Part shown: one piece after another, positions 1 through 64,000 of the stretch
Position numbering within the stretch: the stretch's first letter is position 1
How the letters are laid out: every line of letters begins with the position of its first letter
Virus record (IMG/VR): IMGVR_UViG_3300044640_002737
Location: 1 to 64,000 of that record
DNA from: a virus
Reading direction: 5' to 3' (one strand)
DNA length: 64,000 nt
Position numbers and translations under genes: made by a program
Notes under the pieces: model-generated
Seen by the model: only the letters and a program-made list of their open reading frames with translations
Told to the model about the DNA's origin: nothing
The model's database searches: none

Positions 1-360
1 CCACTTGTTCCATCAGTACCACTTGTTCCATCAGTTCCACTTGTTCCATCAGTTCCACTTGTTCCATCAGTTCCTGAGGTTCCATCAGTTCCTGAGGTTC
101 CAGATGTTCCATCAGTTCCTGAGGTTCCACTTGTTCCATCGGTACCAGAAGTCCCATCGGTTCCACTTGTTCCATCAGTACCACTTGTTCCATCAGTACC
201 ACTTGTTCCATCAGTTCCACTTGTTCCATCAGTTCCACTTGTTCCATCAGTTCCTGAGGTTCCATCAGTTCCTGAGGTTCCAGATGTTCCATCAGTTCCT
301 GAGGTTCCACTTGTTCCATCGGTACCAGAAGTCCCATCGGTTCCACTTGTTCCATCAGTA
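1..360. repeat. Perfect 180-bp tandem duplication inside fibre gene
   Basis: Bases 1-180 and 181-360 are identical by direct comparison of the printed lines; identity ends at 361. The unit is exactly 60 codons, so the frame is kept. The array may continue to the left of the window. Confidence 0.95.
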
Positions 361-2078
361 CCTGATGTTCCATCGGTTCCACTTGTTCCATCGGTTCCAC
401 TTGTTCCATCGGTTCCACTTGTTCCATCAGTACCATTGGTTCCTGAAGATCCACTTGTTCCATCAGTACCACTTGTTCCATCAGTACCATTGGTTCCTGA
501 AGATCCGTTAGTACCATCGGTTCCTGATGTTCCATTAGTACCTGATGTTCCATCAGTTCCTGAAGATCCGTTAGTACCTGATGTTCCATCAGTTCCTGAA
601 GATCCGTTAGTACCATCGGTTCCTGATGTTCCATTAGTACCATTAGTACCTGATGTTCCATCGGTTCCTGAAGATCCATTAGTACCGTTAGTACCTGATG
701 TTCCATTAGTACCTGAAGTTCCACTGGTACCCGACGCACCACTTAATCCACTGGTACCATCGGTTCCTGATGATCCGTTAGTACCCGAAGTTCCATTAGT
801 ACCGTTAGTACCTGATGTTCCATCGGTTCCTGAAGATCCATTAGTACCATTGGTTCCTGAAGTTCCGTTAGTACCATTGGTTCCTGAAGTTCCGTTAGTA
901 CCATTGGTTCCCGATGTTCCATTGGTTCCAGATGTTCCATTAGTACCACTAGTACCTGATGTTCCATTAGTACCACTAGTACCCGATGTTCCATCGGTTC
1001 CATTAGTACCTGAAGTTCCATCGGTTCCATTAGTACCTGAAGTTCCTGATGATCCACCATTTATTGATACAGTGACATAATTATCGATATTTGTTATAGA
1101 ATCTATGCCATCTCCAGAAAATTGTAATCCTGTAGCTCCTGTGCTAATTATTTCACCGGATGTTCCATATATTGGTAAATCACCAGAGCCAGATCCAGAT
1201 CCTCCACCAGAACTTATTAATATAGCACTATTATCACTTATCTTTATATAAACTGGTTTAACTGGACCAGTGGCAGGTGCAGTATTACTTAAATTATTAA
1301 CGCCATTTACAGTATCAAGATAAAGAACGCTACCAGTAGGACCAGGAAGATTAGGTAAATCACTAACGTACTTACCAGAAGGCATTACAGTTAGATGTCC
1401 GGGATAAGGTAGATTACCACCTGAAACATACCCAAATAATTTATCAACCTCTAATTGAGATGTGGACGTAACCTTAACAAAAGTTGAATCAGTCGAAAGA
1501 TAAACAGGATCACCACCAGTTAATCCAGTAGTGTTGTCACCTGGGTTTATATAGAAAAACTTCTGATAATAATTTCTAAACTTAAATCTAGACTGTATGT
1601 CATGGAGCCAGTATGTGTAATCCGGAAGTTTACTACTCTGTAGCTGTATAGGATTTATTATAGGATCACCATTATCATCTAGGTCGAATATAATTATAGG
1701 TGAATCCTCTAAAGGAGCATTTGTACCTATCTGATCTGGTGAAGTTATAAGATTTAGAAAATCCGTATCTTCTAATATAACAGTTAAATTTGAATCGCCA
1801 CTAACCGAAACTATATCTATAATCTGATATGTATATCCATTAATCTGACCTATCCACATTCCTGCAGATAAATCCGCTGCTCTGTAAACATATGGAGTAG
1901 GAGTATTTGGATTGGAATGCTGCTGTATATTTACTCTTAGATTAACATTCCATCTATATGCAGTTCCATAATAAGGACTGGTTACATCACTATATGTCTG
2001 GTTAACAGAAGCTCCTCCTGATATAGCATATCCAGTGATTAATTTAGGTGGTAATATTAAAGATCTATCAAAATCCAT
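1..2078 (-). CDS. Collagen-like tail fibre protein (3' end outside window)
   Basis: The frame is open from the ATG at 2076-2078 to the window edge, so at least 692 residues are present and the C-terminus is missing. The first ~340 residues form a non-repetitive head (start MDFDRSLILPPKLI), presumably the virion attachment and shaft part. From about position 1064 down it turns into Gly-Thr/Ser-Asp/Asn/Ser-Gly repeats (GTSGTNGTDGTSG), a collagen-like shaft common in phage fibres. A perfect 180-bp tandem copy lies inside the repeat. Proline-rich open frames on the other strand are shadows of the repeat. Fibre role is inferred from architecture and neighbours; confidence is high for gene, moderate for role. 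Confidence 0.85.
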   Translation of the reverse strand, partial: MDFDRSLILPPKLITGYAISGGASVNQTYSDVTSPYYGTAYRWNVNLRVNIQQHSNPNTPTPYVYRAADLSAGMWIGQINGYTYQIIDIVSVSGDSNLTVILEDTDFLNLITSPDQIGTNAPLEDSPIIIFDLDDNGDPIINPIQLQSSKLPDYTYWLHDIQSRFKFRNYYQKFFYINPGDNTTGLTGGDPVYLSTDSTFVKVTSTSQLEVDKLFGYVSGGNLPYPGHLTVMPSGKYVSDLPNLPGPTGSVLYLDTVNGVNNLSNTAPATGPVKPVYIKISDNSAILISSGGGSGSGSGDLPIYGTSGEIISTGATGLQFSGDGIDSITNIDNYVTVSINGGSSGTSGTNGTDGTSGTNGTDGTSGTSGTNGTSGTSGTNGTSGTNGTSGTNGTNGTSGTNGTNGTSGTNGTNGSSGTDGTSGTNGTNGTSGTNGSSGTDGTSGLSGASGTSGTSGTNGTSGTNGTNGSSGTDGTSGTNGTNGTSGTDGTNGSSGTDGTSGTNGSSGTDGTSGTNGTSGTDGTNGSSGTNGTDGTSGTDGTSGSSGTNGTDGTSGTDGTSGTDGTSGTDGTSGTDGTSGTDGTSGTDGTSGTSGTDGTSGTSGTDGTSGTDGTSGTDGTSGTDGTSGTDGTSGTDGTSGTDGTSGTDGTSGTSGTDGTSGTSGTDGTSGTDGTSGTDGTSGTDGTSGTDGTS
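360..1064. repeat. Degenerate collagen-like coding repeat
   Basis: Nine-base periodicity (variants of CCATCAGTACC/CCATTAGTACC on the + strand) encodes G-T-x-G triplet-type repeats on the minus strand. It is coding repeat DNA of the fibre gene, not a CRISPR: there are no unique spacers. Confidence 0.9.
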
Positions 2079-2134
2079 TTATCAGTTTTATATTGTCTAT
2101 TAAAGGTCTAAAAAAATTAGCCATATATTATTTA

Positions 2135-2923
2135 TTAAAGGGTCAAACCAAAAGCCCAAACGATATCTACCGTACCCGAGCTACTCGCTGCACCGGTATT
2201 TGAACTATTTACACCATATACGGTGAAAGCATTTTTGGTTGGGTTACTAGCTAATGTAAACTGTGCAGGTGAAGTACCCACCGGGGATTTAATAAATATA
2301 TTAGAAGCATTGGTAGCATGTGTAGCTAGACTCATAGGTGATGTTCCCTCATTATGGGTAATTGTTATATTATTACCTGAATTAGTAAGGCTATAATTCC
2401 AACTTGGTCCAGTTAAAGGCTCTCCATCAGGTCCTCTACTACTAGTAAATTGGCTAAAGTCAGATCCATTTAGTTCAAGGCTAACTGAAAAATATGGAGT
2501 ATAATAAGGTGTTAAAGTAACAAACTTATCGCTAGCAGTTAATCCAAATCCGTTAAAATCTAAACCAGTAGCACCGGTAACTCCTTCCCCATTAACAAAT
2601 ATATTAAATGAACTAGATCCTCCAGCTCCATTAGCCAGAGATACTGTAGCTTCCGTTGATGTTGTAACACTAACATTAAAATCGTCGCTGAAGTTAATAG
2701 TATTTGTCGGTGATAGTATCGTAGCACCACCTTTTTTAACTATTAAACCAGCACCAGTAACTCCACCTGTCCAATAAGATAGGTCATTCCAGTATGTTGT
2801 TCCATCTCCTATTTTTATATAGGTGGTATCCGTTTCGTATCCAATTTCACCATCCAATAAAATAGGATTGTTTATAGACCATTTAAGAGCTACGTCTCTT
2901 CTTATTTGTATTCTAAATGCCAT
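2135..2923 (-). CDS. Mtd_N-type fibre/structural protein (262 aa)
   Basis: The N-terminus (IQIRRDVALKWSINNPIL, then GEIGYETDTTYIKIGDGTTY) matches the short domain at the start of the Bordetella phage major tropism determinant and many phage fibres (Mtd_N type). The rest is a Ser/Thr/Gly-rich beta-like body without collagen repeats. Two further genes here (28050-29609 and 29723-30361) share the same head domain. A virion adhesin or fibre role is inferred from that domain and from position between fibre and tail genes. Confidence 0.75.
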   Translation of the reverse strand: MAFRIQIRRDVALKWSINNPILLDGEIGYETDTTYIKIGDGTTYWNDLSYWTGGVTGAGLIVKKGGATILSPTNTINFSDDFNVSVTTSTEATVSLANGAGGSSSFNIFVNGEGVTGATGLDFNGFGLTASDKFVTLTPYYTPYFSVSLELNGSDFSQFTSSRGPDGEPLTGPSWNYSLTNSGNNITITHNEGTSPMSLATHATNASNIFIKSPVGTSPAQFTLASNPTKNAFTVYGVNSSNTGAASSSGTVDIVWAFGLTL

Positions 2924-2937
2924 TTTATTCTATTTTT

Positions 2938-3231
2938 TTATATTCCATTTTTTCTTGCAGGAAATACACCGCCGACAATAGGTGCAATAAATTGCGAACT
3001 ATCACCTGAGTCACCACCATCCAATATATCTCTAAATGAATCACCCACCGGGTTAGTGTTGCTATAGAAATTACCAGATGCTTTAACCTCTATGGATGCA
3101 CCTGAATCTGATTTCTTAACATAATTTTTACCAGTACCAACGAAATAAAGCTGATCTTCAGTCTGGCTGTTACTACCATCTATTATTCTAGATGTTAATG
3201 GGAGTAAATTTATATCGTAATTGGAAGCCAC
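2938..3231 (-). CDS. Small hypothetical structural-region protein (97 aa)
   Basis: No family was recognised. The protein is short, Ser/Gly/Asp-rich, lacks a signal peptide and ends 14 bases upstream of the Mtd_N gene, so it is probably co-transcribed with it. A class B promoter (3251-3261) lies just upstream of its ATG. By context it may be a small virion protein. Confidence 0.55.
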   Translation of the reverse strand: MASNYDINLLPLTSRIIDGSNSQTEDQLYFVGTGKNYVKKSDSGASIEVKASGNFYSNTNPVGDSFRDILDGGDSGDSSQFIAPIVGGVFPARKNGI

Positions 3232-3250
3232 TTTTTAATAATTCTTTAGT

Positions 3251-3261
3251 GTATATATTCA
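3251..3261 (-). promoter_or_regulatory. Class B promoter motif
   Basis: TGAATATATAC on the minus strand, followed by an A-rich stretch, 20 bases before the 97-aa gene. Same motif as other sites before virion genes. Confidence 0.5.
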
Positions 3262-3353
3262 TTTCCAAAATACTAATCTACCTGATATTATATCCTTTTC
3301 CGGATATGTTCAATATTACTAATATTTACTCCAAAAAAAGTATTGAATGCAGT

Positions 3354-4100
3354 TTATAAAATCTCTCTATTTTCAGAATCTATAGATTTTTTACTAATAA
3401 CCTCATTCATTTTTATACCAGCTTGCATAAGATTACCTCTAAATCTTTCAGTTGATAAATCCTTCTCTGGAAAATATGTCTCCATAGCAACCGAAAAATT
3501 AAATTGTATATAATCGTTACTGGCATAACTAAATTCTAATTGCTTATTGATTTCATAACTTTCCGGAAATCCAACCTGAACGGGTATTCTGAATCCCTGA
3601 TACTCAAAACTATATGTGTATGTTTTATAAAAAGTTGATATAACTGATTGATATATCTTAAATGCATCGAGCATAGTGTCGACCTTCATAGCAACGTTAA
3701 ATGATAAATTAAGAGGTACAGAATTTGTATATGATGAATATGTTTTCATCTCGCCCTCAAGGGATTCTTTAGCGTATGTCATCCTGGTAAATTTATTACC
3801 TAGACCTCCCGTATTAATTTCAGATGATTGCATGGTAACTATACCTCTAGGAAGTACATCATAGTTACCCTCGGCAATAGTTTTATCCGTTAGACATTCC
3901 TTGTATTCTATAAAGAAATCTTGTAAAAAAGATTCATCACCGGTCATTGAATAAAAGAAAGGAACAAAGACCTCTAAAACTTCCTGTTTATCATTTACTT
4001 GTATATAAGTTAGCTTATCATTAAAAGATCTTATCAGACCCATAATTACACCTCTTAAAAATACATCATCCGTGTTATATTTTTCTAAAAATCCTGACAT
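3354..4100 (-). CDS. Tail completion/sheath stabiliser, T4 gp15-like
   Basis: The order of features resembles T4 gp15: an N-terminal stretch FLRGVIMGLIRSFNDK with conserved hydrophobic periodicity, then VFVPFFYSMTGDES, a central LPRGIVTMQSSEIN, a segment VPLNLSFNVAMKVDTMLDAF corresponding to the gp15 region before its EQILPYF, and a C-terminal IQFNFSVAMETYFPE. gp15 caps the sheath and joins tail to head in myoviruses. Length 248 aa is close to gp15 (about 270). The match is by eye from remembered sequence, so the call is moderate. It sits 2 bases downstream of the PKD-domain gene, suggesting one structural operon. Confidence 0.6.
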   Translation of the reverse strand: MSGFLEKYNTDDVFLRGVIMGLIRSFNDKLTYIQVNDKQEVLEVFVPFFYSMTGDESFLQDFFIEYKECLTDKTIAEGNYDVLPRGIVTMQSSEINTGGLGNKFTRMTYAKESLEGEMKTYSSYTNSVPLNLSFNVAMKVDTMLDAFKIYQSVISTFYKTYTYSFEYQGFRIPVQVGFPESYEINKQLEFSYASNDYIQFNFSVAMETYFPEKDLSTERFRGNLMQAGIKMNEVISKKSIDSENREIL

Positions 4101-4102
4101 AG

Positions 4103-5032
4103 TTAATTTGTTACTATCACAAAGTTATTTTTTGTTTTTGCTGTGGATCCTGCAGAATTAGAAGCTGTTAAAGTAACAGTATAATTTCCAGTGGCACCAT
4201 AAGCAACTATTGGATTCTGAGCGGTACTTCCCGTTGGATTTGCGCTAGGTCCAAATTGCCAATTCCATCCGGTTGGTGCAAACTGCCAAGGGCTTCTAAC
4301 TGAGTTATCTATAAATGCAACAGTACCTCCAGGAATTATAGAAACACTGGATGTTGCACCAGTGGAGCTTATAAAATCGGTATATGGTGGGGTTGGTATA
4401 GGTCCTTTTCTGCTTGTTACCCCGTCTGGTGTTGAATCAAAATCTGGATATCCAATTGGTATGTTGTCCAGCCTTCCTGGGGTGACCTGTACAAGAATAG
4501 TTATTTCAGAATATCTTATTTGAAGTGGTGTACCTGAATCATTAACATATTTTGGATGTGAAAATGAATCGTTAGTATATTGATCCTTAGTTAATGGTGT
4601 TATCTTAGTGTCGGACATACCCAAAAGCTCAGAACACGTTTTAACACTCATTGGGCTTAGAGTAATGACAACAGCAAAAGCTAATAATTTTCCCTCTATG
4701 CCTAATTGAACATTCATATTATCATATTTAATGAAAAAATATGAGTAGGTAACAGGTTTATTTATTATAGGAATATTAGCAGATGAAACTACATCGGTTG
4801 GATATATTTCTCTTATCTGTGGTCTGGGCTTAAGTAATCCTATTCCGAGTATTCCCTCCCCGCTAGTGCTAGGAACAAATGATGTTGATGGAACACTAAC
4901 AAGCTCCGGTATCTTATCTTTAGAATTAACTATATCCTTTACCTCCTGTCTAGGTGTAGGAGCTATTCTGATTTTATCAGCATCTATAGTTTGTCTTCCC
5001 CTTATTACTTTTCTAGGAATTCCTTCTTTCAA
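4103..5032 (-). CDS. Virion protein with C-terminal PKD domain (309 aa)
   Basis: Residues ~225-309 form a PKD-type beta-sandwich: the SIIPGGTVAFIDNS start, a WQF element, and the ending GNYTVTLTASNSAGSTAKTK. PKD domains act as glycan or protein contact modules and are common in Bacteroidota surface proteins. The N-terminal ~220 residues were not recognised, but TYSYFFIKYDNMNVQLGIEG and the neighbou­ring gp15-like gene suggest a tail or neck protein. A class B promoter lies at 5046-5056. Confidence 0.6.
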   Translation of the reverse strand: MKEGIPRKVIRGRQTIDADKIRIAPTPRQEVKDIVNSKDKIPELVSVPSTSFVPSTSGEGILGIGLLKPRPQIREIYPTDVVSSANIPIINKPVTYSYFFIKYDNMNVQLGIEGKLLAFAVVITLSPMSVKTCSELLGMSDTKITPLTKDQYTNDSFSHPKYVNDSGTPLQIRYSEITILVQVTPGRLDNIPIGYPDFDSTPDGVTSRKGPIPTPPYTDFISSTGATSSVSIIPGGTVAFIDNSVRSPWQFAPTGWNWQFGPSANPTGSTAQNPIVAYGATGNYTVTLTASNSAGSTAKTKNNFVIVTN

Positions 5033-5045
5033 AACTTTTTTTATT

Positions 5046-5056
5046 CTATATATTCG
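5046..5056 (-). promoter_or_regulatory. Class B promoter motif
   Basis: CGAATATATAG on the minus strand followed by AATAAAAAAAG, 14 bases before the PKD-domain virion gene. Confidence 0.5.
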
Positions 5057-5071
5057 ATATAGAATATTAGT

Positions 5072-6736
5072 CTAGAATTTATTTATAAGTATGGATGAAA
5101 AATTATTAGTTTTCTTAACCTCTAGCTTCCAATCGAATATCTCATGGGGCATTGGTGCATGGTTTATTACAAATATATTTAATCCCATTTCTCTGGAATT
5201 TTTTCTCAATATCGATAATATGGAATTAACCCCCTCCGGATCAACAGAGCTAAAAAGCTCATCCAGAAACAGCAAATTAATAGAACTAAATTTAAGCTTC
5301 ATTAATTTCATTACTGCAATAAGTACCACAAAATCGACTTTTTTCATTTCACCAGTACTAAGTGTCTGCGGGGGTATTTCTATTCCCATATGGTAAATTA
5401 TAGCTTTAAATTCCTCATCAAATACAACTCTATATTCGAGCTGAAGATCCAATAGCAATTCAGATATTTCGGTGTTTAATGAGGGTAATATAGTTTTTAT
5501 TGCCATTTGTTTAACCCCCTTTTCGCTTAATATATCATCTATTGTCTTTAACCAATTGTTTTTTTCTATTGTAGTAAAGCTAGAAGCCTCAAGTGTACTC
5601 TTATCGGATTCTAATTTATTGATTATCCTTTCCAATGAATTAATTTCCTTCCCGTCTTTTTTATCCTCCATGTTTTTGATCTCAGCAAGTATTGCTTTTA
5701 TTCTAAGATCAATTTTTTGACTCTTCTCAGAAAGTTCAGATTTAAGTGTTCTGTTCTCTGATTCTCTTCTTTTAAGACTAATCAATGTGTTCTCATATTC
5801 ACCCAATTCGGAAAATCTAATTTCACTCTCCGTTTTTAAAGATTCCTTTAATGCTTCGTGATGTTCTCCGGATAGATCGCTTTCACAGGTCGGACATTTA
5901 TCAGAATCATAAAGCTTCAATCTTCTTTCCAAATCCTGATATTTACTTCTGGTCTCTATTAGATTCCTATTCGAGTCATATATCAATGCGGTTAGTTCAT
6001 CCTCATTTTTTTTAAAATCTCCAACCACTTTAGAGTGTTCAATCTGGAGGGTTTTAAATTTATCCAATGCACCATTTAGCTTGGATATTTCTTCAGTTGA
6101 TTCCTTTTCTATCTCAGCTAATAAGGATTCCATCTCGTTATTTGAATGGTCGATGCTTTTCTTGGTCGATTCAATTTTACCAACAAGTATATCTAGTGAC
6201 TCTTTTATTCTTTTTACTTCACCTTTTAAGATCTCTCTCATCTGGTTAAGTATATGGAATCCAAATATTTTATCAACTATGGCTCTCTTATCTTGAGCAC
6301 TCATTTTAATAAAAGATTTAAAATCGTTGATGGATAAAGATATGGTATTATTAAAAACATAGTACGGTATACCGATAAGATCATCAGTTAAATAATCCTG
6401 CACTGGATTTTTTCCTGCTTGCTCATAAAGGATACCATTTATATAAAGATTAAAAACTGATGGTTCTAATCCACGTTCAACCGTAACAACCTTTCCGTTA
6501 TTTTCAAATTCAATTTTAACCCAGGCGTGACCGTTTATACGATTCGGAATGTCGCCTAATTTTTTACCCTCTACTTTTCCATATAGGCCAAATGCTATAA
6601 CTTGGGAGATTGTTGTCTTACCCGCACCATTTTCACCAACTATCTGGAACAAAGAAGAATCAGAAGGAAATTCGAGAATTTGTTTTTTATTTCCGTACGA
6701 AGAAAAGTTCTTCCATTCAATCTTAATTATTTTCAT
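5072..6736 (-). CDS. 46: Recombination nuclease ATPase subunit, gp46/SbcC/Rad50-like
   Basis: An SMC-like ATPase partner of the gp47 nuclease that processes DNA ends for recombination-dependent replication. Visible elements in order: Walker A GENGAGKTT near residue 37, long coiled coil, zinc hook CPTC near the middle, ABC signature LSTGEMKK, Walker B NLLFLDELFSS, and a His switch VINHAPM. Length 554 aa matches T4 gp46 (560). The start overlaps the stop of gp47 by ATGA (6733-6736), indicating translational coupling. Confidence 0.93.
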   Translation of the reverse strand: MKIIKIEWKNFSSYGNKKQILEFPSDSSLFQIVGENGAGKTTISQVIAFGLYGKVEGKKLGDIPNRINGHAWVKIEFENNGKVVTVERGLEPSVFNLYINGILYEQAGKNPVQDYLTDDLIGIPYYVFNNTISLSINDFKSFIKMSAQDKRAIVDKIFGFHILNQMREILKGEVKRIKESLDILVGKIESTKKSIDHSNNEMESLLAEIEKESTEEISKLNGALDKFKTLQIEHSKVVGDFKKNEDELTALIYDSNRNLIETRSKYQDLERRLKLYDSDKCPTCESDLSGEHHEALKESLKTESEIRFSELGEYENTLISLKRRESENRTLKSELSEKSQKIDLRIKAILAEIKNMEDKKDGKEINSLERIINKLESDKSTLEASSFTTIEKNNWLKTIDDILSEKGVKQMAIKTILPSLNTEISELLLDLQLEYRVVFDEEFKAIIYHMGIEIPPQTLSTGEMKKVDFVVLIAVMKLMKLKFSSINLLFLDELFSSVDPEGVNSILSILRKNSREMGLNIFVINHAPMPHEIFDWKLEVKKTNNFSSILINKF

Positions 6737-7848
6737 GATATTTTTTGATCTTGATTCTGAGTTATTACTAGTTGATGTAATTTATTAATGCTACTGACCA
6801 ATTTTTCCTTTGTTTCGTCATCCTTATCTAGAGCACCAACATATTCCTTTATAAAACTCATAACATTAAATTGTCTGCCATCAGCATCAATCATCTGCTG
6901 CGATAGATTATTGGATTGATCAGGATCATATGGATGAAACTTTAAAGATCTCTGTGAAGTTATGGTATCAGTTAAAATACTTAGAGGAGCTTTTAAAGAC
7001 ATGATGGGATCGATCATAATATCTATAAAATTATTTCTAAATATGGGTTCAAGCTGATCTATTGTGGATTCGAGGATCTGTGAGAAAAATATTTTCTTGA
7101 ATTTAGGAGAGAAATCATTAACAAAAACTGTCTCCTCCATTGTATTAAGATCCAACATAGTTATGGACTTTTGGTTATCCATATCAGATCTCGTTATCTC
7201 ATAAGGAGATCCTAACATATTTATATTATCCTGTTTTTGCGCATAATGAATATGACCCGAATAAACTCTTCCAAATTTGTTGAATTTTTCTGTGCTAGCA
7301 CCTGTTTCTACAGTCGTATAGCGATTAAACTTTAAACCCCTGATATCAGTATGGCAACATAGAACATCGTGTGGTAGCGAGCTTTCTAGAGTGTCAATCT
7401 CCTCTTCGTGATCCTTTCTCCACGGCATAAAGAAAAACTTCTTGTCATTAAGAATTGCAGATCTAGGTTCTTCGAAGACGGTTATACCAGGTATCCATTT
7501 TATGGTCTTCAATGAATTTACATCATTTGCTGTTCTCCCCCATATATCATGATTGCCCACTATAAAATATACGCCATCCTGGAATATCTTAGAAAATTCC
7601 TCCGCAACATCTATACCTAAATTAAGTACTTTAAGATTTATACTCTGTCTTGAGTCGAAAAAATCTCCAAGATGTACAAGAACATCACCTTCTTTATAAT
7701 TATTTCTAACTAAAGGGAAAAACCAATCAAAAAAATATTCTCTAATCTGTTCTATCCATTCATTCGAATTATTACGTACTCCTAAATGTGTATCAGTAAT
7801 AAACCAAACTCTTTTGGCTTCAGCGTTAGTAATTATTTGGTTATCCAT
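6733..7848 (-). CDS. 47: Recombination nuclease subunit, gp47/SbcD/Mre11-like
   Basis: A calcineurin-like metallophosphoesterase. Metal-binding motifs appear in order: FITDTHLG, HLGDFFDS, VGNHDIWG, a later CHTDIRG and SGHIHYAQ. With gp46 it forms the Mre11-Rad50-type complex. Length 371 aa compares with 339 in T4. It is the upstream member of the coupled pair and begins 13 bases after the end of an unknown 154-aa gene. Confidence 0.93.
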   Translation of the reverse strand: MDNQIITNAEAKRVWFITDTHLGVRNNSNEWIEQIREYFFDWFFPLVRNNYKEGDVLVHLGDFFDSRQSINLKVLNLGIDVAEEFSKIFQDGVYFIVGNHDIWGRTANDVNSLKTIKWIPGITVFEEPRSAILNDKKFFFMPWRKDHEEEIDTLESSLPHDVLCCHTDIRGLKFNRYTTVETGASTEKFNKFGRVYSGHIHYAQKQDNINMLGSPYEITRSDMDNQKSITMLDLNTMEETVFVNDFSPKFKKIFFSQILESTIDQLEPIFRNNFIDIMIDPIMSLKAPLSILTDTITSQRSLKFHPYDPDQSNNLSQQMIDADGRQFNVMSFIKEYVGALDKDDETKEKLVSSINKLHQLVITQNQDQKIS

Positions 7849-7861
7849 TCTATTATCAAAT

Positions 7862-8326
7862 TTAAAAAAGTCTACTTATTTTTCTTTTAGTTAAAATACT
7901 ATACTTAACTTCCAATTCATTAATTATTAACTCCTTGTATTTTATAGGTGCAATTTCATACGCCTTGGTATATGAAATTTGTATATAGTCACATATAGAA
8001 ACAAATTTTTCGGAAAATGTATATTCTGTTTCCTCCAGTTTTTCAAGAACTTCCTGAAATAAATGAGGCACCAAATCCTTTGGTATTTTTTTCTTATAAC
8101 TAAGTGGGAACCATCTGGAATCCTGAAATGCCTGATATATAAGTTCCTCTAATTTTTTTCTATAAACATAATCCTCCTCATCATAAGACTCACTTAATAT
8201 ATTATGGGTCTGATCCAGTTCGAAACTATCATTATAATCATTATCTTTTGTCGGATTGTTATGTGCTCCGAATATTTTATCACCTAATTGTTTCTTAGGG
8301 GCTTCATTGTTTTCATTTTCGTCCAT
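7862..8326 (-). CDS. Unknown protein in replication cluster (154 aa)
   Basis: Not recognised. The N-terminal ~60 residues are acidic and Asn-rich and look disordered; the rest (from about YRKKLEELIYQAFQDSRWFP) looks helical. It lies between gp47 and the helicase with short spacers, so a role in replication or recombination, such as a loader or adaptor, is only inferred from position. Confidence 0.6.
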   Translation of the reverse strand: MDENENNEAPKKQLGDKIFGAHNNPTKDNDYNDSFELDQTHNILSESYDEEDYVYRKKLEELIYQAFQDSRWFPLSYKKKIPKDLVPHLFQEVLEKLEETEYTFSEKFVSICDYIQISYTKAYEIAPIKYKELIINELEVKYSILTKRKISRLF

Positions 8327-8343
8327 TTCTTTATGGATTATTT

Positions 8344-9645
8344 TTACTCAACGTGCATAGCAACATTGATATCTTCGGATATTCTCATGTATTTGTAATC
8401 AACAGAAAATACCTTGTATGCATTTTTATAGCCATCATCACGATTGGCTAGAATCTTAAGCTTATATTCCTTATTAGCATACATAAGTGGGTCTTGGATT
8501 ATACCAAACATACCATCAACGGTTGCAACTAAACCAGAAGATTCCGCTGCGGAATTTATGCTTAAATCAGAAGCATCGAAATCACCTTGTTTTGTTTGTG
8601 TAGCAGTAATAATGGACCATTGATTTGACATTGCCATACCTCTTAAATCCTCCGCTAACTGTTTAATCTTCATATAAGTGTTTTCCGAATTCGGATTTCT
8701 CCAATTCTTCATAATGTTAATATAATCAATAATAATTACCTTAAATTTAATACCTTTAATTTCCTCCATCTTCTTCAAGTAATTCTCAACGTCATTAACA
8801 GATGCCTGTGAGGTAGGAAATTCCTTAATCAATAATTGACCGGGAACTCTTAAATTCTCATAAGTAATTGAACCTAATTTTTTCTTAATAGCCTGCTCAT
8901 CGTTACTTAATGCCTCGTATTCTTTAACAGGAATACCAAGAATATTAGCTCCCATTCTCTTCACGTATTTCCTATCTGACATCTCCAAAGATAATACAGC
9001 AACATTATGACCACTCTTAACTGCCTGTGCAGCGATATTACCTAACCATAAAGATTTACCAACTTTAGGCATACCCATGAATACATAAAGAGCCTTAGCG
9101 GAGAAACCCCCACCAAGCACAGTATCTATGAAAGGATATCCGCTCGAGAAAGTATTATGTGTTAACTGCTTGTGGTTTTCAGCTTTGAAAAAATCCAGAC
9201 CCTCATCAAATGAAAAATCTATATTGTTTCGCTCAACTATTATATTTTTGAATGTGTCTATTACTGTTTTTATATTCTCCGAAGATACTGGAGTTGATTG
9301 AATATATTTAAGAGCATCAACAGCGGATTTTGTTAAGTTCTTATATTCTATAAAAAATTCGGTGGTTTCCTTTAACCAAGAATCCTCATATCTACTTAAA
9401 TCAATATCATAAATGGAACGAATTTCTGTAGCATTAACCTTGTCTACATTACCGGAAAGTTTGAAAGCTTCTATCAACTGATCTGAGCTAGGCATTTCGT
9501 GGTACTTGTCCCAAAATTCCTTAACTGCAACAAACATTTCACCAAAAGATTCATTCTTAAAGAATTCTCTTTTACAAGTTTCCAGATATGTTGCACTTTC
9601 TAGTGCATATCTAAGTATTACATTTTCCGAATGTGATAAATCCAT
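8344..9645 (-). CDS. 41: Replicative DNA helicase, DnaB/gp41-like
   Basis: RecA-fold hexameric helicase that unwinds DNA at the fork. The C-terminal motor begins at SGYPFIDTVLGGGFSAKALY; Walker A is GMPKVGKSLW, H1a/Walker B region VIIIDYINIMK, and a sensor-like ATQTKQGD follows. The N-terminal ~150 residues are helical as in gp41. Length 433 aa (T4 gp41 is 475). It is followed 3 bases upstream in the operon by a 98-aa unknown and then UvsX. Confidence 0.9.
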   Translation of the reverse strand: MDLSHSENVILRYALESATYLETCKREFFKNESFGEMFVAVKEFWDKYHEMPSSDQLIEAFKLSGNVDKVNATEIRSIYDIDLSRYEDSWLKETTEFFIEYKNLTKSAVDALKYIQSTPVSSENIKTVIDTFKNIIVERNNIDFSFDEGLDFFKAENHKQLTHNTFSSGYPFIDTVLGGGFSAKALYVFMGMPKVGKSLWLGNIAAQAVKSGHNVAVLSLEMSDRKYVKRMGANILGIPVKEYEALSNDEQAIKKKLGSITYENLRVPGQLLIKEFPTSQASVNDVENYLKKMEEIKGIKFKVIIIDYINIMKNWRNPNSENTYMKIKQLAEDLRGMAMSNQWSIITATQTKQGDFDASDLSINSAAESSGLVATVDGMFGIIQDPLMYANKEYKLKILANRDDGYKNAYKVFSVDYKYMRISEDINVAMHVE

Positions 9646-9648
9646 TTA

Positions 9649-9945
9649 CTAATTATAATAAGGGTTATTTTTTATTGTATACCATTTTTTAGATGGTGTA
9701 CTCTTTTTAGTTTCCATTATATCATTATTTTCCAGCATCTCCGATATAATCTCGCCTGATTTTTCGCTCTTCCAATTTTTTCCAAATATGGAATTAAATG
9801 TTTGTTCAGAAAAATCCCCATTGGGTCTTTTATCTTTTAATAGATATAGGCTAATTTCATAGACGACATCCTCTTTAGTTGGATATTGGGGCATTGTTTT
9901 CCAAAGCCCCAATAAATATTTGAATTTTATATTATTCTTGTTCAT
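9649..9945 (-). CDS. Unknown small protein between helicase and UvsX (98 aa)
   Basis: Not recognised; possibly a small winged-helix-like protein given the pattern EEV..EISLYLL then KWKSEKSGEIISEMLENNDI and a terminal aromatic tail. Its start overlaps the uvsX stop by 14 bases and its end is 3 bases from the helicase start, so it is translated with them. Confidence 0.6.
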   Translation of the reverse strand: MNKNNIKFKYLLGLWKTMPQYPTKEDVVYEISLYLLKDKRPNGDFSEQTFNSIFGKNWKSEKSGEIISEMLENNDIMETKKSTPSKKWYTIKNNPYYN

Positions 9946-11128
9946 CAGTATCCGTATCAGTATCTGATTCTATATTCATAGAATCTAAAATATCGCTATG
10001 ATCAGCAAGATCAGGAAATTTGAATTTATCCTGAATAACTTTAGCGTCTATTTGCTCTAATACTTCTCTTGTAAATACCTTCTCGGTAAATAGTTCAGTT
10101 GAAGCTACTGTTTTACCTAAATGTTTAACACCCCATCTGGTTGCGGTAGCACTTGGTTTAAAAACGGATTCTTTTTTACCCTCCGCATTTTTAACTTCCT
10201 CGAATTTACCTCTTTCTATCCCACACACTTCCCAAGAAACGTAGTCTTGTAAGCCAACATAAGGATTCATACCATTAGAAAATGATATATGAAATTTAAC
10301 AGGTTCTGGTATAGTAAATCTGCTTTTCTTAAGAGTGGATGTAACGACTATACCGGTCTTTGTACCAGCACCATCTTTTAATTGTGCTTTAGATAGGAAA
10401 GAGACAACAGACATAGCGAATATAGGGCCGTCACCACCTGAACTTTCCTTCGTTGGAATATAAGCTCCACCCCCTGCATATACGTGGTTTGTACAGATTA
10501 GGGGTATTTTAGCTGCAGTTAGATCAAGAGTAATTACACGGAATAATTTTCTTAATTCCTTAGCCTTAGCCCCCATATCAGATGCATTATGTCCTTTCAT
10601 AGCATCTGCCAATTCCTTATCAGTACTTAACATTCCTAATGAATCTAGTACAATCAATATTTTAGGATTTTCTCCTTTAGCTTTAGCTTTCTTTACAAGA
10701 TCGAGTATATTAGATACAAACGTTTGAAATTGTGAAACTGTCTGTATTGGTTGATATCTTATATTTGTAGAATCGATACCAAATTTAATAGCACTTGATT
10801 TATCAATAGCTCCCTCGGTATCACAATATATAATATGATATCCAATTTTTTGTGCTTCTCTAACTACATTTAAACAGAAGAAGGATTTACCTGTTCCCGG
10901 ATCTCCCATAACTCCAAATGATCTTGAGTTAGGTACACCTCCAAATAACGTTCCTGATATCTGTGCATTTAATAAATAGTTACCAGTAGGTATCCATTCA
11001 TCAACCTCGCTAAATGTATTTGTTTCTAATAATGATCCAGTTTCAAAACCACTTATTTTTGAAAGTTGTTTATCCAATGAAGCAAATGAAAAACCTTCTG
11101 ATACTGATGATGTCGTTGCTTTAGCCAT
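9932..11128 (-). CDS. uvsX: UvsX/RecA-like recombinase
   Basis: Strand-exchange ATPase. Walker A is GDPGTGKSFF, followed by YHIIYCDTEGAIDKS, Walker B KILIVLDSLGMLSTD and loop residues TNHVYAGGGAY. The C-terminus is very acidic (SDTDTDTDEQE), as in T4 UvsX and RecA, where it regulates filament assembly. Length 398 aa matches T4 UvsX (391). It heads the replication operon; the 206-base region upstream holds no gene. Confidence 0.93.
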   Translation of the reverse strand: MAKATTSSVSEGFSFASLDKQLSKISGFETGSLLETNTFSEVDEWIPTGNYLLNAQISGTLFGGVPNSRSFGVMGDPGTGKSFFCLNVVREAQKIGYHIIYCDTEGAIDKSSAIKFGIDSTNIRYQPIQTVSQFQTFVSNILDLVKKAKAKGENPKILIVLDSLGMLSTDKELADAMKGHNASDMGAKAKELRKLFRVITLDLTAAKIPLICTNHVYAGGGAYIPTKESSGGDGPIFAMSVVSFLSKAQLKDGAGTKTGIVVTSTLKKSRFTIPEPVKFHISFSNGMNPYVGLQDYVSWEVCGIERGKFEEVKNAEGKKESVFKPSATATRWGVKHLGKTVASTELFTEKVFTREVLEQIDAKVIQDKFKFPDLADHSDILDSMNIESDTDTDTDEQE

Positions 11129-11335
11129 ATTATTTTATGATATTTATTTCATTATCATACAGCTAGGTTGGGGATATGTTTCTTTTTAATCTGAAATCTG
11201 GGTATTGTTATTAGTAGTTTTTGGTTTTGGGCTCTTAAGAGTCTCTTAGATAGTATTAACCCCGGGTCCCATTAGATAATTATCTTAGCAAAGTTACGCA
11301 AATTTGTTTCAATAATTATTAACTTTAACGAATTT
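11129..11335. other. Gene-free region upstream of uvsX
   Basis: About 200 bases without a credible ORF. It holds the palindrome AGATAATTATCT (near 11275-11290) and, on the minus strand, TAACTTTG preceded by TTG, a degenerate Bacteroidota-type promoter. No terminator hairpin was found. Confidence 0.4.
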
Positions 11336-11827
11336 TTAATTTGATGACCTAATTAATCTAAATCCTGTTATTGTTTTTCTTGGGTTGAATATTAATAATG
11401 TGTCAACATCATCGCTCGGATCAAATGGATCATAATCAGGATAAACTATACCGGAGTAGTTATTTTCCATTAGTATTTTTGTTCCATCCAGAGACATAAC
11501 TTCTTCCTCGTCAGGATTTCCTACTATGCTACCTATCCAGTCTTCCGTATCTATGCCATTGTCGCTAAATAGATTCGATATTACATCGGAGTAGATGTGT
11601 GGAATAGTATCTCTAACTACTCCTTCATACAGATATGATTCACCCCTGTCAAATATCATATTATTATAATATTCGTTACCGTGTTCAAGATCTAAAGAAA
11701 ACCACATTGGCGATTCCCCAAGAATGTTGATTGCTACCGGACTGTTATGATAAACATTATTTGGTATAAATCCTCCATCGTCAGTGCTTTCGAATAAGAA
11801 ATCCTCATATGAATTTATATTTAGCAT
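11336..11827 (-). CDS. Tagged protein of unknown function (163 aa)
   Basis: The start MLNINSYEDFLFES resembles the capsid-targeting N-terminus of T4 internal proteins (MKTYQEFIAEA) and recurs in about 13 proteins here. The rest is acidic and was not recognised; the segment GFIPNNVYHNSP and ends such as YEGVVRD recall ADP-ribosyltransferase-like phage proteins, but no catalytic motif is clear. Start and stop of adjacent genes share a base (TAATG at 11827). Confidence 0.6.
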   Translation of the reverse strand: MLNINSYEDFLFESTDDGGFIPNNVYHNSPVAINILGESPMWFSLDLEHGNEYYNNMIFDRGESYLYEGVVRDTIPHIYSDVISNLFSDNGIDTEDWIGSIVGNPDEEEVMSLDGTKILMENNYSGIVYPDYDPFDPSDDVDTLLIFNPRKTITGFRLIRSSN

Positions 11828-12681
11828 TACTTGAATAATTTTTTTATATCATCCTGCTTATCAGTATATGCACCTAGATCTTTTTGAAAATCTGCTAGGG
11901 CTTCGTCGCCATCTCCATATGTTTTACCGGTTACTGTCCCTATGTATTGCATAGCTTGAGTGGTGCTTGGTTTATCTGAAGCAGTATATTTACCCTCTTG
12001 ATTTGCATCCACACCTATTTTCTTTAATCTCTCTCTGTATCTTTGTACAACTTCTGGATTATTATTTGTATCGTTAGTAAATACATCTTGCTTAGGTTTA
12101 AATCCTCTCATATCAGTTCCTGATGCAGCATCAATACTTCTTTTTATGATTTGATCAAATTCAGTAGATTTAATTTTATCCTTTATTGCCTTGGTGTCTT
12201 CAACAACCTTCATTATAGATCTTGCCTTTTCAACTAGAGATTTACCTTTATCAAAAAGTGCGGATCCTGCTATTTTGGATCCTCCTTTGCCAAGAAACTC
12301 AGTTTTCCATTTATCAATAACACCACCGTTTCTGTTTATAATATCCAGTTGTGACGATATTTTAGACAGCGTGGAGGATCTCTCCTTTCCTGTCATATCA
12401 CCTTTACCCTGTTCCTTTATGATCTCTTCCAGCTTAACAAATGAATCTCTAAGAAATGATACAATCTCCCCAGCAGATGATTTTGCTGCGTCCCTATCCT
12501 TTTCGTTTGCCATTCCAATTATATTATCAACCTTATTGGCTGTTGTTATAACCATATTTCTTATGGCTTCGGCAGAATATAAATCAGCAGGAACATCAGA
12601 TCCCATTTGAGCTGATGACTTATCACCGGATATTATTTTTTTAGCAGTATTTAGAAATCCACCGAAATTTTCTATTAGCAT
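11827..12681 (-). CDS. Tagged, helical Lys-rich protein (284 aa)
   Basis: N-terminus MLIENFGGFLNTAKK is a weak version of the shared tag. The body is almost entirely helical and Lys/Asp/Ser-rich, with no recognised domain. Internal proteins packaged in T4-type heads are similarly helical and charged. Coupled to its neighbour by a one-base overlap. Function inferred only from tag and company. Confidence 0.6.
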   Translation of the reverse strand: MLIENFGGFLNTAKKIISGDKSSAQMGSDVPADLYSAEAIRNMVITTANKVDNIIGMANEKDRDAAKSSAGEIVSFLRDSFVKLEEIIKEQGKGDMTGKERSSTLSKISSQLDIINRNGGVIDKWKTEFLGKGGSKIAGSALFDKGKSLVEKARSIMKVVEDTKAIKDKIKSTEFDQIIKRSIDAASGTDMRGFKPKQDVFTNDTNNNPEVVQRYRERLKKIGVDANQEGKYTASDKPSTTQAMQYIGTVTGKTYGDGDEALADFQKDLGAYTDKQDDIKKLFK

Positions 12682-12691
12682 TTTTAATTAA

Positions 12692-13390
12692 TTATTTATT
12701 AGCCCCGTATAATATAGACTCCACAAATTTAGTTACACCAGATAGCCAATCTGTATAGTTTTCTTCTGATTTTAAATCATCAACTTTAGCCTCTTCCTTG
12801 TCTATATTAGATATCTCATTAGATGCTGCTTGAGTAAATGCAAAAACCGCTTCCTTATAATACGGTAATGCTTTTTGTATTTGTGTGTAATAAATTTCCT
12901 TGGCTTCGTCTAAATCTTTTTGAGCTGCTTTTTTAAGATCTGCTTTTTTACCATCAGCTATTTCTTTAGAAATTTTGCCTGCTTTTTGTTCATCATCTAT
13001 TTCTTTAATCCCGTCATTGTACGAGGTTACTACTTTATTATTAGCTTCGCTTTTAGGAGCTTTAGTTTCTAGATAAGATGCTATTGAATTTAATCCCTTG
13101 AGCATCTTAAGATGTGATTGTAAATCAGGTTTTAAAGAATCTGCTAATGAATATTTTCTGTCGCTAACATCTCTTAGAACGGAAGGGGTTTTTACTGATA
13201 TGTTACCTGCCATATCATCTATAGCAGCTAGTGCTTCACCAATAGCCATTTTATATGATATTGCTGATGTTTTACCAGTATCACTTTTAATGTATCCTAT
13301 ATTTTCCTTATATTTAATTCCAGATTTAGATTCACCGTCTTTCTCTAAAATTGAATTTACTTTAAATTTATGAAAATTATTTACTTGCAT
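12692..13390 (-). CDS. Tagged, helical Lys-rich protein (232 aa)
   Basis: Starts MQVNNFHKFKVNSILEKDG, a divergent tag. Helical, with many Lys and Ala, e.g. KAAQKDLDEAKEIYYTQIQK. Not recognised. It lies 4 bases from the 424-aa gene and 10 from the 284-aa gene, so the four genes form one operon. Confidence 0.6.
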   Translation of the reverse strand: MQVNNFHKFKVNSILEKDGESKSGIKYKENIGYIKSDTGKTSAISYKMAIGEALAAIDDMAGNISVKTPSVLRDVSDRKYSLADSLKPDLQSHLKMLKGLNSIASYLETKAPKSEANNKVVTSYNDGIKEIDDEQKAGKISKEIADGKKADLKKAAQKDLDEAKEIYYTQIQKALPYYKEAVFAFTQAASNEISNIDKEEAKVDDLKSEENYTDWLSGVTKFVESILYGANK

Positions 13391-13394
13391 ACAA

Positions 13395-14669
13395 TTATTT
13401 AGAAATAAGCTCCTTTATTTTATCCTTATTAGAATCAAATTTATTTATTGCTGATTGCAATTCAGGTGTTAATTTTTTACCGTCCTCAGTAGCCTTAGCT
13501 AAATCTTCACCGATTAGTCCACCGATCATCTTAGCAACTTTAACTATGGAAGTCTCAGTATTTTTTCCATAAAGTCCATCAGCTTTTATATTATCGTTAG
13601 GAAACAATGTGTTGAATTTTTCCTGGAAAGCTTTAATTTTTTCTAGATTTGGACCTTTCTTGGTTAGATTTTTCTTATCTACATTACCTGACGATATTAA
13701 TTCAGGTTTATCCTCCTCTTTTTTATCCTCCTCTTTTTTAGCTTCTTCTTCTTCCTTGCCGTCAGTTTTTACTAATTTTTCATCCTCAATTTTCTTAGAG
13801 TCAATCTCGGATATTTTACCAATTGCTGAATTTATCAATTCTATGATTCCTGATATTCCATCAGAAACTTTTTTATCTATGCCAATTTTAAGAAGCTCCG
13901 ATTTTCTAACATCATTCATATCAGAATTTAATTTATCCATTTCTGAATTGATTCTTTCTAGTTCTTCTTTTCTAGTTCTTCTTTTCATAGATTCCCATTT
14001 GGTCTCATCCGAAAGTAAGTCATACATCGTTTTTAAACTTTTAGCGGTCTCAACTGATTTTGACTTAAGATTTGCTGATACTGCATTTTTAGCCTGTTGA
14101 ACACTTTCTGCATAGAAAGGTTTTATTTTACTTATTAATGCGTTTCTCTCATCCACGAAAGTATTTTTTTCAAAGATATAATCTGAATCAGAATAATTGG
14201 CATCAAATGAATTATTATCCTTCTCAACTTTTTCTTCGTTAGGTTTAAGTTCCTTAGAAGAAGTTTCTAAACCTTTTTGCTTTTCTATAATTTTTCTATA
14301 GATTGCTTTATTAATTTCTTCCAGAGATTTTTTACCCTCTTCTGTGTCTAATAAAGTTGCATAAACTTCTTTTATTTGTTTACCAGCTTGTGTTATGTCG
14401 CCACCAATTTCTTTGTAAGTTGGGTCTATTTTAGAAACAACTTTTCTTAAAATTGAATCCATAATTTCACCTTTCTTACCTGCTTCTTTTTCCTCTGCAA
14501 CTTCAAGTAAATCGCTAATTGCATCCTTATAATCACCTATTTTAGTAACAAGTGAACCATAAGCCTGAAAGAAAAGATCGACTATTTGTTCAGCTGCGCT
14601 AGCAGATTTATTTACTTCCTCAGCTTCATTTAATTTATGATAGCTTGAAAAACTTAATACTCTATCCAT
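13395..14669 (-). CDS. Tagged protein with C-terminal peptidoglycan-binding-like domain (424 aa)
   Basis: N-terminus MDRVLSFSSYHKLNEAEEV carries the shared tag, including LNEA, which fits the T4 prohead protease rule (L/I)-x-E then A/G/S. The centre is a long charged coiled coil, with a Glu/Lys run near residues 300-320. The C-terminus (KIKAFQEKFNTLFPNDN, KADGLYGKNTETSI) resembles a PG_binding_1 fold. First gene of its operon, with a class B promoter at 14694-14704. A packaged, ejected cell-wall-contacting protein is plausible but inferred. Confidence 0.65.
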   Translation of the reverse strand: MDRVLSFSSYHKLNEAEEVNKSASAAEQIVDLFFQAYGSLVTKIGDYKDAISDLLEVAEEKEAGKKGEIMDSILRKVVSKIDPTYKEIGGDITQAGKQIKEVYATLLDTEEGKKSLEEINKAIYRKIIEKQKGLETSSKELKPNEEKVEKDNNSFDANYSDSDYIFEKNTFVDERNALISKIKPFYAESVQQAKNAVSANLKSKSVETAKSLKTMYDLLSDETKWESMKRRTRKEELERINSEMDKLNSDMNDVRKSELLKIGIDKKVSDGISGIIELINSAIGKISEIDSKKIEDEKLVKTDGKEEEEAKKEEDKKEEDKPELISSGNVDKKNLTKKGPNLEKIKAFQEKFNTLFPNDNIKADGLYGKNTETSIVKVAKMIGGLIGEDLAKATEDGKKLTPELQSAINKFDSNKDKIKELISK

Positions 14670-14693
14670 GATATATTATTTTATTTATTTTCT

Positions 14694-14704
14694 CTATATA
14701 TCAA
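14694..14704 (-). promoter_or_regulatory. Class B promoter motif
   Basis: TTGATATATAG followed by AGAAAATAAATAA on the minus strand, about 25 bases before the 424-aa tagged gene and just past the terminator of the glycan operon. Confidence 0.55.
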
Positions 14705-14707
14705 AAT

Positions 14708-14730
14708 AAAAGCCGCATATAGCGGCTTTT
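14708..14730 (-). terminator. Rho-independent terminator of glycan operon
   Basis: Stem AAAAGCCGC/GCGGCTTTT (9 bp) with loop ATATA. It follows the GDP-mannose dehydratase stop on the minus strand and separates it from the tagged-protein operon. Confidence 0.85.
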
Positions 14731-14752
14731 ATTATTATTGGTAGTTATTAGT

Positions 14753-15736
14753 TTATTTGGAATAATGTTCCAGCCAATGCTCAATCATTTCATCTAACAT
14801 CGATTCGAAATTATACTTGGGTGACCATCCAGTATCATTTCTAAGTTTTCTTGAATCTCCTTTTAGATCTTCAAGTTCTTCTGGCCTTAAAAATTTGCTA
14901 TCAGTTCCGACGTATTCTTTCCAATCAAGATCCAATTTATCAAAGACATATTCAACTAAGTCAAGAACAGAATGTGATATACCGGTTGAACAGATATAGT
15001 CACCAGATTTATCCTGTTGGAGCATCATCCACATAGCTTCCACATAATCCTTTGCGTGTCCCCAGTCTCTAGTGGCATCTAGGTTACCTAAAACGAGTTT
15101 ATTTTCCAAACCTAGCTTAATCCTTACTGCTGTCTTTACTACCTTGTTAGTGACAAAGTTTGTGCCCCTACGCGGAGATTCGTGATTGAATAGAATGCCG
15201 TTACTTATAAACATTCCGTATGAATTCCTATAATTTCTACATATATTATATGAAAATACCTTAGCGCATCCATATGGACTAACCGGGTTCATGGGTGTCG
15301 TTTCCCTTTGGTATCCATCATCATCTATGGAATTACCAAACATTTCCGATGAGGATGCCTGGTACATTTTTATTTCCTGATTATGTAATCTTATTGCTTC
15401 CAGTAGATTGAGTGTACCTATGCCTGTTGCTTGTGCTGTATAAACTGGTTGGTCGAAGGATATCCTCACGTGTGATTGCGCAGCTAAATTATATACTTCG
15501 CAGGGATCTGATATCTTTAAAGCATGCAGTAATGAAGGAACATCCAATAAATCCGCATATATCAGGTTATCTTTTATTTCTTCATACACCGAATCTAATC
15601 TTGCTGTTTGATTTTCAGATACTGAGTTTCTTTTGATTGTACCAAATACCTCATATCCTTTATCTATAAGTAATTCAGCAAGATAACTACCATCCTGTCC
15701 GTTAATTCCGGTTATTAATGCTCTTTTCTTTTCCAT
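14753..15736 (-). CDS. gmd: GDP-mannose 4,6-dehydratase
   Basis: Short-chain dehydrogenase fold that converts GDP-mannose to GDP-4-keto-6-deoxymannose, the first step to GDP-fucose. NADP site ITGINGQDGSYLAE at the N-terminus, catalytic SSSEMFG and YGCAK (YxxxK), and the family segment SPRRGTNFVTNK. Length 327 aa is typical (about 340). Last gene of the glycan operon, sharing one base with the GDP-fucose synthase stop/start junction. Confidence 0.95.
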   Translation of the reverse strand: MEKKRALITGINGQDGSYLAELLIDKGYEVFGTIKRNSVSENQTARLDSVYEEIKDNLIYADLLDVPSLLHALKISDPCEVYNLAAQSHVRISFDQPVYTAQATGIGTLNLLEAIRLHNQEIKMYQASSSEMFGNSIDDDGYQRETTPMNPVSPYGCAKVFSYNICRNYRNSYGMFISNGILFNHESPRRGTNFVTNKVVKTAVRIKLGLENKLVLGNLDATRDWGHAKDYVEAMWMMLQQDKSGDYICSTGISHSVLDLVEYVFDKLDLDWKEYVGTDSKFLRPEELEDLKGDSRKLRNDTGWSPKYNFESMLDEMIEHWLEHYSK

Positions 15737-16647
15737 TACTTTCTAATATTTTCATAATTTTCTATAAACCAATGTATTGATTTTTTTAATCCTTCCTCCA
15801 TCGGGGTAAATTTAAAATCCGGATACATCCCCTTTATCACCGAATTATCGCTGGGCTTTCTGTATTGACCCTCCGGTTTAGTCGAATCAAATTTTATATT
15901 ACCTTTAAATTCAAAAATATCTGCGATCATAAGTACGACATCCTTTATACTTATTTCATTCGACGTTGATAATATAACTGGATCATTTCCTCTGTAGTCA
16001 TTATATAGATTCATTGTTAATCTAGCCACATCTTCGGAAAATATAAACTCTCTTAGAGGATTACCGGATCCCCATACTACGAAATCCGTCCCATTTTCTT
16101 TTGCTAAATACATTTTATGTATTAGTGAGGGTAGAACATGTCCGTTTTCCAGATTATAAAAATCGTTAGGTCCGTAAATATTGGTAGGTATAACTGTAAA
16201 ATAATCAAGATCATACTGATCCTTGTATGCTTGTATCTGAACTTGCCCCATTCTTTTAGCATAAGCATAAGCATAGTTTGATTTATGTGGTGGTCCAAGA
16301 TGAATTTTTTCTGGTGATAATGGGTATTCGACATTATCAGGAAATACACATGTTGAGGAGAAAAATACAAGTTTTTTGATTTCATGTTTTCTTGCTTCCT
16401 CTATAACGTTGGTGTTCATAAGAATATTATCCCTATAGAAATTCCCAGGATATTTAGTATTACCTAAAACACCACCAACTTTAGCAGCACAGTGTATTAT
16501 TCCCTCCGGTTTATTTTTTTCCAGTATTGGTTTTATCGAATCGATATTTCTAAGATCCCCGTCTTTTGATGAAAGATGTATAAATTCATCACCCTTAAAA
16601 GCACTACCTACTAATCCGCTTCCACCGGTTATTATTATTTTTCCCAT
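15736..16647 (-). CDS. fcl: GDP-L-fucose synthase
   Basis: Epimerase/reductase that turns the dehydratase product into GDP-L-fucose. NADP motif ITGGSGLVGSAF, catalytic Ser in FFSSTCVFP and YAYAYAKR (YxxxK), and the family segment IPTNIYGPNDFYN. Length 303 aa is normal. Together with gmd it gives a complete two-step pathway from GDP-mannose. Confidence 0.95.
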   Translation of the reverse strand: MGKIIITGGSGLVGSAFKGDEFIHLSSKDGDLRNIDSIKPILEKNKPEGIIHCAAKVGGVLGNTKYPGNFYRDNILMNTNVIEEARKHEIKKLVFFSSTCVFPDNVEYPLSPEKIHLGPPHKSNYAYAYAKRMGQVQIQAYKDQYDLDYFTVIPTNIYGPNDFYNLENGHVLPSLIHKMYLAKENGTDFVVWGSGNPLREFIFSEDVARLTMNLYNDYRGNDPVILSTSNEISIKDVVLMIADIFEFKGNIKFDSTKPEGQYRKPSDNSVIKGMYPDFKFTPMEEGLKKSIHWFIENYENIRK

Positions 16648-16712
16648 TTAATATATTTATGATATTGTAGTCCAATTGTGGATTTATATTCCATTATATT
16701 TAGAAACCAATA

Positions 16713-17645
16713 TTATCTAAGTGTGGAGGGATCGTTTTGATTTATCTGGATATTCGAATTCTGTATTATTTTTGGCGGACTTACTATTTTCTCTATAGCA
16801 TTTCCTATTTCTCCCAATTCAGTTAATATAGGGTGATTCTTGCTTATCGTTGAATATTTCTTTGTGTAATCCGATTTTTTATAGTATTCCATGAGGTCTT
16901 CTCCCGACATTCCTTTAAGAGAATCGAATATATTCCAATTGTGACTGAAGCTTGGATTTGTTGTCCAACTATCATTTCCTCTATAATGTTCAAGATGGTA
17001 TACCTTTTGTCCATCCCTCCAAGAAACACTATTTGATAATATTTGGAACCTGTATAATCTTTCCTTATCTTCTGGTCCATATGATATGAAATTCTCATTC
17101 TCTCCACCAAAATCTCTGTATATCTCGGTATTAAAAAATATACAATGCCCGCATTCAGCATACCAAGTATTGATTTTATCTGAATTATTTATAAAATCTA
17201 TGGAATATCCAGATTTTTCAAATCCACTATAATCAAAAGTTTCGTATACTTGGATTTGTCCGAGACCAAGCTCGTATGGATATATTACTGAAGATTCCCC
17301 TCTCAATATGATATTCTGACATTCCAACATATTATTTGGATCTAATAGAACATCTATATCATAATTAACAACAACGGGAGTTTCTACTTTATCCAACATA
17401 ATATTAAGATATTTTGTACGATGAAATGGTGATTCGTTCGGTAGTACCCAGTGACTTATTTTCAGATTACCCAATTCGTTTATGAAGTCTAATTTACTTT
17501 CACCGTTATCAGATATCTCATATATAAAGACATTTGTTTTTATATTGGAGTTTAGAAAATTAAGAACATTCTTTGCATTTCTGTATCTATCATTATGTTC
17601 TACCTTTACTGGTATTATTAATGTTGTTTTAGTTAAATCTTTCAT
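16713..17645 (-). CDS. Glycosyltransferase, GT-A/galactosyltransferase-like (310 aa)
   Basis: Begins TTLIIPVKVEHNDRYRN with a GT2-like nucleotide-binding start, has a DxD-like motif NYDIDVLL and a later FISYGPEDKERLYR, the acceptor-side motif found in galactosyltransferase and chondroitin-synthase C-terminal domains. The donor sugar cannot be told. The C-terminal ~40 residues are Asn/Gln/Ser-rich. Part of the minus-strand glycan operon. Confidence 0.75.
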   Translation of the reverse strand: MKDLTKTTLIIPVKVEHNDRYRNAKNVLNFLNSNIKTNVFIYEISDNGESKLDFINELGNLKISHWVLPNESPFHRTKYLNIMLDKVETPVVVNYDIDVLLDPNNMLECQNIILRGESSVIYPYELGLGQIQVYETFDYSGFEKSGYSIDFINNSDKINTWYAECGHCIFFNTEIYRDFGGENENFISYGPEDKERLYRFQILSNSVSWRDGQKVYHLEHYRGNDSWTTNPSFSHNWNIFDSLKGMSGEDLMEYYKKSDYTKKYSTISKNHPILTELGEIGNAIEKIVSPPKIIQNSNIQINQNDPSTLR

Positions 17646-17677
17646 TTCTAATATTATATAATCTGCTTTACTTTACT

Positions 17678-18268
17678 TTATTTTATTTCCCAGTTTTCCC
17701 AAACGAACGGATATCTCCAGGTGAGTCTATGTGTTTTTTCTAGTTCTTTTACTATATTATCATATTGTTCCTCGTGGTTCTCTATTAGATGAAATTGTAC
17801 CTGTATGTTTTTTATTTTACCTATAGTATTGGATAATATTAAATCATTTAGTATCGAATACTCTGCTCCCTCTACATTAATTTTAATCAGATCTATTACG
17901 TCGGATCCTATTATATTAAATATACTATTTGCTTGTATTGATTCAACCTCAAATGTATTATTAGTATGGTATACCGATCCCTCGTCGCCGTCTATTCCTA
18001 TCATTATTTTCCCGTCCCTATTATATACTGCGTTTTGAAAAACTGTATACCCCTTGACTTTCAATTCTTCACAAAAACTTGGTACAACTTCAAAACAAAA
18101 TATATTAGGTGAATATTTTGTTTTTATTTGGTCCGACCAAGATCCATGTCTTGCCCCAATATCAACAACCGTGGATTTTTGATTAATTTCGGGATAATCT
18201 ATTCTTAATGTATTATCTCCGTTATCGAGATACCATTGTGTTGAGTCTGATGGTAGTATTTTAATCAT
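17678..18268 (-). CDS. FkbM-type methyltransferase (196 aa)
   Basis: SAM-binding start STVVDIGARHGSWSDQ, then an acidic loop, and the family-typical DLIKINVEGAEYSILNDL. FkbM proteins O-methylate sugars and other small molecules; here, with sugar enzymes around it, a glycan cap is likely. Three bases separate it from the next methyltransferase. Confidence 0.8.
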   Translation of the reverse strand: MIKILPSDSTQWYLDNGDNTLRIDYPEINQKSTVVDIGARHGSWSDQIKTKYSPNIFCFEVVPSFCEELKVKGYTVFQNAVYNRDGKIMIGIDGDEGSVYHTNNTFEVESIQANSIFNIIGSDVIDLIKINVEGAEYSILNDLILSNTIGKIKNIQVQFHLIENHEEQYDNIVKELEKTHRLTWRYPFVWENWEIK

Positions 18269-18270
18269 TT

Positions 18271-18924
18271 CTATATTTTATAATCATCCCAATTTTTAGA
18301 GATGTCGCTTATTTTATATTCTATTCCTGCTTTTAAAAATATCTGGTCGCAGCTGATTCTGGATGATTTTAGCATATTATACTCATCGGGATTTATATGT
18401 TTTGGGTTTATCCACCAATCTTCATAAAACATATCCGGATTTTTATAATTTGCCACATCGTTACATAATAAATAATATCCCATATTATTTAGAAGCTCAG
18501 CTTGTTTATTTTTTTCTCCCTCTATGTAGTCGTTACCTAGATGAGAATCATGCTCTATCGTGATTATTTTAAATTCATATCCGCTAAGCATAACCTTATT
18601 AAGGAGAGTATATCTGTCACCCAACAACTCCATATCTATCGAAAGATAATCTATTATATTATTTGAATTAGGATAGTGTAAATCTAGAAATTCCTTATAG
18701 TTAACAGATAAACAATCCATCTGTATGAATTTACTACTCCTTAATTTCCACTCATTAGAATAATCAAATATATCAACCGAAACTCCGTCCCAGCCATTTT
18801 TTTCTAATAGATAAGTGTTATTTATTTTATCTGGTAAATAGCATCCTAGATCTAAAAACTTCCCTGCGTTTTTTAATATATTGATTACAAATATATCCTG
18901 TCCTGCTTGTGAATATGATACCAT
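18271..18924 (-). CDS. FkbM-like methyltransferase (217 aa)
   Basis: Start SQAGQDIFVINILKNAGKFLDLGCY gives the SAM-binding site; IDYLSIDMELLGDRY is the family DxE-like segment, and FKIITIEHDSHLG follows. It resembles FkbM proteins of phage and bacterial sugar clusters rather than its neighbour, so it may act on another position. Two bases from the UDP-galactopyranose mutase gene. Confidence 0.75.
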   Translation of the reverse strand: MVSYSQAGQDIFVINILKNAGKFLDLGCYLPDKINNTYLLEKNGWDGVSVDIFDYSNEWKLRSSKFIQMDCLSVNYKEFLDLHYPNSNNIIDYLSIDMELLGDRYTLLNKVMLSGYEFKIITIEHDSHLGNDYIEGEKNKQAELLNNMGYYLLCNDVANYKNPDMFYEDWWINPKHINPDEYNMLKSSRISCDQIFLKAGIEYKISDISKNWDDYKI

Positions 18925-18925
18925 T

Positions 18926-20035
18926 TTACTTATTATTTTTTTTGATGAATTTGGAAAATTTGCTAATTGCTGATCCTATAACTTGATTCATATCATAATA
19001 TCTATATTCAGCAAGTCTCCCGCCTAAAATATATTTGGGATCAGATTCAATCATATTTTTATATTGATTATATTTGATATTGTTTCCTTCATCATTTACC
19101 GGATAATATCTTTCCTTAGTATTATCCCATTTTTCCGGAAATTCTTTGGATATTATAGTAAAATCTTGCTTGCCAAATGTGAAATGTTTATGCTCTATAA
19201 TTCTTGTATATTCTATCGATTCGCTAGTAAAATTAACAACCGCGCAACCCTGATAATCTGGTGTATTGATTAGATGCTCCTCGAATCTGAGACTTCTATA
19301 TTCTAATTCACCGAAACAAAATCCCATGAGTTCGTCTATTGGTCCCGTATATACAACCTTTTCACAAATTGAATTCCATTTTTCTACATCATCCAAATAG
19401 TTCTCGTTTAGTAAAATATCTGCTCCTTTTTGCATATTTTCTATCATATCGGTATATCCATTAACTGGTATACCCTGATAGCAGTCATTAAAATAATTAT
19501 CGTCGAAATTAGTCCTTATGGGTATTCTTGATATTATGCTCTTTGGCAAATCCCTCGGTTCTCTCCCCCACTGTTTTTTAGTATAGCCGTGGAAAAAAAT
19601 TTTATATAGATCCTCGCCTATGGTAGATAATAGATGTTCCTCCAGATTTTTTGGATTCTCTATATTAATTTTTTTTTCTTTGAGTTTATTTATGGCATCC
19701 TCTGGTGTAATACACCCAAAAACCTGATTAAATGTTAGAAGATTTATAGGAAAGGAGAAAACCTTTTCTTCATATTTTACCTTAACCCTATTTGTATAAT
19801 GATTAAATTTAGTGAACCTATTAACATAATTCCATATATCGCTACTCGATGTTCTGAATATATGTGCACCATATTTATGTACATCTATGCCATTTACATT
19901 CTCAGTGTATACATTTCCTGCATTATGGTTTCTTTTATCTATTATTAGACAGGTATATCCATTTTCAATGGCTTGTTGAGCAAATACCGATCCGAAAAGG
20001 CCAGCACCAACTATAAGAAAATCATATTTTTTCAT
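18926..20035 (-). CDS. glf: UDP-galactopyranose mutase
   Basis: FAD enzyme that converts UDP-galactopyranose to UDP-galactofuranose. Dinucleotide site FLIVGAGLFGSVFAQQ, FAD segment NHNAGNVY, the family block VHKYGAHIFRTS, and YTKKQWGR; the C-terminal GGRLAEYRYYDMNQVIG is also characteristic. Length 369 aa is normal. Its presence means galactofuranose is one of the sugars used. Overlaps the upstream gene by 4 bases. Confidence 0.95.
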   Translation of the reverse strand: MKKYDFLIVGAGLFGSVFAQQAIENGYTCLIIDKRNHNAGNVYTENVNGIDVHKYGAHIFRTSSSDIWNYVNRFTKFNHYTNRVKVKYEEKVFSFPINLLTFNQVFGCITPEDAINKLKEKKINIENPKNLEEHLLSTIGEDLYKIFFHGYTKKQWGREPRDLPKSIISRIPIRTNFDDNYFNDCYQGIPVNGYTDMIENMQKGADILLNENYLDDVEKWNSICEKVVYTGPIDELMGFCFGELEYRSLRFEEHLINTPDYQGCAVVNFTSESIEYTRIIEHKHFTFGKQDFTIISKEFPEKWDNTKERYYPVNDEGNNIKYNQYKNMIESDPKYILGGRLAEYRYYDMNQVIGSAISKFSKFIKKNNK

Positions 20036-21009
20036 ATTGATAAATCTATTATTTTTTTACAATATGTATCATAAGTATAACCATCTTTAACTACCACTGG
20101 ATCTTCCTTTTTTCCGTATGTATCTATATAACATATTGCCTCTTTAATGAGTTCCTCTTTATTATTGAAAGATCTAAATGCGGGAACATTATCATTCGAC
20201 TGTGCAAATTCTGCTAATTTCCCCATCATACCTAATGAAAAAATAGTGGAACCACAATATGATGCTTCGCCAAATCTGACCGGAAATTCTAAATGCACTG
20301 GACCCACCTGCTCATGTAGGGTTATTAAGGACCTCTTGTAATATTCTATGCATTCATCGGGACCAATATAAATTCCAGTATGATTATACGTAACTTTATA
20401 TCCGAGCGAACTCATTTGATTTATTATATCTGTTACGCCTGGTCTATTCTCTCTAGTTCCGAAATATGTGATATCAATATCCCTTTTTTCATGATTAGCT
20501 ATATGTGATGAAGAAAGGGAACATGGTAAATACATATAATATAGATTTTCCTTAAACTTGTATAAGTTTTCGTCCATAAGTTCACATTCTCCTATGAATT
20601 CACTGAACTTCAATAGATCTATTTCCTCAAAAGTTCCCTCCATGTATATGGGAGTATCGTATCTTTTTATATATTCCTTCGATACCGAATCAATGTGTAT
20701 TACACTTTTTGAACATATGAAAAAATTAGTATTTGTATATTTTTCAGATATTTCTAAAAATTTATATGGGTCAATTATACACCACATAAAGACGTTTTTT
20801 ATATTAGTATAATCAACATGAAACCAATCTGCCGATTCACCAAATAATATATCACAAGGTCCTCGATTTATTATATTATCTCTAAGATTTGGCTCGACAT
20901 ACTCGACATGTCCTATTTTCGAGAATGCTTTTATGAATCCCTCCATCTTTAATTTATCCCTCGTTGATATGTCACCGGTGATAATTATTTTTTTCATAAT
21001 ATGGTCCAT
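20032..21009 (-). CDS. Glycosyltransferase, GT-B/CgeB-like (325 aa)
   Basis: Two-domain GT-B pattern: N-terminal part without strong motifs, C-terminal part with DIDITYFGTRENRPGV, then YKRSLITLHEQVGP and a family-like EASYCGSTIFSL in which a nucleotide-sugar site is expected. Start may be 12 bases downstream (20997, MKKIIITGD), which gives a more typical N-terminus. Substrate unknown. Confidence 0.7.
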   Translation of the reverse strand: MDHIMKKIIITGDISTRDKLKMEGFIKAFSKIGHVEYVEPNLRDNIINRGPCDILFGESADWFHVDYTNIKNVFMWCIIDPYKFLEISEKYTNTNFFICSKSVIHIDSVSKEYIKRYDTPIYMEGTFEEIDLLKFSEFIGECELMDENLYKFKENLYYMYLPCSLSSSHIANHEKRDIDITYFGTRENRPGVTDIINQMSSLGYKVTYNHTGIYIGPDECIEYYKRSLITLHEQVGPVHLEFPVRFGEASYCGSTIFSLGMMGKLAEFAQSNDNVPAFRSFNNKEELIKEAICYIDTYGKKEDPVVVKDGYTYDTYCKKIIDLSI

Positions 21010-21013
21010 TTTT

Positions 21014-21826
21014 TTATATACATTTCCGAACCTCCATTTTACCGGGAGATGATAAAATATCCAGATGTCTATCTCTCAATATACCAGAGTTTTTATGATT
21101 TGCATCTAACATCCATTGTTTAGTTACCCCATTTTCTCTTGTTCCTCCCCACTCATTGTCGCTTATATAGTCTATCCAATAAATCCCAGTAACCTTCCCT
21201 AGAAGTTTCTTCATTCTGTAATGTAGATCATGATCATCCATATCCTGAGGATAGAATGATTCGTCGAAATAATTAAGTGTTTCTAGATCTTTATGATTTA
21301 TAATTAGCGGTCCTCTGTTTGAACTGTCTCTTATTGAAAATTCATCTCTCCCGGTATTGTTTCTATTTGCATGATCGGTATGTATTAATATATCTGACCA
21401 TATTCCTGGAGGTATAGATTCACAGTTGGAATGGACAGAATCCTTATTAATTATCCAATTATGTGAGGTCCTTGCAGTTACTGAAAAAACATCATCGAAT
21501 AAAATAAAGGGCTTAAGCATCCTCTCATTCCAGCAGGTTTCGTTAATTAACATATCATCCTGAATTATTACAATATGTTCTCCTGAGCTTGCTCTTGCTG
21601 CTATATTATTGGATTTGGTTTCAAATACGTTTGGTGCATGTATTTTTTCTATTCTGATTGATGTATTATTTTTGATGAAATTATCCAAAATTAATTCAGA
21701 TCTGTCAGTACATCCATCCAGAACAGTTACTATCTCATATGTCCCTGTAGTATGTTTTTTTATTCTCTCAAGACACTCCAGTAGTAGATTCTCCTTATTA
21801 TGTACGGTTAGATTTATGCTTAACAT
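21014..21826 (-). CDS. GT2-family glycosyltransferase (270 aa)
   Basis: Classic GT2 opening MLSINLTVHNKENLLLECLE, then VTVLDGCTDRS and the DxD-like VIIQDDMLIN. A later FDESFYPQDMDDHDLHYR is the ED/Q-type catalytic segment. Transfers a sugar from a nucleotide donor; specificity unknown. Confidence 0.85.
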   Translation of the reverse strand: MLSINLTVHNKENLLLECLERIKKHTTGTYEIVTVLDGCTDRSELILDNFIKNNTSIRIEKIHAPNVFETKSNNIAARASSGEHIVIIQDDMLINETCWNERMLKPFILFDDVFSVTARTSHNWIINKDSVHSNCESIPPGIWSDILIHTDHANRNNTGRDEFSIRDSSNRGPLIINHKDLETLNYFDESFYPQDMDDHDLHYRMKKLLGKVTGIYWIDYISDNEWGGTRENGVTKQWMLDANHKNSGILRDRHLDILSSPGKMEVRKCI

Positions 21827-21833
21827 GAGACTT

Positions 21834-22664
21834 TTATTTTATAAGATGCTCTAAATAATTAATTCTCCAGAACTTAATATCCATATTATTCTCGGGTCTT
21901 TCTTCAAATCTGCTTTCTATTAGGTTAATTTTTCTATTAAATTCACCTATATTATTCCAGTAATGTAATGCCTCCCATATATTACATTCCACATAATATC
22001 TAATATCGGTGCACGGTTTTATTGAATATTTAACTTTTAAATTAGTCAATACACTTTGGTCATACCTATGTCCAATATAATTCCCTAAATTATCCTTTCC
22101 ACAAATATTGGGTGAATCCTTTATTATCCTCTCGTCTTGACAATATTTTAAATATTCCTCCATGAATCTGATAGTATTCTCATTTTTCCTTACACCTATT
22201 ATTCCTGCCTCCAACTGAGGAGTTTCCCAATATTCAATTGAATCACATCCCATATAATGAAATGTATCTCTTTTTGTGTAGACTGAATTCTTATTGTCAC
22301 CCATTTGCGATAATAAGAATTCATTAGAATTAAAATGCTCTATTATGAATTCCTTGAATCCGGAGCTAAACGTATCAGTGGAATCCATATAGATTAATAT
22401 TTCACCATTCTCTATTTTTTTAAGAGATTCCAATATAACATACGGTTTCCATAAACACCATCCATCACCTTTGCCGTTAGTGTCTCCCAATATACCAATA
22501 TTGTCCGAATAAAATTTTGTTTTTTCTAACCATTCCCTATCATATTCAAAGATACTATTAAATATAAGGCTTCTCTTAGCTAGGTTCAATATGGATTTTC
22601 TAGGTTTTGAGTATTTTTCATTTGAATATACGCAAAAATTAATTTTCTCTATAATATTATCCAT
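21834..22664 (-). CDS. Glycosyltransferase-like protein (276 aa)
   Basis: GT-A-like: GWCLWKPYVILESLKKIENG followed by LIYMDSTDTF (DxxD at the metal site), and PQLEAGIIGVRKNE, all typical of small polysaccharide-cluster transferases. No exact family is claimed. It overlaps the fucosyltransferase start region by 16 bases. Confidence 0.65.
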   Translation of the reverse strand: MDNIIEKINFCVYSNEKYSKPRKSILNLAKRSLIFNSIFEYDREWLEKTKFYSDNIGILGDTNGKGDGWCLWKPYVILESLKKIENGEILIYMDSTDTFSSGFKEFIIEHFNSNEFLLSQMGDNKNSVYTKRDTFHYMGCDSIEYWETPQLEAGIIGVRKNENTIRFMEEYLKYCQDERIIKDSPNICGKDNLGNYIGHRYDQSVLTNLKVKYSIKPCTDIRYYVECNIWEALHYWNNIGEFNRKINLIESRFEERPENNMDIKFWRINYLEHLIK

Positions 22665-23500
22665 TCCTTTTTATATATGTCTTTTGTGTTATTTCTTAGC
22701 ATAGGTCCAAACCACTTTAAGGGTGCTATAGTTTTTTTAGATTTTGCTAACCATGATCCCCACCAACTGAAGGAGCTATTTGCTATTATATGATAATCAC
22801 ATAATGACATGAGATATAAATCTATATACGGATTATCGTTTTCTGATATAATGTATTCATCACCTGTAAAATTAATTCTGCACCATTCCTTATCATCGGA
22901 AAATATTAGTATTTTTTTGGGTGATTGTGACTCAGACTTAATTATTTCTATAGCATTTTTATAATAATTAATGTCACATGGGGGATGATGATCTGGGTAA
23001 AGTACATAATCTCCTCTCCTTACATGCATTGATATTATTTCATCTTTGGGATTCTTGCCATTTATGCTCTCGTAGATTGCATTGCCTATATACTTATATT
23101 CGTCTTTGAAGTTAAATATTTCTTTTATTTTTTCCTGTATGAAATTAAAATATAGATCAGTTTGATAATAGCCATTTATGTTTGTGTAAGGTATTATATT
23201 TGAGATAGCTGGATCATATTCAAATCCACTCTCCGTAAATTGATATCTTGATTCTATTAAACTTGATTCTATAAAATATGTTTCTATCTTACCACTGAAG
23301 CAATCCAATAGATCACATTTAACATCCATTGATTTGCCGGTTTTCGAGTCAATAGGACCATTGTTTAAATAATTCTTCGTATTCTCTATCGGAAATTTCA
23401 CATCAGAACTTATTTTATTTGCAATACCCAATGCTGATGCAAATTGGAACATTTGGTTACCAAGCCTTCCTGCATAACCTATTTGTCTTAATGTTATCAT
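22649..23500 (-). CDS. Alpha-1,2-fucosyltransferase, GT11
   Basis: N-terminal GRLGNQMFQFASALG and the hallmark MHVRRGDYV (HxRRxDY), plus IANSSFSWWGSWLA near the C-terminus, identify the GT11 family that moves fucose from GDP-fucose to galactose or similar acceptors. It is the direct user of the gmd/fcl product in the same operon. Length 283 aa is typical. Confidence 0.92.
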   Translation of the reverse strand: MITLRQIGYAGRLGNQMFQFASALGIANKISSDVKFPIENTKNYLNNGPIDSKTGKSMDVKCDLLDCFSGKIETYFIESSLIESRYQFTESGFEYDPAISNIIPYTNINGYYQTDLYFNFIQEKIKEIFNFKDEYKYIGNAIYESINGKNPKDEIISMHVRRGDYVLYPDHHPPCDINYYKNAIEIIKSESQSPKKILIFSDDKEWCRINFTGDEYIISENDNPYIDLYLMSLCDYHIIANSSFSWWGSWLAKSKKTIAPLKWFGPMLRNNTKDIYKKEWIIL

Positions 23501-24258
23501 TAATTTTTATTTTTTAAATAATTCTCTACTAATAGATATCTCTCTATATTGGGCATTCCATGTACATCCATATTACTTTCCCATATTCTAGTGTACCACA
23601 TATGAATACCGATATCATCGGAATCTCCGGATATTCTGGGATTAGTTGACATGAATCTTTTGTCAAAATATGGATATAAATAATGGAATTTAACTCCGAG
23701 ATTTTTCAGATACCAGAAAAAGGCATAGTACGGTTCACTCTCTTTTTGGCTCCATTCACCGGTAGTTTGTTTTTCGTGGGGGTAATCGAAGTCATTGTAA
23801 TATTCATCGGAATACTCCAGTCCCATATTATTCTTCCATCCATCGGATCCTATATAAAATTCCATTTCTGAAGGGTCGAAATTGAAATTACTTAGATCTG
23901 ATATTCTTCCAACCATGAAGAAAGAATTCATTGCAACAGGATTGCTTCCCCTATAATGACAATATGCTTCAGATATTGCAGATATTCCATAGTTACCGGA
24001 TTCCATAATATCCAATAATCTTAATATTTCTTCCCGACTTTCTATGAAAAAATCTTCATCCACATGGATAAACCACCTTTCATTTCTATCTTTTATTTCA
24101 TTTATCCAATAGAACCAGGAGTTTGGCCAGTTACCCCGCCCGTCCATTATAATATGCTCGCTACCAGGGAATTTATCTCTGACTATTTTTTTTTGTATAC
24201 CTATCCATTTTGTATTTAAAGAGGTGGTTACGAAAATTATATCACTGTCTTTTATCAT
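23500..24258 (-). CDS. Glycosyltransferase-like protein (252 aa)
   Basis: GT-A-like: start MIKDSDIIFVTTSLNTKWI, then WFIHVDEDFFIES with a DxD. It ends FHYLYPYFDKRFMSTNPR. I chose the second in-frame ATG (24258) because the longer start at 24297 lies inside the divergent promoter region. First gene of the leftward glycan operon; its stop shares a base with the fucosyltransferase start (TAATG). Confidence 0.7.
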   Translation of the reverse strand: MIKDSDIIFVTTSLNTKWIGIQKKIVRDKFPGSEHIIMDGRGNWPNSWFYWINEIKDRNERWFIHVDEDFFIESREEILRLLDIMESGNYGISAISEAYCHYRGSNPVAMNSFFMVGRISDLSNFNFDPSEMEFYIGSDGWKNNMGLEYSDEYYNDFDYPHEKQTTGEWSQKESEPYYAFFWYLKNLGVKFHYLYPYFDKRFMSTNPRISGDSDDIGIHMWYTRIWESNMDVHGMPNIERYLLVENYLKNKN

Positions 24259-24285
24259 ACTAATTATAGTTAAAAAATAGGACAG

Positions 24286-24310
24286 GTTTCGAAACAAAAG
24301 TCCAATTTTG
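24286..24310 (+). promoter_or_regulatory. Class A promoter (variant) for rightward GT7-like gene
   Basis: TTTCG, exactly 11 nt, then CAATTTTG (C replaces T of TAnnTTTG). The TTTCGAAA core is palindromic and a second, less perfect copy faces left (TTTCG, 10 nt, TATTTTTT), so the site may serve both divergent operons. Confidence 0.5.
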
Positions 24311-24329
24311 GCATATTAAAGATAAAACA

Positions 24330-24989
24330 ATGTCTAAAAAGCTATCGGTAATAGTACCTTATAGAAACCGGGAGGAGCATATGGAACAATTCATACCTCA
24401 CATGGAAAAAACACTAAATTCAGAAAATATAGATTTTGAAATTGTAATAGTTCATCAATCGGATGATAAGAAATTCAATAGAGCAAAGCTTCTTAATATA
24501 GGATTTAATGAATCACCCGATAGCGACTATTACGCTTTCCATGATGTTGATATGCTTCCATTGGATTCTGATTATTCATATCCCGATGGACCAACACATT
24601 TAGCTACGGAGGCTGAACAGTTCGGATATAAATTGCCTTATGATGGATATTTCGGAGGAGTTACACTATTCGATAAGGACAGCTTTGTTAAAATAAATGG
24701 ATATTCAAATTCATATTGGGGATGGGGAGCTGAAGATGATGACGTTCTACTTAGATGTGTCATAATGGGGATTCAAACATATAGAAAAAAATGTAGATAT
24801 AAATCATTGGATCATACAAGGGACATAGAGCAGACTCAATATATGCTAAATATACAAAAACTTAGAGAATTCCAGGTAAATCCAACTGCTGATGAGATAT
24901 CTAAGGATGGATTATCGGATCTAAGATATGATAAGTTAAGTGAGGAGAAAATAACAAATAAAACCAGGATGATTAATGTAATTATCTAA
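24330..24989 (+). CDS. GT7-like galactosyltransferase (219 aa)
   Basis: Starts LSVIVPYRNREEHMEQFIPH, then FHDVDMLPLD (metal-binding DVD) and YWGWGAEDDDVLLR, the WGWGxEDDD signature of beta-1,4-galactosyltransferases. It is one of two genes in this island on the + strand and is transcribed away from the rest, so it may be regulated separately. Confidence 0.88.
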   Translation: MSKKLSVIVPYRNREEHMEQFIPHMEKTLNSENIDFEIVIVHQSDDKKFNRAKLLNIGFNESPDSDYYAFHDVDMLPLDSDYSYPDGPTHLATEAEQFGYKLPYDGYFGGVTLFDKDSFVKINGYSNSYWGWGAEDDDVLLRCVIMGIQTYRKKCRYKSLDHTRDIEQTQYMLNIQKLREFQVNPTADEISKDGLSDLRYDKLSEEKITNKTRMINVII

Positions 24990-24993
24990 TCGG

Positions 24994-25545
24994 ATGAATA
25001 AACTTAAAGATATCAAAGGGGACCGTATAGTTATATTTGACCTGGATGACACTCTGATTAAAACTGACGCTAAAATTAAAATAGTCAGTAGAGTAACTAA
25101 AAAAGTTATACGAGAAATGACTCCGGATGAGTTCAATAGCTTCGAGAATAGCTCCTCCCATATATTAAATTTCGACGATTTTGATTGCCCGGAAATATTA
25201 AGGCAGGGTGAATTTATTCATTTTATATTCAATAAATTAAAAAATTACTATAGGAGGGGTATACCCGTATCTATACTTACCGCAAGAAGTTCATCCGATC
25301 TGGTTAGGGATTTCTTTCTTTGTAATAGGATAGACATACATCCCGATCTCGTAATAGCAATTAATGATCCCAAATTTAATTATAGCGGAAATATAGCGGA
25401 AAGAAAGCAAAAAGCTATATCAGATATAATAGATTCCGGTTATACCAATCTCACATTTTTCGATGATAATGATGAAAATCTTAGATTAGCCATGGAGGTT
25501 AATGGATATAGAGGGGCTAAAATAAAATTAGTAAAAGTGGGCTAA
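24994..25545 (+). CDS. HAD-family phosphatase (183 aa)
   Basis: HAD motif I IVIFDLDDTLIKTD, motif II VSILTARSS, a Lys in KQKAISDII and motif IV TFFDDNDENL. The fold matches polynucleotide 3'-phosphatase domains (as in T4 PseT) and other small-substrate phosphatases; no kinase domain is present. Four bases after the GT7-like gene, so a sugar-phosphate role is also possible. Tail-to-tail overlap of 4 bases with the next gene. Confidence 0.75.
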   Translation: MNKLKDIKGDRIVIFDLDDTLIKTDAKIKIVSRVTKKVIREMTPDEFNSFENSSSHILNFDDFDCPEILRQGEFIHFIFNKLKNYYRRGIPVSILTARSSSDLVRDFFLCNRIDIHPDLVIAINDPKFNYSGNIAERKQKAISDIIDSGYTNLTFFDDNDENLRLAMEVNGYRGAKIKLVKVG

Positions 25546-25742
25546 GCTATATCTTTTTTAAGATCCTCGAGTATTCTTGACACTGTAAATTTAAGATGCT
25601 CCGTATTTTTAACTATCGTTTCAGGATCATCATTTTTCAATAAATAACTTACCGTTTCAAGAGACCCTATAGAATATGCTATTTTACTTTTTAGTATAAC
25701 ATTTTCTTTTATTACATCATCTTTATATTTTTTATTGTTCAT
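25542..25742 (-). CDS. Unknown small helical protein (66 aa)
   Basis: Lys/Glu-rich, predicted helical, no recognised family. Converges with the HAD gene (4-base overlap of ends). Kept because it fills the gap before a strong terminator; confidence is moderate. Confidence 0.45.
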   Translation of the reverse strand: MNNKKYKDDVIKENVILKSKIAYSIGSLETVSYLLKNDDPETIVKNTEHLKFTVSRILEDLKKDIA

Positions 25743-25788
25743 TAATTATCTATATTTTAAGATATATAACTGATATAAAGAAATATAC

Positions 25789-25827
25789 AAAAAAACCATT
25801 CAATATATAAATTGAATGGTTTTTTTG
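25789..25827. terminator. Strong bidirectional terminator
   Basis: 16-bp stem AAAAAAACCATTCAAT/ATTGAATGGTTTTTTT with loop ATATAA. Works for clpC (minus strand) directly upstream and is T-tailed on both strands. Confidence 0.9.
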
Positions 25828-25848
25828 GATCACATGATTCTAATGACT

Positions 25849-27915
25849 CTATGCCATATCATCTTTTCTTTTCCTTTTCTGTAGTATCTTAAATTTTACT
25901 GGATTCTGTATACCACCATCTTTCTCTTTGTCATATGATAATGTAACTGTGCTTTCCTGTGGTATTTTATTTTGTACCATCAGATCAGCTAATGTATCCT
26001 CAATATATTTCTGTACTATTCTTTTTAATGGTCTAGCACCAAATTTTGGATTATATCCAGCTTCACATATTTTATCTTTAAGATCATCAGCTATTTTAAC
26101 TTTAAATCCTAGTGATTCTAATCTAGGAATAACCTTATCCAATTCAACATCAAGTATTTGAAGTAGATCTTTCTTTTCTAATGTTTTAAAATAAACTATA
26201 TCATCCAATCTATTTATAAATTCAGGGGAAAACTTCTTCTCAAGTTCTTTTCTAAGAAACATTTCATTTTCCATTTCAGCATAGTTTTCCTTTGTTGCTG
26301 TTGAAAACCCGACACCGCCACCAAATTCTTGCAATTTTCTTTGGCCTATATTAGAGGTCAATATGATTAACGTATTCTTGAAGTTTATTTTTCTCCCCAT
26401 ACTATCTGTGATATGACCTTCATCCAGTATCTGGAGTAGTGTATTAAATATCTCGGGGTGTGCCTTTTCAATTTCATCAAAAAGTACTATTGAATATGGT
26501 TTTCTTCTTATTTTCTCGGTTAATTGTCCTCCGTCTTCGTGTCCAACGTATCCTGGAGGAGCTCCCGTTAATTTAGATACGTCAAATTTTTCCATATATT
26601 CACTCATATCAACTCTTATTAATGAGTCAGTATCTCCAAACATATATTTAGATAATTCTTTCGCCAATTGGGTTTTACCAACTCCGGTAGGTCCTAATAG
26701 CATAAATGATCCTATTGGTTTATTTGGATCTTTCAGTCCCATTCTATTTCTAAGGATAGCCCTAGCAATTTTTTCTATAGCATGATCTTGACCTATTACT
26801 TTTCCACGTAATTCATCATTCATCCTGTAGAGCCTTTCGTTTTCAACCTCTGAAACTTTCTTAAGAGGAACCCCTGACATCATCGAAACTACTTCCGCTA
26901 CTCTTTCACCATCAACAACTTTTCTTTTCGCCTTAAGTTTTTCTTCCCATGACTTTATTTCAAGATCCAGAGATAATCTAATTTTTCTTTCCTGATCTCT
27001 GTATTTAGCAGCACCCTCATAATCTTGCTTTTTTACAGATTTATCTTTTTCCTCAGTTACTTTAATAAGGCTGGTTTCCAAATTAGTTATGCTGTCTGGA
27101 ATTTTAACATCGCTAAGCTGTGTTCTACTTCCTGCTTCATCAAGTGCATCTAATGCCTTATCGGGAAAATTTCGATCAGTAATATATCTTTCAGTAAGTT
27201 TCACACAATTTAATATGGCTTCATCCGTATATTTTACATTATGATAATCCTCATATTTACTTTTTATGTTTTCTAGTATCTCTATGGTAGTTTCTGCATC
27301 TGGAGGATTTACAATAACTTTCTGAAATCTTCTTTCTAGTGCACCATCCTTTTCTATGTTCTGTCTATATTCATTCAGCGTGGTTGCCCCGATGCATTGT
27401 ATCTCGCCTCTAGCTAATGGTGGCTTAAACATATTGGAAGCATCCAATGAACCCGATGCACCGCCAGCTCCGACCATGGTATGAATTTCATCTATGAAGA
27501 TTATTATATCCTTATTGTTTCTGAGCTCCTCTAGTATCCCCTTTACTCTTTCCTCAAATTGGCCTCTATATTTGGTTCCTGCCACCATTGAACCTAAATC
27601 CAAAGTAAGTACCCTTTTATTGAGTAGACTTCTTGAAACCTTCCTTTGTACTATTTTTAATGCTAATCCTTCGGCAATTGCTGATTTACCAACACCGGGT
27701 TCTCCAATTAAAACTGGATTATTTTTCTTTCTCCTGGAGAGGATCTGTGAAACTCTCTCTATTTCTTCGTCTCTACCGATTATTGGATCTAATTCACCTC
27801 TAATCGCCATCTCTGTTAAGTCTCTAGAATAAGAATCTAATATGGGAGTTTTTACCCCCTTCTTTGATTTGTATGCTGATGCTAAATCATCATCCTCGTT
27901 TTCGTTGTAATTCAT
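25849..27915 (-). CDS. clpC: ClpC-like AAA+ unfoldase lacking the N-domain
   Basis: Two AAA+ modules: D1 with Walker A GEPGVGKS, Walker B IIIFIDEIHTM and KYRGQFEERVK; a short middle region with UVR-like QDYEGAAKYRDQERKIR; D2 with GPTGVGKTQLA, IVLFDEIEKAHPEIF and sensor-2 region GARPLKR. A VGF tripeptide (GGVGFSTATKENY) sits where ClpC/ClpA contact ClpP. Cellular ClpC proteins run about 820-850 aa; this one is 688 because the N-terminal adaptor domain is absent. No ClpP gene is in the window, so host ClpP is the likely partner. A class A promoter lies at 27951-27985. Confidence 0.92.
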   Translation of the reverse strand: MNYNENEDDDLASAYKSKKGVKTPILDSYSRDLTEMAIRGELDPIIGRDEEIERVSQILSRRKKNNPVLIGEPGVGKSAIAEGLALKIVQRKVSRSLLNKRVLTLDLGSMVAGTKYRGQFEERVKGILEELRNNKDIIIFIDEIHTMVGAGGASGSLDASNMFKPPLARGEIQCIGATTLNEYRQNIEKDGALERRFQKVIVNPPDAETTIEILENIKSKYEDYHNVKYTDEAILNCVKLTERYITDRNFPDKALDALDEAGSRTQLSDVKIPDSITNLETSLIKVTEEKDKSVKKQDYEGAAKYRDQERKIRLSLDLEIKSWEEKLKAKRKVVDGERVAEVVSMMSGVPLKKVSEVENERLYRMNDELRGKVIGQDHAIEKIARAILRNRMGLKDPNKPIGSFMLLGPTGVGKTQLAKELSKYMFGDTDSLIRVDMSEYMEKFDVSKLTGAPPGYVGHEDGGQLTEKIRRKPYSIVLFDEIEKAHPEIFNTLLQILDEGHITDSMGRKINFKNTLIILTSNIGQRKLQEFGGGVGFSTATKENYAEMENEMFLRKELEKKFSPEFINRLDDIVYFKTLEKKDLLQILDVELDKVIPRLESLGFKVKIADDLKDKICEAGYNPKFGARPLKRIVQKYIEDTLADLMVQNKIPQESTVTLSYDKEKDGGIQNPVKFKILQKRKRKDDMA

Positions 27916-27950
27916 ATTTTATATAATAAGATTAGATCCTTTATTTTATG

Positions 27951-27985
27951 CAAAAGTAGTGTAATATTCCGGCAATATAAAAATA
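27951..27985 (-). promoter_or_regulatory. Class A promoter of clpC
   Basis: On the minus strand: T-rich tract, TGCCG, 11 nt, TACTTTTG. The -7 box matches the Bacteroidota TAnnTTTG consensus; leader to the ATG is about 30 nt. Confidence 0.7.
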
Positions 27986-28006
27986 AAAGGGAGTTTATTT
28001 CAAAAA

Positions 28007-28028
28007 AAAATCCGGATATCCGGATTTT
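28007..28028 (-). terminator. Terminator after collagen-like fibre gene
   Basis: Perfect palindrome AAAATCCGGATATCCGGATTTT just beyond the stop of the 519-aa fibre gene, T-tailed on the minus strand. Confidence 0.8.
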
Positions 28029-28049
28029 GTATTATATACTATTTTTATT

Positions 28050-29609
28050 TTAAGTTAATCTTATCCTTACTGCTCCAGCATTATGATAGATACCTCCTGT
28101 TGGTACACCACCTGCGGAGGCACCTATATCATCAGTAAAGTTAAGAGCTGAATAATCGGAGATTTTAAATATTGCTGGTACATCCACTATAGGTGAATTA
28201 AGTGTTAATATATTGCCTGAATATACCTCTATGGTATTTACAATTACCTTATTTCCTGATGTTATTGTTTGGTCACCGTAATATATATTTGCTCCGGTAC
28301 CTGATCCACCAATAGGACCAGTTGCTCCAATTCCACCACTTAATTCCAATATACTACATGTTATATTCGAACCATTGAATCTTGCTGTTGGTGGATTCTG
28401 TTCTGTTGAAGTTACTGATAAATCAAACCAGTAATCTGTACCTATAGTTAATCCGGTAAGTACCGAATTTATATACATATTAGTTACTGCGGACTGTCCA
28501 TTGAATGTTTCGTATATTTGGGTAGCTATCGGTGTTCCTGTTAATTGATCACTAGTTATTGGAGGTGTTCCAGTCCCATATCGTATAGAGAATGCATAAT
28601 TATCAAGAGGTACAAAATCTGATGTGATATTTACACCAAATGAAAATGAGATGCCAATAGTTCCTATACTGGATGGAGTATATGTAATACCGGACCCTAT
28701 CATTCTTCCGGTATTTAATGGATCCGTCCCGTCACTGTTTATAGTTACATCCCCTGCATTTTCGTATTTATATGGGATTGGATTATATCCAGGTGAAACC
28801 CCGCTACTTCCATTAGTTCCACTGCTTCCATTAGTTCCACTGCTTCCACTGCTTCCTGATGTTCCACTACTTCCACTAGTACCAGATGTTCCTGAAGTTC
28901 CGTCTGTGCCTGAGGTACCATTAGTTCCCGATGATCCATTAGTTCCAGATGATCCATCAGTACCTGAAGATCCATTAGTTCCTGAAGTACCACTAGTACC
29001 AGCAGTTCCCGATGAACCTGATGTACCGCTTGAACCTGAGGTACCGCTTGAACCTGATGTGCCACTTGAACTTGGTACCACACTTTCACCATTAGCAATC
29101 GCAATCCAATCAAAATTCTCGGCAAACATCCCCGTCGCAACTCTAAACCCGGAAGAGGTCTTATTTGTTATTGTTATTGGACCACTATTTGTAACATCAA
29201 CAGAAATGGAATAATTTGTAGACCCGAATGACTGAGCGAAGACAACATCATAGACAGGACCAACCCATCCGGTATCACCAGATGAAACGGTTCCAGATTT
29301 AGAACTTAATCCAGCACCATTCACTCCGGAAGTACCGTTAGTACCGCTAGTACCGCTAGTACCAGAACTACCTGAGGTACCGCTAGATCCATTAGCACCC
29401 GTAGCTCCTGTTATACCAATGGGTCCGATCGGACCGGTACCTCCAGTTACTCCAGAATAATATGGCAATTGCGACCAAGGTGCCTGTCCGTCTCCGATTT
29501 TAAATTTATTGGTATCTGTTTCGTATCCAGGTTCACCTGTCATTAAAACCGGGTCATTATATGCCCAGCTTAATGCGTTATCTCTTCTAAGTAATATTCT
29601 ATAAGGCAT
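28050..29609 (-). CDS. Mtd_N-type collagen-like fibre protein (519 aa)
   Basis: Head domain ILLRRDNALSWAYNDPVL then [17 protein letters not shown] (Mtd_N type), a first short collagen segment, a beta domain (~120-190), a long GTSGSSGTSG shaft (~190-270), and a C-terminal globular part ending GGIYHNAGAVRIRLT. It is a virion fibre by architecture. Own terminator and class B promoter (29638-29648) make it a single-gene unit. Confidence 0.85.
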   Translation of the reverse strand: MPYRILLRRDNALSWAYNDPVLMTGEPGYETDTNKFKIGDGQAPWSQLPYYSGVTGGTGPIGPIGITGATGANGSSGTSGSSGTSGTSGTNGTSGVNGAGLSSKSGTVSSGDTGWVGPVYDVVFAQSFGSTNYSISVDVTNSGPITITNKTSSGFRVATGMFAENFDWIAIANGESVVPSSSGTSGSSGTSGSSGTSGSSGTAGTSGTSGTNGSSGTDGSSGTNGSSGTNGTSGTDGTSGTSGTSGSSGTSGSSGSSGTNGSSGTNGSSGVSPGYNPIPYKYENAGDVTINSDGTDPLNTGRMIGSGITYTPSSIGTIGISFSFGVNITSDFVPLDNYAFSIRYGTGTPPITSDQLTGTPIATQIYETFNGQSAVTNMYINSVLTGLTIGTDYWFDLSVTSTEQNPPTARFNGSNITCSILELSGGIGATGPIGGSGTGANIYYGDQTITSGNKVIVNTIEVYSGNILTLNSPIVDVPAIFKISDYSALNFTDDIGASAGGVPTGGIYHNAGAVRIRLT

Positions 29610-29637
29610 CTTTTTGATGTATTTTATTTATGATTAA

Positions 29638-29648
29638 GTATATATCCA
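29638..29648 (-). promoter_or_regulatory. Class B promoter motif
   Basis: TGGATATATAC followed by an A-rich stretch on the minus strand, about 30 bases before the 519-aa fibre gene. Confidence 0.55.
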
Positions 29649-29677
29649 TATTAACATATACTTAAATTAGAAACACG

Positions 29678-29706
29678 AAAAACCCGACATATAATATCGG
29701 GTTTTT
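29678..29706 (-). terminator. Terminator after 212-aa fibre gene
   Basis: Stem AAAAACCCGA/TCGGGTTTTT with an AT-rich loop, after the stop of the 212-aa gene and before the class B promoter of the next fibre gene. Confidence 0.85.
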
Positions 29707-29722
29707 CTGGTTTCTAATTATA

Positions 29723-30361
29723 TTATAAATACAGAGGTATGTAATATGCTGTAGCTCCTATCGTTATTTCTCCCCATGTGGAGGGCGAAGCAGTATTGCC
29801 AGGTTGAGTAGAAGAAAATTCTATAGATGCTCCAGTAGCTCCTATTGCTCCAGTAGCTCCTATTGCTCCAGTAGCTCCAACTTCTCCAGTAGCTCCAACT
29901 TCTCCAGTAGCTCCTATTGCTCCAGTAGCTCCTATTGCTCCAGTAGCTCCTATTGCTCCAGTAGCTCCTATTGCTCCAGTAGCTCCTATTGCTCCAGTAG
30001 CTCCTATTGCTCCAGTAGCTCCAACTTCTCCAGTAGCTCCTATTGCTCCAGTAGCTCCTATTGCTCCAGTAGCTCCTATTGCTCCAGTAGCTCCAACCGG
30101 TCCAGTAGCTCCAACCGGTCCTCCTGAAGGTCCAGTAGCTCCAGTAACTCCCATTGCTCCAGTAGCTCCAGTGGAACCTGTAACACCAATCGGTCCTGTA
30201 ACACCATAATATGGATTTAGATCCTTCCAAGTTGTTAGTCCATCACCGACTCTTAGTATTCCAGTGTCCGTTTCATACCCAGGTTCGCCCGAAAGTAATA
30301 CGGGATTATTAGATTCCCAATTTTGAGTGGTGTCTCTTCTTAATATTATTCGATAAGCCAT
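29723..30361 (-). CDS. Mtd_N-type collagen-like fibre protein (212 aa)
   Basis: Head [18 protein letters not shown] and [17 protein letters not shown], then a G-A-T-G-A-I repeat shaft (~60-175) and a short tail ending [10 protein letters not shown]. The repeat motif GATGAI differs from GTSG in the neighbouring fibre, so the two shafts arose separately. Probably a short trimeric fibre. Confidence 0.85.
29820..30150. repeat. 18-base coding repeat of the GATGAI shaft
   Basis: Repeated GCTCCAGTAGCTCCTATT units on the + strand encode G-A-T-G-A-I on the minus strand. Ser-rich and Tyr/Trp-rich ORFs in other frames are shadows. Confidence 0.9.
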
Positions 30362-30383
30362 TTCGGTTCTTTATTTTCTTTCT

Positions 30384-30394
30384 GTATATATCTT
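30384..30394 (-). promoter_or_regulatory. Class B promoter motif
   Basis: AAGATATATAC then AGAAAGAAAATAA on the minus strand, about 25 bases before the 212-aa fibre gene. Confidence 0.5.
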
Positions 30395-30396
30395 TA

Positions 30397-30852
30397 TTAT
30401 TCTATCTTGTTTACAGCATCTATTATTGCTTTTTTTATAGCATTCGATACTGTCATCTTAGAGAATGGTACTTGTCCATCAACCAGTTCTATCATTACTG
30501 CTCTAACCTCGGTATCTGATTCACCCAGACCCTCGTATTTAATCCCATTGTAATATATTCTAATACCAACCTGTGTTATTTGATTGGTTTTTTCCATGCC
30601 TGCTATCCTTAATGATTTTTTAGGTATACCGAAATAATAAACCTCTATTTCCATAGGATTTCCTTTTTCTGAAAGACAATATTTTTCGGATAATATATCC
30701 TCAGCTATTTGTTGGATACCAAATCTGATATCTCTATTTCCCATCTCCCTTAATTTAGCAGTAGAATAAACCGAATCAATCTTAACACATATTTCTGTTT
30801 GTGTAAATGCCATAACTGGCATCAGAAGTAGTAAAAATAATAAATTTCTCAT
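30397..30852 (-). CDS. Exported protein with CsgG-like C-terminal half (151 aa)
   Basis: Signal peptide MRNLLFLLLLMPVMAFTQ. The pattern TQVGIRIYYNG, then an EGLGES block and a helical end parallels the C-terminal half of the CsgG-like protein at 34129-34848 (TRLGLQVKFV, GSGLGEA, helical end). It may be a shortened relative or partner. Last gene of the exported-protein block; export to the periplasm is inferred. Confidence 0.55.
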   Translation of the reverse strand: MRNLLFLLLLMPVMAFTQTEICVKIDSVYSTAKLREMGNRDIRFGIQQIAEDILSEKYCLSEKGNPMEIEVYYFGIPKKSLRIAGMEKTNQITQVGIRIYYNGIKYEGLGESDTEVRAVMIELVDGQVPFSKMTVSNAIKKAIIDAVNKIE

Positions 30853-30874
30853 TAGTTAGTATTTTATTTTTTAT

Positions 30875-32548
30875 TTAATATGTTACCTGTCCCGAAAATC
30901 CAGGAGCGATTAGATAATAATTTGTAGACCCCCCACTGACCGGGGTGGATATCGTAAATGAACTTACTCCGGGGTAGATTGATTTTAAATTTACTGTTCC
31001 TGAATTCAATGAGTTAAATTGGGAAACAGTATAAAGTGAGGATGGTTGAGATCCAATCCAGCTAGGAAATATCCCGTTTTTCTTTCCCCAAACATAATAT
31101 GAATCGGATATTGTAATTTTGCCATCATTGTTTACGTCAAACATATTCCAATGTATAGATTTTCTTGTGGTTGTTCCAATTACAATATTGCCTATTGAAC
31201 TTAAATCTGATGTTTGGTGAGTAGTAATTGGAGTAGGTGCATCAACTTTTATATACCATTCAGTTGCAGGATTCGTTGATTGACTAAAAGAATAATATCC
31301 ATTAGAATTTGTATAGACCGTTTGATATAAAGCCCAAGGAGTAAAATCGTTGATATAATCAAATTCAATTACATAAGGGAGAGTAGTGTTCGGTAGATCA
31401 TTCCATTGTCCATTACCTACGAATTGAGCGTAATCTTCATTTCCTGAGTTATTAGGTTCTCCGCCATTCCAATTAACATATTGATTTAGCTTGTATCTAT
31501 ATGCATATAAATTGTATGTTCTATCTAATTCATCGGCAGTTAAAGCTCTATTAAAAACTTGAAAATCTCCTAATCTAAAAGATCCATAAGCACCACTTCC
31601 CATATTAGTAGTTTCAGTCAATCCTATTCCAAAAAATTCTCCATTTCCTGAATATAAATGTGCAGCTTCTCTCTGAAAATTAACAGATCCGAAATTAACA
31701 TTATCTAAATAACCTTTCATGGTTGTTCCATTATAAGTTATTGCTACTAAATGCCAAGCATTAAGTGTAATAGTAGTACTTAATTGTTGAATTCCAATTC
31801 CTGTCCAAAATCCAACTCTCAATGTGTTTCCTCCAGTAATTTCTATAACAGATTCATGCCAACCGGATGTAGGACTTCCAGTTCCTAGTTCGTTAACAAT
31901 AACGCCATTCCCTGTAGGATAAACCCAAGCAAACAAAGTGATGTGATTGGTATTTCCCATTGCCGAAGCCAAGTTTCCGGTTATTGCATATTGATTAGCT
32001 CCATTGAAGCTTAGATACTTACCACCAGTACTTGTATATGTCGGTGAATTGTATAAAGTAGCATTAAATCCTCCTTTGATATCAACTAGGGTCGAACCTG
32101 AAGAATATGATGAAACGTCATAATCTGCTACTCTATTTGCAGTTACTTGAGTTTCTGTCCATCGATATCCACCTAAAGGTTCAGAATAAGTATATCCAGC
32201 AACTTTATCTTGATAATATCCAATCCAACCTGATGGCCATGTATTAAAGAGAAAATTATTCTCAGCTGCATTTGAAACTGTAGCAAGATGTCCACCCATA
32301 TTTTCACAAGCAGTTTTAGCAGCAGTCCATGTCATAGAACCTGTTGAACGATAATATGAGTGACCATTGTAATTAGTTTGTGAGGTAAATCCGGTTAAAG
32401 TTGGGGTTGTTCTTTTATATAGCTTTACTGGAACATTTACTGCTCCTGTACCATTCGCGTTATAGATGTATCCCGAATAGGAAAACGTTTGCGCATAAGT
32501 AGCACATGTTATCAGAATTACGATTAGACTGGTTATAAACTTTCTCAT
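30875..32548 (-). CDS. Exported nested lectin protein: CTLD split by LamG, with dockerin-like tail
   Basis: Signal peptide to about residue 19 (CATYAQ). A beta-sandwich begins FSYSGYIYNANGTGAVNVPV and resumes after residue ~405 (ALYQTVYTNSNGYYSF). Inside it sits a C-type lectin domain (YRSTGSMTWTAAKTACENMG ... YVNWNGGEPNNSGNEDYAQF, WNDLP, YVIEFD), itself split by a LamG/concanavalin-like domain (~150-350, ending FNRALTADELDRTYN). A dockerin-like DVNNDGKITISDSYYVWG follows. The nesting is directly visible; sugar binding and surface role are inferred. Confidence 0.8.
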   Translation of the reverse strand: MRKFITSLIVILITCATYAQTFSYSGYIYNANGTGAVNVPVKLYKRTTPTLTGFTSQTNYNGHSYYRSTGSMTWTAAKTACENMGGHLATVSNAAENNFLFNTWPSGWIGYYQDKVAGYTYSEPLGGYRWTETQVTANRVADYDVSSYSSGSTLVDIKGGFNATLYNSPTYTSTGGKYLSFNGANQYAITGNLASAMGNTNHITLFAWVYPTGNGVIVNELGTGSPTSGWHESVIEITGGNTLRVGFWTGIGIQQLSTTITLNAWHLVAITYNGTTMKGYLDNVNFGSVNFQREAAHLYSGNGEFFGIGLTETTNMGSGAYGSFRLGDFQVFNRALTADELDRTYNLYAYRYKLNQYVNWNGGEPNNSGNEDYAQFVGNGQWNDLPNTTLPYVIEFDYINDFTPWALYQTVYTNSNGYYSFSQSTNPATEWYIKVDAPTPITTHQTSDLSSIGNIVIGTTTRKSIHWNMFDVNNDGKITISDSYYVWGKKNGIFPSWIGSQPSSLYTVSQFNSLNSGTVNLKSIYPGVSSFTISTPVSGGSTNYYLIAPGFSGQVTY

Positions 32549-34128
32549 AATAACATTCTTGTTCCTAGCATTATGGTATAATTAAGTGCATTCTCATTAA
32601 GAGCCCATGCACCTCCACAGTTTACGTTAAGTTTAAATCTCTTACTTAAACTTACATTAGTACCAACTATAGGTAAAACCACGTGCGGTGATTTTAATAG
32701 TATATCGTTATAATAACTAACATAAGGAGCATAAACATATAATCCCAGAAGTTTAATGTCTATTCTCTTTGAAACTTTAAAATCATACATGGTACCAGCT
32801 ATTGCTGCAGTACCTACAAATTCCTCACCATATACATTACCGTAAGATCCAGTTAGCATATAAACTGCTTTAAATTTACCACGTTTGCCTATATTCCACA
32901 TTTGACCAAGAGCTAATGTACCATACAATGATGATCTTCTATCGAATCCTAATGTTACTGTACCTGATATAAGATCTATTCTTTTCTTTTTAATGAAAGC
33001 ATAGAATCCTGTTATGTTTGGCCCTTTTATAGCTGTTGTATAATCTGCATTAATTCCCCATGATCTTGCACCATCCCATCTCATCGAGGTATAACCTCCC
33101 GTTACTTTACCACCTGCGGTTACATCCGAATCCTTGAAATTGAATCCAACAAAATCACTACTGGCTAATATCGTTGGTCTGTTTCCATTTTTATTAGACG
33201 GTGAGCCACCGCTGTTTGTTGAATTTTGTACTGAAGCAACAGATCCACCAACTATATTCGTTTTTCCTTCGCTTTCTGTAGGGGTTTCTGTGGTAGTAGT
33301 AGATTCGCTTTTTCCATTGCCTCCTTCTGTGGAACCCCCGCTCCCATTAGTATTGCTGCTATTCTGACCAGTAGATCCACTTGATCCGCTTGAAGTGCCT
33401 GTCTGACCTGATCCTGTTGTTCCTCCAGATCCTGTTGTTCCTCCAGATCCTGTTGTTCCTCCAGATCCTGTTGTTCCTCCAGATCCTGTTGTTCCTCCAG
33501 ATCCTGTTGTTCCTCCAGATCCTGTTGTTTGGTCATTAGATTGCGTAGACCCGTTAGTAGCTGTAGAGCCCCCGGTATTATTACTACCGTTAGCATTACT
33601 ATTTCCGTTATTGCTGCTGTTGTTTCCATTATTACCTCCCTGATTTTGAGAACCACCAGATCCTGTTGTTCCTCCAGATCCTGTTTGTTTATTCTTACCT
33701 TTATTGTTCCCACCATTTGATGAATTCTGTACACTCCCCACGCCGGATAATATATTAGTTGATCCTGCAGTAGCAGCCATATCGCTAAGTGCAGATAATG
33801 AATTAACTATACCTATAAAATTTATAGCGGTGTTCTGTGCAATATTAACTGTTGACGATAAGCCAACTATAGTTGCGCATGGATTGTTCCCCCCATAATT
33901 GGAATAAACATTTTGTGTCCATGTTTCAAATCCGCCATTATAAAAATCTATTGGCTGGAATGTTTGGATTTCTCCGTAATAATTAACTGTGATCCCATTG
34001 GAAGGAACCTGTAGAGATTTTATTGACCCTGTACATGGATCGGTATAAGAATACGTGAATGTTTGCCCATATCCAATTACATTGAATGCGAGAATAAGAA
34101 ATAATGTTGATATGGTTTTAGCATACAT
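32545..34128 (-). CDS. Exported protein with Gly/Ser/Thr repeat and barrel-like C-terminus (527 aa)
   Basis: Signal peptide ending NVIGYGQ; N-terminal ~150 residues with a Cys-containing segment; a low-complexity middle with seven GGTTGS-type hexamers; and from about residue 330 alternating beta strands (GGKVTGGYTSMRWDGAR, GTVTLGFDRRSSLYGTLALG) ending NYTIMLGTRMLL, as in outer-membrane barrels. The start of the next gene overlaps by ATGA. It may be an outer-membrane pore or scaffold partner of the CsgG-like neighbour; inferred. Confidence 0.65.
   Translation of the reverse strand: MYAKTISTLFLILAFNVIGYGQTFTYSYTDPCTGSIKSLQVPSNGITVNYYGEIQTFQPIDFYNGGFETWTQNVYSNYGGNNPCATIVGLSSTVNIAQNTAINFIGIVNSLSALSDMAATAGSTNILSGVGSVQNSSNGGNNKGKNKQTGSGGTTGSGGSQNQGGNNGNNSSNNGNSNANGSNNTGGSTATNGSTQSNDQTTGSGGTTGSGGTTGSGGTTGSGGTTGSGGTTGSGGTTGSGQTGTSSGSSGSTGQNSSNTNGSGGSTEGGNGKSESTTTTETPTESEGKTNIVGGSVASVQNSTNSGGSPSNKNGNRPTILASSDFVGFNFKDSDVTAGGKVTGGYTSMRWDGARSWGINADYTTAIKGPNITGFYAFIKKKRIDLISGTVTLGFDRRSSLYGTLALGQMWNIGKRGKFKAVYMLTGSYGNVYGEEFVGTAAIAGTMYDFKVSKRIDIKLLGLYVYAPYVSYYNDILLKSPHVVLPIVGTNVSLSKRFKLNVNCGGAWALNENALNYTIMLGTRMLL
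33414..33536. repeat. 18-bp tandem repeat, about seven copies
   Basis: Unit GATCCTGTTGTTCCTCCA on the + strand, near-identical copies with no spacers, encoding Gly-Gly-Thr-Thr-Gly-Ser in the exported 527-aa protein. A slippage-prone coding repeat. Confidence 0.9.
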
Positions 34129-34848
34129 TTACGATTTAAAAATTCCTTTTTTGATCATTCTAGATACTATTCTTGAGGAAGCTGTCTCTAGTGATTTTTT
34201 TGTTGTTGTTCCTATTGTGGATTGGTTGAATTTAATATCACTATCATCAACGCCATCCAATATTGATGCTGTTTTAATTGTAGTTGCCTCACCTAATCCA
34301 GATCCCATTAAGACCTCACCAGTTTCGGAATCTACAAATTTAACTTGAAGTCCTAATCTTGTTACTTGTGTTGTTTTAGATTCTCCGTTCAATTTAAGAA
34401 CCTCATCATCAGATACCGAAAAGTCATAAACCTCTATATAAACAAAATATTTAGCTAACTTAATTTTTCCTCTGCCGTCCATTTTATTTTCAGTAAACCC
34501 CTTATCCGAAGCCTTAAATTGCTGGATCATCCTTTCCTTAATCTCCAACTTATCCTCAGTGAACACAAATCTGTTTGTCATCTCAAGATATTCTAAAACT
34601 ATATTGGTTACACCAAGGCCGACTCTCTTATCTTTTAATTCCGGATAAAATTCATAGAGTTCCTCACTAATACCAATCTTTAATATTTGTATTGGTATTT
34701 TTATTGTGTCCGTATATTCAGCTACAACATCTATTGATTGCTTCTTTTCAAACTCAGCTTGATACTGTTCAGTTTTTACTGAACCCGGCTGTGCATAAAT
34801 ACTTGAAGTAGCAAGAATTAAAGATAGTAGTATTAGTGAGAATCTCAT
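34129..34848 (-). CDS. CsgG-family exported protein (239 aa)
   Basis: Signal peptide ATSSIYAQ, without a lipobox Cys. The body follows the CsgG pattern: DKRVGLGVTNIVLEYLEMTN, RFVFTEDKLEIKERMIQQF, KYFVYIEVYDFSV, VTRLGLQVKFVDSETGEVLM, then helices to the end. CsgG forms an oligomeric export channel for curli in the outer membrane. One base separates it from the barrel-like gene. Function in the phage is unknown. Confidence 0.75.
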   Translation of the reverse strand: MRFSLILLSLILATSSIYAQPGSVKTEQYQAEFEKKQSIDVVAEYTDTIKIPIQILKIGISEELYEFYPELKDKRVGLGVTNIVLEYLEMTNRFVFTEDKLEIKERMIQQFKASDKGFTENKMDGRGKIKLAKYFVYIEVYDFSVSDDEVLKLNGESKTTQVTRLGLQVKFVDSETGEVLMGSGLGEATTIKTASILDGVDDSDIKFNQSTIGTTTKKSLETASSRIVSRMIKKGIFKS

Positions 34849-34864
34849 ATAAATTTAATTTTAA

Positions 34865-35098
34865 TTAATCTTCTTTCTTCTTAGAGAAGATCTTATTAGC
34901 TGCACCTAAACCAAGTGCACCAAAAGCAAGAGCTGCAACTGCATTAATTAGTGCTGGAGCTGGTGCTACATCCTCAGTTGAGAATGAATTGTGATACATT
35001 GTAACACAAAGTGAAACTGCACACATGATACCAACAAATCTGTTGGATGAATAATTTCCCTTTTCATCTTGGAAAATTTGGCTAAAAAACTTTTTCAT
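34865..35098 (-). CDS. Holin-like small membrane protein (77 aa)
   Basis: Two hydrophobic segments (FVGIMCAVSLCVTMYH; ALINAVAALAFGALGLGAAN) with a charged N-terminus and basic tail SKKKED. Similar small proteins are common in phages of Bacteroidota and are considered holin candidates. Followed by two other membrane genes in one operon, consistent with a lysis cassette. Confidence 0.6.
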   Translation of the reverse strand: MKKFFSQIFQDEKGNYSSNRFVGIMCAVSLCVTMYHNSFSTEDVAPAPALINAVAALAFGALGLGAANKIFSKKKED

Positions 35099-35109
35099 TT
35101 TTAATTTTA

Positions 35110-35460
35110 TTATTTTTCTATAGTGTTAGATAAAGCAACACCATCTTCTTCATCCACCTTCTGGATGAGCATTTTATCCCTGTCTTCAGAGTTAAACCAA
35201 TAATCAACAACTTTATTTAGATTACCAACAAAAGCACCTAATAGTATAAGTAACATTTCTTTCCAGTCCTCGTTAATAGTAGCTCCAAGAAAAACTCCTG
35301 CATTGATACCAACTATTATTAATGTAAATAATCCAAGTACTATAGCAGTAATTCTCCATCTATTAGATTGCATCTGCTGAAGCATATGATAGAATCTATT
35401 GTTGTCTGCCACTTTAGTCAGATCTTCTTTACCAAAGCCTAGTGATTTTTTTAATGACAT
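35110..35460 (-). CDS. Two-TM membrane protein, possible holin/antiholin (116 aa)
   Basis: Cytoplasmic helical start, then two membrane segments (ITAIVLGLFTLIIVGINAGV; WKEMLLILLGAFVGNLNKVV) and a charged C-terminal tail. Neighbours suggest a lysis or membrane role; no enzyme motif is present. Confidence 0.55.
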   Translation of the reverse strand: MSLKKSLGFGKEDLTKVADNNRFYHMLQQMQSNRWRITAIVLGLFTLIIVGINAGVFLGATINEDWKEMLLILLGAFVGNLNKVVDYWFNSEDRDKMLIQKVDEEDGVALSNTIEK

Positions 35461-35478
35461 AAATTTAATTTATTTTAA

Positions 35479-35811
35479 TTACCAAGGAGCATCAGTTGAT
35501 TCGTCCTTTTTCTTTTCCTCTTTCTTTTCAACAGGTTTTTCTACAACACGTTCTTTGATAATAGTGTGTGTTCCACCATTGTTTTGTTGTTTCTGAGTGT
35601 TTTCCTGGTTTTGCTGTACGTTAACTACAACTGGAGCCGGAGCTACCTGCTCGGTTTTAGTTTCTTCCTTATCCTCGTTTCCGCCGAATAATAGTGTAGA
35701 AATCCAAACCCCACCACCTGCGATAACAGTTGTTAGAGTACCGATTATGGTTTTCTTTAATCCCGACCAAGTACCATCGTTGGTCTCAACGTTGTTTGTT
35801 TCTTCTGACAT
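35479..35811 (-). CDS. Single-TM protein with Pro/Gln/Lys-rich periplasmic tail, spanin-like (110 aa)
   Basis: One membrane segment (IIGTLTTVIAGGGVWISTLL) then a long Pro/Gln/Glu/Lys tail ending VVEKPVEKKEEKKK, which could span the periplasm. This arrangement fits an inner-membrane spanin, and an outer-membrane partner was not identified, so the call is tentative. Confidence 0.45.
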   Translation of the reverse strand: MSEETNNVETNDGTWSGLKKTIIGTLTTVIAGGGVWISTLLFGGNEDKEETKTEQVAPAPVVVNVQQNQENTQKQQNNGGTHTIIKERVVEKPVEKKEEKKKDESTDAPW

Positions 35812-35825
35812 TTTTTTACTTTTTT

Positions 35826-37727
35826 TTACTTTTTAATTATTTTAGCTGTCGCTATTTGGCTTGCTTTGATATTTAATGTTGCAACATATAAACCAGCTGA
35901 TAGTTCACCAATATCATAAGTGTACTGATATTTTCCCTTTGGCATATTAGTTTTCATTAAATCAACTACAAGTTTTCCGTTTATATCGTAAATCGATAGT
36001 GTTATATTTTCTTTCTCTGAAACCTCAAAAGCAACCATTATTTTATCGTCTACTGGATTTGGATATACTATTATCTTGTTACCGAGTAGATTTAAGTAGC
36101 CTGATGAGATATTCATTATTTTAACTTCACCGTGGGTTGGATTTATGATCAGATCAGTTGCAATAGAATTACCCGCATATTTCCTTGTTACCCATAATGG
36201 ACTAGCATTCCAATCTGACTGTGGTTCAAGTGCAAGAAACTTAAGATTAAATAGGTTTTCACCATCATTTATTGGATGTTGATTTCCTGAGATATCAAAT
36301 CCTCCCCATTCGATCGTATTTTCAACTGGATTAACGAAACTCATCCAATCCATTGATTTTTCACTATTAACTATTTCCTTAAATTCTAATAAAGATGGAT
36401 CGTAGTATAATGCCATTTGTAGCGATCCTATTGGACCTGAATTAGATTTTAATGTAACAGGTATCGTTACAAGATTTGCTTCATCTACAGTCACCTTAGG
36501 CATGTTAATTTCAATCGTAGACAATGTAGTGTCATCATATTGCGTTGTCACGTCCATTATATAATTTGGTGTGTTGTTCGGATTTATAATAGTTATCGGA
36601 ACTAAACGAGCCATGTTATATCCTGTACCATTGGCATCTCCATATCCAAGTACATAAAATGTGACCGAATCTGGTTGGCCTGGTAATATATCGAACGTTA
36701 GATTAGTTACCCCTGGTATTGATTGTGTCTGATTTGTTGAAGATCCATTGATCGATGCATATTCGGAAGCACTAAAGAATCTGATGTCAGGTACGTTATT
36801 TGGCCAAGCACTAAATCTTCCCGCTATTCTACCATATATTCCGTAAACGTCCGACATTGTAATGTTACCTGAATTATTTACATCGGAAGAATAATAATCA
36901 AATCCGGATGGTTGAAGTTGTCCAAGAACATATTGATTAACTCTTTGCGCATCGGCCACAGTAACTATATTACCTACTGATAATGTATCACCCTGAACTG
37001 CAAGTCTAACGTCATAGTATGTGGTGTCTATCGATTTTGAAAAATTGAATTCACCATTAAGATCAGTAGTGTCAATCTCATCTATAGACCAAGTCGATCC
37101 GGTTTTAGGTTTCTTCTCTAGAGCAAGAGTTAGATTCTTAGCTGGCGATCCGGTAACGTTAACAAAGTTACCCTGGTAATTAAACATTACAGAATTAATA
37201 ACCCCACCGTAATTATGAAGGGTTAATAGATCATCAAGACCATCTATATTTGAGCTTAGATTATTGAATGTTGTTGTTCCAGTTACCTCAATATTAGTTA
37301 TATTATTAGTGAAGGTTTGAAAGTTTGCTGAATGTTGTAATTCTATATTAAATAATGCACCTGATGGAATAGTAAAAGTGCTACTACTACCAGTGTAAAC
37401 GATAGTTACTGTAATGCTACCTTCCGATAGATTATTCTCGTATTGAAGTACCTGTGCAAATGATGTATTTGTTGATGTTACTATAGGAGCTCCACCGCCG
37501 AATGCATTCTTATCATACCAAACTCTGTATTGCAAACCGGTGATCAAGGTAGATGTCGTGTTTTGATAACATAGACCTATATTGGTTTTTCCTGATGCTA
37601 CAGTACCTACCTGATATTGTGAATTGACCATAACATAGACTCCATTTCCCGGAGCTGTTGGACATTGTGAGAATCCTAGATATGGTATCAGCAGGATTCC
37701 AAAAATGAGAATGAGTAATTTTTTCAT
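35826..37727 (-). CDS. Exported cohesin/dockerin-like protein with T9SS sorting tail (633 aa)
   Basis: Signal peptide to about residue 21 (YLGFSQ). Beta domains follow; around residues 285-305 a dockerin-like DVNNSGNITMSDVYGIYG; around 405-540 a cohesin-like domain (VTIPVTLKSNSGPIGSLQMA, YYDPSLLEFKEIV, ENLFNLKFLAL); and from ~555 a type A T9SS C-terminal domain (IIVYPNPVDDKIMVAFEVSE, LSIYDINGKLV, LSAGLYVATL). T9SS cargo in a phage implies use of the host type IX secretion machine. The dockerin segment is related to that of the lectin protein at 30875-32548. Confidence 0.85.
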   Translation of the reverse strand: MKKLLILIFGILLIPYLGFSQCPTAPGNGVYVMVNSQYQVGTVASGKTNIGLCYQNTTSTLITGLQYRVWYDKNAFGGGAPIVTSTNTSFAQVLQYENNLSEGSITVTIVYTGSSSTFTIPSGALFNIELQHSANFQTFTNNITNIEVTGTTTFNNLSSNIDGLDDLLTLHNYGGVINSVMFNYQGNFVNVTGSPAKNLTLALEKKPKTGSTWSIDEIDTTDLNGEFNFSKSIDTTYYDVRLAVQGDTLSVGNIVTVADAQRVNQYVLGQLQPSGFDYYSSDVNNSGNITMSDVYGIYGRIAGRFSAWPNNVPDIRFFSASEYASINGSSTNQTQSIPGVTNLTFDILPGQPDSVTFYVLGYGDANGTGYNMARLVPITIINPNNTPNYIMDVTTQYDDTTLSTIEINMPKVTVDEANLVTIPVTLKSNSGPIGSLQMALYYDPSLLEFKEIVNSEKSMDWMSFVNPVENTIEWGGFDISGNQHPINDGENLFNLKFLALEPQSDWNASPLWVTRKYAGNSIATDLIINPTHGEVKIMNISSGYLNLLGNKIIVYPNPVDDKIMVAFEVSEKENITLSIYDINGKLVVDLMKTNMPKGKYQYTYDIGELSAGLYVATLNIKASQIATAKIIKK

Positions 37728-37794
37728 AGATGTTTATTTTGGTTTATTTTGGTTCGGAATATTTATCTGAAATTGCTCTTTTTTAGGCCACAAA

Positions 37795-37826
37795 AAAAGT
37801 CGATACTTTTAAATGTACCGACTTTT
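37795..37826 (-). terminator. Terminator ending the tRNA array
   Basis: AAAAGTCGATAC/GTACCGACTTTT stem (one A-C mismatch) around an AT-rich loop, downstream of the last tRNA on the minus strand. Confidence 0.75.
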
Positions 37827-37836
37827 AAATGTTTAG

Positions 37837-37905
37837 TAAAGCATATCGGATTCTAACCGATGTTCCCGCTACACGCGGAGTCCTAGAACGCTAGACGAAA
37901 GCTTC
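37837..37905 (-). ncRNA. tRNA-like element with shrunken anticodon arm
   Basis: Acceptor GAAGCTT/ATGCTTT (one mismatch), D-arm GTCT/GGAC, T-arm ATCGG-TTAGAAT-CCGAT. The anticodon arm is only CCGC-GTGTA-GCGG (4 bp, 5-nt loop), so no normal anticodon exists. The T-loop has A instead of C at position 56. A decayed or specialised tRNA. Confidence 0.45.
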
Positions 37906-37975
37906 AACCAATTCAAGCAATCTGTAAATCACTTTCATTGGCTCTGTGTTAAATATTACAGTATCTAACACATAG

Positions 37976-38047
37976 TAGCCCGTAGGGGAATCGAACCCCT
38001 CTTTCCAGGATGAAAACCTGACGACCTAACCGATAGTCGAACGGGCC
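37976..38047 (-). tRNA. tRNA-Glu(TTC)
   Basis: Full cloverleaf; anticodon loop with TTC in CAGGTTTTCATCCTG; T-arm AGGGGTTCGATTCCCCT. CCA is not encoded. Confidence 0.92.
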
Positions 38048-38351
38048 ATGTTCACTTAGTGAGATGTGCTAAGCTAGATTTTAACGGGTTACTCTAGCTG
38101 TTTCGAGAACCATCACTCCCATGGGTACGAGCCATGCGAAGCTTTTCATTAGTGTCTTACCACATAAAAACCTGTCAAGCTACTGAGAGGCTCTGCTACC
38201 TGCCTTTGTTCTCAGTTCCAGTATTTTAACTAATTTGACTCATTACCACCCATGAGATGATTGCTTTCCAAACCAGCTTTCGGTTACCACCTGGACATTA
38301 ACCGAGATCCTTTAATGAGATCTAAACATGGAGGGTATCTCTTACCCTTTG
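38048..38351. other. Structured spacer in tRNA array
   Basis: About 300 bases with no ORF or canonical tRNA. It holds several short hairpins, e.g. AGCTAGA/TCTAGCT, CATGG-CTCGTAC-CCATG (a 7-nt loop that could hold a CGT anticodon), CTGAGA/TCTCAG and AGGGTA/TACCCT, so it may contain remnants of tRNAs or another structured RNA. Confidence 0.35.
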
Positions 38352-38438
38352 CGGAGGAGGTGAGATTCGAACTCACGGACCCCTTTCAGGATCGCCGGTT
38401 TTCAAGACCGGTGCACTAAACCACTATGCGACTCCTCC
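38352..38438 (-). tRNA. tRNA-Ser(TGA)
   Basis: Class II tRNA with long variable arm; anticodon loop CTTGAAA; acceptor GGAGGAG/CTCCTCC. Confidence 0.92.
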
Positions 38439-38442
38439 GGTT

Positions 38443-38586
38443 AAAAAGATAATGATGGAGTACCCTTCTCGCTCCAATCTTAAGTGCTTTCCTGAGTTTT
38501 ACTGGATCCAGGCACAAGGGGTGGTGAACTTTTTTTACCTATTTCGGTTTGTCGACAACCTACGTAGAAAGAACCATTATCTTTTT
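38443..38586. other. 12-bp inverted repeat enclosing an unexplained spacer
   Basis: AAAAAGATAATG (38443-38454) is perfectly complementary to CATTATCTTTTT (38575-38586), closing ~120 bases between tRNA-Ser and tRNA-Asp. No ORF, no T-arm. It could be a processed structured RNA or tRNA-processing element. Confidence 0.5.
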
Positions 38587-38587
38587 G

Positions 38588-38659
38588 CGGTCCCACGGAG
38601 AATCGAACTCCGAACTCTGCCGTGACAGGGCAGCATTATAGCCGTTTAACTACAGGACC
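38588..38659 (-). tRNA. tRNA-Asp(GTC)
   Basis: Anticodon arm CTGCC-CTGTCAC-GGCAG; acceptor GGTCCTG/TGGGACC with wobble pairs. Confidence 0.9.
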
Positions 38660-38783
38660 ATTATAACGAGGACGCAGCGGGATGAACCTCTCTTTCTCTG
38701 TACCGCGAATAAACAGAGACTGCCTCGTACCGTCGTTGAAAAGTCTTTCGACAAATCAGAGCGTTCCGGTGTACTTTTAAATT

Positions 38784-38890
38784 TGGTGACTAATAAGGAT
38801 TCGAACCTTAAACCTGCGTCCCCTTTCCGTGAGTGCTAAGCACTATTCTTGTACTCCGTTCTGCTGTGCTCCAATACACTATAGCCAATC
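38784..38890 (-). ncRNA. Long tRNA-like element (about 107 nt)
   Basis: T-arm TAAGG-TTCGAAT-CCTTA with acceptor-like TGGCTAT/TTAGTCA and D-like GTG/CAC arm containing GG. The middle holds AGTGC/GCACT but no normal 7-nt anticodon loop. Low confidence. Confidence 0.35.
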
Positions 38891-38937
38891 GTCAGTTTCG
38901 AACCTGACAGCCTCAAGGTAATTAATCTTGAGATTTG

Positions 38938-39038
38938 TGGACCGGGCAGGATTCGAACCTGCGACGCCTAGTAGATGTTAGTTATTCTTGGCCTTCGAAT
39001 ACATCCACCTTAGTGTTTACCAACTTCACCACCGGACC
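38938..39038 (-). ncRNA. Leu-like tRNA element with abnormal anticodon region
   Basis: Acceptor GGTCCGG/CCGGTCC (one mismatch), Leu-type D-arm GTG-AAGTTGGTAAA-CAC and T-arm GCAGG-TTCGAAT-CCTGC are good. The anticodon region instead forms TATTC-GAAGGCCAA-GAATA (9-nt loop), so the charging identity is unclear. Confidence 0.5.
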
Positions 39039-39227
39039 GTTTCGAATCTGAATTGAGCGATTCAGATTCTACTTAATTAGTTGAGCTTCTATTTTTCGTC
39101 GGGAAGCCCCCTTGTCAGGAAAATTAGACCTTACTTTGTCACACAAACTTTTAAAGTTGTAGAATTCCACTGGTTTACTTCACTACCCAAACCTCTATCT
39201 TCTACAGGGATAACTAAAAGCGACTCG
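39039..39227. other. Spacer with perfect 10-bp hairpin
   Basis: GAATCTGAAT/ATTCAGATTC with a 6-nt loop at 39044-39069, no T-run. The rest of the ~190 bases has no ORF or tRNA that I can recognise. Confidence 0.4.
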
Positions 39228-39300
39228 TAGCGGAGGCAGGACTCGAACCTGCGACCTTTGGGTTATGAGCCCACTGAGCTACCAACTGCTCTACTCCGCA
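39228..39300 (-). tRNA. tRNA-fMet-like (CAT), copy 1
   Basis: Anticodon loop CTCATAA flanked by GGG/CCC, and a mismatched 1:72 pair (T-T), both initiator hallmarks. D-arm region AGAGCAGTTGGTAGCTC matches bacterial initiator tRNA. Confidence 0.85.
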
Positions 39301-39305
39301 ATATG

Positions 39306-39453
39306 TGGTCACGGTAGGAATCGAACCTACTATATCAATTACTTACTTAGTCACTTACCATGCTGCTTAACCGGTATCTCGGGCAGTAATACTAAATCAT
39401 CATTAATCCATTGGCCAATCAGCATTACATACTGACCTATAGCTTTCGCAACC
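39306..39453 (-). ncRNA. Long tRNA-like element (about 148 nt)
   Basis: T-arm GTAGG-TTCGATT-CCTAC and acceptor 3' strand CGTGACC, pairing with GGTTGCG (two wobbles) 148 nt away. No normal D or anticodon arm is evident between. Low confidence that the two ends belong together. Confidence 0.3.
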
Positions 39454-39458
39454 TTTAG

Positions 39459-39531
39459 TAGCGGGGGCCGGACTCGAACCGACGACCTTTGGGTTATGAG
39501 CCCAATGAGCTACCTACTGCTCTACCCCACG
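39459..39531 (-). tRNA. tRNA-fMet-like (CAT), copy 2
   Basis: Anticodon stem TTGGG-CTCATAA-CCCAA with three G-C pairs and a C1:T72 mismatch; strongly similar to copy 1 but not identical in acceptor and T stems. Confidence 0.85.
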
Positions 39532-39561
39532 ATATATTTTCAATGAACTGTTTATTATATG

Positions 39562-39620
39562 TTATTTTTATTACTCTGCAAATATAATAATGTTTCACGG
39601 GTAATAAAAATAATATCTAA
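39562..39620 (-). promoter_or_regulatory. Class A promoter of tRNA block, inside a 13-bp inverted repeat
   Basis: Minus strand: T-tract, CCCG, 11 nt, TATATTTG (box at 39579-39586). It is bracketed by TTATTTTTATTAC (39562-39574) and GTAATAAAAATAA (39601-39613), perfectly complementary. Drives the tRNAs below 39531. Confidence 0.7.
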
Positions 39621-39636
39621 TTTTTTTAATTAAAAG

Positions 39637-39722
39637 CGGAGAGCGGAGGAATCGAACCTCATACGGTTTCCCGTACGTCACGCTTAGCAGGCGGACCCGA
39701 TCGCCATCACGGATCACTCTCC
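39637..39722 (-). tRNA. tRNA-Ser(GCT)
   Basis: Class II; anticodon loop CTGCTAA; acceptor GGAGAGT/GCTCTCC; discriminator G. Confidence 0.92.
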
Positions 39723-39727
39723 AATTG

Positions 39728-39813
39728 TACCCCGGGCGGGAGTCGAACCCGCACGGACCTTACGGCCCACTGAATTTTAAGTCCAGCGTGTCTACCAGTT
39801 TCACCACCGGGGC
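39728..39813 (-). tRNA. tRNA-Leu(TAA)
   Basis: Class II; anticodon arm CTGGA-CTTAAAA-TTCAG; D-arm typical of Leu (GTGGTGAAACTGGTAGACAC). Confidence 0.92.
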
Positions 39814-39818
39814 ATTTG

Positions 39819-39899
39819 TACTCAAGGAGGGAATCGAACCCTCACGCCGAAGCACTAGATCCTAAATCTAGCGTGTCTACCTAATTCCACCACTCAAGC
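39819..39899 (-). tRNA. tRNA-Leu(TAG), copy 1
   Basis: Class II; anticodon arm CTAGA-TTTAGGA-TCTAG; a second Leu(TAG) lies at 54016-54097. It ends 17 bases from an HNH nuclease gene. Confidence 0.9.
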
Positions 39900-39916
39900 A
39901 ATTGATCCGATCATAA

Positions 39917-40600
39917 TCACGAATTCTTCTGTATTTTTATATCCCTATCTAAATCTCTTTGTCGGGGTTTTCTTTTTATATTTTTTATATTTCTCCCCAT
40001 ATAAGTTGGTGTTAGTGCGTCACAATTTGGACAAATCAACCTAAAATTATTTTCTAGGTTATTTTGGGGATTTCCGTCAATGTGATCCAATATTAATGGT
40101 ATATTTACGCCATTCCAACTTTCATTTTTACAAATTTCACAGCAGTGTCCTCTTTTTAATATTAAAAACTTCTTAATAGTTTTTCTGTTTGAATCAGTAA
40201 AAATCCCGCCGTCTAATTTTTCCTGATTTATTTTTGTTATAGATTTACTATGACATTCTGGTGAACAGTATTTGGTTCTTTTTTCTTTATCTACTGTATT
40301 AAAACAGATCGGACAATTTTTTAGATTTTTTTTCCCTCTACTTATATTTGAACACGTCACTGAGCAATATTTTCTTGTCTTGCCAGATTTCTCATTATCG
40401 AACTCATCTCCACAACAAAGGCAAATTAGAATATCGATATTTCTTAAGTTGTCGAATTGAGATTGATTTATTCCATATTTTTTCAAAAGATGGTTTTTAA
40501 TTGAATTGTAACTTTTACCTATTACTTCTGATATTTCTCTATATTTTTTTCCATCCTCTAGTAATTTTTTAGCAAGAATAGACTCGGTTTCATTCCACAT
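39917..40600 (-). CDS. HNH endonuclease with zinc fingers (227 aa)
   Basis: N-terminal helix-turn-helix (AKKLLEDGKKYREISEVIG), two Cys pairs (LCCGDEF...YCSVTC; CPICFN...YCSPEC), and a C-terminal HNH core (CEIC, PLILDHIDGNPQNN, RLICPNCDAL). Typical free-standing homing endonuclease of T4-like phages, lying among tRNA genes as such elements often do. Confidence 0.88.
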   Translation of the reverse strand: MWNETESILAKKLLEDGKKYREISEVIGKSYNSIKNHLLKKYGINQSQFDNLRNIDILICLCCGDEFDNEKSGKTRKYCSVTCSNISRGKKNLKNCPICFNTVDKEKRTKYCSPECHSKSITKINQEKLDGGIFTDSNRKTIKKFLILKRGHCCEICKNESWNGVNIPLILDHIDGNPQNNLENNFRLICPNCDALTPTYMGRNIKNIKRKPRQRDLDRDIKIQKNS

Positions 40601-40731
40601 AAATTTTATTTTTATAATTATATATTCTAAAGTTGATTTCGAATCGTCGACTATATTAGCCCTGAGAATCTAAACTAATTCAAAACCTTTGATGGATCTT
40701 AATAAAAGCCATAATCTTAGTAATAAAAAAG

Positions 40732-40806
40732 GGTGACCGGTCGGGATCGAACCGACGACCTTCTGGACCACAACCAGACGTTCTAACCAACTGAACTACG
40801 GCCACC
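40732..40806 (-). tRNA. tRNA-His(GTG)
   Basis: Anticodon arm TCTGG-TTGTGGT-CCAGA; extra G(-1) opposite discriminator C, the His identity element. Confidence 0.92.
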
Positions 40807-40811
40807 ATGTA

Positions 40812-41234
40812 TTATTTTGTGCTGAGGTATTCCTCTATTTCAGCATCATTTGCTAATCTAATAGGAACGAATAATGCAAATCCATTATCATCCTCGAAGT
40901 GATTACAAGTATCTAAACGAAATCCGAATTTATATCTCCAGTGTTCAAATAAGTTTTTTTCAGCTATCCATTTACCAACATTAGCATTTCTATATTCACC
41001 GAAGTAAAATTGTCCATCTACAAGATCTGCTTTCGGTATTGCTCCAGCAGCTATAAGTCTGGGTACATAGAATTCTTTATACTCCTTTTCTTCAACTCTA
41101 GGAATACCTGGAACGTCGCATGGATTTTCAAATTTCTTTAAATTATTCCAGTATTTAATCATAGCTTCTTTCCTGTTAGCTCTTTCCTCCTCGATCTTAG
41201 CTTTTGCTAAAGCTATTTTTTCTATATCATTCAT
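40812..41234 (-). CDS. Unknown protein (140 aa)
   Basis: Not recognised. Charged helical N-terminus then a mixed domain (FYVPRLIAAGAIPKADLVDG, FGFRLDTCNHFEDDN). I prefer the ATG at 41234 because a longer start at 41261 would run into tRNA-Cys. Lies between tRNA-His and tRNA-Cys on the same strand. Confidence 0.65.
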   Translation of the reverse strand: MNDIEKIALAKAKIEEERANRKEAMIKYWNNLKKFENPCDVPGIPRVEEKEYKEFYVPRLIAAGAIPKADLVDGQFYFGEYRNANVGKWIAEKNLFEHWRYKFGFRLDTCNHFEDDNGFALFVPIRLANDAEIEEYLSTK

Positions 41235-41252
41235 AAGCAAGTTATTAATTAG

Positions 41253-41324
41253 AGGCACCAATAGGAATCGAACCTATCTCTTCCGCTTTGCAGGCGGACG
41301 CCTGAGCCAATCGACCACAGTGCC
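41253..41324 (-). tRNA. tRNA-Cys(GCA)
   Basis: Anticodon arm CCGC-CTGCAAA-GCGG region; acceptor GGCACTG/TGGTGCC; discriminator T. Confidence 0.92.
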
Positions 41325-41339
41325 ATTTTTATTTATTAG

Positions 41340-41412
41340 ATCCTCCGACAGGGATCGAACCTGCAACCTGCTGATTACAAATCAGCTGCTCTACCAATTG
41401 AGCCACGGAGGA
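41340..41412 (-). tRNA. tRNA-Thr(TGT)
   Basis: Anticodon arm GCTGA-TTTGTAA-TCAGC; acceptor TCCTCCG/CGGAGGA. Confidence 0.92.
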
Positions 41413-41417
41413 ATGTG

Positions 41418-41504
41418 CGGAAAGTATAGGATTCGAACCTATGGCACCCTTTCGGATGCACACGCTTTCCAAGCGTGCTCCTTAAGCCACTCGGACAACT
41501 TTCC
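41418..41504 (-). tRNA. tRNA-Ser(GGA)
   Basis: Class II; anticodon arm CACGC-TTGGAAA-GCGTG; acceptor GGAAAGT/ACTTTCC. Confidence 0.92.
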
Positions 41505-41513
41505 ATTCATTTG

Positions 41514-41597
41514 CGGAGGAGTGAGGTATCGATCCCCATACCCGAGGGTACCGCTAGTTTTCAAGACTAGGTCAAGCGCCAGCTTAATTACTCCTCC
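41514..41597 (-). tRNA. tRNA-Ser(TGA), divergent second copy
   Basis: Acceptor GGAGGAG/CTCCTCC and anticodon arm CTAGT-CTTGAAA-ACTAG are intact, but the T-loop is ATCGATA (A54 for T54) and the D-arm is unusual. It may be decaying or have altered tertiary contacts; a standard Ser(TGA) exists at 38352. Confidence 0.7.
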
Positions 41598-41636
41598 TTT
41601 TTTGGCTTCCAATATGTCAAAGATCTCGTAAAATAA

Positions 41637-41664
41637 AAAAGGTCTCCTTTTTAGAGGAGACCTT
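41637..41664 (-). terminator. Terminator after 33-aa ORF
   Basis: AAAAGGTCTCC/GGAGACCTTTT stem, directly after the 33-aa ORF on the minus strand. Confidence 0.88.
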
Positions 41665-41686
41665 TTAGATTTAAGTTTTTATATAC

Positions 41687-41788
41687 TTATACCAATACCT
41701 TCTCCTTTTCAACGCACAGTGATAACTCACAAGATGTACTTGTTGTATCTAAATGCAGTGACGATAATGTGTATTGTACTTGTTTCAT
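41687..41788 (-). CDS. Small monocistronic ORF (33 aa)
   Basis: ATG at 41786-41788, stop at 41687: MKQVQYTLSSLHLDTTSTSC, then a charged end. It has its own class A promoter ~50 bases upstream and a terminator 23 bases downstream, so it is probably a genuine, well-expressed micro-gene. No family was recognised. Confidence 0.6.
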   Translation of the reverse strand: MKQVQYTLSSLHLDTTSTSCELSLCVEKEKVLV

Positions 41789-41837
41789 TTTATGTTATTT
41801 TGAGATTTATATATCTTTCTCCCTTTTAATTTCTATG

Positions 41838-41872
41838 CAAAAATAGGGAAAAGTTTCGGATAAAAAAAATAT
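41838..41872 (-). promoter_or_regulatory. Class A promoter of 33-aa ORF
   Basis: Minus strand: T-tract, ATCCG, 11 nt, TATTTTTG. Confidence 0.7.
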
Positions 41873-41907
41873 TTTCTATTATTTTCTAAATATTATTCGA
41901 TAATTAG

Positions 41908-41979
41908 TAGTCCCAGAAGGATTCGAACCCTCATCTTCCCATCCGTAGTGGGAAATTCTATCCGTTAAACTATGGAACT
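41908..41979 (-). tRNA. tRNA-Arg(ACG)
   Basis: Anticodon arm TCCCA-CTACGGA-TGGGA; acceptor AGTTCCA/TGGGACT. ACG needs A34-to-I editing by the host TadA to read CGN codons. Confidence 0.85.
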
Positions 41980-42096
41980 ATGGACGAGTCTCTCCCCGTT
42001 CGTCACCCTCCACTTTTTTGCGCATCAAATTGGATCTACTTCCTAAAAGCTATTCCTCTTATCCATTGTGGCAGCAGACAGGTCAACGCCACATCG

Positions 42097-42295
42097 TGTG
42101 TTGTACAGGATTCGAACCTATACCCAACGGCCTTATGTACCGTTTACGGACCCTATGACCTGTTACATGAAGTAATTAATTTCATTACGCATATCACCTA
42201 GCACTCCGTGTCCCTGTGGCCCTTTTTAAGATAGTGTCTAGAATCTTCTTAATATCTACCCATCGGAAGCTCTGACCAAATTGAGCTAACAACAC
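42097..42295 (-). ncRNA. Interrupted tRNA-like gene (about 199 nt)
   Basis: The 5' part (42262-42295) is a canonical acceptor-D half: GTGTTGT, TA, D-arm GCTC-AATTTGGTCA-GAGC. The 3' part (from 42135 down) holds T-arm ATAGG-TTCGAAT-CCTGT and acceptor ACAACAC, which pairs perfectly (7/7) with the 5' strand. About 125 nt lie between, with a 5-bp/9-nt hairpin AACGG-TACATAAGG-CCGTT before the T-arm. It looks like a tRNA with an intervening sequence; anticodon unclear. Confidence 0.55.
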
Positions 42296-42300
42296 TTTTG

Positions 42301-42415
42301 AGTTACTGATAGGATTCGAACCTATGCCAATCCCACGTCTCGCATCCAATCTGAAAGGGAATCGAACCCTACGCACGGTTACAGGGAGACTGCTCTTCCG
42401 CTAAGCTACAGTAAC
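42301..42415 (-). ncRNA. Extended tRNA-like gene (about 115 nt)
   Basis: Perfect acceptor GTTACTG/CAGTAAC, D-arm GCTT/GAGC with AGCGGAA loop, T-arm ATAGG-TTCGAAT-CCTAT. GTCTC and GAGAC could form the anticodon stem, but ~44 nt sit between, including CTGTAAC and a second T-arm-like AGGG-TTCGATT-CCCT. Possibly two tRNA genes fused or one with an insertion. Confidence 0.5.
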
Positions 42416-42608
42416 ATAAATGGAGCTTGCCGACGCTGTATTCACTATGGATTGATTTATTATTATAACCCTACGGGATAATTAATTATCACCATCTACA
42501 GGTCTACTAATGTGGTTTATAGCAATGTGGTTTACGCCAACAACACGTTTACTCCTACTGCATCCATAAAAGAATTAATCATCATCACGGACCGACAAAC
42601 TCTATTTG

Positions 42609-42678
42609 CTACCAGCATAGGAATCGAACCTAATATCTCCCTTACGATCGGGTGCGTATGCCAATACGCCAACTGGTA
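42609..42678 (-). ncRNA. tRNA-like, possibly Thr(CGT), with short anticodon stem
   Basis: Acceptor TACCAGT/GCTGGTA, D-arm GCGT/ACGC with GG in the loop, T-loop TTCGATT. The anticodon arm is only CCC-GATCGTAA-GGG (3 bp, 8-nt loop), 3-4 nt shorter than normal. Confidence 0.5.
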
Positions 42679-43042
42679 ATATTATGGGTTATGAAAATGA
42701 TAAAGTGTATAGACTATGCTAACGACAATGCCAACGTCAAAGACCTTCCTTTACTACAAAGGCAAAGTCAAAAACCAAGTCTCTTTTTGCTAACCAATTA
42801 TCTGTCTAGTGGTAAAGATTCCTCTTTCTCTATGAGATTTCAGTAACTTGTTTAACAATTGAGTTCTATCTCAGTTTTTTTTGTTTTTGTAAAGGAAGCG
42901 GTTGCTGTTTTATCTGTTTCCGTAGAAACACTTAAATTAGTTTATAACTATCATCGATAAGATTTTATATAAAACATTACCACCTTCAATCAAATGGTTA
43001 TGGAATCGTCTCCTGACTATCCATAACCAACCCCACTTTTAA
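42679..43042. other. Gene-free spacer with hairpin
   Basis: No credible ORF on either strand. A 9-bp hairpin GGTTATGGA/TCCATAACC (42996-43028) with a 15-nt loop sits just past the stop of the 305-aa gene and may end its transcript, although it lacks a T-run. The rest is unexplained. Confidence 0.35.
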
Positions 43043-43960
43043 TTATTCTGAAACCTCAGATAGAAACATATCAATTGTTTCTTTAAATCTTGGATCAACC
43101 TCAATTCTTAGAGCTGAGATTCGAGCGATCTCTTTTTGTCTTTTTTCTTCGAATAAATCCGAAGCTTCTCTATAGCTAGATCTGTATTCTTCCATTGCTT
43201 TATTATAAGCATCAAGAACATTATCGTTGTGTTCTTTTATTCCAGCCTGAGCAACTGCATTTTCTTTAGCAATCCTTGCATTTTCCGAAGTAACAAGGTT
43301 CTTTATTTTTGCTTTAAAGTAGTTAACCCTTTGTTCATGCTTTCTGTGGGTAGAAGCAAGATCTTCATGGATTTTTAAAAGATCATCACTTGTGTGATGA
43401 ATCTCAACCTTAACCGGAGTCTTTTTTCCAGCCTCGATTTCCATCCATTCCAATTTCTTAATATTCGGAAGCTCACTTCTTAATTGATCTAATTTACCAC
43501 CTTTGTGGATGAATTGACCAACATGGGAAGCATATGCTTCAGCCTCCAAATATTCATTATATTCGGCAGTCGATAACTGTTCCCATCCCCATTTTTCATC
43601 AACCTCGTTTAACTTCTTGATTGATTTTAATTCTCCCTTAACAGGCTGGTCCCTATCGAATTCAAATTCATCCCATTTGACATCGTTTAGCATTTCCTCC
43701 TTGGCTTTGATATTCTCCATAAGAAATGATTGGGTTGCATGCAGCTTAGACTTTTGATCAAGAAGCTCATTAACATTCACCGGGATTGGTTTAGCCTCAA
43801 CTTCATGATATTCCATTCCATCGACAGTGATCGATTTGCTGATATTATTTATATCAGCTAATTTAAAGTTGATGTCTCTAGCTCTTTGGTTACAAAGATT
43901 TGATACTGACTGAGCCTGTGACATTGAAAGACCCTTTGATTCTAATGAATTTCTTCTCAT
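43043..43960 (-). CDS. Unknown coiled-coil protein (305 aa)
   Basis: Not recognised. Mostly helical and charged with long heptad-like stretches (~65-110 and ~195-285), an acidic mid-part, no signal peptide or membrane segment. It has its own class A promoter at 44003-44040, so it is probably made early or mid infection. Confidence 0.65.
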   Translation of the reverse strand: MRRNSLESKGLSMSQAQSVSNLCNQRARDINFKLADINNISKSITVDGMEYHEVEAKPIPVNVNELLDQKSKLHATQSFLMENIKAKEEMLNDVKWDEFEFDRDQPVKGELKSIKKLNEVDEKWGWEQLSTAEYNEYLEAEAYASHVGQFIHKGGKLDQLRSELPNIKKLEWMEIEAGKKTPVKVEIHHTSDDLLKIHEDLASTHRKHEQRVNYFKAKIKNLVTSENARIAKENAVAQAGIKEHNDNVLDAYNKAMEEYRSSYREASDLFEEKRQKEIARISALRIEVDPRFKETIDMFLSEVSE

Positions 43961-44002
43961 ATTTATTATCTTTAAAGATTAACTATATTTTTATTATTTC
44001 TG

Positions 44003-44040
44003 CAAATGTATCACATAGATACGGGGTAAAAAAATTATTT
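44003..44040 (-). promoter_or_regulatory. Class A promoter of 305-aa gene
   Basis: Minus strand: T-tract, ACCCCG, 11 nt, TACATTTG, 43 bases before the ATG. Confidence 0.7.
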
Positions 44041-44056
44041 AGCAAAAATTAACTAA

Positions 44057-44515
44057 TTAACATTCAACTAATGAATTAACTAGCATTTTAACTGTTCCGA
44101 TATCTGCACGACCTTGGTATTGTTTATTGAATTCTCCAATAGTTTTACCAACAAGTGCTTGAGAATTTGTAATTACTCCAGCAAAACCTTGCATGATTAC
44201 TGTCAAGGCATCCGCAATCTCTTGTTCACTCATCTGAGCAGGCATGTATTTTTTCAGAATACTAATTTCATCCTGTTCTTTAGTAACCAATTCTGGTCTA
44301 TTTGCCAAATCATACATTTTAATAGATTCCTCACGTTGTTTGATTCCTTTGCTGACAATTTTAATTACCTCATCGTCAGTTGCAATCCATGTTGGACTTG
44401 CCTTTTCTGAATTAGTAATAGAAGCCTTGATGCTATTTAAAGCCATTTTAGCATTTTCGTCCTTTGCTTTCATTGCAGTTACGAAATCTGCATTTATCTG
44501 TTCTCTAATTGTCAT
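44057..44515 (-). CDS. YqeY/GatB-C-terminal-like protein (152 aa)
   Basis: Full-length YqeY pattern: REQINADFVTAMKAKDENAK, ALNSIKASITNSE, VISKGIKQREESIKMY-like segment, EISILKKYMPAQMSEQEI, and a C-terminal GKTIGEFNKQYQGRAD. The family shares the tRNA-binding tail fold of the GatB amidotransferase subunit. Its place inside a tRNA array suggests an effect on tRNA charging or on Gln/Asn-tRNA, but the function of YqeY is not established. Confidence 0.85.
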   Translation of the reverse strand: MTIREQINADFVTAMKAKDENAKMALNSIKASITNSEKASPTWIATDDEVIKIVSKGIKQREESIKMYDLANRPELVTKEQDEISILKKYMPAQMSEQEIADALTVIMQGFAGVITNSQALVGKTIGEFNKQYQGRADIGTVKMLVNSLVEC

Positions 44516-44547
44516 AATCTTTTAATTATTAATCTTCATTATTTTTG

Positions 44548-44673
44548 TGGGTAACAGGGGAATCGAACCCTGGATTTGCAATTACTCGAGTCTTGCTGTT
44601 TCCTTATTAACCTTAGTCATGGATGACGCCAAAATTACGCGTTGGCTCCGGTTCCCACCCCGGAAGGTTACCC
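44548..44673 (-). ncRNA. Extended tRNA-like gene (126 nt)
   Basis: Perfect acceptor GGGTAAC/GTTACCC; D-arm TCCGG-GGTGGGAA-CCGGA; next a GCCAA-CGCGTAATT-TTGGC arm (9-nt loop containing GTA); then ~55 nt extra including GCAA/TTGC; then TTCGATT T-loop whose stem needs a one-base bulge. It lies 5 bases after the 130-aa gene. The length is about 40 nt beyond any class II tRNA. Confidence 0.5.
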
Positions 44674-44678
44674 ATTTA

Positions 44679-45071
44679 TTATACTACATCCTCGAAGCTA
44701 CCTCCGAAGAAATATAGAACTGCTCTAATATTTCTTTGTTCATTACTTAGAGATTCCATTTTTATTCTTTCGATAGAAACATATCCCTGTAAAGAACTTA
44801 ATCTATTTCTTTTAGAAACTAATTCCTGATTGGAATTTGAAATCTCGACGAAAGCAGCTTCTCTTGATTCTGCATTAGTGTAAAGTTTCTTCCCATTATC
44901 GTCCAACTGAGCGCCAATCTCGCTTTTTATTGTTGCCTCGATCTGAGAAATCTCATTGTTCGTTGTTTGAATCTCCTCGTTATGATCAAGGATTCTTCCT
45001 TGAATTTCAGAAATTCTTGATGGGATATCTAATAAATCACCCGCTAATTTTGATAATCTTTCTTTGTTCAT
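44679..45071 (-). CDS. Unknown coiled-coil protein (130 aa)
   Basis: Helical throughout (SKLAGDLLDIPSRISEIQGR, then heptads), ending VLYFFGGSFEDVV. Not recognised. Located between tRNA-Tyr and the 126-nt tRNA-like gene on the same strand, hence likely part of the same transcript. Confidence 0.6.
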   Translation of the reverse strand: MNKERLSKLAGDLLDIPSRISEIQGRILDHNEEIQTTNNEISQIEATIKSEIGAQLDDNGKKLYTNAESREAAFVEISNSNQELVSKRNRLSSLQGYVSIERIKMESLSNEQRNIRAVLYFFGGSFEDVV

Positions 45072-45086
45072 TTTTAAAAAATTTAG

Positions 45087-45169
45087 TGGGCCAGGTAGGA
45101 TTCGAACCTACACGCCCCGAAGGGACCGGATTTACAGTCCGGCGAGCCAACCAGTTGCTCAACTGACCC
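45087..45169 (-). tRNA. tRNA-Tyr(GTA), copy 1
   Basis: Class II with variable arm; anticodon arm CCGGA-CTGTAAA-TCCGG; acceptor GGGTCAG/CTGGCCC. Confidence 0.93.
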
Positions 45170-45189
45170 GATTAAGGGATGTTTCGATA

Positions 45190-45405
45190 TTATATAGTTA
45201 TCCAGCGGATTAAAAGTTTCGAGTCCATCGATGATAAGAAATCAGCATCACCCATGTCTTCAATAGGAACTTGAAATTGCACAATGGAGTCATTCGAAAC
45301 TAAATGCGCAGAATAATAAGCAACACTCTTTCTAATCATCCTCAAAACTGCATGTGGATTTTCCTTATACAGTGATTTTTTAATTTCATTTAATTCCATA
45401 ACCAT
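45190..45405 (-). CDS. Unknown small protein (71 aa)
   Basis: Not recognised; contains LRMIRKSVAYYSAHLVSNDS and an acidic C-terminal part. The start may be the second Met (MELNEIKK). Sits between two tRNA-Tyr genes. Confidence 0.55.
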   Translation of the reverse strand: MVMELNEIKKSLYKENPHAVLRMIRKSVAYYSAHLVSNDSIVQFQVPIEDMGDADFLSSMDSKLLIRWITI

Positions 45406-45420
45406 TTATTTTTTTATTGG

Positions 45421-45504
45421 TGGGAATGGTAGGATTCGAACCTACTCAGGCGCAAGCCAACGGATTTACAGTCCGTCCCAACTCTCCAACTCTGGCGCAT
45501 TCCC
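45421..45504 (-). tRNA. tRNA-Tyr(GTA), copy 2
   Basis: Anticodon arm ACGGA-CTGTAAA-TCCGT; acceptor GGGAATG/CATTCCC. Differs clearly from copy 1 in acceptor and variable arm. Confidence 0.9.
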
Positions 45505-45706
45505 TTATATAAGATCCAATTCAGACTTTAGACCGCTACTAACACCTTGATTCCATACCCTTGAATTTCTAGCTGAAGGTTTCCATACCCTCCCTCGGAT
45601 GCCTCCGCGTGCGCTCACACCGGCTTAATTCTACTCTTTGGAGATGACTTTTGTCTGTTCATCTTATTCCTCCTTTTTTATCCTTTCGGACTAATTGGAT
45701 CTTTTG
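45505..45706. other. Spacer with repeated GGGTATGGAA
   Basis: About 200 bases without gene. On the minus strand GGGTATGGAA occurs twice ~30 nt apart. No terminator or T-arm found. Confidence 0.3.
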
Positions 45707-45781
45707 TAGTCCCTGCCGGAATCGAACCGACGACCTATTGTGTGTAAAACAATCGCTCTAAACCAACTGAGCTAAGGGACT
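45707..45781 (-). tRNA. tRNA-Val(TAC)
   Basis: Anticodon arm ATTGT-TTTACAC-ACAAT; acceptor AGTCCCT/AGGGACT. Confidence 0.93.
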
Positions 45782-45797
45782 GTAGAGAAGCTGATTT

Positions 45798-46319
45798 TTA
45801 TTTCAGCTTCTTTGAGTATACGTTTTTAATTCTACCGTCTTTATAGAAAATACGACAGTCAGGTTTAGTCCATCCATAAAGATTGGCCATAATCTGTGCA
45901 TATTGCTCTATTGAATCGAGCCTGATTTTACCTATGATTCTATCAGATCCGTATTTTTTTTCTATAATAGGTTCTGTAAGCCATACAGATTTACCATATT
46001 CTGCTTTGATTTTCTTGATAGCATCATCGCCATTTGCACCCTTGGGATCTGTCAACCATTCGGAGATCTCGTAACCTCCCCATTTGGAGTTGATATTTTC
46101 TAGATCTACTAAATTCCCGGATCTGTACCATCTATCTCCGCAACACGGACAATCCGAACCTTCATCTACACCATCCCAATAGCACCCAAGATCTTCCGCT
46201 ATATTGATTGCTTCTTCCTCAGATTCAGCCTCAATGAAAAGTCGGTGACAAAGTTTATCATCAACTACGAATGATCCTCCGCTGTTGTTTTGTGACAGTT
46301 CATAGAATTTTGTTTTCAT
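45798..46319 (-). CDS. Conserved-looking phage protein with CxxC (173 aa)
   Basis: Start MKTKFYELSQNNSGGSFVVD, then EAESEEEAINIAEDLGCYWD and a metal-site-like SDCPCCGDRWYR. This pattern is familiar from uncharacterised phage proteins but I know no function. Own class A promoter at 46334. Confidence 0.7.
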   Translation of the reverse strand: MKTKFYELSQNNSGGSFVVDDKLCHRLFIEAESEEEAINIAEDLGCYWDGVDEGSDCPCCGDRWYRSGNLVDLENINSKWGGYEISEWLTDPKGANGDDAIKKIKAEYGKSVWLTEPIIEKKYGSDRIIGKIRLDSIEQYAQIMANLYGWTKPDCRIFYKDGRIKNVYSKKLK

Positions 46320-46333
46320 CTTTTTATTTTTTA

Positions 46334-46375
46334 CAAGATTAATAAAATACTACGGGATTAAAAAATAATAAGATA
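46334..46375 (-). promoter_or_regulatory. Class A promoter of 173-aa gene
   Basis: Minus strand: T-tract, ATCCCG, 11 nt, TAATCTTG, 14 bases before the ATG. Confidence 0.65.
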
Positions 46376-46376
46376 A

Positions 46377-46574
46377 TTATTTCCATCTGGTTTTTCTGCT
46401 ATGTTTCCATGTTTTATAACTTCTATATTTTATTGAGGGATGACCTTTTTTAAAATTTAATCCTTCATCCCAATACATAGGAAATTCCCATTTTAACCAA
46501 ATTAATCGGTAGTCTCTAGAACAAGTTGCCTTATTCAATTTTGCTCTGTTTGTGTTTTTACTCATTTTACTCAT
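46377..46574 (-). CDS. Small basic Trp/Tyr-rich protein (65 aa)
   Basis: Very basic with many aromatics (RLIWLKWEFPMYWDEG, SIKYRSYKTWKHSRK). Not recognised; could bind nucleic acid. Start MSKMSKNTNRAK has two candidate Mets. Confidence 0.5.
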   Translation of the reverse strand: MSKMSKNTNRAKLNKATCSRDYRLIWLKWEFPMYWDEGLNFKKGHPSIKYRSYKTWKHSRKTRWK

Positions 46575-46634
46575 TTTTAGGTTATTAAACCTAATGAGCG
46601 TCGAATTTCTTTTTCATATTAATTTATTTTTTAG

Positions 46635-46708
46635 TAGCGAGAGTAGGAATCGAACCTACGGCCTCGGGGTTATGACTCCCGCGCTCTAACCATCTGAGCT
46701 ATCTCGCC
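46635..46708 (-). tRNA. tRNA-Met or Ile2 (CAT)
   Basis: Anticodon loop GTCATAA; acceptor GGCGAGA/TCTCGCT. Without the initiator 1:72 mismatch; could be elongator Met or, if C34 is lysidine-modified, Ile. Confidence 0.85.
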
Positions 46709-46770
46709 ATGCATCCCGTTACTTGTGCACAAGCCGTGGCATTACGGGATCGATGTGGTTCCACATTCTG

Positions 46771-46842
46771 AGCAGGTATGGGGAATCGAACCCCAATCTC
46801 CAGATTGGAAGTCTGGAGTAATAGCCGTTATACGATACCTGC
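46771..46842 (-). tRNA. tRNA-Gly(TCC)
   Basis: Anticodon arm CCAGA-CTTCCAA-TCTGG; acceptor GCAGGTA/TACCTGC. Confidence 0.93.
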
Positions 46843-46882
46843 ATAGAGTGTAGTAGGGCTGCAGTCCCTTGAGGCACCTACA

Positions 46883-47146
<264 letters not shown>

Positions 47147-47170
47147 TTTATTGTTAATATATTATTTTTG

Positions 47171-47242
47171 AGGACCCGGTAGGATTCGAACCTACGACCA
47201 GCGCATTAACAGTGCGCTGCTCTACCACTGAGCTACAGATCC
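47171..47242 (-). tRNA. tRNA-Asn(GTT), copy 1
   Basis: Anticodon arm GCGCA-CTGTTAA-TGCGC; acceptor GGATCTG/CGGGTCC. Confidence 0.92.
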
Positions 47243-47248
47243 TTATTG

Positions 47249-47322
47249 CTCTCCCGACTGGACTCGAACCAGTGACCCTCTGATTAACAGTCAGATGCTC
47301 TAACCAACTGAGCTACAGGAGA
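47249..47322 (-). tRNA. tRNA-Asn(GTT), copy 2
   Basis: Anticodon arm TCTGA-CTGTTAA-TCAGA; acceptor TCTCCTG/CGGGAGA. Not a recent duplicate of copy 1. Confidence 0.92.
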
Positions 47323-47355
47323 ATTTTTAGTTGTCGATTTTTTACAAATCTTATG

Positions 47356-47432
47356 TTGGCAGAATGGGATTCGAACCCACATATAACCAGTTAACCTTTC
47401 TACCGCGTATCAGGCGGAGGGTATATCTGCCA
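47356..47432 (-). ncRNA. Aberrant tRNA-like, contains Ile(GAT)-type loop
   Basis: Acceptor TGGCAGA/TCTGCCA and T-arm GTGGG-TTCGAAT-CCCAT are good. A CCGC-CTGATAC-GCGG hairpin carries a GAT anticodon loop, but it sits where the D-arm belongs, and the region before the T-arm has no anticodon arm. The nuclease gene at 47410-48069 ends inside this element; its TGA stop is in the CTGATAC loop. Confidence 0.5.
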
Positions 47433-48069
47433 ATATATTTTTAATGCTATTTTTAATATTATCCTCTGGAAACTTTATTCTAAATATTCTCCATCCATTC
47501 TCCATCAATTTTTTATCTTTTTTAATATCTATTAACATTCTCTCGTTTTGATTATGCTGTCTTCCGTCTATCTCGATAGCAATTTTATGATCAACGATTG
47601 CAAAATCTATAAAATATGGATGAAATGGATATTCATATTCATATTGTATGCCATATTCATCAAGAATTGATTTTGCTATACTTTCAGGATATGACATCTC
47701 AAATTTTGACCTTGTTCTCCACCCGAACTTAATGTCTGGATTTTTGTGTTTTTCATAAGCTGATTTTGAAGAAGCTTCCGTTATATTTTTTCTATAATCA
47801 TCATCCAGCCATTTTAATTGTGCGGCGCATTTTCTTGAACAACATGTCTGTAGACGTTTTGACCAAGAAATTTCAAATTTATTTTTACAGTGGCCACATT
47901 CTTTTATTTCTGGCGGGTTTCCCTTTCCTGTCAATGTTTTCGAAACCTTATAATTTATTTCCGATCTTTTAGATTTAGTACTAAATCCTCTAGAGCATTT
48001 TAGAGAGCAAAATCTCCCGCTACCCAATTCACCATTATGTACATTCCCACAATTTTCACAACTTTGCAT
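47410..48069 (-). CDS. Zinc-finger nuclease with Vsr/DUF559-like core (219 aa)
   Basis: N-terminal Cys clusters (CENCGNVHNGELGSGRFC; CGHCKNKFEISWSKR...CCSRKC) and a C-terminal PD-(D/E)xK-like core: FHPYFIDFAIVDHKIAIEID, GRQHNQNERMLIDIKKDKKL, WRIFRIKF. This resembles very-short-patch-repair-type homing nucleases in phages. Its 3' end runs ~23 bases into a tRNA-like element, suggesting insertion at a tRNA gene. Confidence 0.82.
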   Translation of the reverse strand: MQSCENCGNVHNGELGSGRFCSLKCSRGFSTKSKRSEINYKVSKTLTGKGNPPEIKECGHCKNKFEISWSKRLQTCCSRKCAAQLKWLDDDYRKNITEASSKSAYEKHKNPDIKFGWRTRSKFEMSYPESIAKSILDEYGIQYEYEYPFHPYFIDFAIVDHKIAIEIDGRQHNQNERMLIDIKKDKKLMENGWRIFRIKFPEDNIKNSIKNILADIPSA

Positions 48070-48172
48070 AAAATAGATTTTTTATCTATATATCTATTCG
48101 AACCAATAACTTTTTGCAAATGCACTTTACGTATTACGTACCTTGCTATTCCATATGTCAATGAACAATTTG

Positions 48173-48243
48173 TTGTCCCTGGAGGATTCGAACCTCCACC
48201 GCGTGGACCAAAACCACGTGTCCTGCCATTAGACCAAAGGACA
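48173..48243 (-). tRNA. tRNA-Gln(TTG)
   Basis: Anticodon arm CGTGG-TTTTGGT-CCACG; acceptor TGTCCTT/AGGGACA. Confidence 0.93.
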
Positions 48244-48253
48244 ATTTAATTTG

Positions 48254-48326
48254 CACGCCGGGCAGGAATCGAACCTACAACCCCTGGTTTTGGAGACCAG
48301 TGCTCTACCAATTGAGCTACCGACGT
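48254..48326 (-). tRNA. tRNA-Trp(CCA)
   Basis: Anticodon arm CTGGT-CTCCAAA-ACCAG; discriminator G. Confidence 0.93.
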
Positions 48327-48336
48327 ATTTTAATAG

Positions 48337-48409
48337 TGGAGCTACCGGGGATCGAACCCGGGTCCTCTGAGTGCAAGTCAGAAATTTTAGCCAATTAAAC
48401 TACGGCCCC
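48337..48409 (-). tRNA. tRNA-Ala(TGC)
   Basis: Anticodon arm TCTGA-CTTGCAC-TCAGA. The acceptor stem has a C-A mismatch and G-T pairs. The G3:U70 pair required for Ala identity is present. Confidence 0.88.
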
Positions 48410-48415
48410 ATTTTG

Positions 48416-48491
48416 TCGGGAAAGCAGGATTCGAACCTGCGAGCTCCTGCGTCCAAGGCAGGCGAGGACGACCTAACTCCTCTATTTCCCG
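48416..48491 (-). tRNA. tRNA-Pro(TGG)
   Basis: Anticodon arm CCTGC-CTTGGAC-GCAGG; acceptor CGGGAAA/TTTCCCG. Confidence 0.92.
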
Positions 48492-48500
48492 TTTATTCTG

Positions 48501-48573
48501 TCGGGGTGGCCAGGCTCGAACTGACGGCCTCCTGGTCCCAAACCAGGCGATCTACCAACTGATCTACACCCCG
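48501..48573 (-). tRNA. tRNA-Pro(GGG)
   Basis: Anticodon arm CCTGG-TTTGGGA-CCAGG; acceptor CGGGGTG/CACCCCG. Confidence 0.92.
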
Positions 48574-48599
48574 TTATATAAATGAAATTCATTTATGAG

Positions 48600-48674
48600 T
48601 GATCCCGGTGAGATTCGAACTCACGACTCCCTCATTAAAAGTGAGGTGCTCTAAACCAACTGAGCTACGGGATC
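48600..48674 (-). tRNA. tRNA-Lys(TTT)
   Basis: Anticodon arm CCTCA-CTTTTAA-TGAGG; acceptor GATCCCG/CGGGATC. Confidence 0.93.
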
Positions 48675-48759
48675 ATTATTTTTTAATTAATGGCCATAGC
48701 TTAATCTAAGCTAGAGGACCTTACTGTTTTCGCTTCATTTTAATATTTAATTTATTCTG

Positions 48760-48832
48760 TGGTGAGGGACGGGATCGAACCGTCATCATCGGATTTTCAG
48801 TCCGCTGCATAGACCAACTTTGCTACCTCACC
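48760..48832 (-). tRNA. tRNA-Phe(GAA)
   Basis: Anticodon arm CGGA-CTGAAAA-TCCG; acceptor GGTGAGG/CCTCACC. Confidence 0.93.
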
Positions 48833-48837
48833 CAATA

Positions 48838-48873
48838 AAAAAACTCCGATTCTTTTTGAGAATCGGAGTTTTT
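48838..48873 (-). terminator. Terminator after 42-aa ORF
   Basis: Perfect stem AAAAACTCCGATTC/GAATCGGAGTTTTT with loop TTTTTGA between the small ORF and the tRNA block. Confidence 0.9.
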
Positions 48874-48896
48874 AATATTTAAGTTTTATTATTATC

Positions 48897-49025
48897 TTAA
48901 CCTACTATTACATCTTCCGGTTTCTCGTATTGGCCATTATACCATTTTGCAATCCCCACCTGTACAAACGGGTTATTGCCTTGTGGCATAAAATTAATGG
49001 CGATATTTCCGAAGAATGTTTTCAT
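48897..49025 (-). CDS. Small monocistronic ORF (42 aa)
   Basis: ATG 49023-49025, TAA 48897-48899. Sequence begins MKTFFGNIAINFMPQGNNPF and ends KPEDVIVG. It has a class A promoter and a perfect terminator, the same layout as the 33-aa ORF at 41687. No family recognised. Confidence 0.65.
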   Translation of the reverse strand: MKTFFGNIAINFMPQGNNPFVQVGIAKWYNGQYEKPEDVIVG

Positions 49026-49078
49026 TTTGTTTTTAATGTTTAATAGACTATATATCTAATTGATTTTAATATTTTATG

Positions 49079-49115
49079 CAAATTTATAATAAAGTTTCGA
49101 TTAAAAAAAATATTT
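49079..49115 (-). promoter_or_regulatory. Class A promoter of 42-aa ORF
   Basis: Minus strand: T-tract, AATCG, 11 nt, TAAATTTG. Confidence 0.7.
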
Positions 49116-49141
49116 TTTGATTTTTTTTTGATTTTTATTAT

Positions 49142-49537
49142 TTACATATATGTGGTAGGAGAAAATAAGCTATTGAATGTCATAGATACTCCCTGTATTT
49201 TTTTATTCAGCATAGTAAATGAATCCGAAGGACTAGCCTTCCATTTACCACCGCTATTGAATGGACCGTTTGAATCCTCTGGGGTTATTCCGGTTGTGAA
49301 TGTACCGTTAGGAAAAAATACTAATCCCCATGTATGCTCTTTCTTAAATATACCTTTGGGCGATTTTACCTCGATTATCCAAGAATTATTTGGTGGGTTC
49401 ATCCTAACAGGTCCTCCTCCATGGAAGTGGTCTTCTTTAGCTCCAGCTTTTTTAAGAAAATCCGGCATCTTTGGTAAAGCTGCCTCCTCGTTAATTGGAT
49501 ACGAGAAACTTTCGAAAGTTTTTATATTATTGCTCAT
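49142..49537 (-). CDS. Tagged protein of unknown function (131 aa)
   Basis: N-terminus MSNNIKTFESFSYPINEEAA carries a clear tag (KTFESF, INE-E/A). The rest has Gly/Pro-rich beta-like segments (FHGGGPVRMNPPNNSWIIEV, WGLVFFPNGTFTTG). Not recognised. Coupled with the upstream tagged 434-aa gene (one-base overlap). Confidence 0.65.
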   Translation of the reverse strand: MSNNIKTFESFSYPINEEAALPKMPDFLKKAGAKEDHFHGGGPVRMNPPNNSWIIEVKSPKGIFKKEHTWGLVFFPNGTFTTGITPEDSNGPFNSGGKWKASPSDSFTMLNKKIQGVSMTFNSLFSPTTYM

Positions 49538-50841
49538 TATTTACAAACTGTTCTTATTTTAAATTGGGTTCCAGCTACCGGTGAGAAAGCAACTAATTTA
49601 ACTGCGTCTCTTACTGCATTTTTAGTAACCTCTATACTTAAACTCTTTATGTCAGCCTTTGGAGATTCTTTTAATGCACCAGATTTAAGCAGATCGTATG
49701 TCCATTCCCAAACTTTATTGGTGTCATCTATTTTAATTTCACTAAGATCCTTATTTCTATAGACCTCTATTTTTCCTGCTGAATCAAAAAATTCCGGACA
49801 AAGTTCTTTGATAGGTTTTAGACCAAGCGAAGATAGTTTAGTCTCTATTGCTTTAACCAATGAACCACCTTTATTGATAACATTATTAAGGTAATCCTTA
49901 TAATCAATAACTAAATAATTTTTTCCTCCAATGTTCTCTCTTTTACCAGGAGCATTTTTACCCGCTTTAGCATCTGCATTTAACGCATCCTCTTTTTCCT
50001 TGCTATATTCACCTCTAATATATTTAGCACCGAATGCACCCATAAATGGTGAAAGTTTAATCTCCTTTCCTGAGTATGAAAATAATATAGCATCTGGTAT
50101 AACTAATGGATCAAAGAATATCTCCATTTTCTGGCCAGCCTTAGCTGTAAGGTAAACTGTTTTATCATAACCTGCATATCCGTTGCTAGCATCAGCCTTT
50201 CTACCAGAGAAACTTTTATCCATTTTACATGATATCTTTATATCATCACCAATTGGTTCACCACTTGCTACGAGTGTCGCAGAAATAAATTGATTGTCCT
50301 TAAATTTCTGATCATCCGGATTATCACCTTTAGATTTATCATAATCTGGTCCAATATTAGGCATTGGCTTATTTATGAATTCCATTTTCTTTTCGGCGGA
50401 CTTAAGAAATTCCTTCCTGTCCATACCTTCACCGAATGTATTGTACATTAGGTCTTTTATCAACTCAACAACAGTATTACCTCTAGCTTTACATAGGCCG
50501 TCATTATCTGTTGAATAACCTGCAGCCTTTAATGCTTTTGCAACAGATCCTGATGGATTGACAGGAACCTTACTTGATGCTGAAGATATTGTTACATTAA
50601 GTTTCTGACCGATGTAGTTCTGATTATTTAAAACTGGAATTATCCTATTTTTAAAATCTACCTCTAATTTTTTTATCTGATCTGGACTTACGTCATCTTT
50701 TTTAAATTCACCGCTATCAAATTTAAAATCCCAAGGGGAGGATTTAGAGTCAGCCTCATTTAGAGTTCCGTTTGGAGTCTCTGTTAAAAGCTTATAATTT
50801 ATGAAATCACTTAATGATTCGAAAACAAATTTCTTAGACAT
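49537..50841 (-). CDS. Tagged protein of unknown function (434 aa)
   Basis: N-terminus MSKKFVFESLSDFINYKLLT followed by ETPNGTLNEAD; two protease-like sites (LTE-T, LNE-A). The body is mixed alpha/beta, without a recognised domain. Preceded by a class B promoter at 50863-50873. Likely virion-associated by tag and promoter. Confidence 0.65.
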   Translation of the reverse strand: MSKKFVFESLSDFINYKLLTETPNGTLNEADSKSSPWDFKFDSGEFKKDDVSPDQIKKLEVDFKNRIIPVLNNQNYIGQKLNVTISSASSKVPVNPSGSVAKALKAAGYSTDNDGLCKARGNTVVELIKDLMYNTFGEGMDRKEFLKSAEKKMEFINKPMPNIGPDYDKSKGDNPDDQKFKDNQFISATLVASGEPIGDDIKISCKMDKSFSGRKADASNGYAGYDKTVYLTAKAGQKMEIFFDPLVIPDAILFSYSGKEIKLSPFMGAFGAKYIRGEYSKEKEDALNADAKAGKNAPGKRENIGGKNYLVIDYKDYLNNVINKGGSLVKAIETKLSSLGLKPIKELCPEFFDSAGKIEVYRNKDLSEIKIDDTNKVWEWTYDLLKSGALKESPKADIKSLSIEVTKNAVRDAVKLVAFSPVAGTQFKIRTVCK

Positions 50842-50862
50842 TCTTATTTGGATTTATTTTAA

Positions 50863-50873
50863 CTATATATCCA
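50863..50873 (-). promoter_or_regulatory. Class B promoter motif
   Basis: TGGATATATAG followed by TTAAAATAAATCC on the minus strand, 22 bases before the 434-aa tagged gene. Confidence 0.55.
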
Positions 50874-50882
50874 ATAGCAATA

Positions 50883-51479
50883 TTAGTATTTTTCAATAAA
50901 ATATATTGTGGTATATGCAATTTTATTCTCCTGTCCACCGATAATAACACTCTTAACAATTACACAAATACCGACATAACAATTATCAAGGTCCAATCTC
51001 ATTACCGCATCGTGGCCTGGTGATTTTGAAAATTTTGTTATTATATCCTTAGCGAGCATATCATCGGATTTTTGAGAAGCAGTGAAATAGTTTCCGCCGT
51101 TTGCATTTGCCATATTACAGATCTCACCTAAAGTATAATTGGTACTTTCCTTAATTATACCGAATTCCTTTCCTCTATCCTCGGGGGTTTTTAATTCCTT
51201 AAAGTTCGGGACGTCGATTGTTTCAGTGTGTGCATCCATTTGCTCTGATCCATCATCAACCTCCATTATTTGCTTCATTTTATTAAAGCTAACTCTGGAC
51301 ATCCATTGGGTGTGGTGATAAGCAGCTTTATTTATGGTATCTGAATATTTTACCGGTTTTAGCTTATTTAATTTTCTATAAGCATTAAGTTCTTTTAAGA
51401 CCAATCCTTCTAAATTGGTCTGAGCATATAGAACATTTTGAACTAGAGTTAATAATAGGAATAGAATCATTTTTTTCAT
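50883..51479 (-). CDS. Secreted CAP/SCP-domain protein (198 aa)
   Basis: Signal peptide MKKMILFLLLTLVQNVLYAQ. CAP-like features: LKELNAYRKLNKLKPVKYSD, INKAAYHHTQWM, a later HTET, and SPGHDAVMRLDLDNCYVGIC. CAP proteins are secreted and can bind lipids or act as proteases; function here unknown. The -7 box of its promoter ends 4 bases before the ATG, predicting a leaderless mRNA. Confidence 0.75.
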   Translation of the reverse strand: MKKMILFLLLTLVQNVLYAQTNLEGLVLKELNAYRKLNKLKPVKYSDTINKAAYHHTQWMSRVSFNKMKQIMEVDDGSEQMDAHTETIDVPNFKELKTPEDRGKEFGIIKESTNYTLGEICNMANANGGNYFTASQKSDDMLAKDIITKFSKSPGHDAVMRLDLDNCYVGICVIVKSVIIGGQENKIAYTTIYFIEKY

Positions 51480-51483
51480 ATAT

Positions 51484-51520
51484 CAAATGTAATATATGTA
51501 ATCGGATAAAAAAAATAATT
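51484..51520 (-). promoter_or_regulatory. Class A promoter of CAP gene
   Basis: Minus strand: T-tract, ATCCG, 11 nt, TACATTTG, then only ATAT before the ATG. Confidence 0.7.
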
Positions 51521-51533
51521 TACGTATTATTTA

Positions 51534-53366
51534 TTATAAACCATATTTTGATTTTGTTGAATTATAATTAGTTGAAATTTCCGAAGCGCTCAACCCTCTA
51601 GTATAGAAATATGATGCACCGATTTTACCATTTAGATATGTTGATCCAATACCCGCCCCAATATATCCTAGGTATAGAGGATTCGATTCCGAATACCCAT
51701 CTGTCCCGTGTGCCGTTGTAATATATTCCGTAGTATTAATATAAACTTTAGTTGTATTTGCTGTTGCTGTAATTTGTGATATAAAAGTAAATAAGTACCA
51801 AGTATTTGTTGTGACGGTTAAAGTAGAATCAACAATTCTTTGAACACCTGTTCCATTTGTTACTGACCTAACTTTACCACCATTAGAAAATAAACCCCCC
51901 CAGTATCCATCAAACCCAAACGATCCCGATAATTTACCAAAGACCGGTATCTGTGTATTCAGTGCAGGTAACACATCGAATTTAACCCAAACCTGAATCG
52001 TTCTTTGTGTCGTGGTATTTAAACTAAGATTTGAAGTGTGTGGAATACTAATTGTGTTACTAGTACCATTTAAATCAAAAATACCACCGTCCGTTGACGA
52101 CCAAGTCGCCCCATTAATAGTCGCATTATTTCCGTTACCAGTCTCATCCGTCCATGTACCTGATGTATAATTACTAGCATCAAGCTTCATGAATAAACTA
52201 CTGGTAATTATACCGGGAGCTATAGTTGTCGTTGTTGTCGTTGTTGGAGCTATAGTTGTCGTTGTTGTCGTTGTTGAGGCTATAGTCGTCGTAGTCGTGG
52301 TGCTAGTTGTAGTCGTAGTCGTAGTCGTAGGAGCTATAGTCGTCGTAGTTGTGGTGCTTGTGGTGCTAGTCGTAGTCGTGCTAGTCGTCGGTATTATGAA
52401 TCTCGGCAAGAATGAATTATATATTGATGTTATTTCGGAATCACTTAATGTTCTGTCGTATATAATAGCATTGGATATGGATCCATTAAATAAATTTGAA
52501 CCTGTATCATATGAACCTATAAAAACGTTACCGTCACCAGAAAATGTAATATTATCAGCTGAACTATCTTCCAATACACCATTCAGATATAGTTTCCATC
52601 CTGCTGCCGAACTAAAGGTTACTGCACCACAATACCAAGTATTAAGGTTAAGAGTGGTTGATGATTCAACTATATTCCAGGAACCATTATGTCCAGATTG
52701 TAATTTATTTGTTGCGCCCAGCCAAAAAGCATGCTGTCCCTGACCAGATCCAGATCCTCCACTTATTAGATTATTTGCATTAGAAAAGCTATTAACATAA
52801 AACCAGATTATCTTGGTGTATTCGTTATTTGATAATACGGGTGAACCATTGTTTATATCTACATAATCACTTGCCCCATTAAATACAATATTACCTTTTT
52901 GTAAATTACTGAATGTCGATCCCATTAGATTTCCTGAATTACCATTTCTGGAGAGGTCATACCACTCATTACCTGTTCTTGGATATGATGCAGTAAATCC
53001 TGCATCCAGAAGCATATTAAGGCCTTCAGTTGGTATCGAGGGGTATTCCATATTGATACATATTGTATCGTCCTGATCATATAACCATAATAATGCATCA
53101 GATACTGTTGTTATCGATGATCCACCAAATGCATTAATTGAGATTAATCCAACGAGATCCAAATCAGATTCTGGTGAATATATCGAAGGTCCTTGTTCTG
53201 CCTTATTTATATAGATGACATATCCCGATGGTGTAACGTCATAGCCTTGCCAAAAATTAGTTTCCGGTGTTGATCCATATCCCGTTACGCCAACCCCTAG
53301 GTTCATGTTATTTCTCCCTATAGTATATGGTAGTGGTGTTATTGAATATTTTACTGGATTTGACAT
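51534..53366 (-). CDS. Virion adhesin with two LamG-like domains and Thr-rich linker (610 aa)
   Basis: N-terminal ~125 residues (MSNPVKYSITPLPYTIGRNN) look like a virion anchor. Domain 1 (~130-330) and domain 2 (~395-610) are LamG/concanavalin-like, each ending with a loop such as IIYDRTLSDSEITSIYN and FYTRGLSASEISTNYN. Between them is a ~60-residue Thr tract broken by IAP and S, probably an extended spacer. A receptor-binding fibre or decoration protein is inferred; a class B-like motif lies upstream. Confidence 0.78.
   Translation of the reverse strand: MSNPVKYSITPLPYTIGRNNMNLGVGVTGYGSTPETNFWQGYDVTPSGYVIYINKAEQGPSIYSPESDLDLVGLISINAFGGSSITTVSDALLWLYDQDDTICINMEYPSIPTEGLNMLLDAGFTASYPRTGNEWYDLSRNGNSGNLMGSTFSNLQKGNIVFNGASDYVDINNGSPVLSNNEYTKIIWFYVNSFSNANNLISGGSGSGQGQHAFWLGATNKLQSGHNGSWNIVESSTTLNLNTWYCGAVTFSSAAGWKLYLNGVLEDSSADNITFSGDGNVFIGSYDTGSNLFNGSISNAIIYDRTLSDSEITSIYNSFLPRFIIPTTSTTTTSTTSTTTTTTIAPTTTTTTTTSTTTTTTIASTTTTTTTIAPTTTTTTTIAPGIITSSLFMKLDASNYTSGTWTDETGNGNNATINGATWSSTDGGIFDLNGTSNTISIPHTSNLSLNTTTQRTIQVWVKFDVLPALNTQIPVFGKLSGSFGFDGYWGGLFSNGGKVRSVTNGTGVQRIVDSTLTVTTNTWYLFTFISQITATANTTKVYINTTEYITTAHGTDGYSESNPLYLGYIGAGIGSTYLNGKIGASYFYTRGLSASEISTNYNSTKSKYGL
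52205..52395. repeat. Thr-codon tract (GTCGTTGTTGTC-type repeat)
   Basis: Trinucleotide-rich coding repeat for the Thr linker of the LamG adhesin. The Val-rich ORF on the other strand is its shadow. Confidence 0.9.
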
Positions 53367-53380
53367 GGATTCCTTTTTTT

Positions 53381-53393
53381 ATATATATTCAAA
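53381..53393 (-). promoter_or_regulatory. Class B-like promoter motif
   Basis: TTGAATATATATA then AAAAAAAGG on the minus strand, ~15 bases before the LamG adhesin gene. Less perfect than other sites. Confidence 0.4.
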
Positions 53394-53411
53394 TCAAGGA
53401 ATCGGGTTTTG

Positions 53412-53837
53412 CTATTCCTTATTTATATACTTCCATCTTTTAATCTCGCAGCTTTCCGGTAATTTCTTTTCCTTTAAATATAGATTTATTTGACCCAACA
53501 TATTTCCGGATCCTATTGGATTATGAGAGTGTATATAACATTTGGGTATTTTGTGACCAGTTGCTCTAGAATGCAAGATAAGCCATTTAGCTACGTCCAT
53601 TCCTGTGGGTTCTAGTATTTGTGAATAGTCTATTGAGTAATTTTTTTTAACATATTCAAAATAGTGGGATGTTGCTGAATGATCCAAGTCATGGTCCAGC
53701 GAGAGAATATCTATGTTATCTAGTCCAACCTCTAATATCTTATTAACGAACTCCTCATAATTTCTTACTATAATCCATTCCCCGTTATTAGGATGTTCGG
53801 TGGGCGTTCTAAAATCGTCTAAATAAATTGATATCAT
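53412..53837 (-). CDS. cREC (cyclic-phosphate processing receiver-like) protein (141 aa)
   Basis: Receiver-like fold with IYLDDFRTPTEHPN, ILSLDHDLDHSA, EPTGMDVAKWL and KCYIHSHNPIGSGNM, matching the predicted cREC domain that is thought to work in RNA repair. The ATG at 53837 is preferred; a longer start at 53867 lies in a terminator hairpin. Located directly downstream of three tRNAs. Confidence 0.72.
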   Translation of the reverse strand: MISIYLDDFRTPTEHPNNGEWIIVRNYEEFVNKILEVGLDNIDILSLDHDLDHSATSHYFEYVKKNYSIDYSQILEPTGMDVAKWLILHSRATGHKIPKCYIHSHNPIGSGNMLGQINLYLKEKKLPESCEIKRWKYINKE

Positions 53838-53857
53838 ATTAAAATTATTTTTAATAA

Positions 53858-53885
53858 AAAATCCCACCCTTATTGGGCGGGATTT
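53858..53885 (-). terminator. Terminator after tRNA trio
   Basis: AAATCCCACCC/GGGCGGGATTT (one mismatch) with loop TTATT, downstream of tRNA-Met on the minus strand. Confidence 0.8.
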
Positions 53886-53887
53886 AG

Positions 53888-53961
53888 TGGTCCAGCCTGG
53901 ACTCGAACCAGGGACCTACGCATTATGAGTGCGGTGCTCTAACCAACTGAGCTACAAGACC
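53888..53961 (-). tRNA. tRNA-Met or Ile2 (CAT)
   Basis: Anticodon arm CCGCA-CTCATAA-TGCGT; acceptor GGTCTTG/CTGGACC. No initiator features, so elongator Met or lysidine-type Ile. Confidence 0.88.
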
Positions 53962-54015
53962 TTTTTGATGGACGTAGGTTCATCACCTACTTTTGGCTCT
54001 CCATCAAAGCCGTTG

Positions 54016-54097
54016 TACTCCCTGAGAGACTCGAACTCTCACACCTCTCGGCACTAGATCCTAAGTCTAGCGTGTCTACCAATTCCACCAAAGGAGC
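54016..54097 (-). tRNA. tRNA-Leu(TAG), copy 2
   Basis: Class II; anticodon arm CTAGA-CTTAGGA-TCTAG; related to copy 1 at 39819. Confidence 0.92.
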
Positions 54098-54105
54098 ATT
54101 TTTTG

Positions 54106-54179
54106 TGACCCCGACACGATTCGAACGTGTGACCTATTCATTAGAAGTGAATTGCTCTATCCAGCTGAGCTACGGGGCC
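54106..54179 (-). tRNA. tRNA-Arg(TCT)
   Basis: Anticodon arm TTCA-CTTCTAA-TGAA; acceptor GGCCCCG/CGGGGTC. Reads AGA/AGG, common codons in AT-rich phages. Confidence 0.93.
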
Positions 54180-54211
54180 TTTAGTTTTCATTGTGTCTTA
54201 TTTGTATGACG

Positions 54212-54250
54212 TAAAGATAATAATATTTCACGATATAAAAAAATTATTTA
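54212..54250 (-). promoter_or_regulatory. Class A promoter of tRNA trio
   Basis: Minus strand: T-tract, ATATCG, 11 nt, TATCTTTA (last base differs from consensus). Confidence 0.65.
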
Positions 54251-54252
54251 TC

Positions 54253-54720
54253 CTATTTTTTAATTTTTTTTAGATATTCATTGAATATGAGTCTTTTATC
54301 TGGAGATAATATAAAATCTAAGCTATCAGTTGAGTATAATATTCCATACCTCTCAAGCAGCCTCTCCTTTATAAGATCTGCCGGAATATACATTTCCATA
54401 CAATTAAGCATTTCTATTGATGCCATATCAGCTTCTATTTCCATTCTATCCTCACTATAATCACCATTATTATGCTGGAGTATAAAATGACATATCTCAT
54501 GTGCTTGTACTGCTATGATATGGTCCAATGTTAGATCTTTACACTCGCCATCTATGAAAATAAGCTTACCCTTGAAATCTAGGAATCCAACACTATCATC
54601 AAGTAGCTCGAAAATTTCTCTGAATGCTGGATATTTTTCGCTTTCCTCATATACTATGAAAACCGTATATTCGCTATCTATTTGTGAACTAAATGTTACT
54701 ATGCCCTTTTCTACCTCCAT
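54253..54720 (-). CDS. HExxH zinc metallopeptidase-like protein (155 aa)
   Basis: Central AVQAHEICHFILQHNNGD gives the HExxH site and ERMEIEADMASIEML a downstream Glu ligand, as in small ImmA/IrrE-like or gluzincin phage peptidases. No signal peptide, so cytoplasmic. Target unknown. Ends at the promoter of the tRNA trio. Confidence 0.7.
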   Translation of the reverse strand: MEVEKGIVTFSSQIDSEYTVFIVYEESEKYPAFREIFELLDDSVGFLDFKGKLIFIDGECKDLTLDHIIAVQAHEICHFILQHNNGDYSEDRMEIEADMASIEMLNCMEMYIPADLIKERLLERYGILYSTDSLDFILSPDKRLIFNEYLKKIKK

Positions 54721-54728
54721 AATGGTAT

Positions 54729-55181
54729 TTATCTACAGATAACATCAGCTATTGATATTGACCATGGGGAAAGTGTTTTATATCTTGCTTTCATTCCCTC
54801 AGATTCAACCAATCCAACCGCAGCTCTAAGCATTTGATTTGACTGATATTTAGGGTCTGGATTCATATCAATGTCTATGTATTCAGGAGATTGTATTCCC
54901 CACTCTATTAATTTTTTAGCAGCATTTACACTATACTCAACCTCTTTCCATAGTCTTTCGTGTGCTGAAGTGACCCTTGGTATTATCTCCTTATTATATA
55001 AAACGTGTCCGCCTTTGGAATAATGATGAAGTACTATGACAGTTGCAAAATTTGTATTAGCCATATCATTATGAGAATCACAGCCAATGTAAATTAGATG
55101 ATCCGGATTTTCGAATAACCACTCCTCTAAATATTCTTTTAGCTCAATCTCTTTATGCGTTGAAAAATTACGCCATCCCAT
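54729..55181 (-). CDS. YkuK/DUF458-like RNase H-fold protein (150 aa)
   Basis: RNase H-like pattern of the YkuK family: LIYIGCDSHN, NTNFATVIVLHHYSKGGHV, AHERLWKEVEYSVNAAKKL, YIDIDMNPDPKYQSN and SPWSISIADVI, with Asp residues in place for two metals. A nuclease role is suspected but not established. Eight bases from the peptidase gene. Confidence 0.8.
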   Translation of the reverse strand: MGWRNFSTHKEIELKEYLEEWLFENPDHLIYIGCDSHNDMANTNFATVIVLHHYSKGGHVLYNKEIIPRVTSAHERLWKEVEYSVNAAKKLIEWGIQSPEYIDIDMNPDPKYQSNQMLRAAVGLVESEGMKARYKTLSPWSISIADVICR

Positions 55182-55231
55182 AGTGAAATAATATATCTAT
55201 ATAAGATCTATAACAATAAAAAGTTTCCTGC

Positions 55232-55645
55232 ATGGAGAAAAAGAAAATAATATGGGTCAACGGATGCTTCGATATAATACATCCCGGGCATATAGAGATT
55301 CTAAAATATGCAAGATCCAGGGGGGATCTACTTATTGTTGGTATAGATTCCGATGAAAGAGTATCAATTCTGAAGGGTAAGGATAGACCTATAAACAACC
55401 AAAATAACAGAAAGATTATACTTGAATCGATACGATATGTTGATGAGGTCGTCGTTTTTTCTAGTGAAATTGAAATGTGCGATAAGCTGGTCGAAAAAAA
55501 TGTGGATCTGATAATAATAGGCGATGAATATATTGGGAGAAAGATAACCGGATCAAATTTATGCAATGTTGAATTTTTTACCAAAATCCCCAATTTATCA
55601 ACAACATCAATAGTAAATAAAATAAATCCAATTGGTGATATATAG
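55232..55645 (+). CDS. Cytidylyltransferase-like nucleotidyltransferase (137 aa)
   Basis: Nucleotidyltransferase with IIWVNGCFDIIHPGHIEILK (HxGH), a Lys-Asp loop ILKGKDRPINNQNN, and end-motif FTKIPNLSTTSIVNKI (ISTT-like). Closest by eye to HldE C-terminal/RfaE and glycerol-3-phosphate cytidylyltransferases. It could activate a sugar-phosphate for the glycan island. Confidence 0.8.
   Translation: MEKKKIIWVNGCFDIIHPGHIEILKYARSRGDLLIVGIDSDERVSILKGKDRPINNQNNRKIILESIRYVDEVVVFSSEIEMCDKLVEKNVDLIIIGDEYIGRKITGSNLCNVEFFTKIPNLSTTSIVNKINPIGDI
55637..55645 (+). promoter_or_regulatory. Class B promoter motif
   Basis: GATATATAG then TTAAAATATACATTAAA, overlapping the stop of the nucleotidyltransferase and 20 bases before the Dps-like gene. 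Confidence 0.55.
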
Positions 55646-55664
55646 TTAAAATATACATTAAATA

Positions 55665-56162
55665 ATGGACGGAATTTTAAACCTTAGCGCATTTGGAGAC
55701 GTGATTAAGAATCCAGCAAATATGGATATGGTTGCTAATAAGAAGCCAGAAGATAACGTTTCATCTGAGGAAGCAAATAAATATGGCCATATATTTAAGA
55801 TGATAATGCAAAATACTGCCCAGATAAAATTGCTACATTGGCAAGCATATACTTACGGACAGCACAAGGCATTAGATAAGTTATTTGGAAAATTCCTTGA
55901 TCTCAGCGACAGTCTTGCTGAAGTTATAATGGGTAAGTATGGTAAGCCAGTTTTATCTGACGATAATCTTAGCATTAAAATAATGAATTTTAATGATCCT
56001 GAAAAATGTGATCTTAAAAAATTTATGGATGTTATGCATAAATGCTATGCTATTGATTGTAGAGCATTATTAGACGAGAATTCAGATAGCGAAATATTTA
56101 ATATATTAGATGAAATTGTAGCATTGGTTGATCAAACTAGATATCTACTTACGCTAAGATAA
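55665..56162 (+). CDS. Dps/DUF5856-like helical protein (165 aa)
   Basis: The segment TAQIKLLHWQAYTYGQHKAL, then LDKLFGKFLDLSDSLAEVIM, recalls the first ferritin-like helices of Dps (HW and D residues). It also matches an uncharacterised phage family (DUF5856). N-terminal ~35 residues are disordered. A class B promoter argues for a late, maybe virion-packaged protein. Confidence 0.6.
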   Translation: MDGILNLSAFGDVIKNPANMDMVANKKPEDNVSSEEANKYGHIFKMIMQNTAQIKLLHWQAYTYGQHKALDKLFGKFLDLSDSLAEVIMGKYGKPVLSDDNLSIKIMNFNDPEKCDLKKFMDVMHKCYAIDCRALLDENSDSEIFNILDEIVALVDQTRYLLTLR

Positions 56163-56837
56163 TTAAGCGGGTTTGGAAAAAACAGTTAGATTATAGATAA
56201 CTACCTCATAAATCCAAACATTTTCTAATTCATTTCTTTTTCTTGAGATTATAGCTTTCGTATAAGAACCATATGCACCTTTTGCATATTTCTTTATTGC
56301 ATTCCTATGGGAAGATGATTCCTTATAACCATCCAAAATAAAATCTTTACCGAATTTATTACCGATAGCAAGCAACGACATCTTTATAAGTTGCGCATCT
56401 GTATATTTATATTCGCTTGATTTTGTCCATGATGTTTGCTGCATAATTTCTGCGGTTACCTTTGTATTCGCGTTTTCTATTAAAGGTAAAGGATTAGGAT
56501 ATCTGCAACCAGCTGGTTCTTTAAATAGTTTATCGTTTCCGAAATATCTAGAATGCCCATAATTATTTGCCGGTATATTTTCAACTAAACTACATAATGA
56601 AAATCTTCTGCCAGTTTCTATAAGGACACTGGAAAAATAATTAACCCTAACCTTAGCAACACTATCTAAAAAATGTTCGCGATGAATTTCATTAGATCCA
56701 TATGAAGTATACACGGACAGATCATTTGAAAATCCTATTGTAGCTATATCAACATCAGAGGAGCTGAAAGTTCTATTCTGTGCATATAATAATGTACAAG
56801 ATAAAAACACGACAAGTAATAATATTTGTTTTTTCAT
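56163..56837 (-). CDS. Secreted protein, possibly diverged CAP-like (224 aa)
   Basis: Signal peptide MKKQILLLVVFLSCTLLYAQ. The body has AEIMQQTSWTKSSEYKYTDA, KESSSHRNAIKKYAKGAYG and an ending WIYEVVIYNLTVFSK, loosely like CAP proteins and the 198-aa gene. Four Cys could form disulfides. The -7 box ends 5 bases before the ATG, so a leaderless mRNA is predicted. Confidence 0.55.
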   Translation of the reverse strand: MKKQILLLVVFLSCTLLYAQNRTFSSSDVDIATIGFSNDLSVYTSYGSNEIHREHFLDSVAKVRVNYFSSVLIETGRRFSLCSLVENIPANNYGHSRYFGNDKLFKEPAGCRYPNPLPLIENANTKVTAEIMQQTSWTKSSEYKYTDAQLIKMSLLAIGNKFGKDFILDGYKESSSHRNAIKKYAKGAYGSYTKAIISRKRNELENVWIYEVVIYNLTVFSKPA

Positions 56838-56841
56838 ATTG

Positions 56842-56878
56842 CAAATATATTAAACCTTCCCGGTATAAAAAAAATATT
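56842..56878 (-). promoter_or_regulatory. Class A promoter of secreted gene
   Basis: Minus strand: T-tract, TACCG, 11 nt, TATATTTG, then CAAT before the ATG. Confidence 0.7.
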
Positions 56879-56892
56879 TGTAATTTATTTTT

Positions 56893-56901
56893 GATATATA
56901 G
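56893..56901 (+). promoter_or_regulatory. Class B promoter motif
   Basis: TTGATATATAG then TTTATAGTAAAAAATAAA, 25 bases before the 464-aa tagged gene, divergent from the class A promoter. Confidence 0.55.
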
Positions 56902-56926
56902 TTTATAGTAAAAAATAAATTTAGAC

Positions 56927-58321
56927 ATGGAAAACAAATTATTATCATTTTCTGATTTCGAGCACCTATATGAATCATATGGATTTATTAACGAATCAGA
57001 AGTAAAAGCAGAGGATCCTTTATTATTCGATCCATTTGCTCCCGCTGCTGATGCGGAAAAAATTGCAGACCTATTAGCACCAACCGAAGAAAAGCCTGTT
57101 GATGAGGCTGGACCAACACCAAGTGAATTCAAACCTCTAAAAAAAGGCGAGAAGAGTAAGAGGGTTACTGAATTACAAAAGGACCTAGGAATGAGCGCTA
57201 AAGAGGCTGATGGAGCATTCGGTTCAGCTACTGAAGCTAAGGTTAAGGAATTCCAGAAAACTAACAAACTTACCGTTGATGGTATTGTTGGAGTTCAAAC
57301 GCTTAGAAAATTATTAGAATTATCTAAATCAATAAAGGATACTGCTAAGCAAGATGCTGATATAGTGAAAAGATACAATGTAAAAACTGCTGAAGATGCT
57401 AAAAAAGCTGGGATTAACCCAATTCTTCTTAAAATCTATCAATCTATAACGGTTGTTAAATACGGTAGCAAAACATTAGTTATATGTATACCTAAAAAAG
57501 ATGCAGCCACACAAGTAAAAGCACTAGAGGGTACAACACTATTGGATGCTAACTTAGCATTTATTAAAAATGCAGCAACTGCAGTTGGTAAGGCTATAGT
57601 TTATACTGTAACTGGAGCTGTTGTTATGGCTTTGGATGGTGCAATGGCTATTTTATCTGCTGTAGCATCTGCTTCTAAATTCCTTGCAGATGGTGTTATG
57701 TACACGGCAGGTGCAGCTATTCAAGGATTAGCTTCTATCGCGAATTGGGCTTCTATAAAAGGTGCAGCCATCTATAAAAAGGTTTCAGATAAAGCTAATG
57801 CATTCTTCACCAAATTTGCTCAGGATTCAGCTAAGGCACTTAAATCAACAGTACAAGGGGCAACAGCCTTTTTCGATGGTATTAAAGCAGGAGCTAAAAC
57901 ATTGGGATATGTTCTTACTGGTCTAGCAGTTAGTGCTTTTAAATCAGTAGCTACTTTCTTGTCACCAGCATTAAAAACAATAGTTCAGGGAGCTAAGGAC
58001 GGAGCAGCAGTGATTGCTGGAGGAATGGCTTGGATTGGTAAGAATGTTAAGGACGGAGCAGCAGATTTCGCCAAAACTATTAAAGCTGGTTGGGATGCAT
58101 CAGTTAAATTTACTACCAATGCTTACAATGGAGGTAAGAAAATGCTATCAGATGCAGGTAAAGCACTTAGTAGCGCATATGACGAAGCTGCTAAAGCAAC
58201 TACAGATTTCTTTACTCAGATGTACAATACAGGTAAAGCAGTTTGGGAATCAACATGTAATTCATTCGAGGATTCACATTTTATATTTGAAGATCTTGTA
58301 TGGGACATCGAATTAGCATAA
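56927..58321 (+). CDS. Tagged protein: PG-binding domain plus amphipathic helices (464 aa)
   Basis: Tag MENKLLSFSDFEHLYESYGF with INES at about residue 21-24. Residues ~67-125 form a PG_binding_1 domain (GEKSKRVTELQKDLGMSAKE, ADGAFGSATEAKVKEFQK, TVDGIVGVQTLRKLL). From ~195 on it is a series of Ala/Gly-rich amphipathic helices (KAIVYTVTGAVVMALDGAMA, TLGYVLTGLAVSAFKSVATF). The combination suggests a packaged protein that crosses the cell envelope during DNA entry; inferred. Terminator follows at 58341. Confidence 0.75.
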   Translation: MENKLLSFSDFEHLYESYGFINESEVKAEDPLLFDPFAPAADAEKIADLLAPTEEKPVDEAGPTPSEFKPLKKGEKSKRVTELQKDLGMSAKEADGAFGSATEAKVKEFQKTNKLTVDGIVGVQTLRKLLELSKSIKDTAKQDADIVKRYNVKTAEDAKKAGINPILLKIYQSITVVKYGSKTLVICIPKKDAATQVKALEGTTLLDANLAFIKNAATAVGKAIVYTVTGAVVMALDGAMAILSAVASASKFLADGVMYTAGAAIQGLASIANWASIKGAAIYKKVSDKANAFFTKFAQDSAKALKSTVQGATAFFDGIKAGAKTLGYVLTGLAVSAFKSVATFLSPALKTIVQGAKDGAAVIAGGMAWIGKNVKDGAADFAKTIKAGWDASVKFTTNAYNGGKKMLSDAGKALSSAYDEAAKATTDFFTQMYNTGKAVWESTCNSFEDSHFIFEDLVWDIELA

Positions 58322-58340
58322 ATTAAATTTCACATAAAAG

Positions 58341-58374
58341 AAAAAGCCGATTAAATTATTTAATCGGCTTTTTT
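58341..58374. terminator. Bidirectional terminator
   Basis: AAAAAGCCGATTAAAT/ATTTAATCGGCTTTTT stem. It ends the 464-aa gene on the + strand; the stop of the 53-aa ORF on the minus strand lies inside its stem. Confidence 0.9.
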
Positions 58375-58517
58375 GTTAGTATTATTTTTTTAGCTTTTTC
58401 TTTAGCTATGTTTCTAATGTGTATATAGCCATCCAAAGCTTCTGGCCCAGCAAATGCTAAAAATATGAGATGATCCAGATTAATTTTTCTTAGACTATCA
58501 ATAGATATTTTTTTCAT
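58356..58517 (-). CDS. Small Lys-rich ORF ending in terminator (53 aa)
   Basis: ATG overlaps the stop of the 79-aa gene (ATGA). Starts MKKISIDSLRKINLDHLIFL, ends KKAKKIILTKKPIK; the TAA lies in the terminator hairpin. Coupling supports it, family unknown. Confidence 0.5.
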   Translation of the reverse strand: MKKISIDSLRKINLDHLIFLAFAGPEALDGYIHIRNIAKEKAKKIILTKKPIK

Positions 58518-58753
58518 GGGACATATTCCATTATTTCGTGAATGATAGATTCAGCATCCACACATGTTTCATTATCTAAAATAATTTGGATTGATTTAAT
58601 TCTACCCTCGTTAACAATTTCTGTCCTGATTTTTTCCCTGTTGTACGAATCTGTAAAATTTTTTAAAGATTCAATATATTGAGTATCGGAGGAAGATACC
58701 TCAATAATTGTATTATCACCCTTGACGTATCTAGAGTAAAATGTTCTTGACAT
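58514..58753 (-). CDS. Unknown small protein (79 aa)
   Basis: Not recognised. Begins MSRTFYSRYVKGDNTIIEVS, acidic/basic mix, ends IIHEIMEYVP. Downstream of a tagged operon with 12 bases spacing; coupled to the 53-aa ORF. Confidence 0.6.
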   Translation of the reverse strand: MSRTFYSRYVKGDNTIIEVSSSDTQYIESLKNFTDSYNREKIRTEIVNEGRIKSIQIILDNETCVDAESIIHEIMEYVP

Positions 58754-58765
58754 ATTTAATTTTAA

Positions 58766-59347
58766 TTAATTGGAGATTTCATAGAATTTATCCAGAATAA
58801 CATCAACCGAATTTTGTTTTGTTTCGTCGTTTGTAGTTTGTAGTATAAGCTGTGCTAGTTCTGCAACATTTGATACCAGAAGCGAATACTCTGGATAGAA
58901 TGTTGTATATGCGTCTTTCTTCGATAATGAAATGACATCAATCAGTATTGCTTCAAGATATTCTATGGATGATGTTATATTTCCAGATAGTACCTCATTA
59001 TCATTATCGTCAGTGGTTACTACAGTTTCAGTATATTTAGAAAGTTCGCTATTCATAAGCTTCAATTCATCCTTCGTTTTTGGTAGTGAATTAGCAGCCT
59101 CCTCAGCTTCTGATTTTTTTATTTTTCTTACCATATCATAAGGAACCCTTACCACATTTCTAGGACCATCCATAAGCTGTATCCTTAAAAAATCACCCTC
59201 CTTACCAAGAACCTGACCTATACCTCTATATGAAGTTATATAATCGCCATCCTCGACTTCCTTTGAATCGTCGGAATGAAAATATGTACCAGGATTTTTC
59301 ATAAAATCATCCAGATCGAAATCTTCGTATAATTTTACAAATTTCAT
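58766..59347 (-). CDS. Tagged protein of unknown function (193 aa)
   Basis: Starts MKFVKLYEDFDLDDFMKNPG (tag KLYEDF). Contains a small beta segment (GDYITSYRGIGQVLGKEGDF) like an SH3-type fold, then helices. Not recognised. Three bases from the next tagged gene. Confidence 0.62.
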   Translation of the reverse strand: MKFVKLYEDFDLDDFMKNPGTYFHSDDSKEVEDGDYITSYRGIGQVLGKEGDFLRIQLMDGPRNVVRVPYDMVRKIKKSEAEEAANSLPKTKDELKLMNSELSKYTETVVTTDDNDNEVLSGNITSSIEYLEAILIDVISLSKKDAYTTFYPEYSLLVSNVAELAQLILQTTNDETKQNSVDVILDKFYEISN

Positions 59348-59350
59348 ATT

Positions 59351-59554
59351 TTATCCTTTAAATTTAGATTTAGCCTCTTTATAATCCTCTTCCGAAAGTT
59401 CCCAACCATCATTAGTTTTAGCTATAAATAATTTAGCATCCTTATATGAAGGGCTTTTAACAGATCCAAAAAACATTTCAAGTTCTTTGTATATTGCTGG
59501 GCTGATTCCTTTCTTTTCAAGAAGATATTCGTTGTATTCCTTTAAGTGTTCCAT
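59351..59554 (-). CDS. Tagged small protein (67 aa)
   Basis: Starts MEHLKEYNEYLLEKKGISPA; tag LKEYNEYLLEK. The remainder is a short helical domain. Unknown. Confidence 0.6.
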   Translation of the reverse strand: MEHLKEYNEYLLEKKGISPAIYKELEMFFGSVKSPSYKDAKLFIAKTNDGWELSEEDYKEAKSKFKG

Positions 59555-59585
59555 TGTTATTTGTTATTTATGTTATATGATTAAA

Positions 59586-59882
59586 TTAGAGACTCCAAGC
59601 GGGATTTGCAATTATAAGTAAGTTACCTTCCACTCTTGGTAGTTCCTTTGTTGAGTGATAATCGTCATATTGTATTTGATCTGGGTAAAACTTCTTTCCG
59701 TTGAAAACTATATAATTGTCCTCGGATCTTTCACCCTCTCCTCTAACACTAAATTCCTGTGTTTTTAGAGCATCTCTCGTTGCAGCCTTTATTGTTGGCT
59801 TACCAAAAATACTATTCCAGAAGCTCTCGTTTATATCAGATTCACTGGATCTGAATGATTCATAACCCTTAATATTATCCAT
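59586..59882 (-). CDS. Tagged small protein (98 aa)
   Basis: I use the ATG at 59882 (MDNIKGYESFRSSESDINES), which yields a clear tag with INES; the longer frame from 59921 overlaps the upstream gene. The rest ends LPRVEGNLLIIANPAWSL. Unknown. A class B motif is at 59896-59909. Confidence 0.62.
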   Translation of the reverse strand: MDNIKGYESFRSSESDINESFWNSIFGKPTIKAATRDALKTQEFSVRGEGERSEDNYIVFNGKKFYPDQIQYDDYHSTKELPRVEGNLLIIANPAWSL

Positions 59883-59895
59883 ATCTATTATTTTT

Positions 59896-59909
59896 TTATT
59901 ATATATCCT
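59896..59909 (-). promoter_or_regulatory. Class B promoter motif
   Basis: AGGATATATAATAAA on the minus strand, inside the 3' end of the upstream gene and ~15 bases before the 98-aa tagged gene. Confidence 0.5.
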
Positions 59910-60183
59910 TAATCTTCTCAACTATTATCTGAAGATCACTGGTTCCTTTTATTATTCTATGCCAAGTACCTTTTGGTATTTTTATTTTAGCTCTAATATT
60001 AATCGGTAATTCATTATCGAACTGAAACATCCAATCACTTTCACCGATAGGATAAACTATTCTATCCTCATTATCCCAGTGCCACTTGAGTTCATTTGGG
60101 TCTATATTGCTATCAAATTTTCTAACAACGGTTTCTATAGATCCCTTGGAAACCACTGATTCCATAAATGGTGATTTTACCAT
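59899..60183 (-). CDS. Unknown protein, cupin-like look (94 aa)
   Basis: Contains WHWDNEDRIVYPIGESDWMF, then INIRAKIKIPKGTWHRIIKG and DLQIIVEKI, a beta-rich pattern with His/Glu spacing like a small cupin. Not verified. Overlaps the upstream tagged gene by 7 bases. Confidence 0.55.
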   Translation of the reverse strand: MVKSPFMESVVSKGSIETVVRKFDSNIDPNELKWHWDNEDRIVYPIGESDWMFQFDNELPINIRAKIKIPKGTWHRIIKGTSDLQIIVEKIKDI

Positions 60184-60761
60184 GGTCTGCTAGATTTAAT
60201 ACCAAGTAATTTTCTATACCTTGCAACATTACATGACCACCATCTAGCTTTCCATCTAGGTCCAGGATTATCACACCTCATTCTTTTTTGAAATGATCTT
60301 GATTTAGCTGGATCGTTATTATTAACCCTCATACCAGGCTGACCAAATCCAAGCTTTATTACATTTCCTGATTCATTCTTTGTATACACTGCGAATTTTC
60401 TAGGACCTCCAGGAGTTCTGAATGGTTTATTCAGATCAACATCTCTGCCCCTATATTCTGCCTCGTATAATTCATGATCAACATAGAATGGTACATCTAG
60501 CAATACTGTTTCGTTTTCATATACACCTTTACTGCCAGCATCTGTACTGATTAGGAATAGATCATCCTCACATAGATCAATGACGTTGTTCTCCCATAGA
60601 ATCCTAGCCTCATTAATTATAGATAACCAAGATTCAGATTCTATTCTATATACACTTTCCATAAGTGGTATATTTTTATCTATGTGATATGATAAACCCT
60701 CACTTATTGATTGATTTCTTTGTGTATAAGACATTGATTCGTATGTGGTGATGTATTTCAT
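60177..60761 (-). CDS. Tagged conserved phage protein (194 aa)
   Basis: Tag MKYITTYESMSYTQRNQSIS with ISEG. The C-terminal half (PFRTPGGPRKFAVYTKNESG, SRSFQKRMRCDNPGPRWKAR, WWSCNVARYRKLLGIKSS) is a pattern found in structural-region genes of T4-like and giant phages; I do not know its function. A class B-like motif (60789-60805) lies upstream. Confidence 0.68.
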   Translation of the reverse strand: MKYITTYESMSYTQRNQSISEGLSYHIDKNIPLMESVYRIESESWLSIINEARILWENNVIDLCEDDLFLISTDAGSKGVYENETVLLDVPFYVDHELYEAEYRGRDVDLNKPFRTPGGPRKFAVYTKNESGNVIKLGFGQPGMRVNNNDPAKSRSFQKRMRCDNPGPRWKARWWSCNVARYRKLLGIKSSRPW

Positions 60762-60788
60762 TGGTATATTATATTATTGTTTATACGC

Positions 60789-60805
60789 GATTTAATTATA
60801 TATCG
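60789..60805 (-). promoter_or_regulatory. Class B promoter motif
   Basis: CGATATATAATTAAATCGC on the minus strand, ~30 bases before the 194-aa tagged gene, back to back with the sigma-gene promoter. Confidence 0.5.
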
Positions 60806-60819
60806 AAAATATTATGAAA

Positions 60820-60855
60820 TTATTTTTTTTATCCGTATTAGGTGGTTACCTTTGC
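60820..60855 (+). promoter_or_regulatory. Class A promoter of sigma factor gene
   Basis: T8 tract, ATCCG, 11 nt, TACCTTTG; leader about 30 nt. The sigma factor may recognise such sites itself. Confidence 0.7.
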
Positions 60856-60889
60856 TCAAAAATTAATGAAGAAGTATTAAAAATTCAAT

Positions 60890-61786
60890 ATGAGACAATT
60901 TAAAATTTCAGAAAAATTCACACCGAGACTAACCAGGTCATCCGGTGATTATTTCAACGAAGTTGAGCAACACAAGATGATGAGTCCAGATAAAGAAGCT
61001 GAGATTGCTTATCTAGCTGCTGAAGGAGATCAGGAAGCAAGGGATACATTGGTTAAGGCTAATTTAAGATTTGTGCTATCCGTTGCTAAGATGTATTCGA
61101 GCAGTCCAGAAGATTATGCAGATCTAGTTGCGGCAGGAAACATAGGTTTAGTGGAAGCCTCCGGAAAATTCGATCCCACTAGAGGATTCAAATTCATCTC
61201 TTTTGCTGTATGGCATATCAGAAAAGAAATGCTAGCACACATGAGCGAATCTAAAAAATTAGTTAGATTACCAATGAATCAGATTGGTGTTTTAAGAGCA
61301 ATGAGGGAAGCTTCTAATGAAATATCTATGCGGGAGGGTAGAGATGCAACCTTCGATGAAGCTTTTGCTTCGATAAAAGAGAAGAAAGAAAAATACAAGT
61401 CATTAAGAAGAGATGCTCTATTTTCAGCTACTGTTGCGGACTATAGACCAAGTTCTTTTAGTAATCCAATATCATCAGAATCAGATTCAATGACGTTATT
61501 GGATATAATAGAATCAGGAGAAAAAAGCTCGGATGACTCTGTTTTACAGAACGATTTTAATAGAATTCTAAATGACCTCGTTGACAAGTTAACACCAACA
61601 GAGAAGGATATAGTTTTTAGAAGACATGGTGTTGGTGAATATGATGGTGATCCACATTCATTCCCTGATATGGGTAAAATTTATTCCATGTCGGGTGAGA
61701 ATATAAGAGTCAAATACCAGAAGGCAATGAGAAAATTAAAAATACAGGCAAGAAGATTATCCATAAAGGAACACGACATATTTTAA
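60890..61786 (+). CDS. RNA polymerase sigma factor, Bacteroidota RpoD-like (298 aa)
   Basis: N-terminus MRQFKISEKFTPR parallels Bacteroidota RpoD. Region 1.2/2 (NLRFVLSVAKMY, DLVAAGNIGLVEASGKF, TRGFKFISFAVWHIRKEMLA), region 3 (KKLVRLPMNQIGVLRAM) and region 4 (LTPTEKDIVFRRHGVG, MSGENIRVKYQKAMRKLK) are all present. It looks like a captured and diverged host primary sigma rather than a T4 gp55. Probably directs host polymerase to phage promoters of class A or B. Confidence 0.93.
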   Translation: MRQFKISEKFTPRLTRSSGDYFNEVEQHKMMSPDKEAEIAYLAAEGDQEARDTLVKANLRFVLSVAKMYSSSPEDYADLVAAGNIGLVEASGKFDPTRGFKFISFAVWHIRKEMLAHMSESKKLVRLPMNQIGVLRAMREASNEISMREGRDATFDEAFASIKEKKEKYKSLRRDALFSATVADYRPSSFSNPISSESDSMTLLDIIESGEKSSDDSVLQNDFNRILNDLVDKLTPTEKDIVFRRHGVGEYDGDPHSFPDMGKIYSMSGENIRVKYQKAMRKLKIQARRLSIKEHDIF

Positions 61787-61790
61787 TTAA

Positions 61791-61824
61791 TATTTTTTTA
61801 AACCGAATATTATCACTATTTTTA
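61791..61824 (+). promoter_or_regulatory. Class A promoter of membrane-protein gene
   Basis: T-tract, AAACCG, 11 nt, TATTTTTA, 14 bases before the ATG at 61839. Confidence 0.65.
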
Positions 61825-61838
61825 TAAAAAATATAAAT

Positions 61839-62315
61839 ATGACAAATTCTATATCTTATTATAATAGTAAACTTGACTCAGTCTCGATGGGGAGATTATT
61901 CAACATACTTAAGTTCCCTAAGATAAATCCAACAGTATTAATAATATCTTCATTATTTATGACTCTGCTTCTATCTGTTGTAACTGGAGCTATTGTATTA
62001 TTTACTATCCTATTATTAGTTTTATTGTTTGAATATTATTCAGTGAGATCAACGAGGATCAAGTTATTGGATGTCTGTCTTGTTGACGAGATATTACTTA
62101 CTGATGATTTCGCAGTAAATGGAAAAAGCAAAGAATTTCCGGACGATCCTGTATATGTAACTGAAGCAGATCGGGAATATATTTTTTCTGATGCTGTTTA
62201 TCAGGTTTCTCCTCCAGGTATTAAGGAAACACTAAAAAGCCATCGAATTTCTATATTAAATACGATGGCCTCTTTTATAATCTTTTATATACTATTGCAT
62301 AATTACATAGCGTAA
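61839..62315 (+). CDS. Membrane protein (158 aa)
   Basis: A central hydrophobic hairpin (VLIISSLFMTLLLSVVTGAI, VLFTILLLVLLFEYY) and a C-terminal membrane segment (MASFIIFYILLHNYIA). Cytoplasmic/acidic stretch between. Not recognised. Ends overlap the converging tagged gene by 13 bases. Confidence 0.7.
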   Translation: MTNSISYYNSKLDSVSMGRLFNILKFPKINPTVLIISSLFMTLLLSVVTGAIVLFTILLLVLLFEYYSVRSTRIKLLDVCLVDEILLTDDFAVNGKSKEFPDDPVYVTEADREYIFSDAVYQVSPPGIKETLKSHRISILNTMASFIIFYILLHNYIA

Positions 62316-63163
62316 TTAGCACCTGACATAATTCCTTTATCTGTTAAGAATGTTCTATAAGCAAGATTAATTCTCTCTGCTGTTAATCCAGTTTCAGCTG
62401 CCATCTTATTAACTGCCGCTCTATGAGCTTTAGTGATGTCTCTGAAGATTTCGTTTCTTCTTAGTGAATTAATAAGAGCAAAAACTTTAGATCCAACTTC
62501 CAATTGCATTTTCTTTTGAGCTGCTCTTTGAGCTGCTGCTCTAGGTCCTGCTGCAATAGCTTCCTCTCTGTGTTTAGTAGAAACTGTAGGATCCTGAACT
62601 GCTTCAGATGCCAAATTAGCTACTTGAGAAACCGGTTTATTTTGGAAAAATTCGTATGCTCTAAGTAATTTAGGGTAGATTGTCTCAGAAGAAGTTTCAC
62701 CAGTACCATTAATTAGATTAACAAATTTGTTAACTGTACGTCCAACTGTTCTGATTGAATCAAGTCCAATGGCATCACCAAGAGCTGCAGTACTAACTTT
62801 AAATGCTCTGCTGTCATCATCATATTCACCGAACTGATCGATACCATCAACCATTACCAAATATTTACCTGGATCATTTTCCTGAGCTTTTCCTAATGCC
62901 CTTAGGTAAAGTGCTGCTAATTGTGGTTTAGTTAGAATTTGAAAATCCCTAGCAAGTGCTGCTTTTTCTCCACTTCCTAATTCTTCGTCATCCAGCCAAT
63001 CCATATCCTCGTCATCTTCTGATAAGTCATAAGTCATAGTGTCTTCATCGATATTAAAATCACCATCAGCATGGTTAGCCATCATATCATCATAAGCTTC
63101 ATTTATAATGTCGCTAGTTTCAGAGACATAAGCTTCGAATAATTTAATGTGTTTATTGTTCAT
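62303..63163 (-). CDS. Tagged protein of unknown function (286 aa)
   Basis: Tag MNNKHIKLFEAYVSETSDII followed by NEAYDD (IINE-A). The acidic N-terminal third gives way to a helical body (LAALYLRALGKAQENDPGKY, AAQRAAQKKMQLEVGSKVFA). Not recognised. Upstream class B motif at 63185-63195 supports late expression. Confidence 0.65.
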   Translation of the reverse strand: MNNKHIKLFEAYVSETSDIINEAYDDMMANHADGDFNIDEDTMTYDLSEDDEDMDWLDDEELGSGEKAALARDFQILTKPQLAALYLRALGKAQENDPGKYLVMVDGIDQFGEYDDDSRAFKVSTAALGDAIGLDSIRTVGRTVNKFVNLINGTGETSSETIYPKLLRAYEFFQNKPVSQVANLASEAVQDPTVSTKHREEAIAAGPRAAAQRAAQKKMQLEVGSKVFALINSLRRNEIFRDITKAHRAAVNKMAAETGLTAERINLAYRTFLTDKGIMSGANYAM

Positions 63164-63184
63164 ATTTTTTTATATTTTTATAAT

Positions 63185-63195
63185 CTATATATTCT
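63185..63195 (-). promoter_or_regulatory. Class B promoter motif
   Basis: AGAATATATAG then ATTATAAAAATATAAAA on the minus strand, 22 bases before the 286-aa tagged gene. Confidence 0.5.
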
Positions 63196-63842
63196 TAATC
63201 CAGAGATAATTCTCCCCCTTTTGCTCCACCAGCAAGAAGTTCTTTAGCTTTAGCAGCATCTATTAACTGTCCGCTTGTTATCATCTTCATTTTCTCTATG
63301 TCCTCCGGCTTATAGAATCTCTTCATCATAGGAAGACCAATATTTAGAAGATATGTCCCTGTCTTTTTAATACCACCTGGTGTAACACCTGTTCTTTTAA
63401 GAAGATCTACAAACTTCATAACGATCTCATCCATATCAGCAGCAGTAACTTCCCATTCACCTTCTGCCGAAGGATCGTGATCTTTTGTAGTTTCATCCAG
63501 CCATTTAGATATAGCTTTAGGATCCATTTTACCTTTAGCAGGATCGAAATAAAATTCAGCAAGTGCTTGTAGTGTGAGATCTTTGTTACATGTTTTACCA
63601 ACATTTCCTGGTTTACCCCCTCCAAACTTGATGCATGCTTTTTGAAAGATCTTTTTATAAGGCTCCATTATTGAAGCTTCGTCGTTTATGTCACCATCCA
63701 TCATCGTAACGATCTGTGGTGCTATACTTAGCGAGAATGGGTTTGCTATTGCTCTAGCAAAAACAGGCATGGTTTTAAATATACCAAGATCTGCCTCATT
63801 TAATTCAGAGTTAAATTCTGAATAGCTCTTTATCTTATCCAT
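63195..63842 (-). CDS. Tagged protein of unknown function (215 aa)
   Basis: Tag MDKIKSYSEFNSELNEADLG, the best match to T4 IP-type signals (KSYSEF then LNE-A). The rest is helical with a Gly/Asp-rich C-terminus (LLAGGAKGGELSLD). Stop/start overlap with the upstream partial gene (TAATG). Confidence 0.66.
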   Translation of the reverse strand: MDKIKSYSEFNSELNEADLGIFKTMPVFARAIANPFSLSIAPQIVTMMDGDINDEASIMEPYKKIFQKACIKFGGGKPGNVGKTCNKDLTLQALAEFYFDPAKGKMDPKAISKWLDETTKDHDPSAEGEWEVTAADMDEIVMKFVDLLKRTGVTPGGIKKTGTYLLNIGLPMMKRFYKPEDIEKMKMITSGQLIDAAKAKELLAGGAKGGELSLD

Positions 63843-64000
63843 TATAATTGATTTTTAATTTGCGAATAACTTTTGAGTGATCTAATTTGATCCTCAGTAA
63901 ATCCAAGATTTGATATTATATCATTGTATCTTGCACCATCATTTTCATATCTAAATAGAAGCTCGGGTGAATTTTTAATAGATTTGATTATGTAAGTGTT
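63842..64000 (-). CDS. C-terminal fragment of an unknown protein (5' end outside window)
   Basis: Open frame from the window edge to TAA at 63842-63844, 52 residues: contains NSPELLFRYENDGARYNDII and ends SLKSYSQIKNQL. No family recognised; coupled to the next gene by TAATG. Confidence 0.6.
   Translation of the reverse strand, partial: NTYIIKSIKNSPELLFRYENDGARYNDIISNLGFTEDQIRSLKSYSQIKNQL

What the first reader, a model, noticed from the sequence alone, without database searches (positions are those of the whole stretch)
11336..63842. About 13 proteins share a capsid-targeting-like N-terminal tag
Proteins starting at 11827, 12681, 13390, 14669, 49537, 50841, 56927, 59347, 59554, 59882, 60761, 63163 and 63842 begin with a variant of K-x-(Y/F)-x-(E/D/S)-F followed within ~20 residues by (L/I)-(N/S/x)-E-(A/S/G). 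Examples: MDKIKSYSEFNSELNEADLG; MSNNIKTFESFSYPINEEAA; MENKLLSFSDFEHLYESYGF then INES. T4 internal proteins start MKTYQEFIAEA, which targets them into the prohead and is cut by gp21 after (L/I)-x-E. The bodies are otherwise unrelated, several are Lys-rich and helical, and two carry PG-binding-like domains. This predicts a large set of packaged, ejected effector proteins. Four of the tags (12681, 13390, 59347, 59554) are weak.
Basis: partly seen in the sequence, partly recalled or inferred. Interest (0 to 1): 0.9.

Follow-up and report, generated by a model that had tools for sequence, protein, structure and literature searches.

The report
Phage-wide packaging tag on virion cargo
A giant, Lak-related phage puts the same short start-of-protein address label, of the kind phage T4 uses to load a few proteins into its head, on roughly 30 to 45 otherwise unrelated proteins (enzymes included), which suggests that it carries a large ready-made toolkit inside the virion and delivers it with its DNA.

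Summary
The tag is real and genome-wide. Its conserved positions, [FY]xx[FY] then [LI]xE, are those that mutagenesis of T4's capsid-targeting sequence assigned to targeting (Y4, F7) and gp21 processing (I8, E10). The phage has a gp21-family protease, fused to about 12 tandem 14-residue repeats (YSEYLAEN) that share the tag core: 12 of the proteome's 14 internal core matches lie there. Tagged genes share a late-type promoter (GATATATA; 18/34 vs 43/485, p=8e-10) with the protease, sheath and tail fibres. Cargo includes adenylate kinase (the F..F[LI]NE core is invariant in 14 orthologs), a RimK-type ligase, SLT/CHAP/PG-binding proteins and, in a 735-kb relative, a full Glu-tRNA synthetase. Independent check: in cyanophage S-CREM2 all four non-structural enzymes (tail-hub endolysins apart) found in the virion by published mass spectrometry carry the tag. 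Packaging and cleavage in this uncultured phage remain inferred. A new, much expanded variant of the T4 internal-protein system.

The parts
11336..11827 (-). Tagged protein, 163 aa: MLNINSYEDFLFE|S. F/Y pair at residues 7 and 10; predicted cut after E13
   Evidence: PWM 16.0 bits, homologs left out; no homolog in the three relatives compared; structure prediction failed, pLDDT 32
11827..12681 (-). Marginal tag, 284 aa: MLIENFGGFLNT; no clear [LI]xE site; Lys-rich helical body
   Evidence: PWM 6.1; in the operon below the promoter at 14695
12692..13390 (-). Weak tag, 232 aa: MQVNNFHKFKVNSILE|K
   Evidence: fails the PWM here (-5.0), but the ortholog in the 430-kb relative starts MKIKSFHDFRIYEK and scores 11.8
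13395..14669 (-). Tagged protein, 424 aa: MDRVLSFSSYHKLNE|A
   Evidence: PWM 3.5; ortholog 37% id starts MKRVLDFSGYSKIFEA; own late promoter
14695..14702 (-). Late-type promoter element GATATATA (GATATATAG) heading the operon 14669->11336
   Evidence: element enriched before tagged genes, p=8e-10; coordinates
49142..49537 (-). Tagged protein, 131 aa: MSNNIKTFESFSYPINE|E
   Evidence: PWM 17.0
49537..50841 (-). Weakly tagged protein, 434 aa: MSKKFVFESLSDFINYKLLTETPNGTLNE|A
   Evidence: PWM 2.3; distant homolog in the 735-kb phage (E=0.008) has a clear tag, MRVLKFNEYDKINEEE; late promoter
50864..50871 (-). Late-type promoter element GATATATA heading 50841->49142
56893..56900 (+). Late-type promoter element GATATATA before 56927
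56927..58321 (+). Tagged protein, 464 aa: MENKLLSFSDFEHLYE|S...INE|S; peptidoglycan-binding domain at residues 83-129
   Evidence: PWM 9.5; Pfam PG_binding_1 E=2e-13
58766..59347 (-). Tagged protein, 193 aa: MKFVKLYEDF; no clear [LI]xE site after the pair
   Evidence: PWM 11.8
59351..59554 (-). Tagged protein, 67 aa: MEHLKEYNEYLLE|K
   Evidence: PWM 15.9; ortholog 45% id starts MENIKNYPDFLFEA
59586..59882 (-). Tagged protein, 98 aa: MDNIKGYESFRSSESDINE|S
   Evidence: PWM 15.1; late promoter
59900..59907 (-). Late-type promoter element GATATATA heading 59882->58766
60177..60761 (-). Tagged protein, 194 aa: MKYITTYESMSYTQRNQSISE|G
   Evidence: PWM 7.1; ortholog 70% id starts MKYIKTFESQ and scores 15.3
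60797..60804 (-). Late-type promoter element GATATATA before 60761
62303..63163 (-). Tagged protein, 286 aa: MNNKHIKLFEAYVSE|T...DIINE|A
   Evidence: PWM 14.6
63195..63842 (-). Tagged protein, 215 aa: MDKIKSYSEFNSELNE|A
   Evidence: PWM 17.0; distal in an operon headed by GATATATA at genome position 64871, outside the window

Best explanation
The shared N-terminus is a capsid-targeting propeptide of the T4 internal-protein type, used on an unusually large scale. Shown from sequence: about 30-45 unrelated proteins carry [ILV]xx[FY]xx[FY] near the start, usually followed at once or within about 15 residues by [LIV]xE. The head-maturation protease is fused to a tail of about 12 14-residue repeats whose core (YSEYLAEN) is the same as the tag core. 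Tagged genes share a promoter element with capsid and tail genes. Inferred: late in infection the tagged proteins are made together with the head proteins. The aromatic pair of each tag docks into the helical scaffold core, mimicking a scaffold repeat. The shell closes round the loaded core. The activated protease then cuts after [LI]xE in the scaffold repeats, the major capsid protein (HSLNE|S) and each tag. The scaffold leaves as small peptides, and the freed cargo stays among the DNA and enters the next host with it. There it would act before phage genes are expressed: peptidoglycan hydrolases and binders for entry, nucleotide and protein-modifying enzymes for takeover, and unknown effectors.
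For: (1) The conserved positions equal the residues mapped in T4 IPIII: 4 and 7 for targeting, 8 and 10 for processing (PMC9026906). (2) The tag is N-terminal only and far above chance; the cut site is separately enriched. (3) A gp21-family protease is present. The MCP cut region YCHYHSLNES is kept in 42 of 43 relatives. (4) The tag core occurs internally 14 times in the whole proteome, 12 of them in the protease tail; 12/19 and 7/11 in two relatives. (5) A promoter element is shared with the protease, sheath and tail fibres. (6) Tags are inherited: 14 of 17 tagged genes have tagged reciprocal-best orthologs, versus 3 of 235 untagged. In 14 adenylate-kinase orthologs F..F[LI]NE is invariant while the residues between vary. 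(7) Enzyme domains start just after the tag: adenylate kinase at residue 24-27, GluRS at 27. (8) Published virion proteomics of cyanophages: S-CREM2 SAM hydrolase, Cas9, kinase and cytidylyltransferase, S-SZBM1 cytidylyltransferase and S-SCSM1 NMNAT all carry the tag. (9) The same regex recovers T4 IPI, IPII and IPIII.
Against: There are no virion or cleavage data for this uncultured phage. Fifteen of the 34 tagged genes lack a clear [LIVF]xE site within reach. RaK2 has a gp21-like protease and PTm1 a relative of the same protease with different tail repeats, yet neither shows an N-terminal tag, so the protease alone does not imply the system. The S-CREM2 test is small, and its pattern was widened after looking: with the strict T4-derived pattern it is 3 of 3 (p=0.002 among non-structural genes). 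It is not obvious why a phage would inject adenylate kinase or a tRNA synthetase. The scaffold repeat matches only the tag core; the residues before the aromatic pair are in a different register, and the 10-residue profile did not pick the repeats out.
Confidence: 0.86

Rival explanations
1. The N-terminus is a localisation signal for something other than the prohead, such as a phage-made compartment, the membrane or a protein hub, and the likeness to the T4 sequence is convergent.
For: Several cargo proteins (adenylate kinase, GluRS, radical SAM) would make sense inside the infected cell; some tags lack a cut site.
Against: Promoter element shared with capsid and tail genes; [LIV]xE cut site enriched behind the tag; same core in the protease/scaffold and at the T4 gp23 cut site; tagged cyanophage enzymes found in virions; no tag in phiKZ, RaK2 or PTm1.
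Confidence: 0.07
2. Tagged proteins are prohead-core (scaffold) proteins only. They bind the scaffold, are chopped up and leave; few or none are delivered as effectors.
For: Several tagged genes are Lys/Glu-rich and sit by the capsid genes (317070, 315926). T4 gp22, gp67 and gp68 are largely removed (PMC9026906).
Against: Many cargo proteins are complete enzymes or peptidoglycan-active domains with the site at the N-terminus. T4 IPs and tagged cyanophage enzymes remain in the mature virion. Probably true for a minority.
Confidence: 0.05
3. Chance or compositional artefact of Lys/Phe-rich N-termini in an AT-rich genome, or paralogy.
For: Very short loose patterns do occur by chance: the loose regex R1 hits 41 per 1000 internal Met segments.
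Against: Leave-homologs-out profile 34 vs 2.7 expected; residues 41-58 control; phiKZ, RaK2 and PTm1 negative; conservation of F..F[LI]NE across orthologs; association with the promoter element.
Confidence: 0.01

Closest known systems
T4 internal proteins IPI, IPII, IPIII and their capsid-targeting sequence MKTYQEFIAE|A with gp21 protease (Straboviridae)
   Same: Position, length, aromatic pair i/i+3, [LI]xE site, S77/gp21-family protease, unrelated bodies; T4 IPs picked up by the same regex
   Different: About 30-45 tagged proteins instead of a handful; enzymatic cargo; tag and cut site often separated by a spacer; scaffold-like repeats fused to the protease; a promoter element shared across tagged genes
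Non-structural enzymes in virions of T4-like cyanophages (S-CREM2, S-SZBM1, S-SCSM1; PMC10665884, PMC9146016, PMC9602691)
   Same: MK.F..FL.E-type tag on SAM hydrolase, APH/ChoK kinase, Cas9, cytidylyltransferase/NMNAT
   Different: Few per genome; the S-CREM2 paper does not mention a targeting sequence, and the S-CREM2 and S-SCSM1 papers offer carry-over after CsCl purification as an alternative; scaffold separate from the protease
Inner-body and ejection proteins of phiKZ-like phages (phiKZ, 201phi2-1, SPN3US)
   Same: Many cleaved head proteins, cut after a short x-E motif, some delivered to the host (PMC5694885, PMC9026906)
   Different: Propeptides mostly long, S/A-x-E motif, no shared short tag found in phiKZ
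Largest known phages LR756501 (735 kb), LR756500 (462 kb) and Prevotella Lak phages
   Same: MCP 30-46% identical, related protease; the 735- and 462-kb phages use variants of the same tag
   Different: Tag wording is clade-specific (MIKKFNEFINEA; MKYIKEYEEFLLEA); Lak-A1 shows another recurrent N-terminus (MNKNIKKLLESLFDDD) and no repeats in the protease

Membership tests
T4-type capsid-targeting sequence (CTS) on internal proteins | Short N-terminal stretch with aromatic residues at the i and i+3 targeting positions | tested here: met
   Profile and leave-homologs-out counts; T4 residues 4 and 7 (PMC9026906)
T4-type capsid-targeting sequence (CTS) on internal proteins | [LI]-x-E cleavage site at or after the targeting residues | tested here: met
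   19/34 tagged vs 56/419 untagged, p=4e-8; not in every gene
T4-type capsid-targeting sequence (CTS) on internal proteins | gp21-family (S77) prohead protease encoded by the phage | tested here: met
   PHROG_207 E=4.6e-37; T4 gp21 region matched E=4e-6; invariant GELDHP and SSR blocks
T4-type capsid-targeting sequence (CTS) on internal proteins | Tagged proteins share only the tag; bodies unrelated | tested here: met
   N-terminal similarity among genes with body homologs excluded; different Pfam domains
T4-type capsid-targeting sequence (CTS) on internal proteins | Expressed late with head genes | tested here: inconclusive
   Indirect support: GATATATA element shared with the protease, tail sheath, tail fibres and a connector-like protein; no expression data
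T4-type capsid-targeting sequence (CTS) on internal proteins | Protein present in the mature virion with the tag removed | not testable with these tools
   No proteome of this phage; published MS of cyanophages shows tagged proteins present, without N-terminal data
T4-type capsid-targeting sequence (CTS) on internal proteins | Tag binds the scaffold core and suffices for packaging | not testable with these tools
   Only indirect: tag core repeated about 12 times in the scaffold-like tail of the protease
phiKZ-type inner body | Long propeptides cut at S/A-x-E | tested here: not met
   Short tags with [LI]xE; no phiKZ hit to the protease at the search threshold

The most novel reading that the evidence does not exclude
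These giant phages turn the head into a programmable protein carrier. The scaffold, an array of tag-like repeats fused to the protease, offers docking sites of one kind, and any gene that gains a roughly 15-residue N-terminal mimic of the repeat and the late promoter becomes injected cargo. Enzymes of cellular type, up to a complete Glu-tRNA synthetase in a 735-kb phage, have been captured this way, giving a preloaded metabolic and translational toolkit of dozens of proteins per virion.
Probability: 0.55. Interest if true: 0.9.

Novelty: new variant of a known kind. Interest (0 to 1): 0.78.

Why it matters
It gives a sequence rule for predicting which proteins a phage carries into its host, across T4-related lineages that include the largest phages known, most of whose genes have no assigned role. 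It offers a simple reason why cytidylyltransferases, kinases, SAM hydrolase and even Cas9 turn up in purified cyanophage virions. It points to a docking mechanism (scaffold repeat mimicked by tag) that a few point mutations could test, and to a large set of unstudied effectors that would act in the first moments of infection.

Tried and rejected
A first PWM with low pseudocounts overfitted and was replaced by a leave-homologs-out version. The idea that the full 10-residue tag equals the scaffold repeat was not supported: only the 7-8-residue core is shared. Validation with RaK2/phAPEC6 virion MS failed because RaK2 has no such tag. The T4-type late promoter TATAAATA is not enriched. An ADP-ribosyltransferase-like fold for 11336-11827 could not be tested (single-sequence model, pLDDT 32). 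The AlphaFold model of the protease/scaffold is low confidence (mean pLDDT 45); it shows long helices across the repeats (282-387, 401-475) and nothing more is claimed. A polyprotein reading of the large head-cluster ORFs with internal LNE sites was only glanced at. Chance was examined with internal-Met, residue 41-58, shuffled N-terminus and other-phage controls.
Full report
WHAT WAS CHECKED. The window is the first 64 kb of a 373,467-bp IMG/VR virus record. I read the rest of that genome piecewise, plus, in whole or large part, a 430-kb relative (G002), LR756500 (462 kb), LR756501 (735 kb), Lak-A1, PAU, PTm1, P-SSM2, T4, phiKZ and RaK2.

THE TAG IS REAL. A de novo comparison of residues 2-19 between genes with non-homologous bodies shows a clear N-terminal excess in this phage and its relatives over residues 41-58, and none in phiKZ or PTm1. 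A profile trained on four genomes, scoring each gene without its homologs, finds 34 genes above 7 bits here (2.7 expected from internal Met positions) and 26 above 10 (0.7 expected). Consensus: x-[IL]-K-x-[FY]-x-[ED]-F-[LI]-N, followed by E-[ASN] directly or after a spacer. The cut-site half was tested separately: 19/34 versus 56/419, p=4e-8. Tagged genes keep tags in the 430-kb relative (14 of 17 above 7 bits, 16 of 17 above 4), while 3 of 235 untagged genes have tagged orthologs. In 14 distinct adenylate-kinase orthologs the two F, the [LI], N and E are invariant and the residues between the aromatics are free.

MATCH TO T4. T4 internal proteins begin MKTYQEFIAE|A. The first 10 residues suffice for packaging, residues 4 and 7 govern targeting, residues 8 and 10 govern cleavage, and gp21 cuts after L/I-x-E (PMC9026906). 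These are the conserved positions here. The same regex recovers IPI, IPII and IPIII in T4.

PROTEASE AND SCAFFOLD. Outside the window, at genome 320026-321996 (minus strand), next to the MCP (318306-320009), lies a head-maturation protease (PHROG_207, E=5e-37; T4 gp21 region matched at E=4e-6). Its C-terminal tail holds about 12 tandem 14-residue repeats such as ISYSEYLAENLDKN, present in the 30 relatives' proteases printed out of 64 recovered. The core [FY].[..][FY][LIVM].E occurs internally 14 times in the whole proteome, 12 of them in this one protein; 12/19 in the 430-kb relative and 7/11 in the 735-kb phage. The T4 gp23 cleavage site (FGSFLTEA) also matches. The MCP carries YCHYHSLNES in 42 of 43 relatives. 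I infer that the tag mimics a scaffold repeat and that both are cut by the same protease. The residues before the aromatic pair differ in register between tag and repeat, so the mimicry claim covers the core only.

LATE PROMOTER. GATATATA(G) lies within 80 nt upstream of 18/34 tagged and 43/485 untagged genes (p=8e-10), and 17/44 versus 48/605 in the relative (p=1e-7). Untagged carriers include the protease, tail sheath, tail fibres and a connector-like protein. No transcript data were available, so 'late' is an inference from the structural genes that share it.

CARGO. Pfam finds PG_binding_1 (56927), SLT (83213), CHAP (84699), OmpA (184924), a RimK ATP-grasp ligase (217114) and adenylate kinase (229845). 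A 133-aa protein at 95587 matches RNA 2'-phosphotransferase weakly (PHROG_5470, E=2e-4). In LR756501, a complete Glu-tRNA synthetase (E=2e-173 to PDB 6b1z, domain from residue 27) and a radical-SAM protein are tagged. The enzyme domains begin just behind the tag, as expected of an added module. Most tagged proteins have no known domain.

INDEPENDENT TEST. Published virion proteomics of the T4-like cyanophage S-CREM2 listed four non-structural enzymes besides two large endolysins encoded among the baseplate genes (PMC10665884). All four start with the tag: SAM hydrolase MKDFDSFLEE, kinase MKRFDAFLTE, cytidylyltransferase MKNFSSFLTEA, Cas9 ...RFASFMAEA. Among non-structural genes, tagged ones are detected 6 of 9 times versus 20 of 184 (p=2e-4). 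That pattern was widened after looking; the strict T4-derived pattern gives 3 of 3 (p=0.002). The enzyme in S-SZBM1 (MRFRQFIIEA) and the NMNAT in S-SCSM1 (MKSFLQFLKEA) agree. The S-CREM2 and S-SCSM1 papers left open that such proteins were carry-over from CsCl purification; a shared targeting tag argues against that.

NOVELTY. The CTS is known, and its role as a general loading device in T4-like phages has been suggested (PMC9026906). I found no paper in the searched library that pairs huge phages with capsid targeting or reports the tag in cyanophage virion enzymes. The scale, the enzyme cargo, the fused repeat scaffold and the shared promoter make this a new variant of a known kind.

LIMITS. 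There are no virion data for this phage; cleavage and injection are inferred; genes were called by a simple ORF method; some tags lack a cut site and may be false or use other sites; sequences of LR756501, Lak-A1 and phiKZ were partial.

Noticed in passing
Sphingomonas phage PAU, L194 (100-120 kb) and elsewhere: About 18 PAU genes share another N-terminus, MKT[LI]xxLYE[SA]KLNEA, including gp154 annotated 'internal capsid protein': a clade-specific tag of the same kind.
   Followed up: partly
Lak-A1, e.g. L148:14240-15289, L156:3581-4279: With TAG read as Gln, Lak-A1 shows a recurrent N-terminus MNKNIKKLLESLFDDD on unrelated proteins; its protease tail is acidic and lacks the repeats.
   Followed up: no
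T4 NC_000866 18966-19130 (gene 61.1): T4 gp61.1 (54 aa, hypothetical) begins MKTFKEFIKED, a typical capsid-targeting start; it could be an unrecognised internal protein.
   Followed up: no
S-SCSM1 ORF93, L274:5627-5836: A 69-aa virion protein carries a tag-like stretch at its C-terminus (KRTFKEFLEYIE), hinting that tags may also work at C-termini.
   Followed up: no
genome 313431-315923 and 322065-324656 (minus strand): Two large head-cluster ORFs contain internal tag-like stretches followed by INES/INEG sites, as if several pieces were cut from one chain.
   Followed up: partly
window 37975-54179: 32 tRNA genes in about 16 kb, with duplicates for Tyr, Pro, Asn and others.
   Followed up: no
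LR756501, L213:13267-14895: Tagged full-length Glu-tRNA synthetase, very similar over its whole length to a bacterial enzyme (PDB 6b1z, E=2e-173): a likely captured cellular gene fitted with the packaging tag.
   Followed up: partly
PTm1 protease, L105:1-1548: The protease of Tenacibaculum phage PTm1 has a different set of tail repeats (IKYDFTKELSEGIEKW) but no N-terminal tag family was found in that phage.
   Followed up: partly
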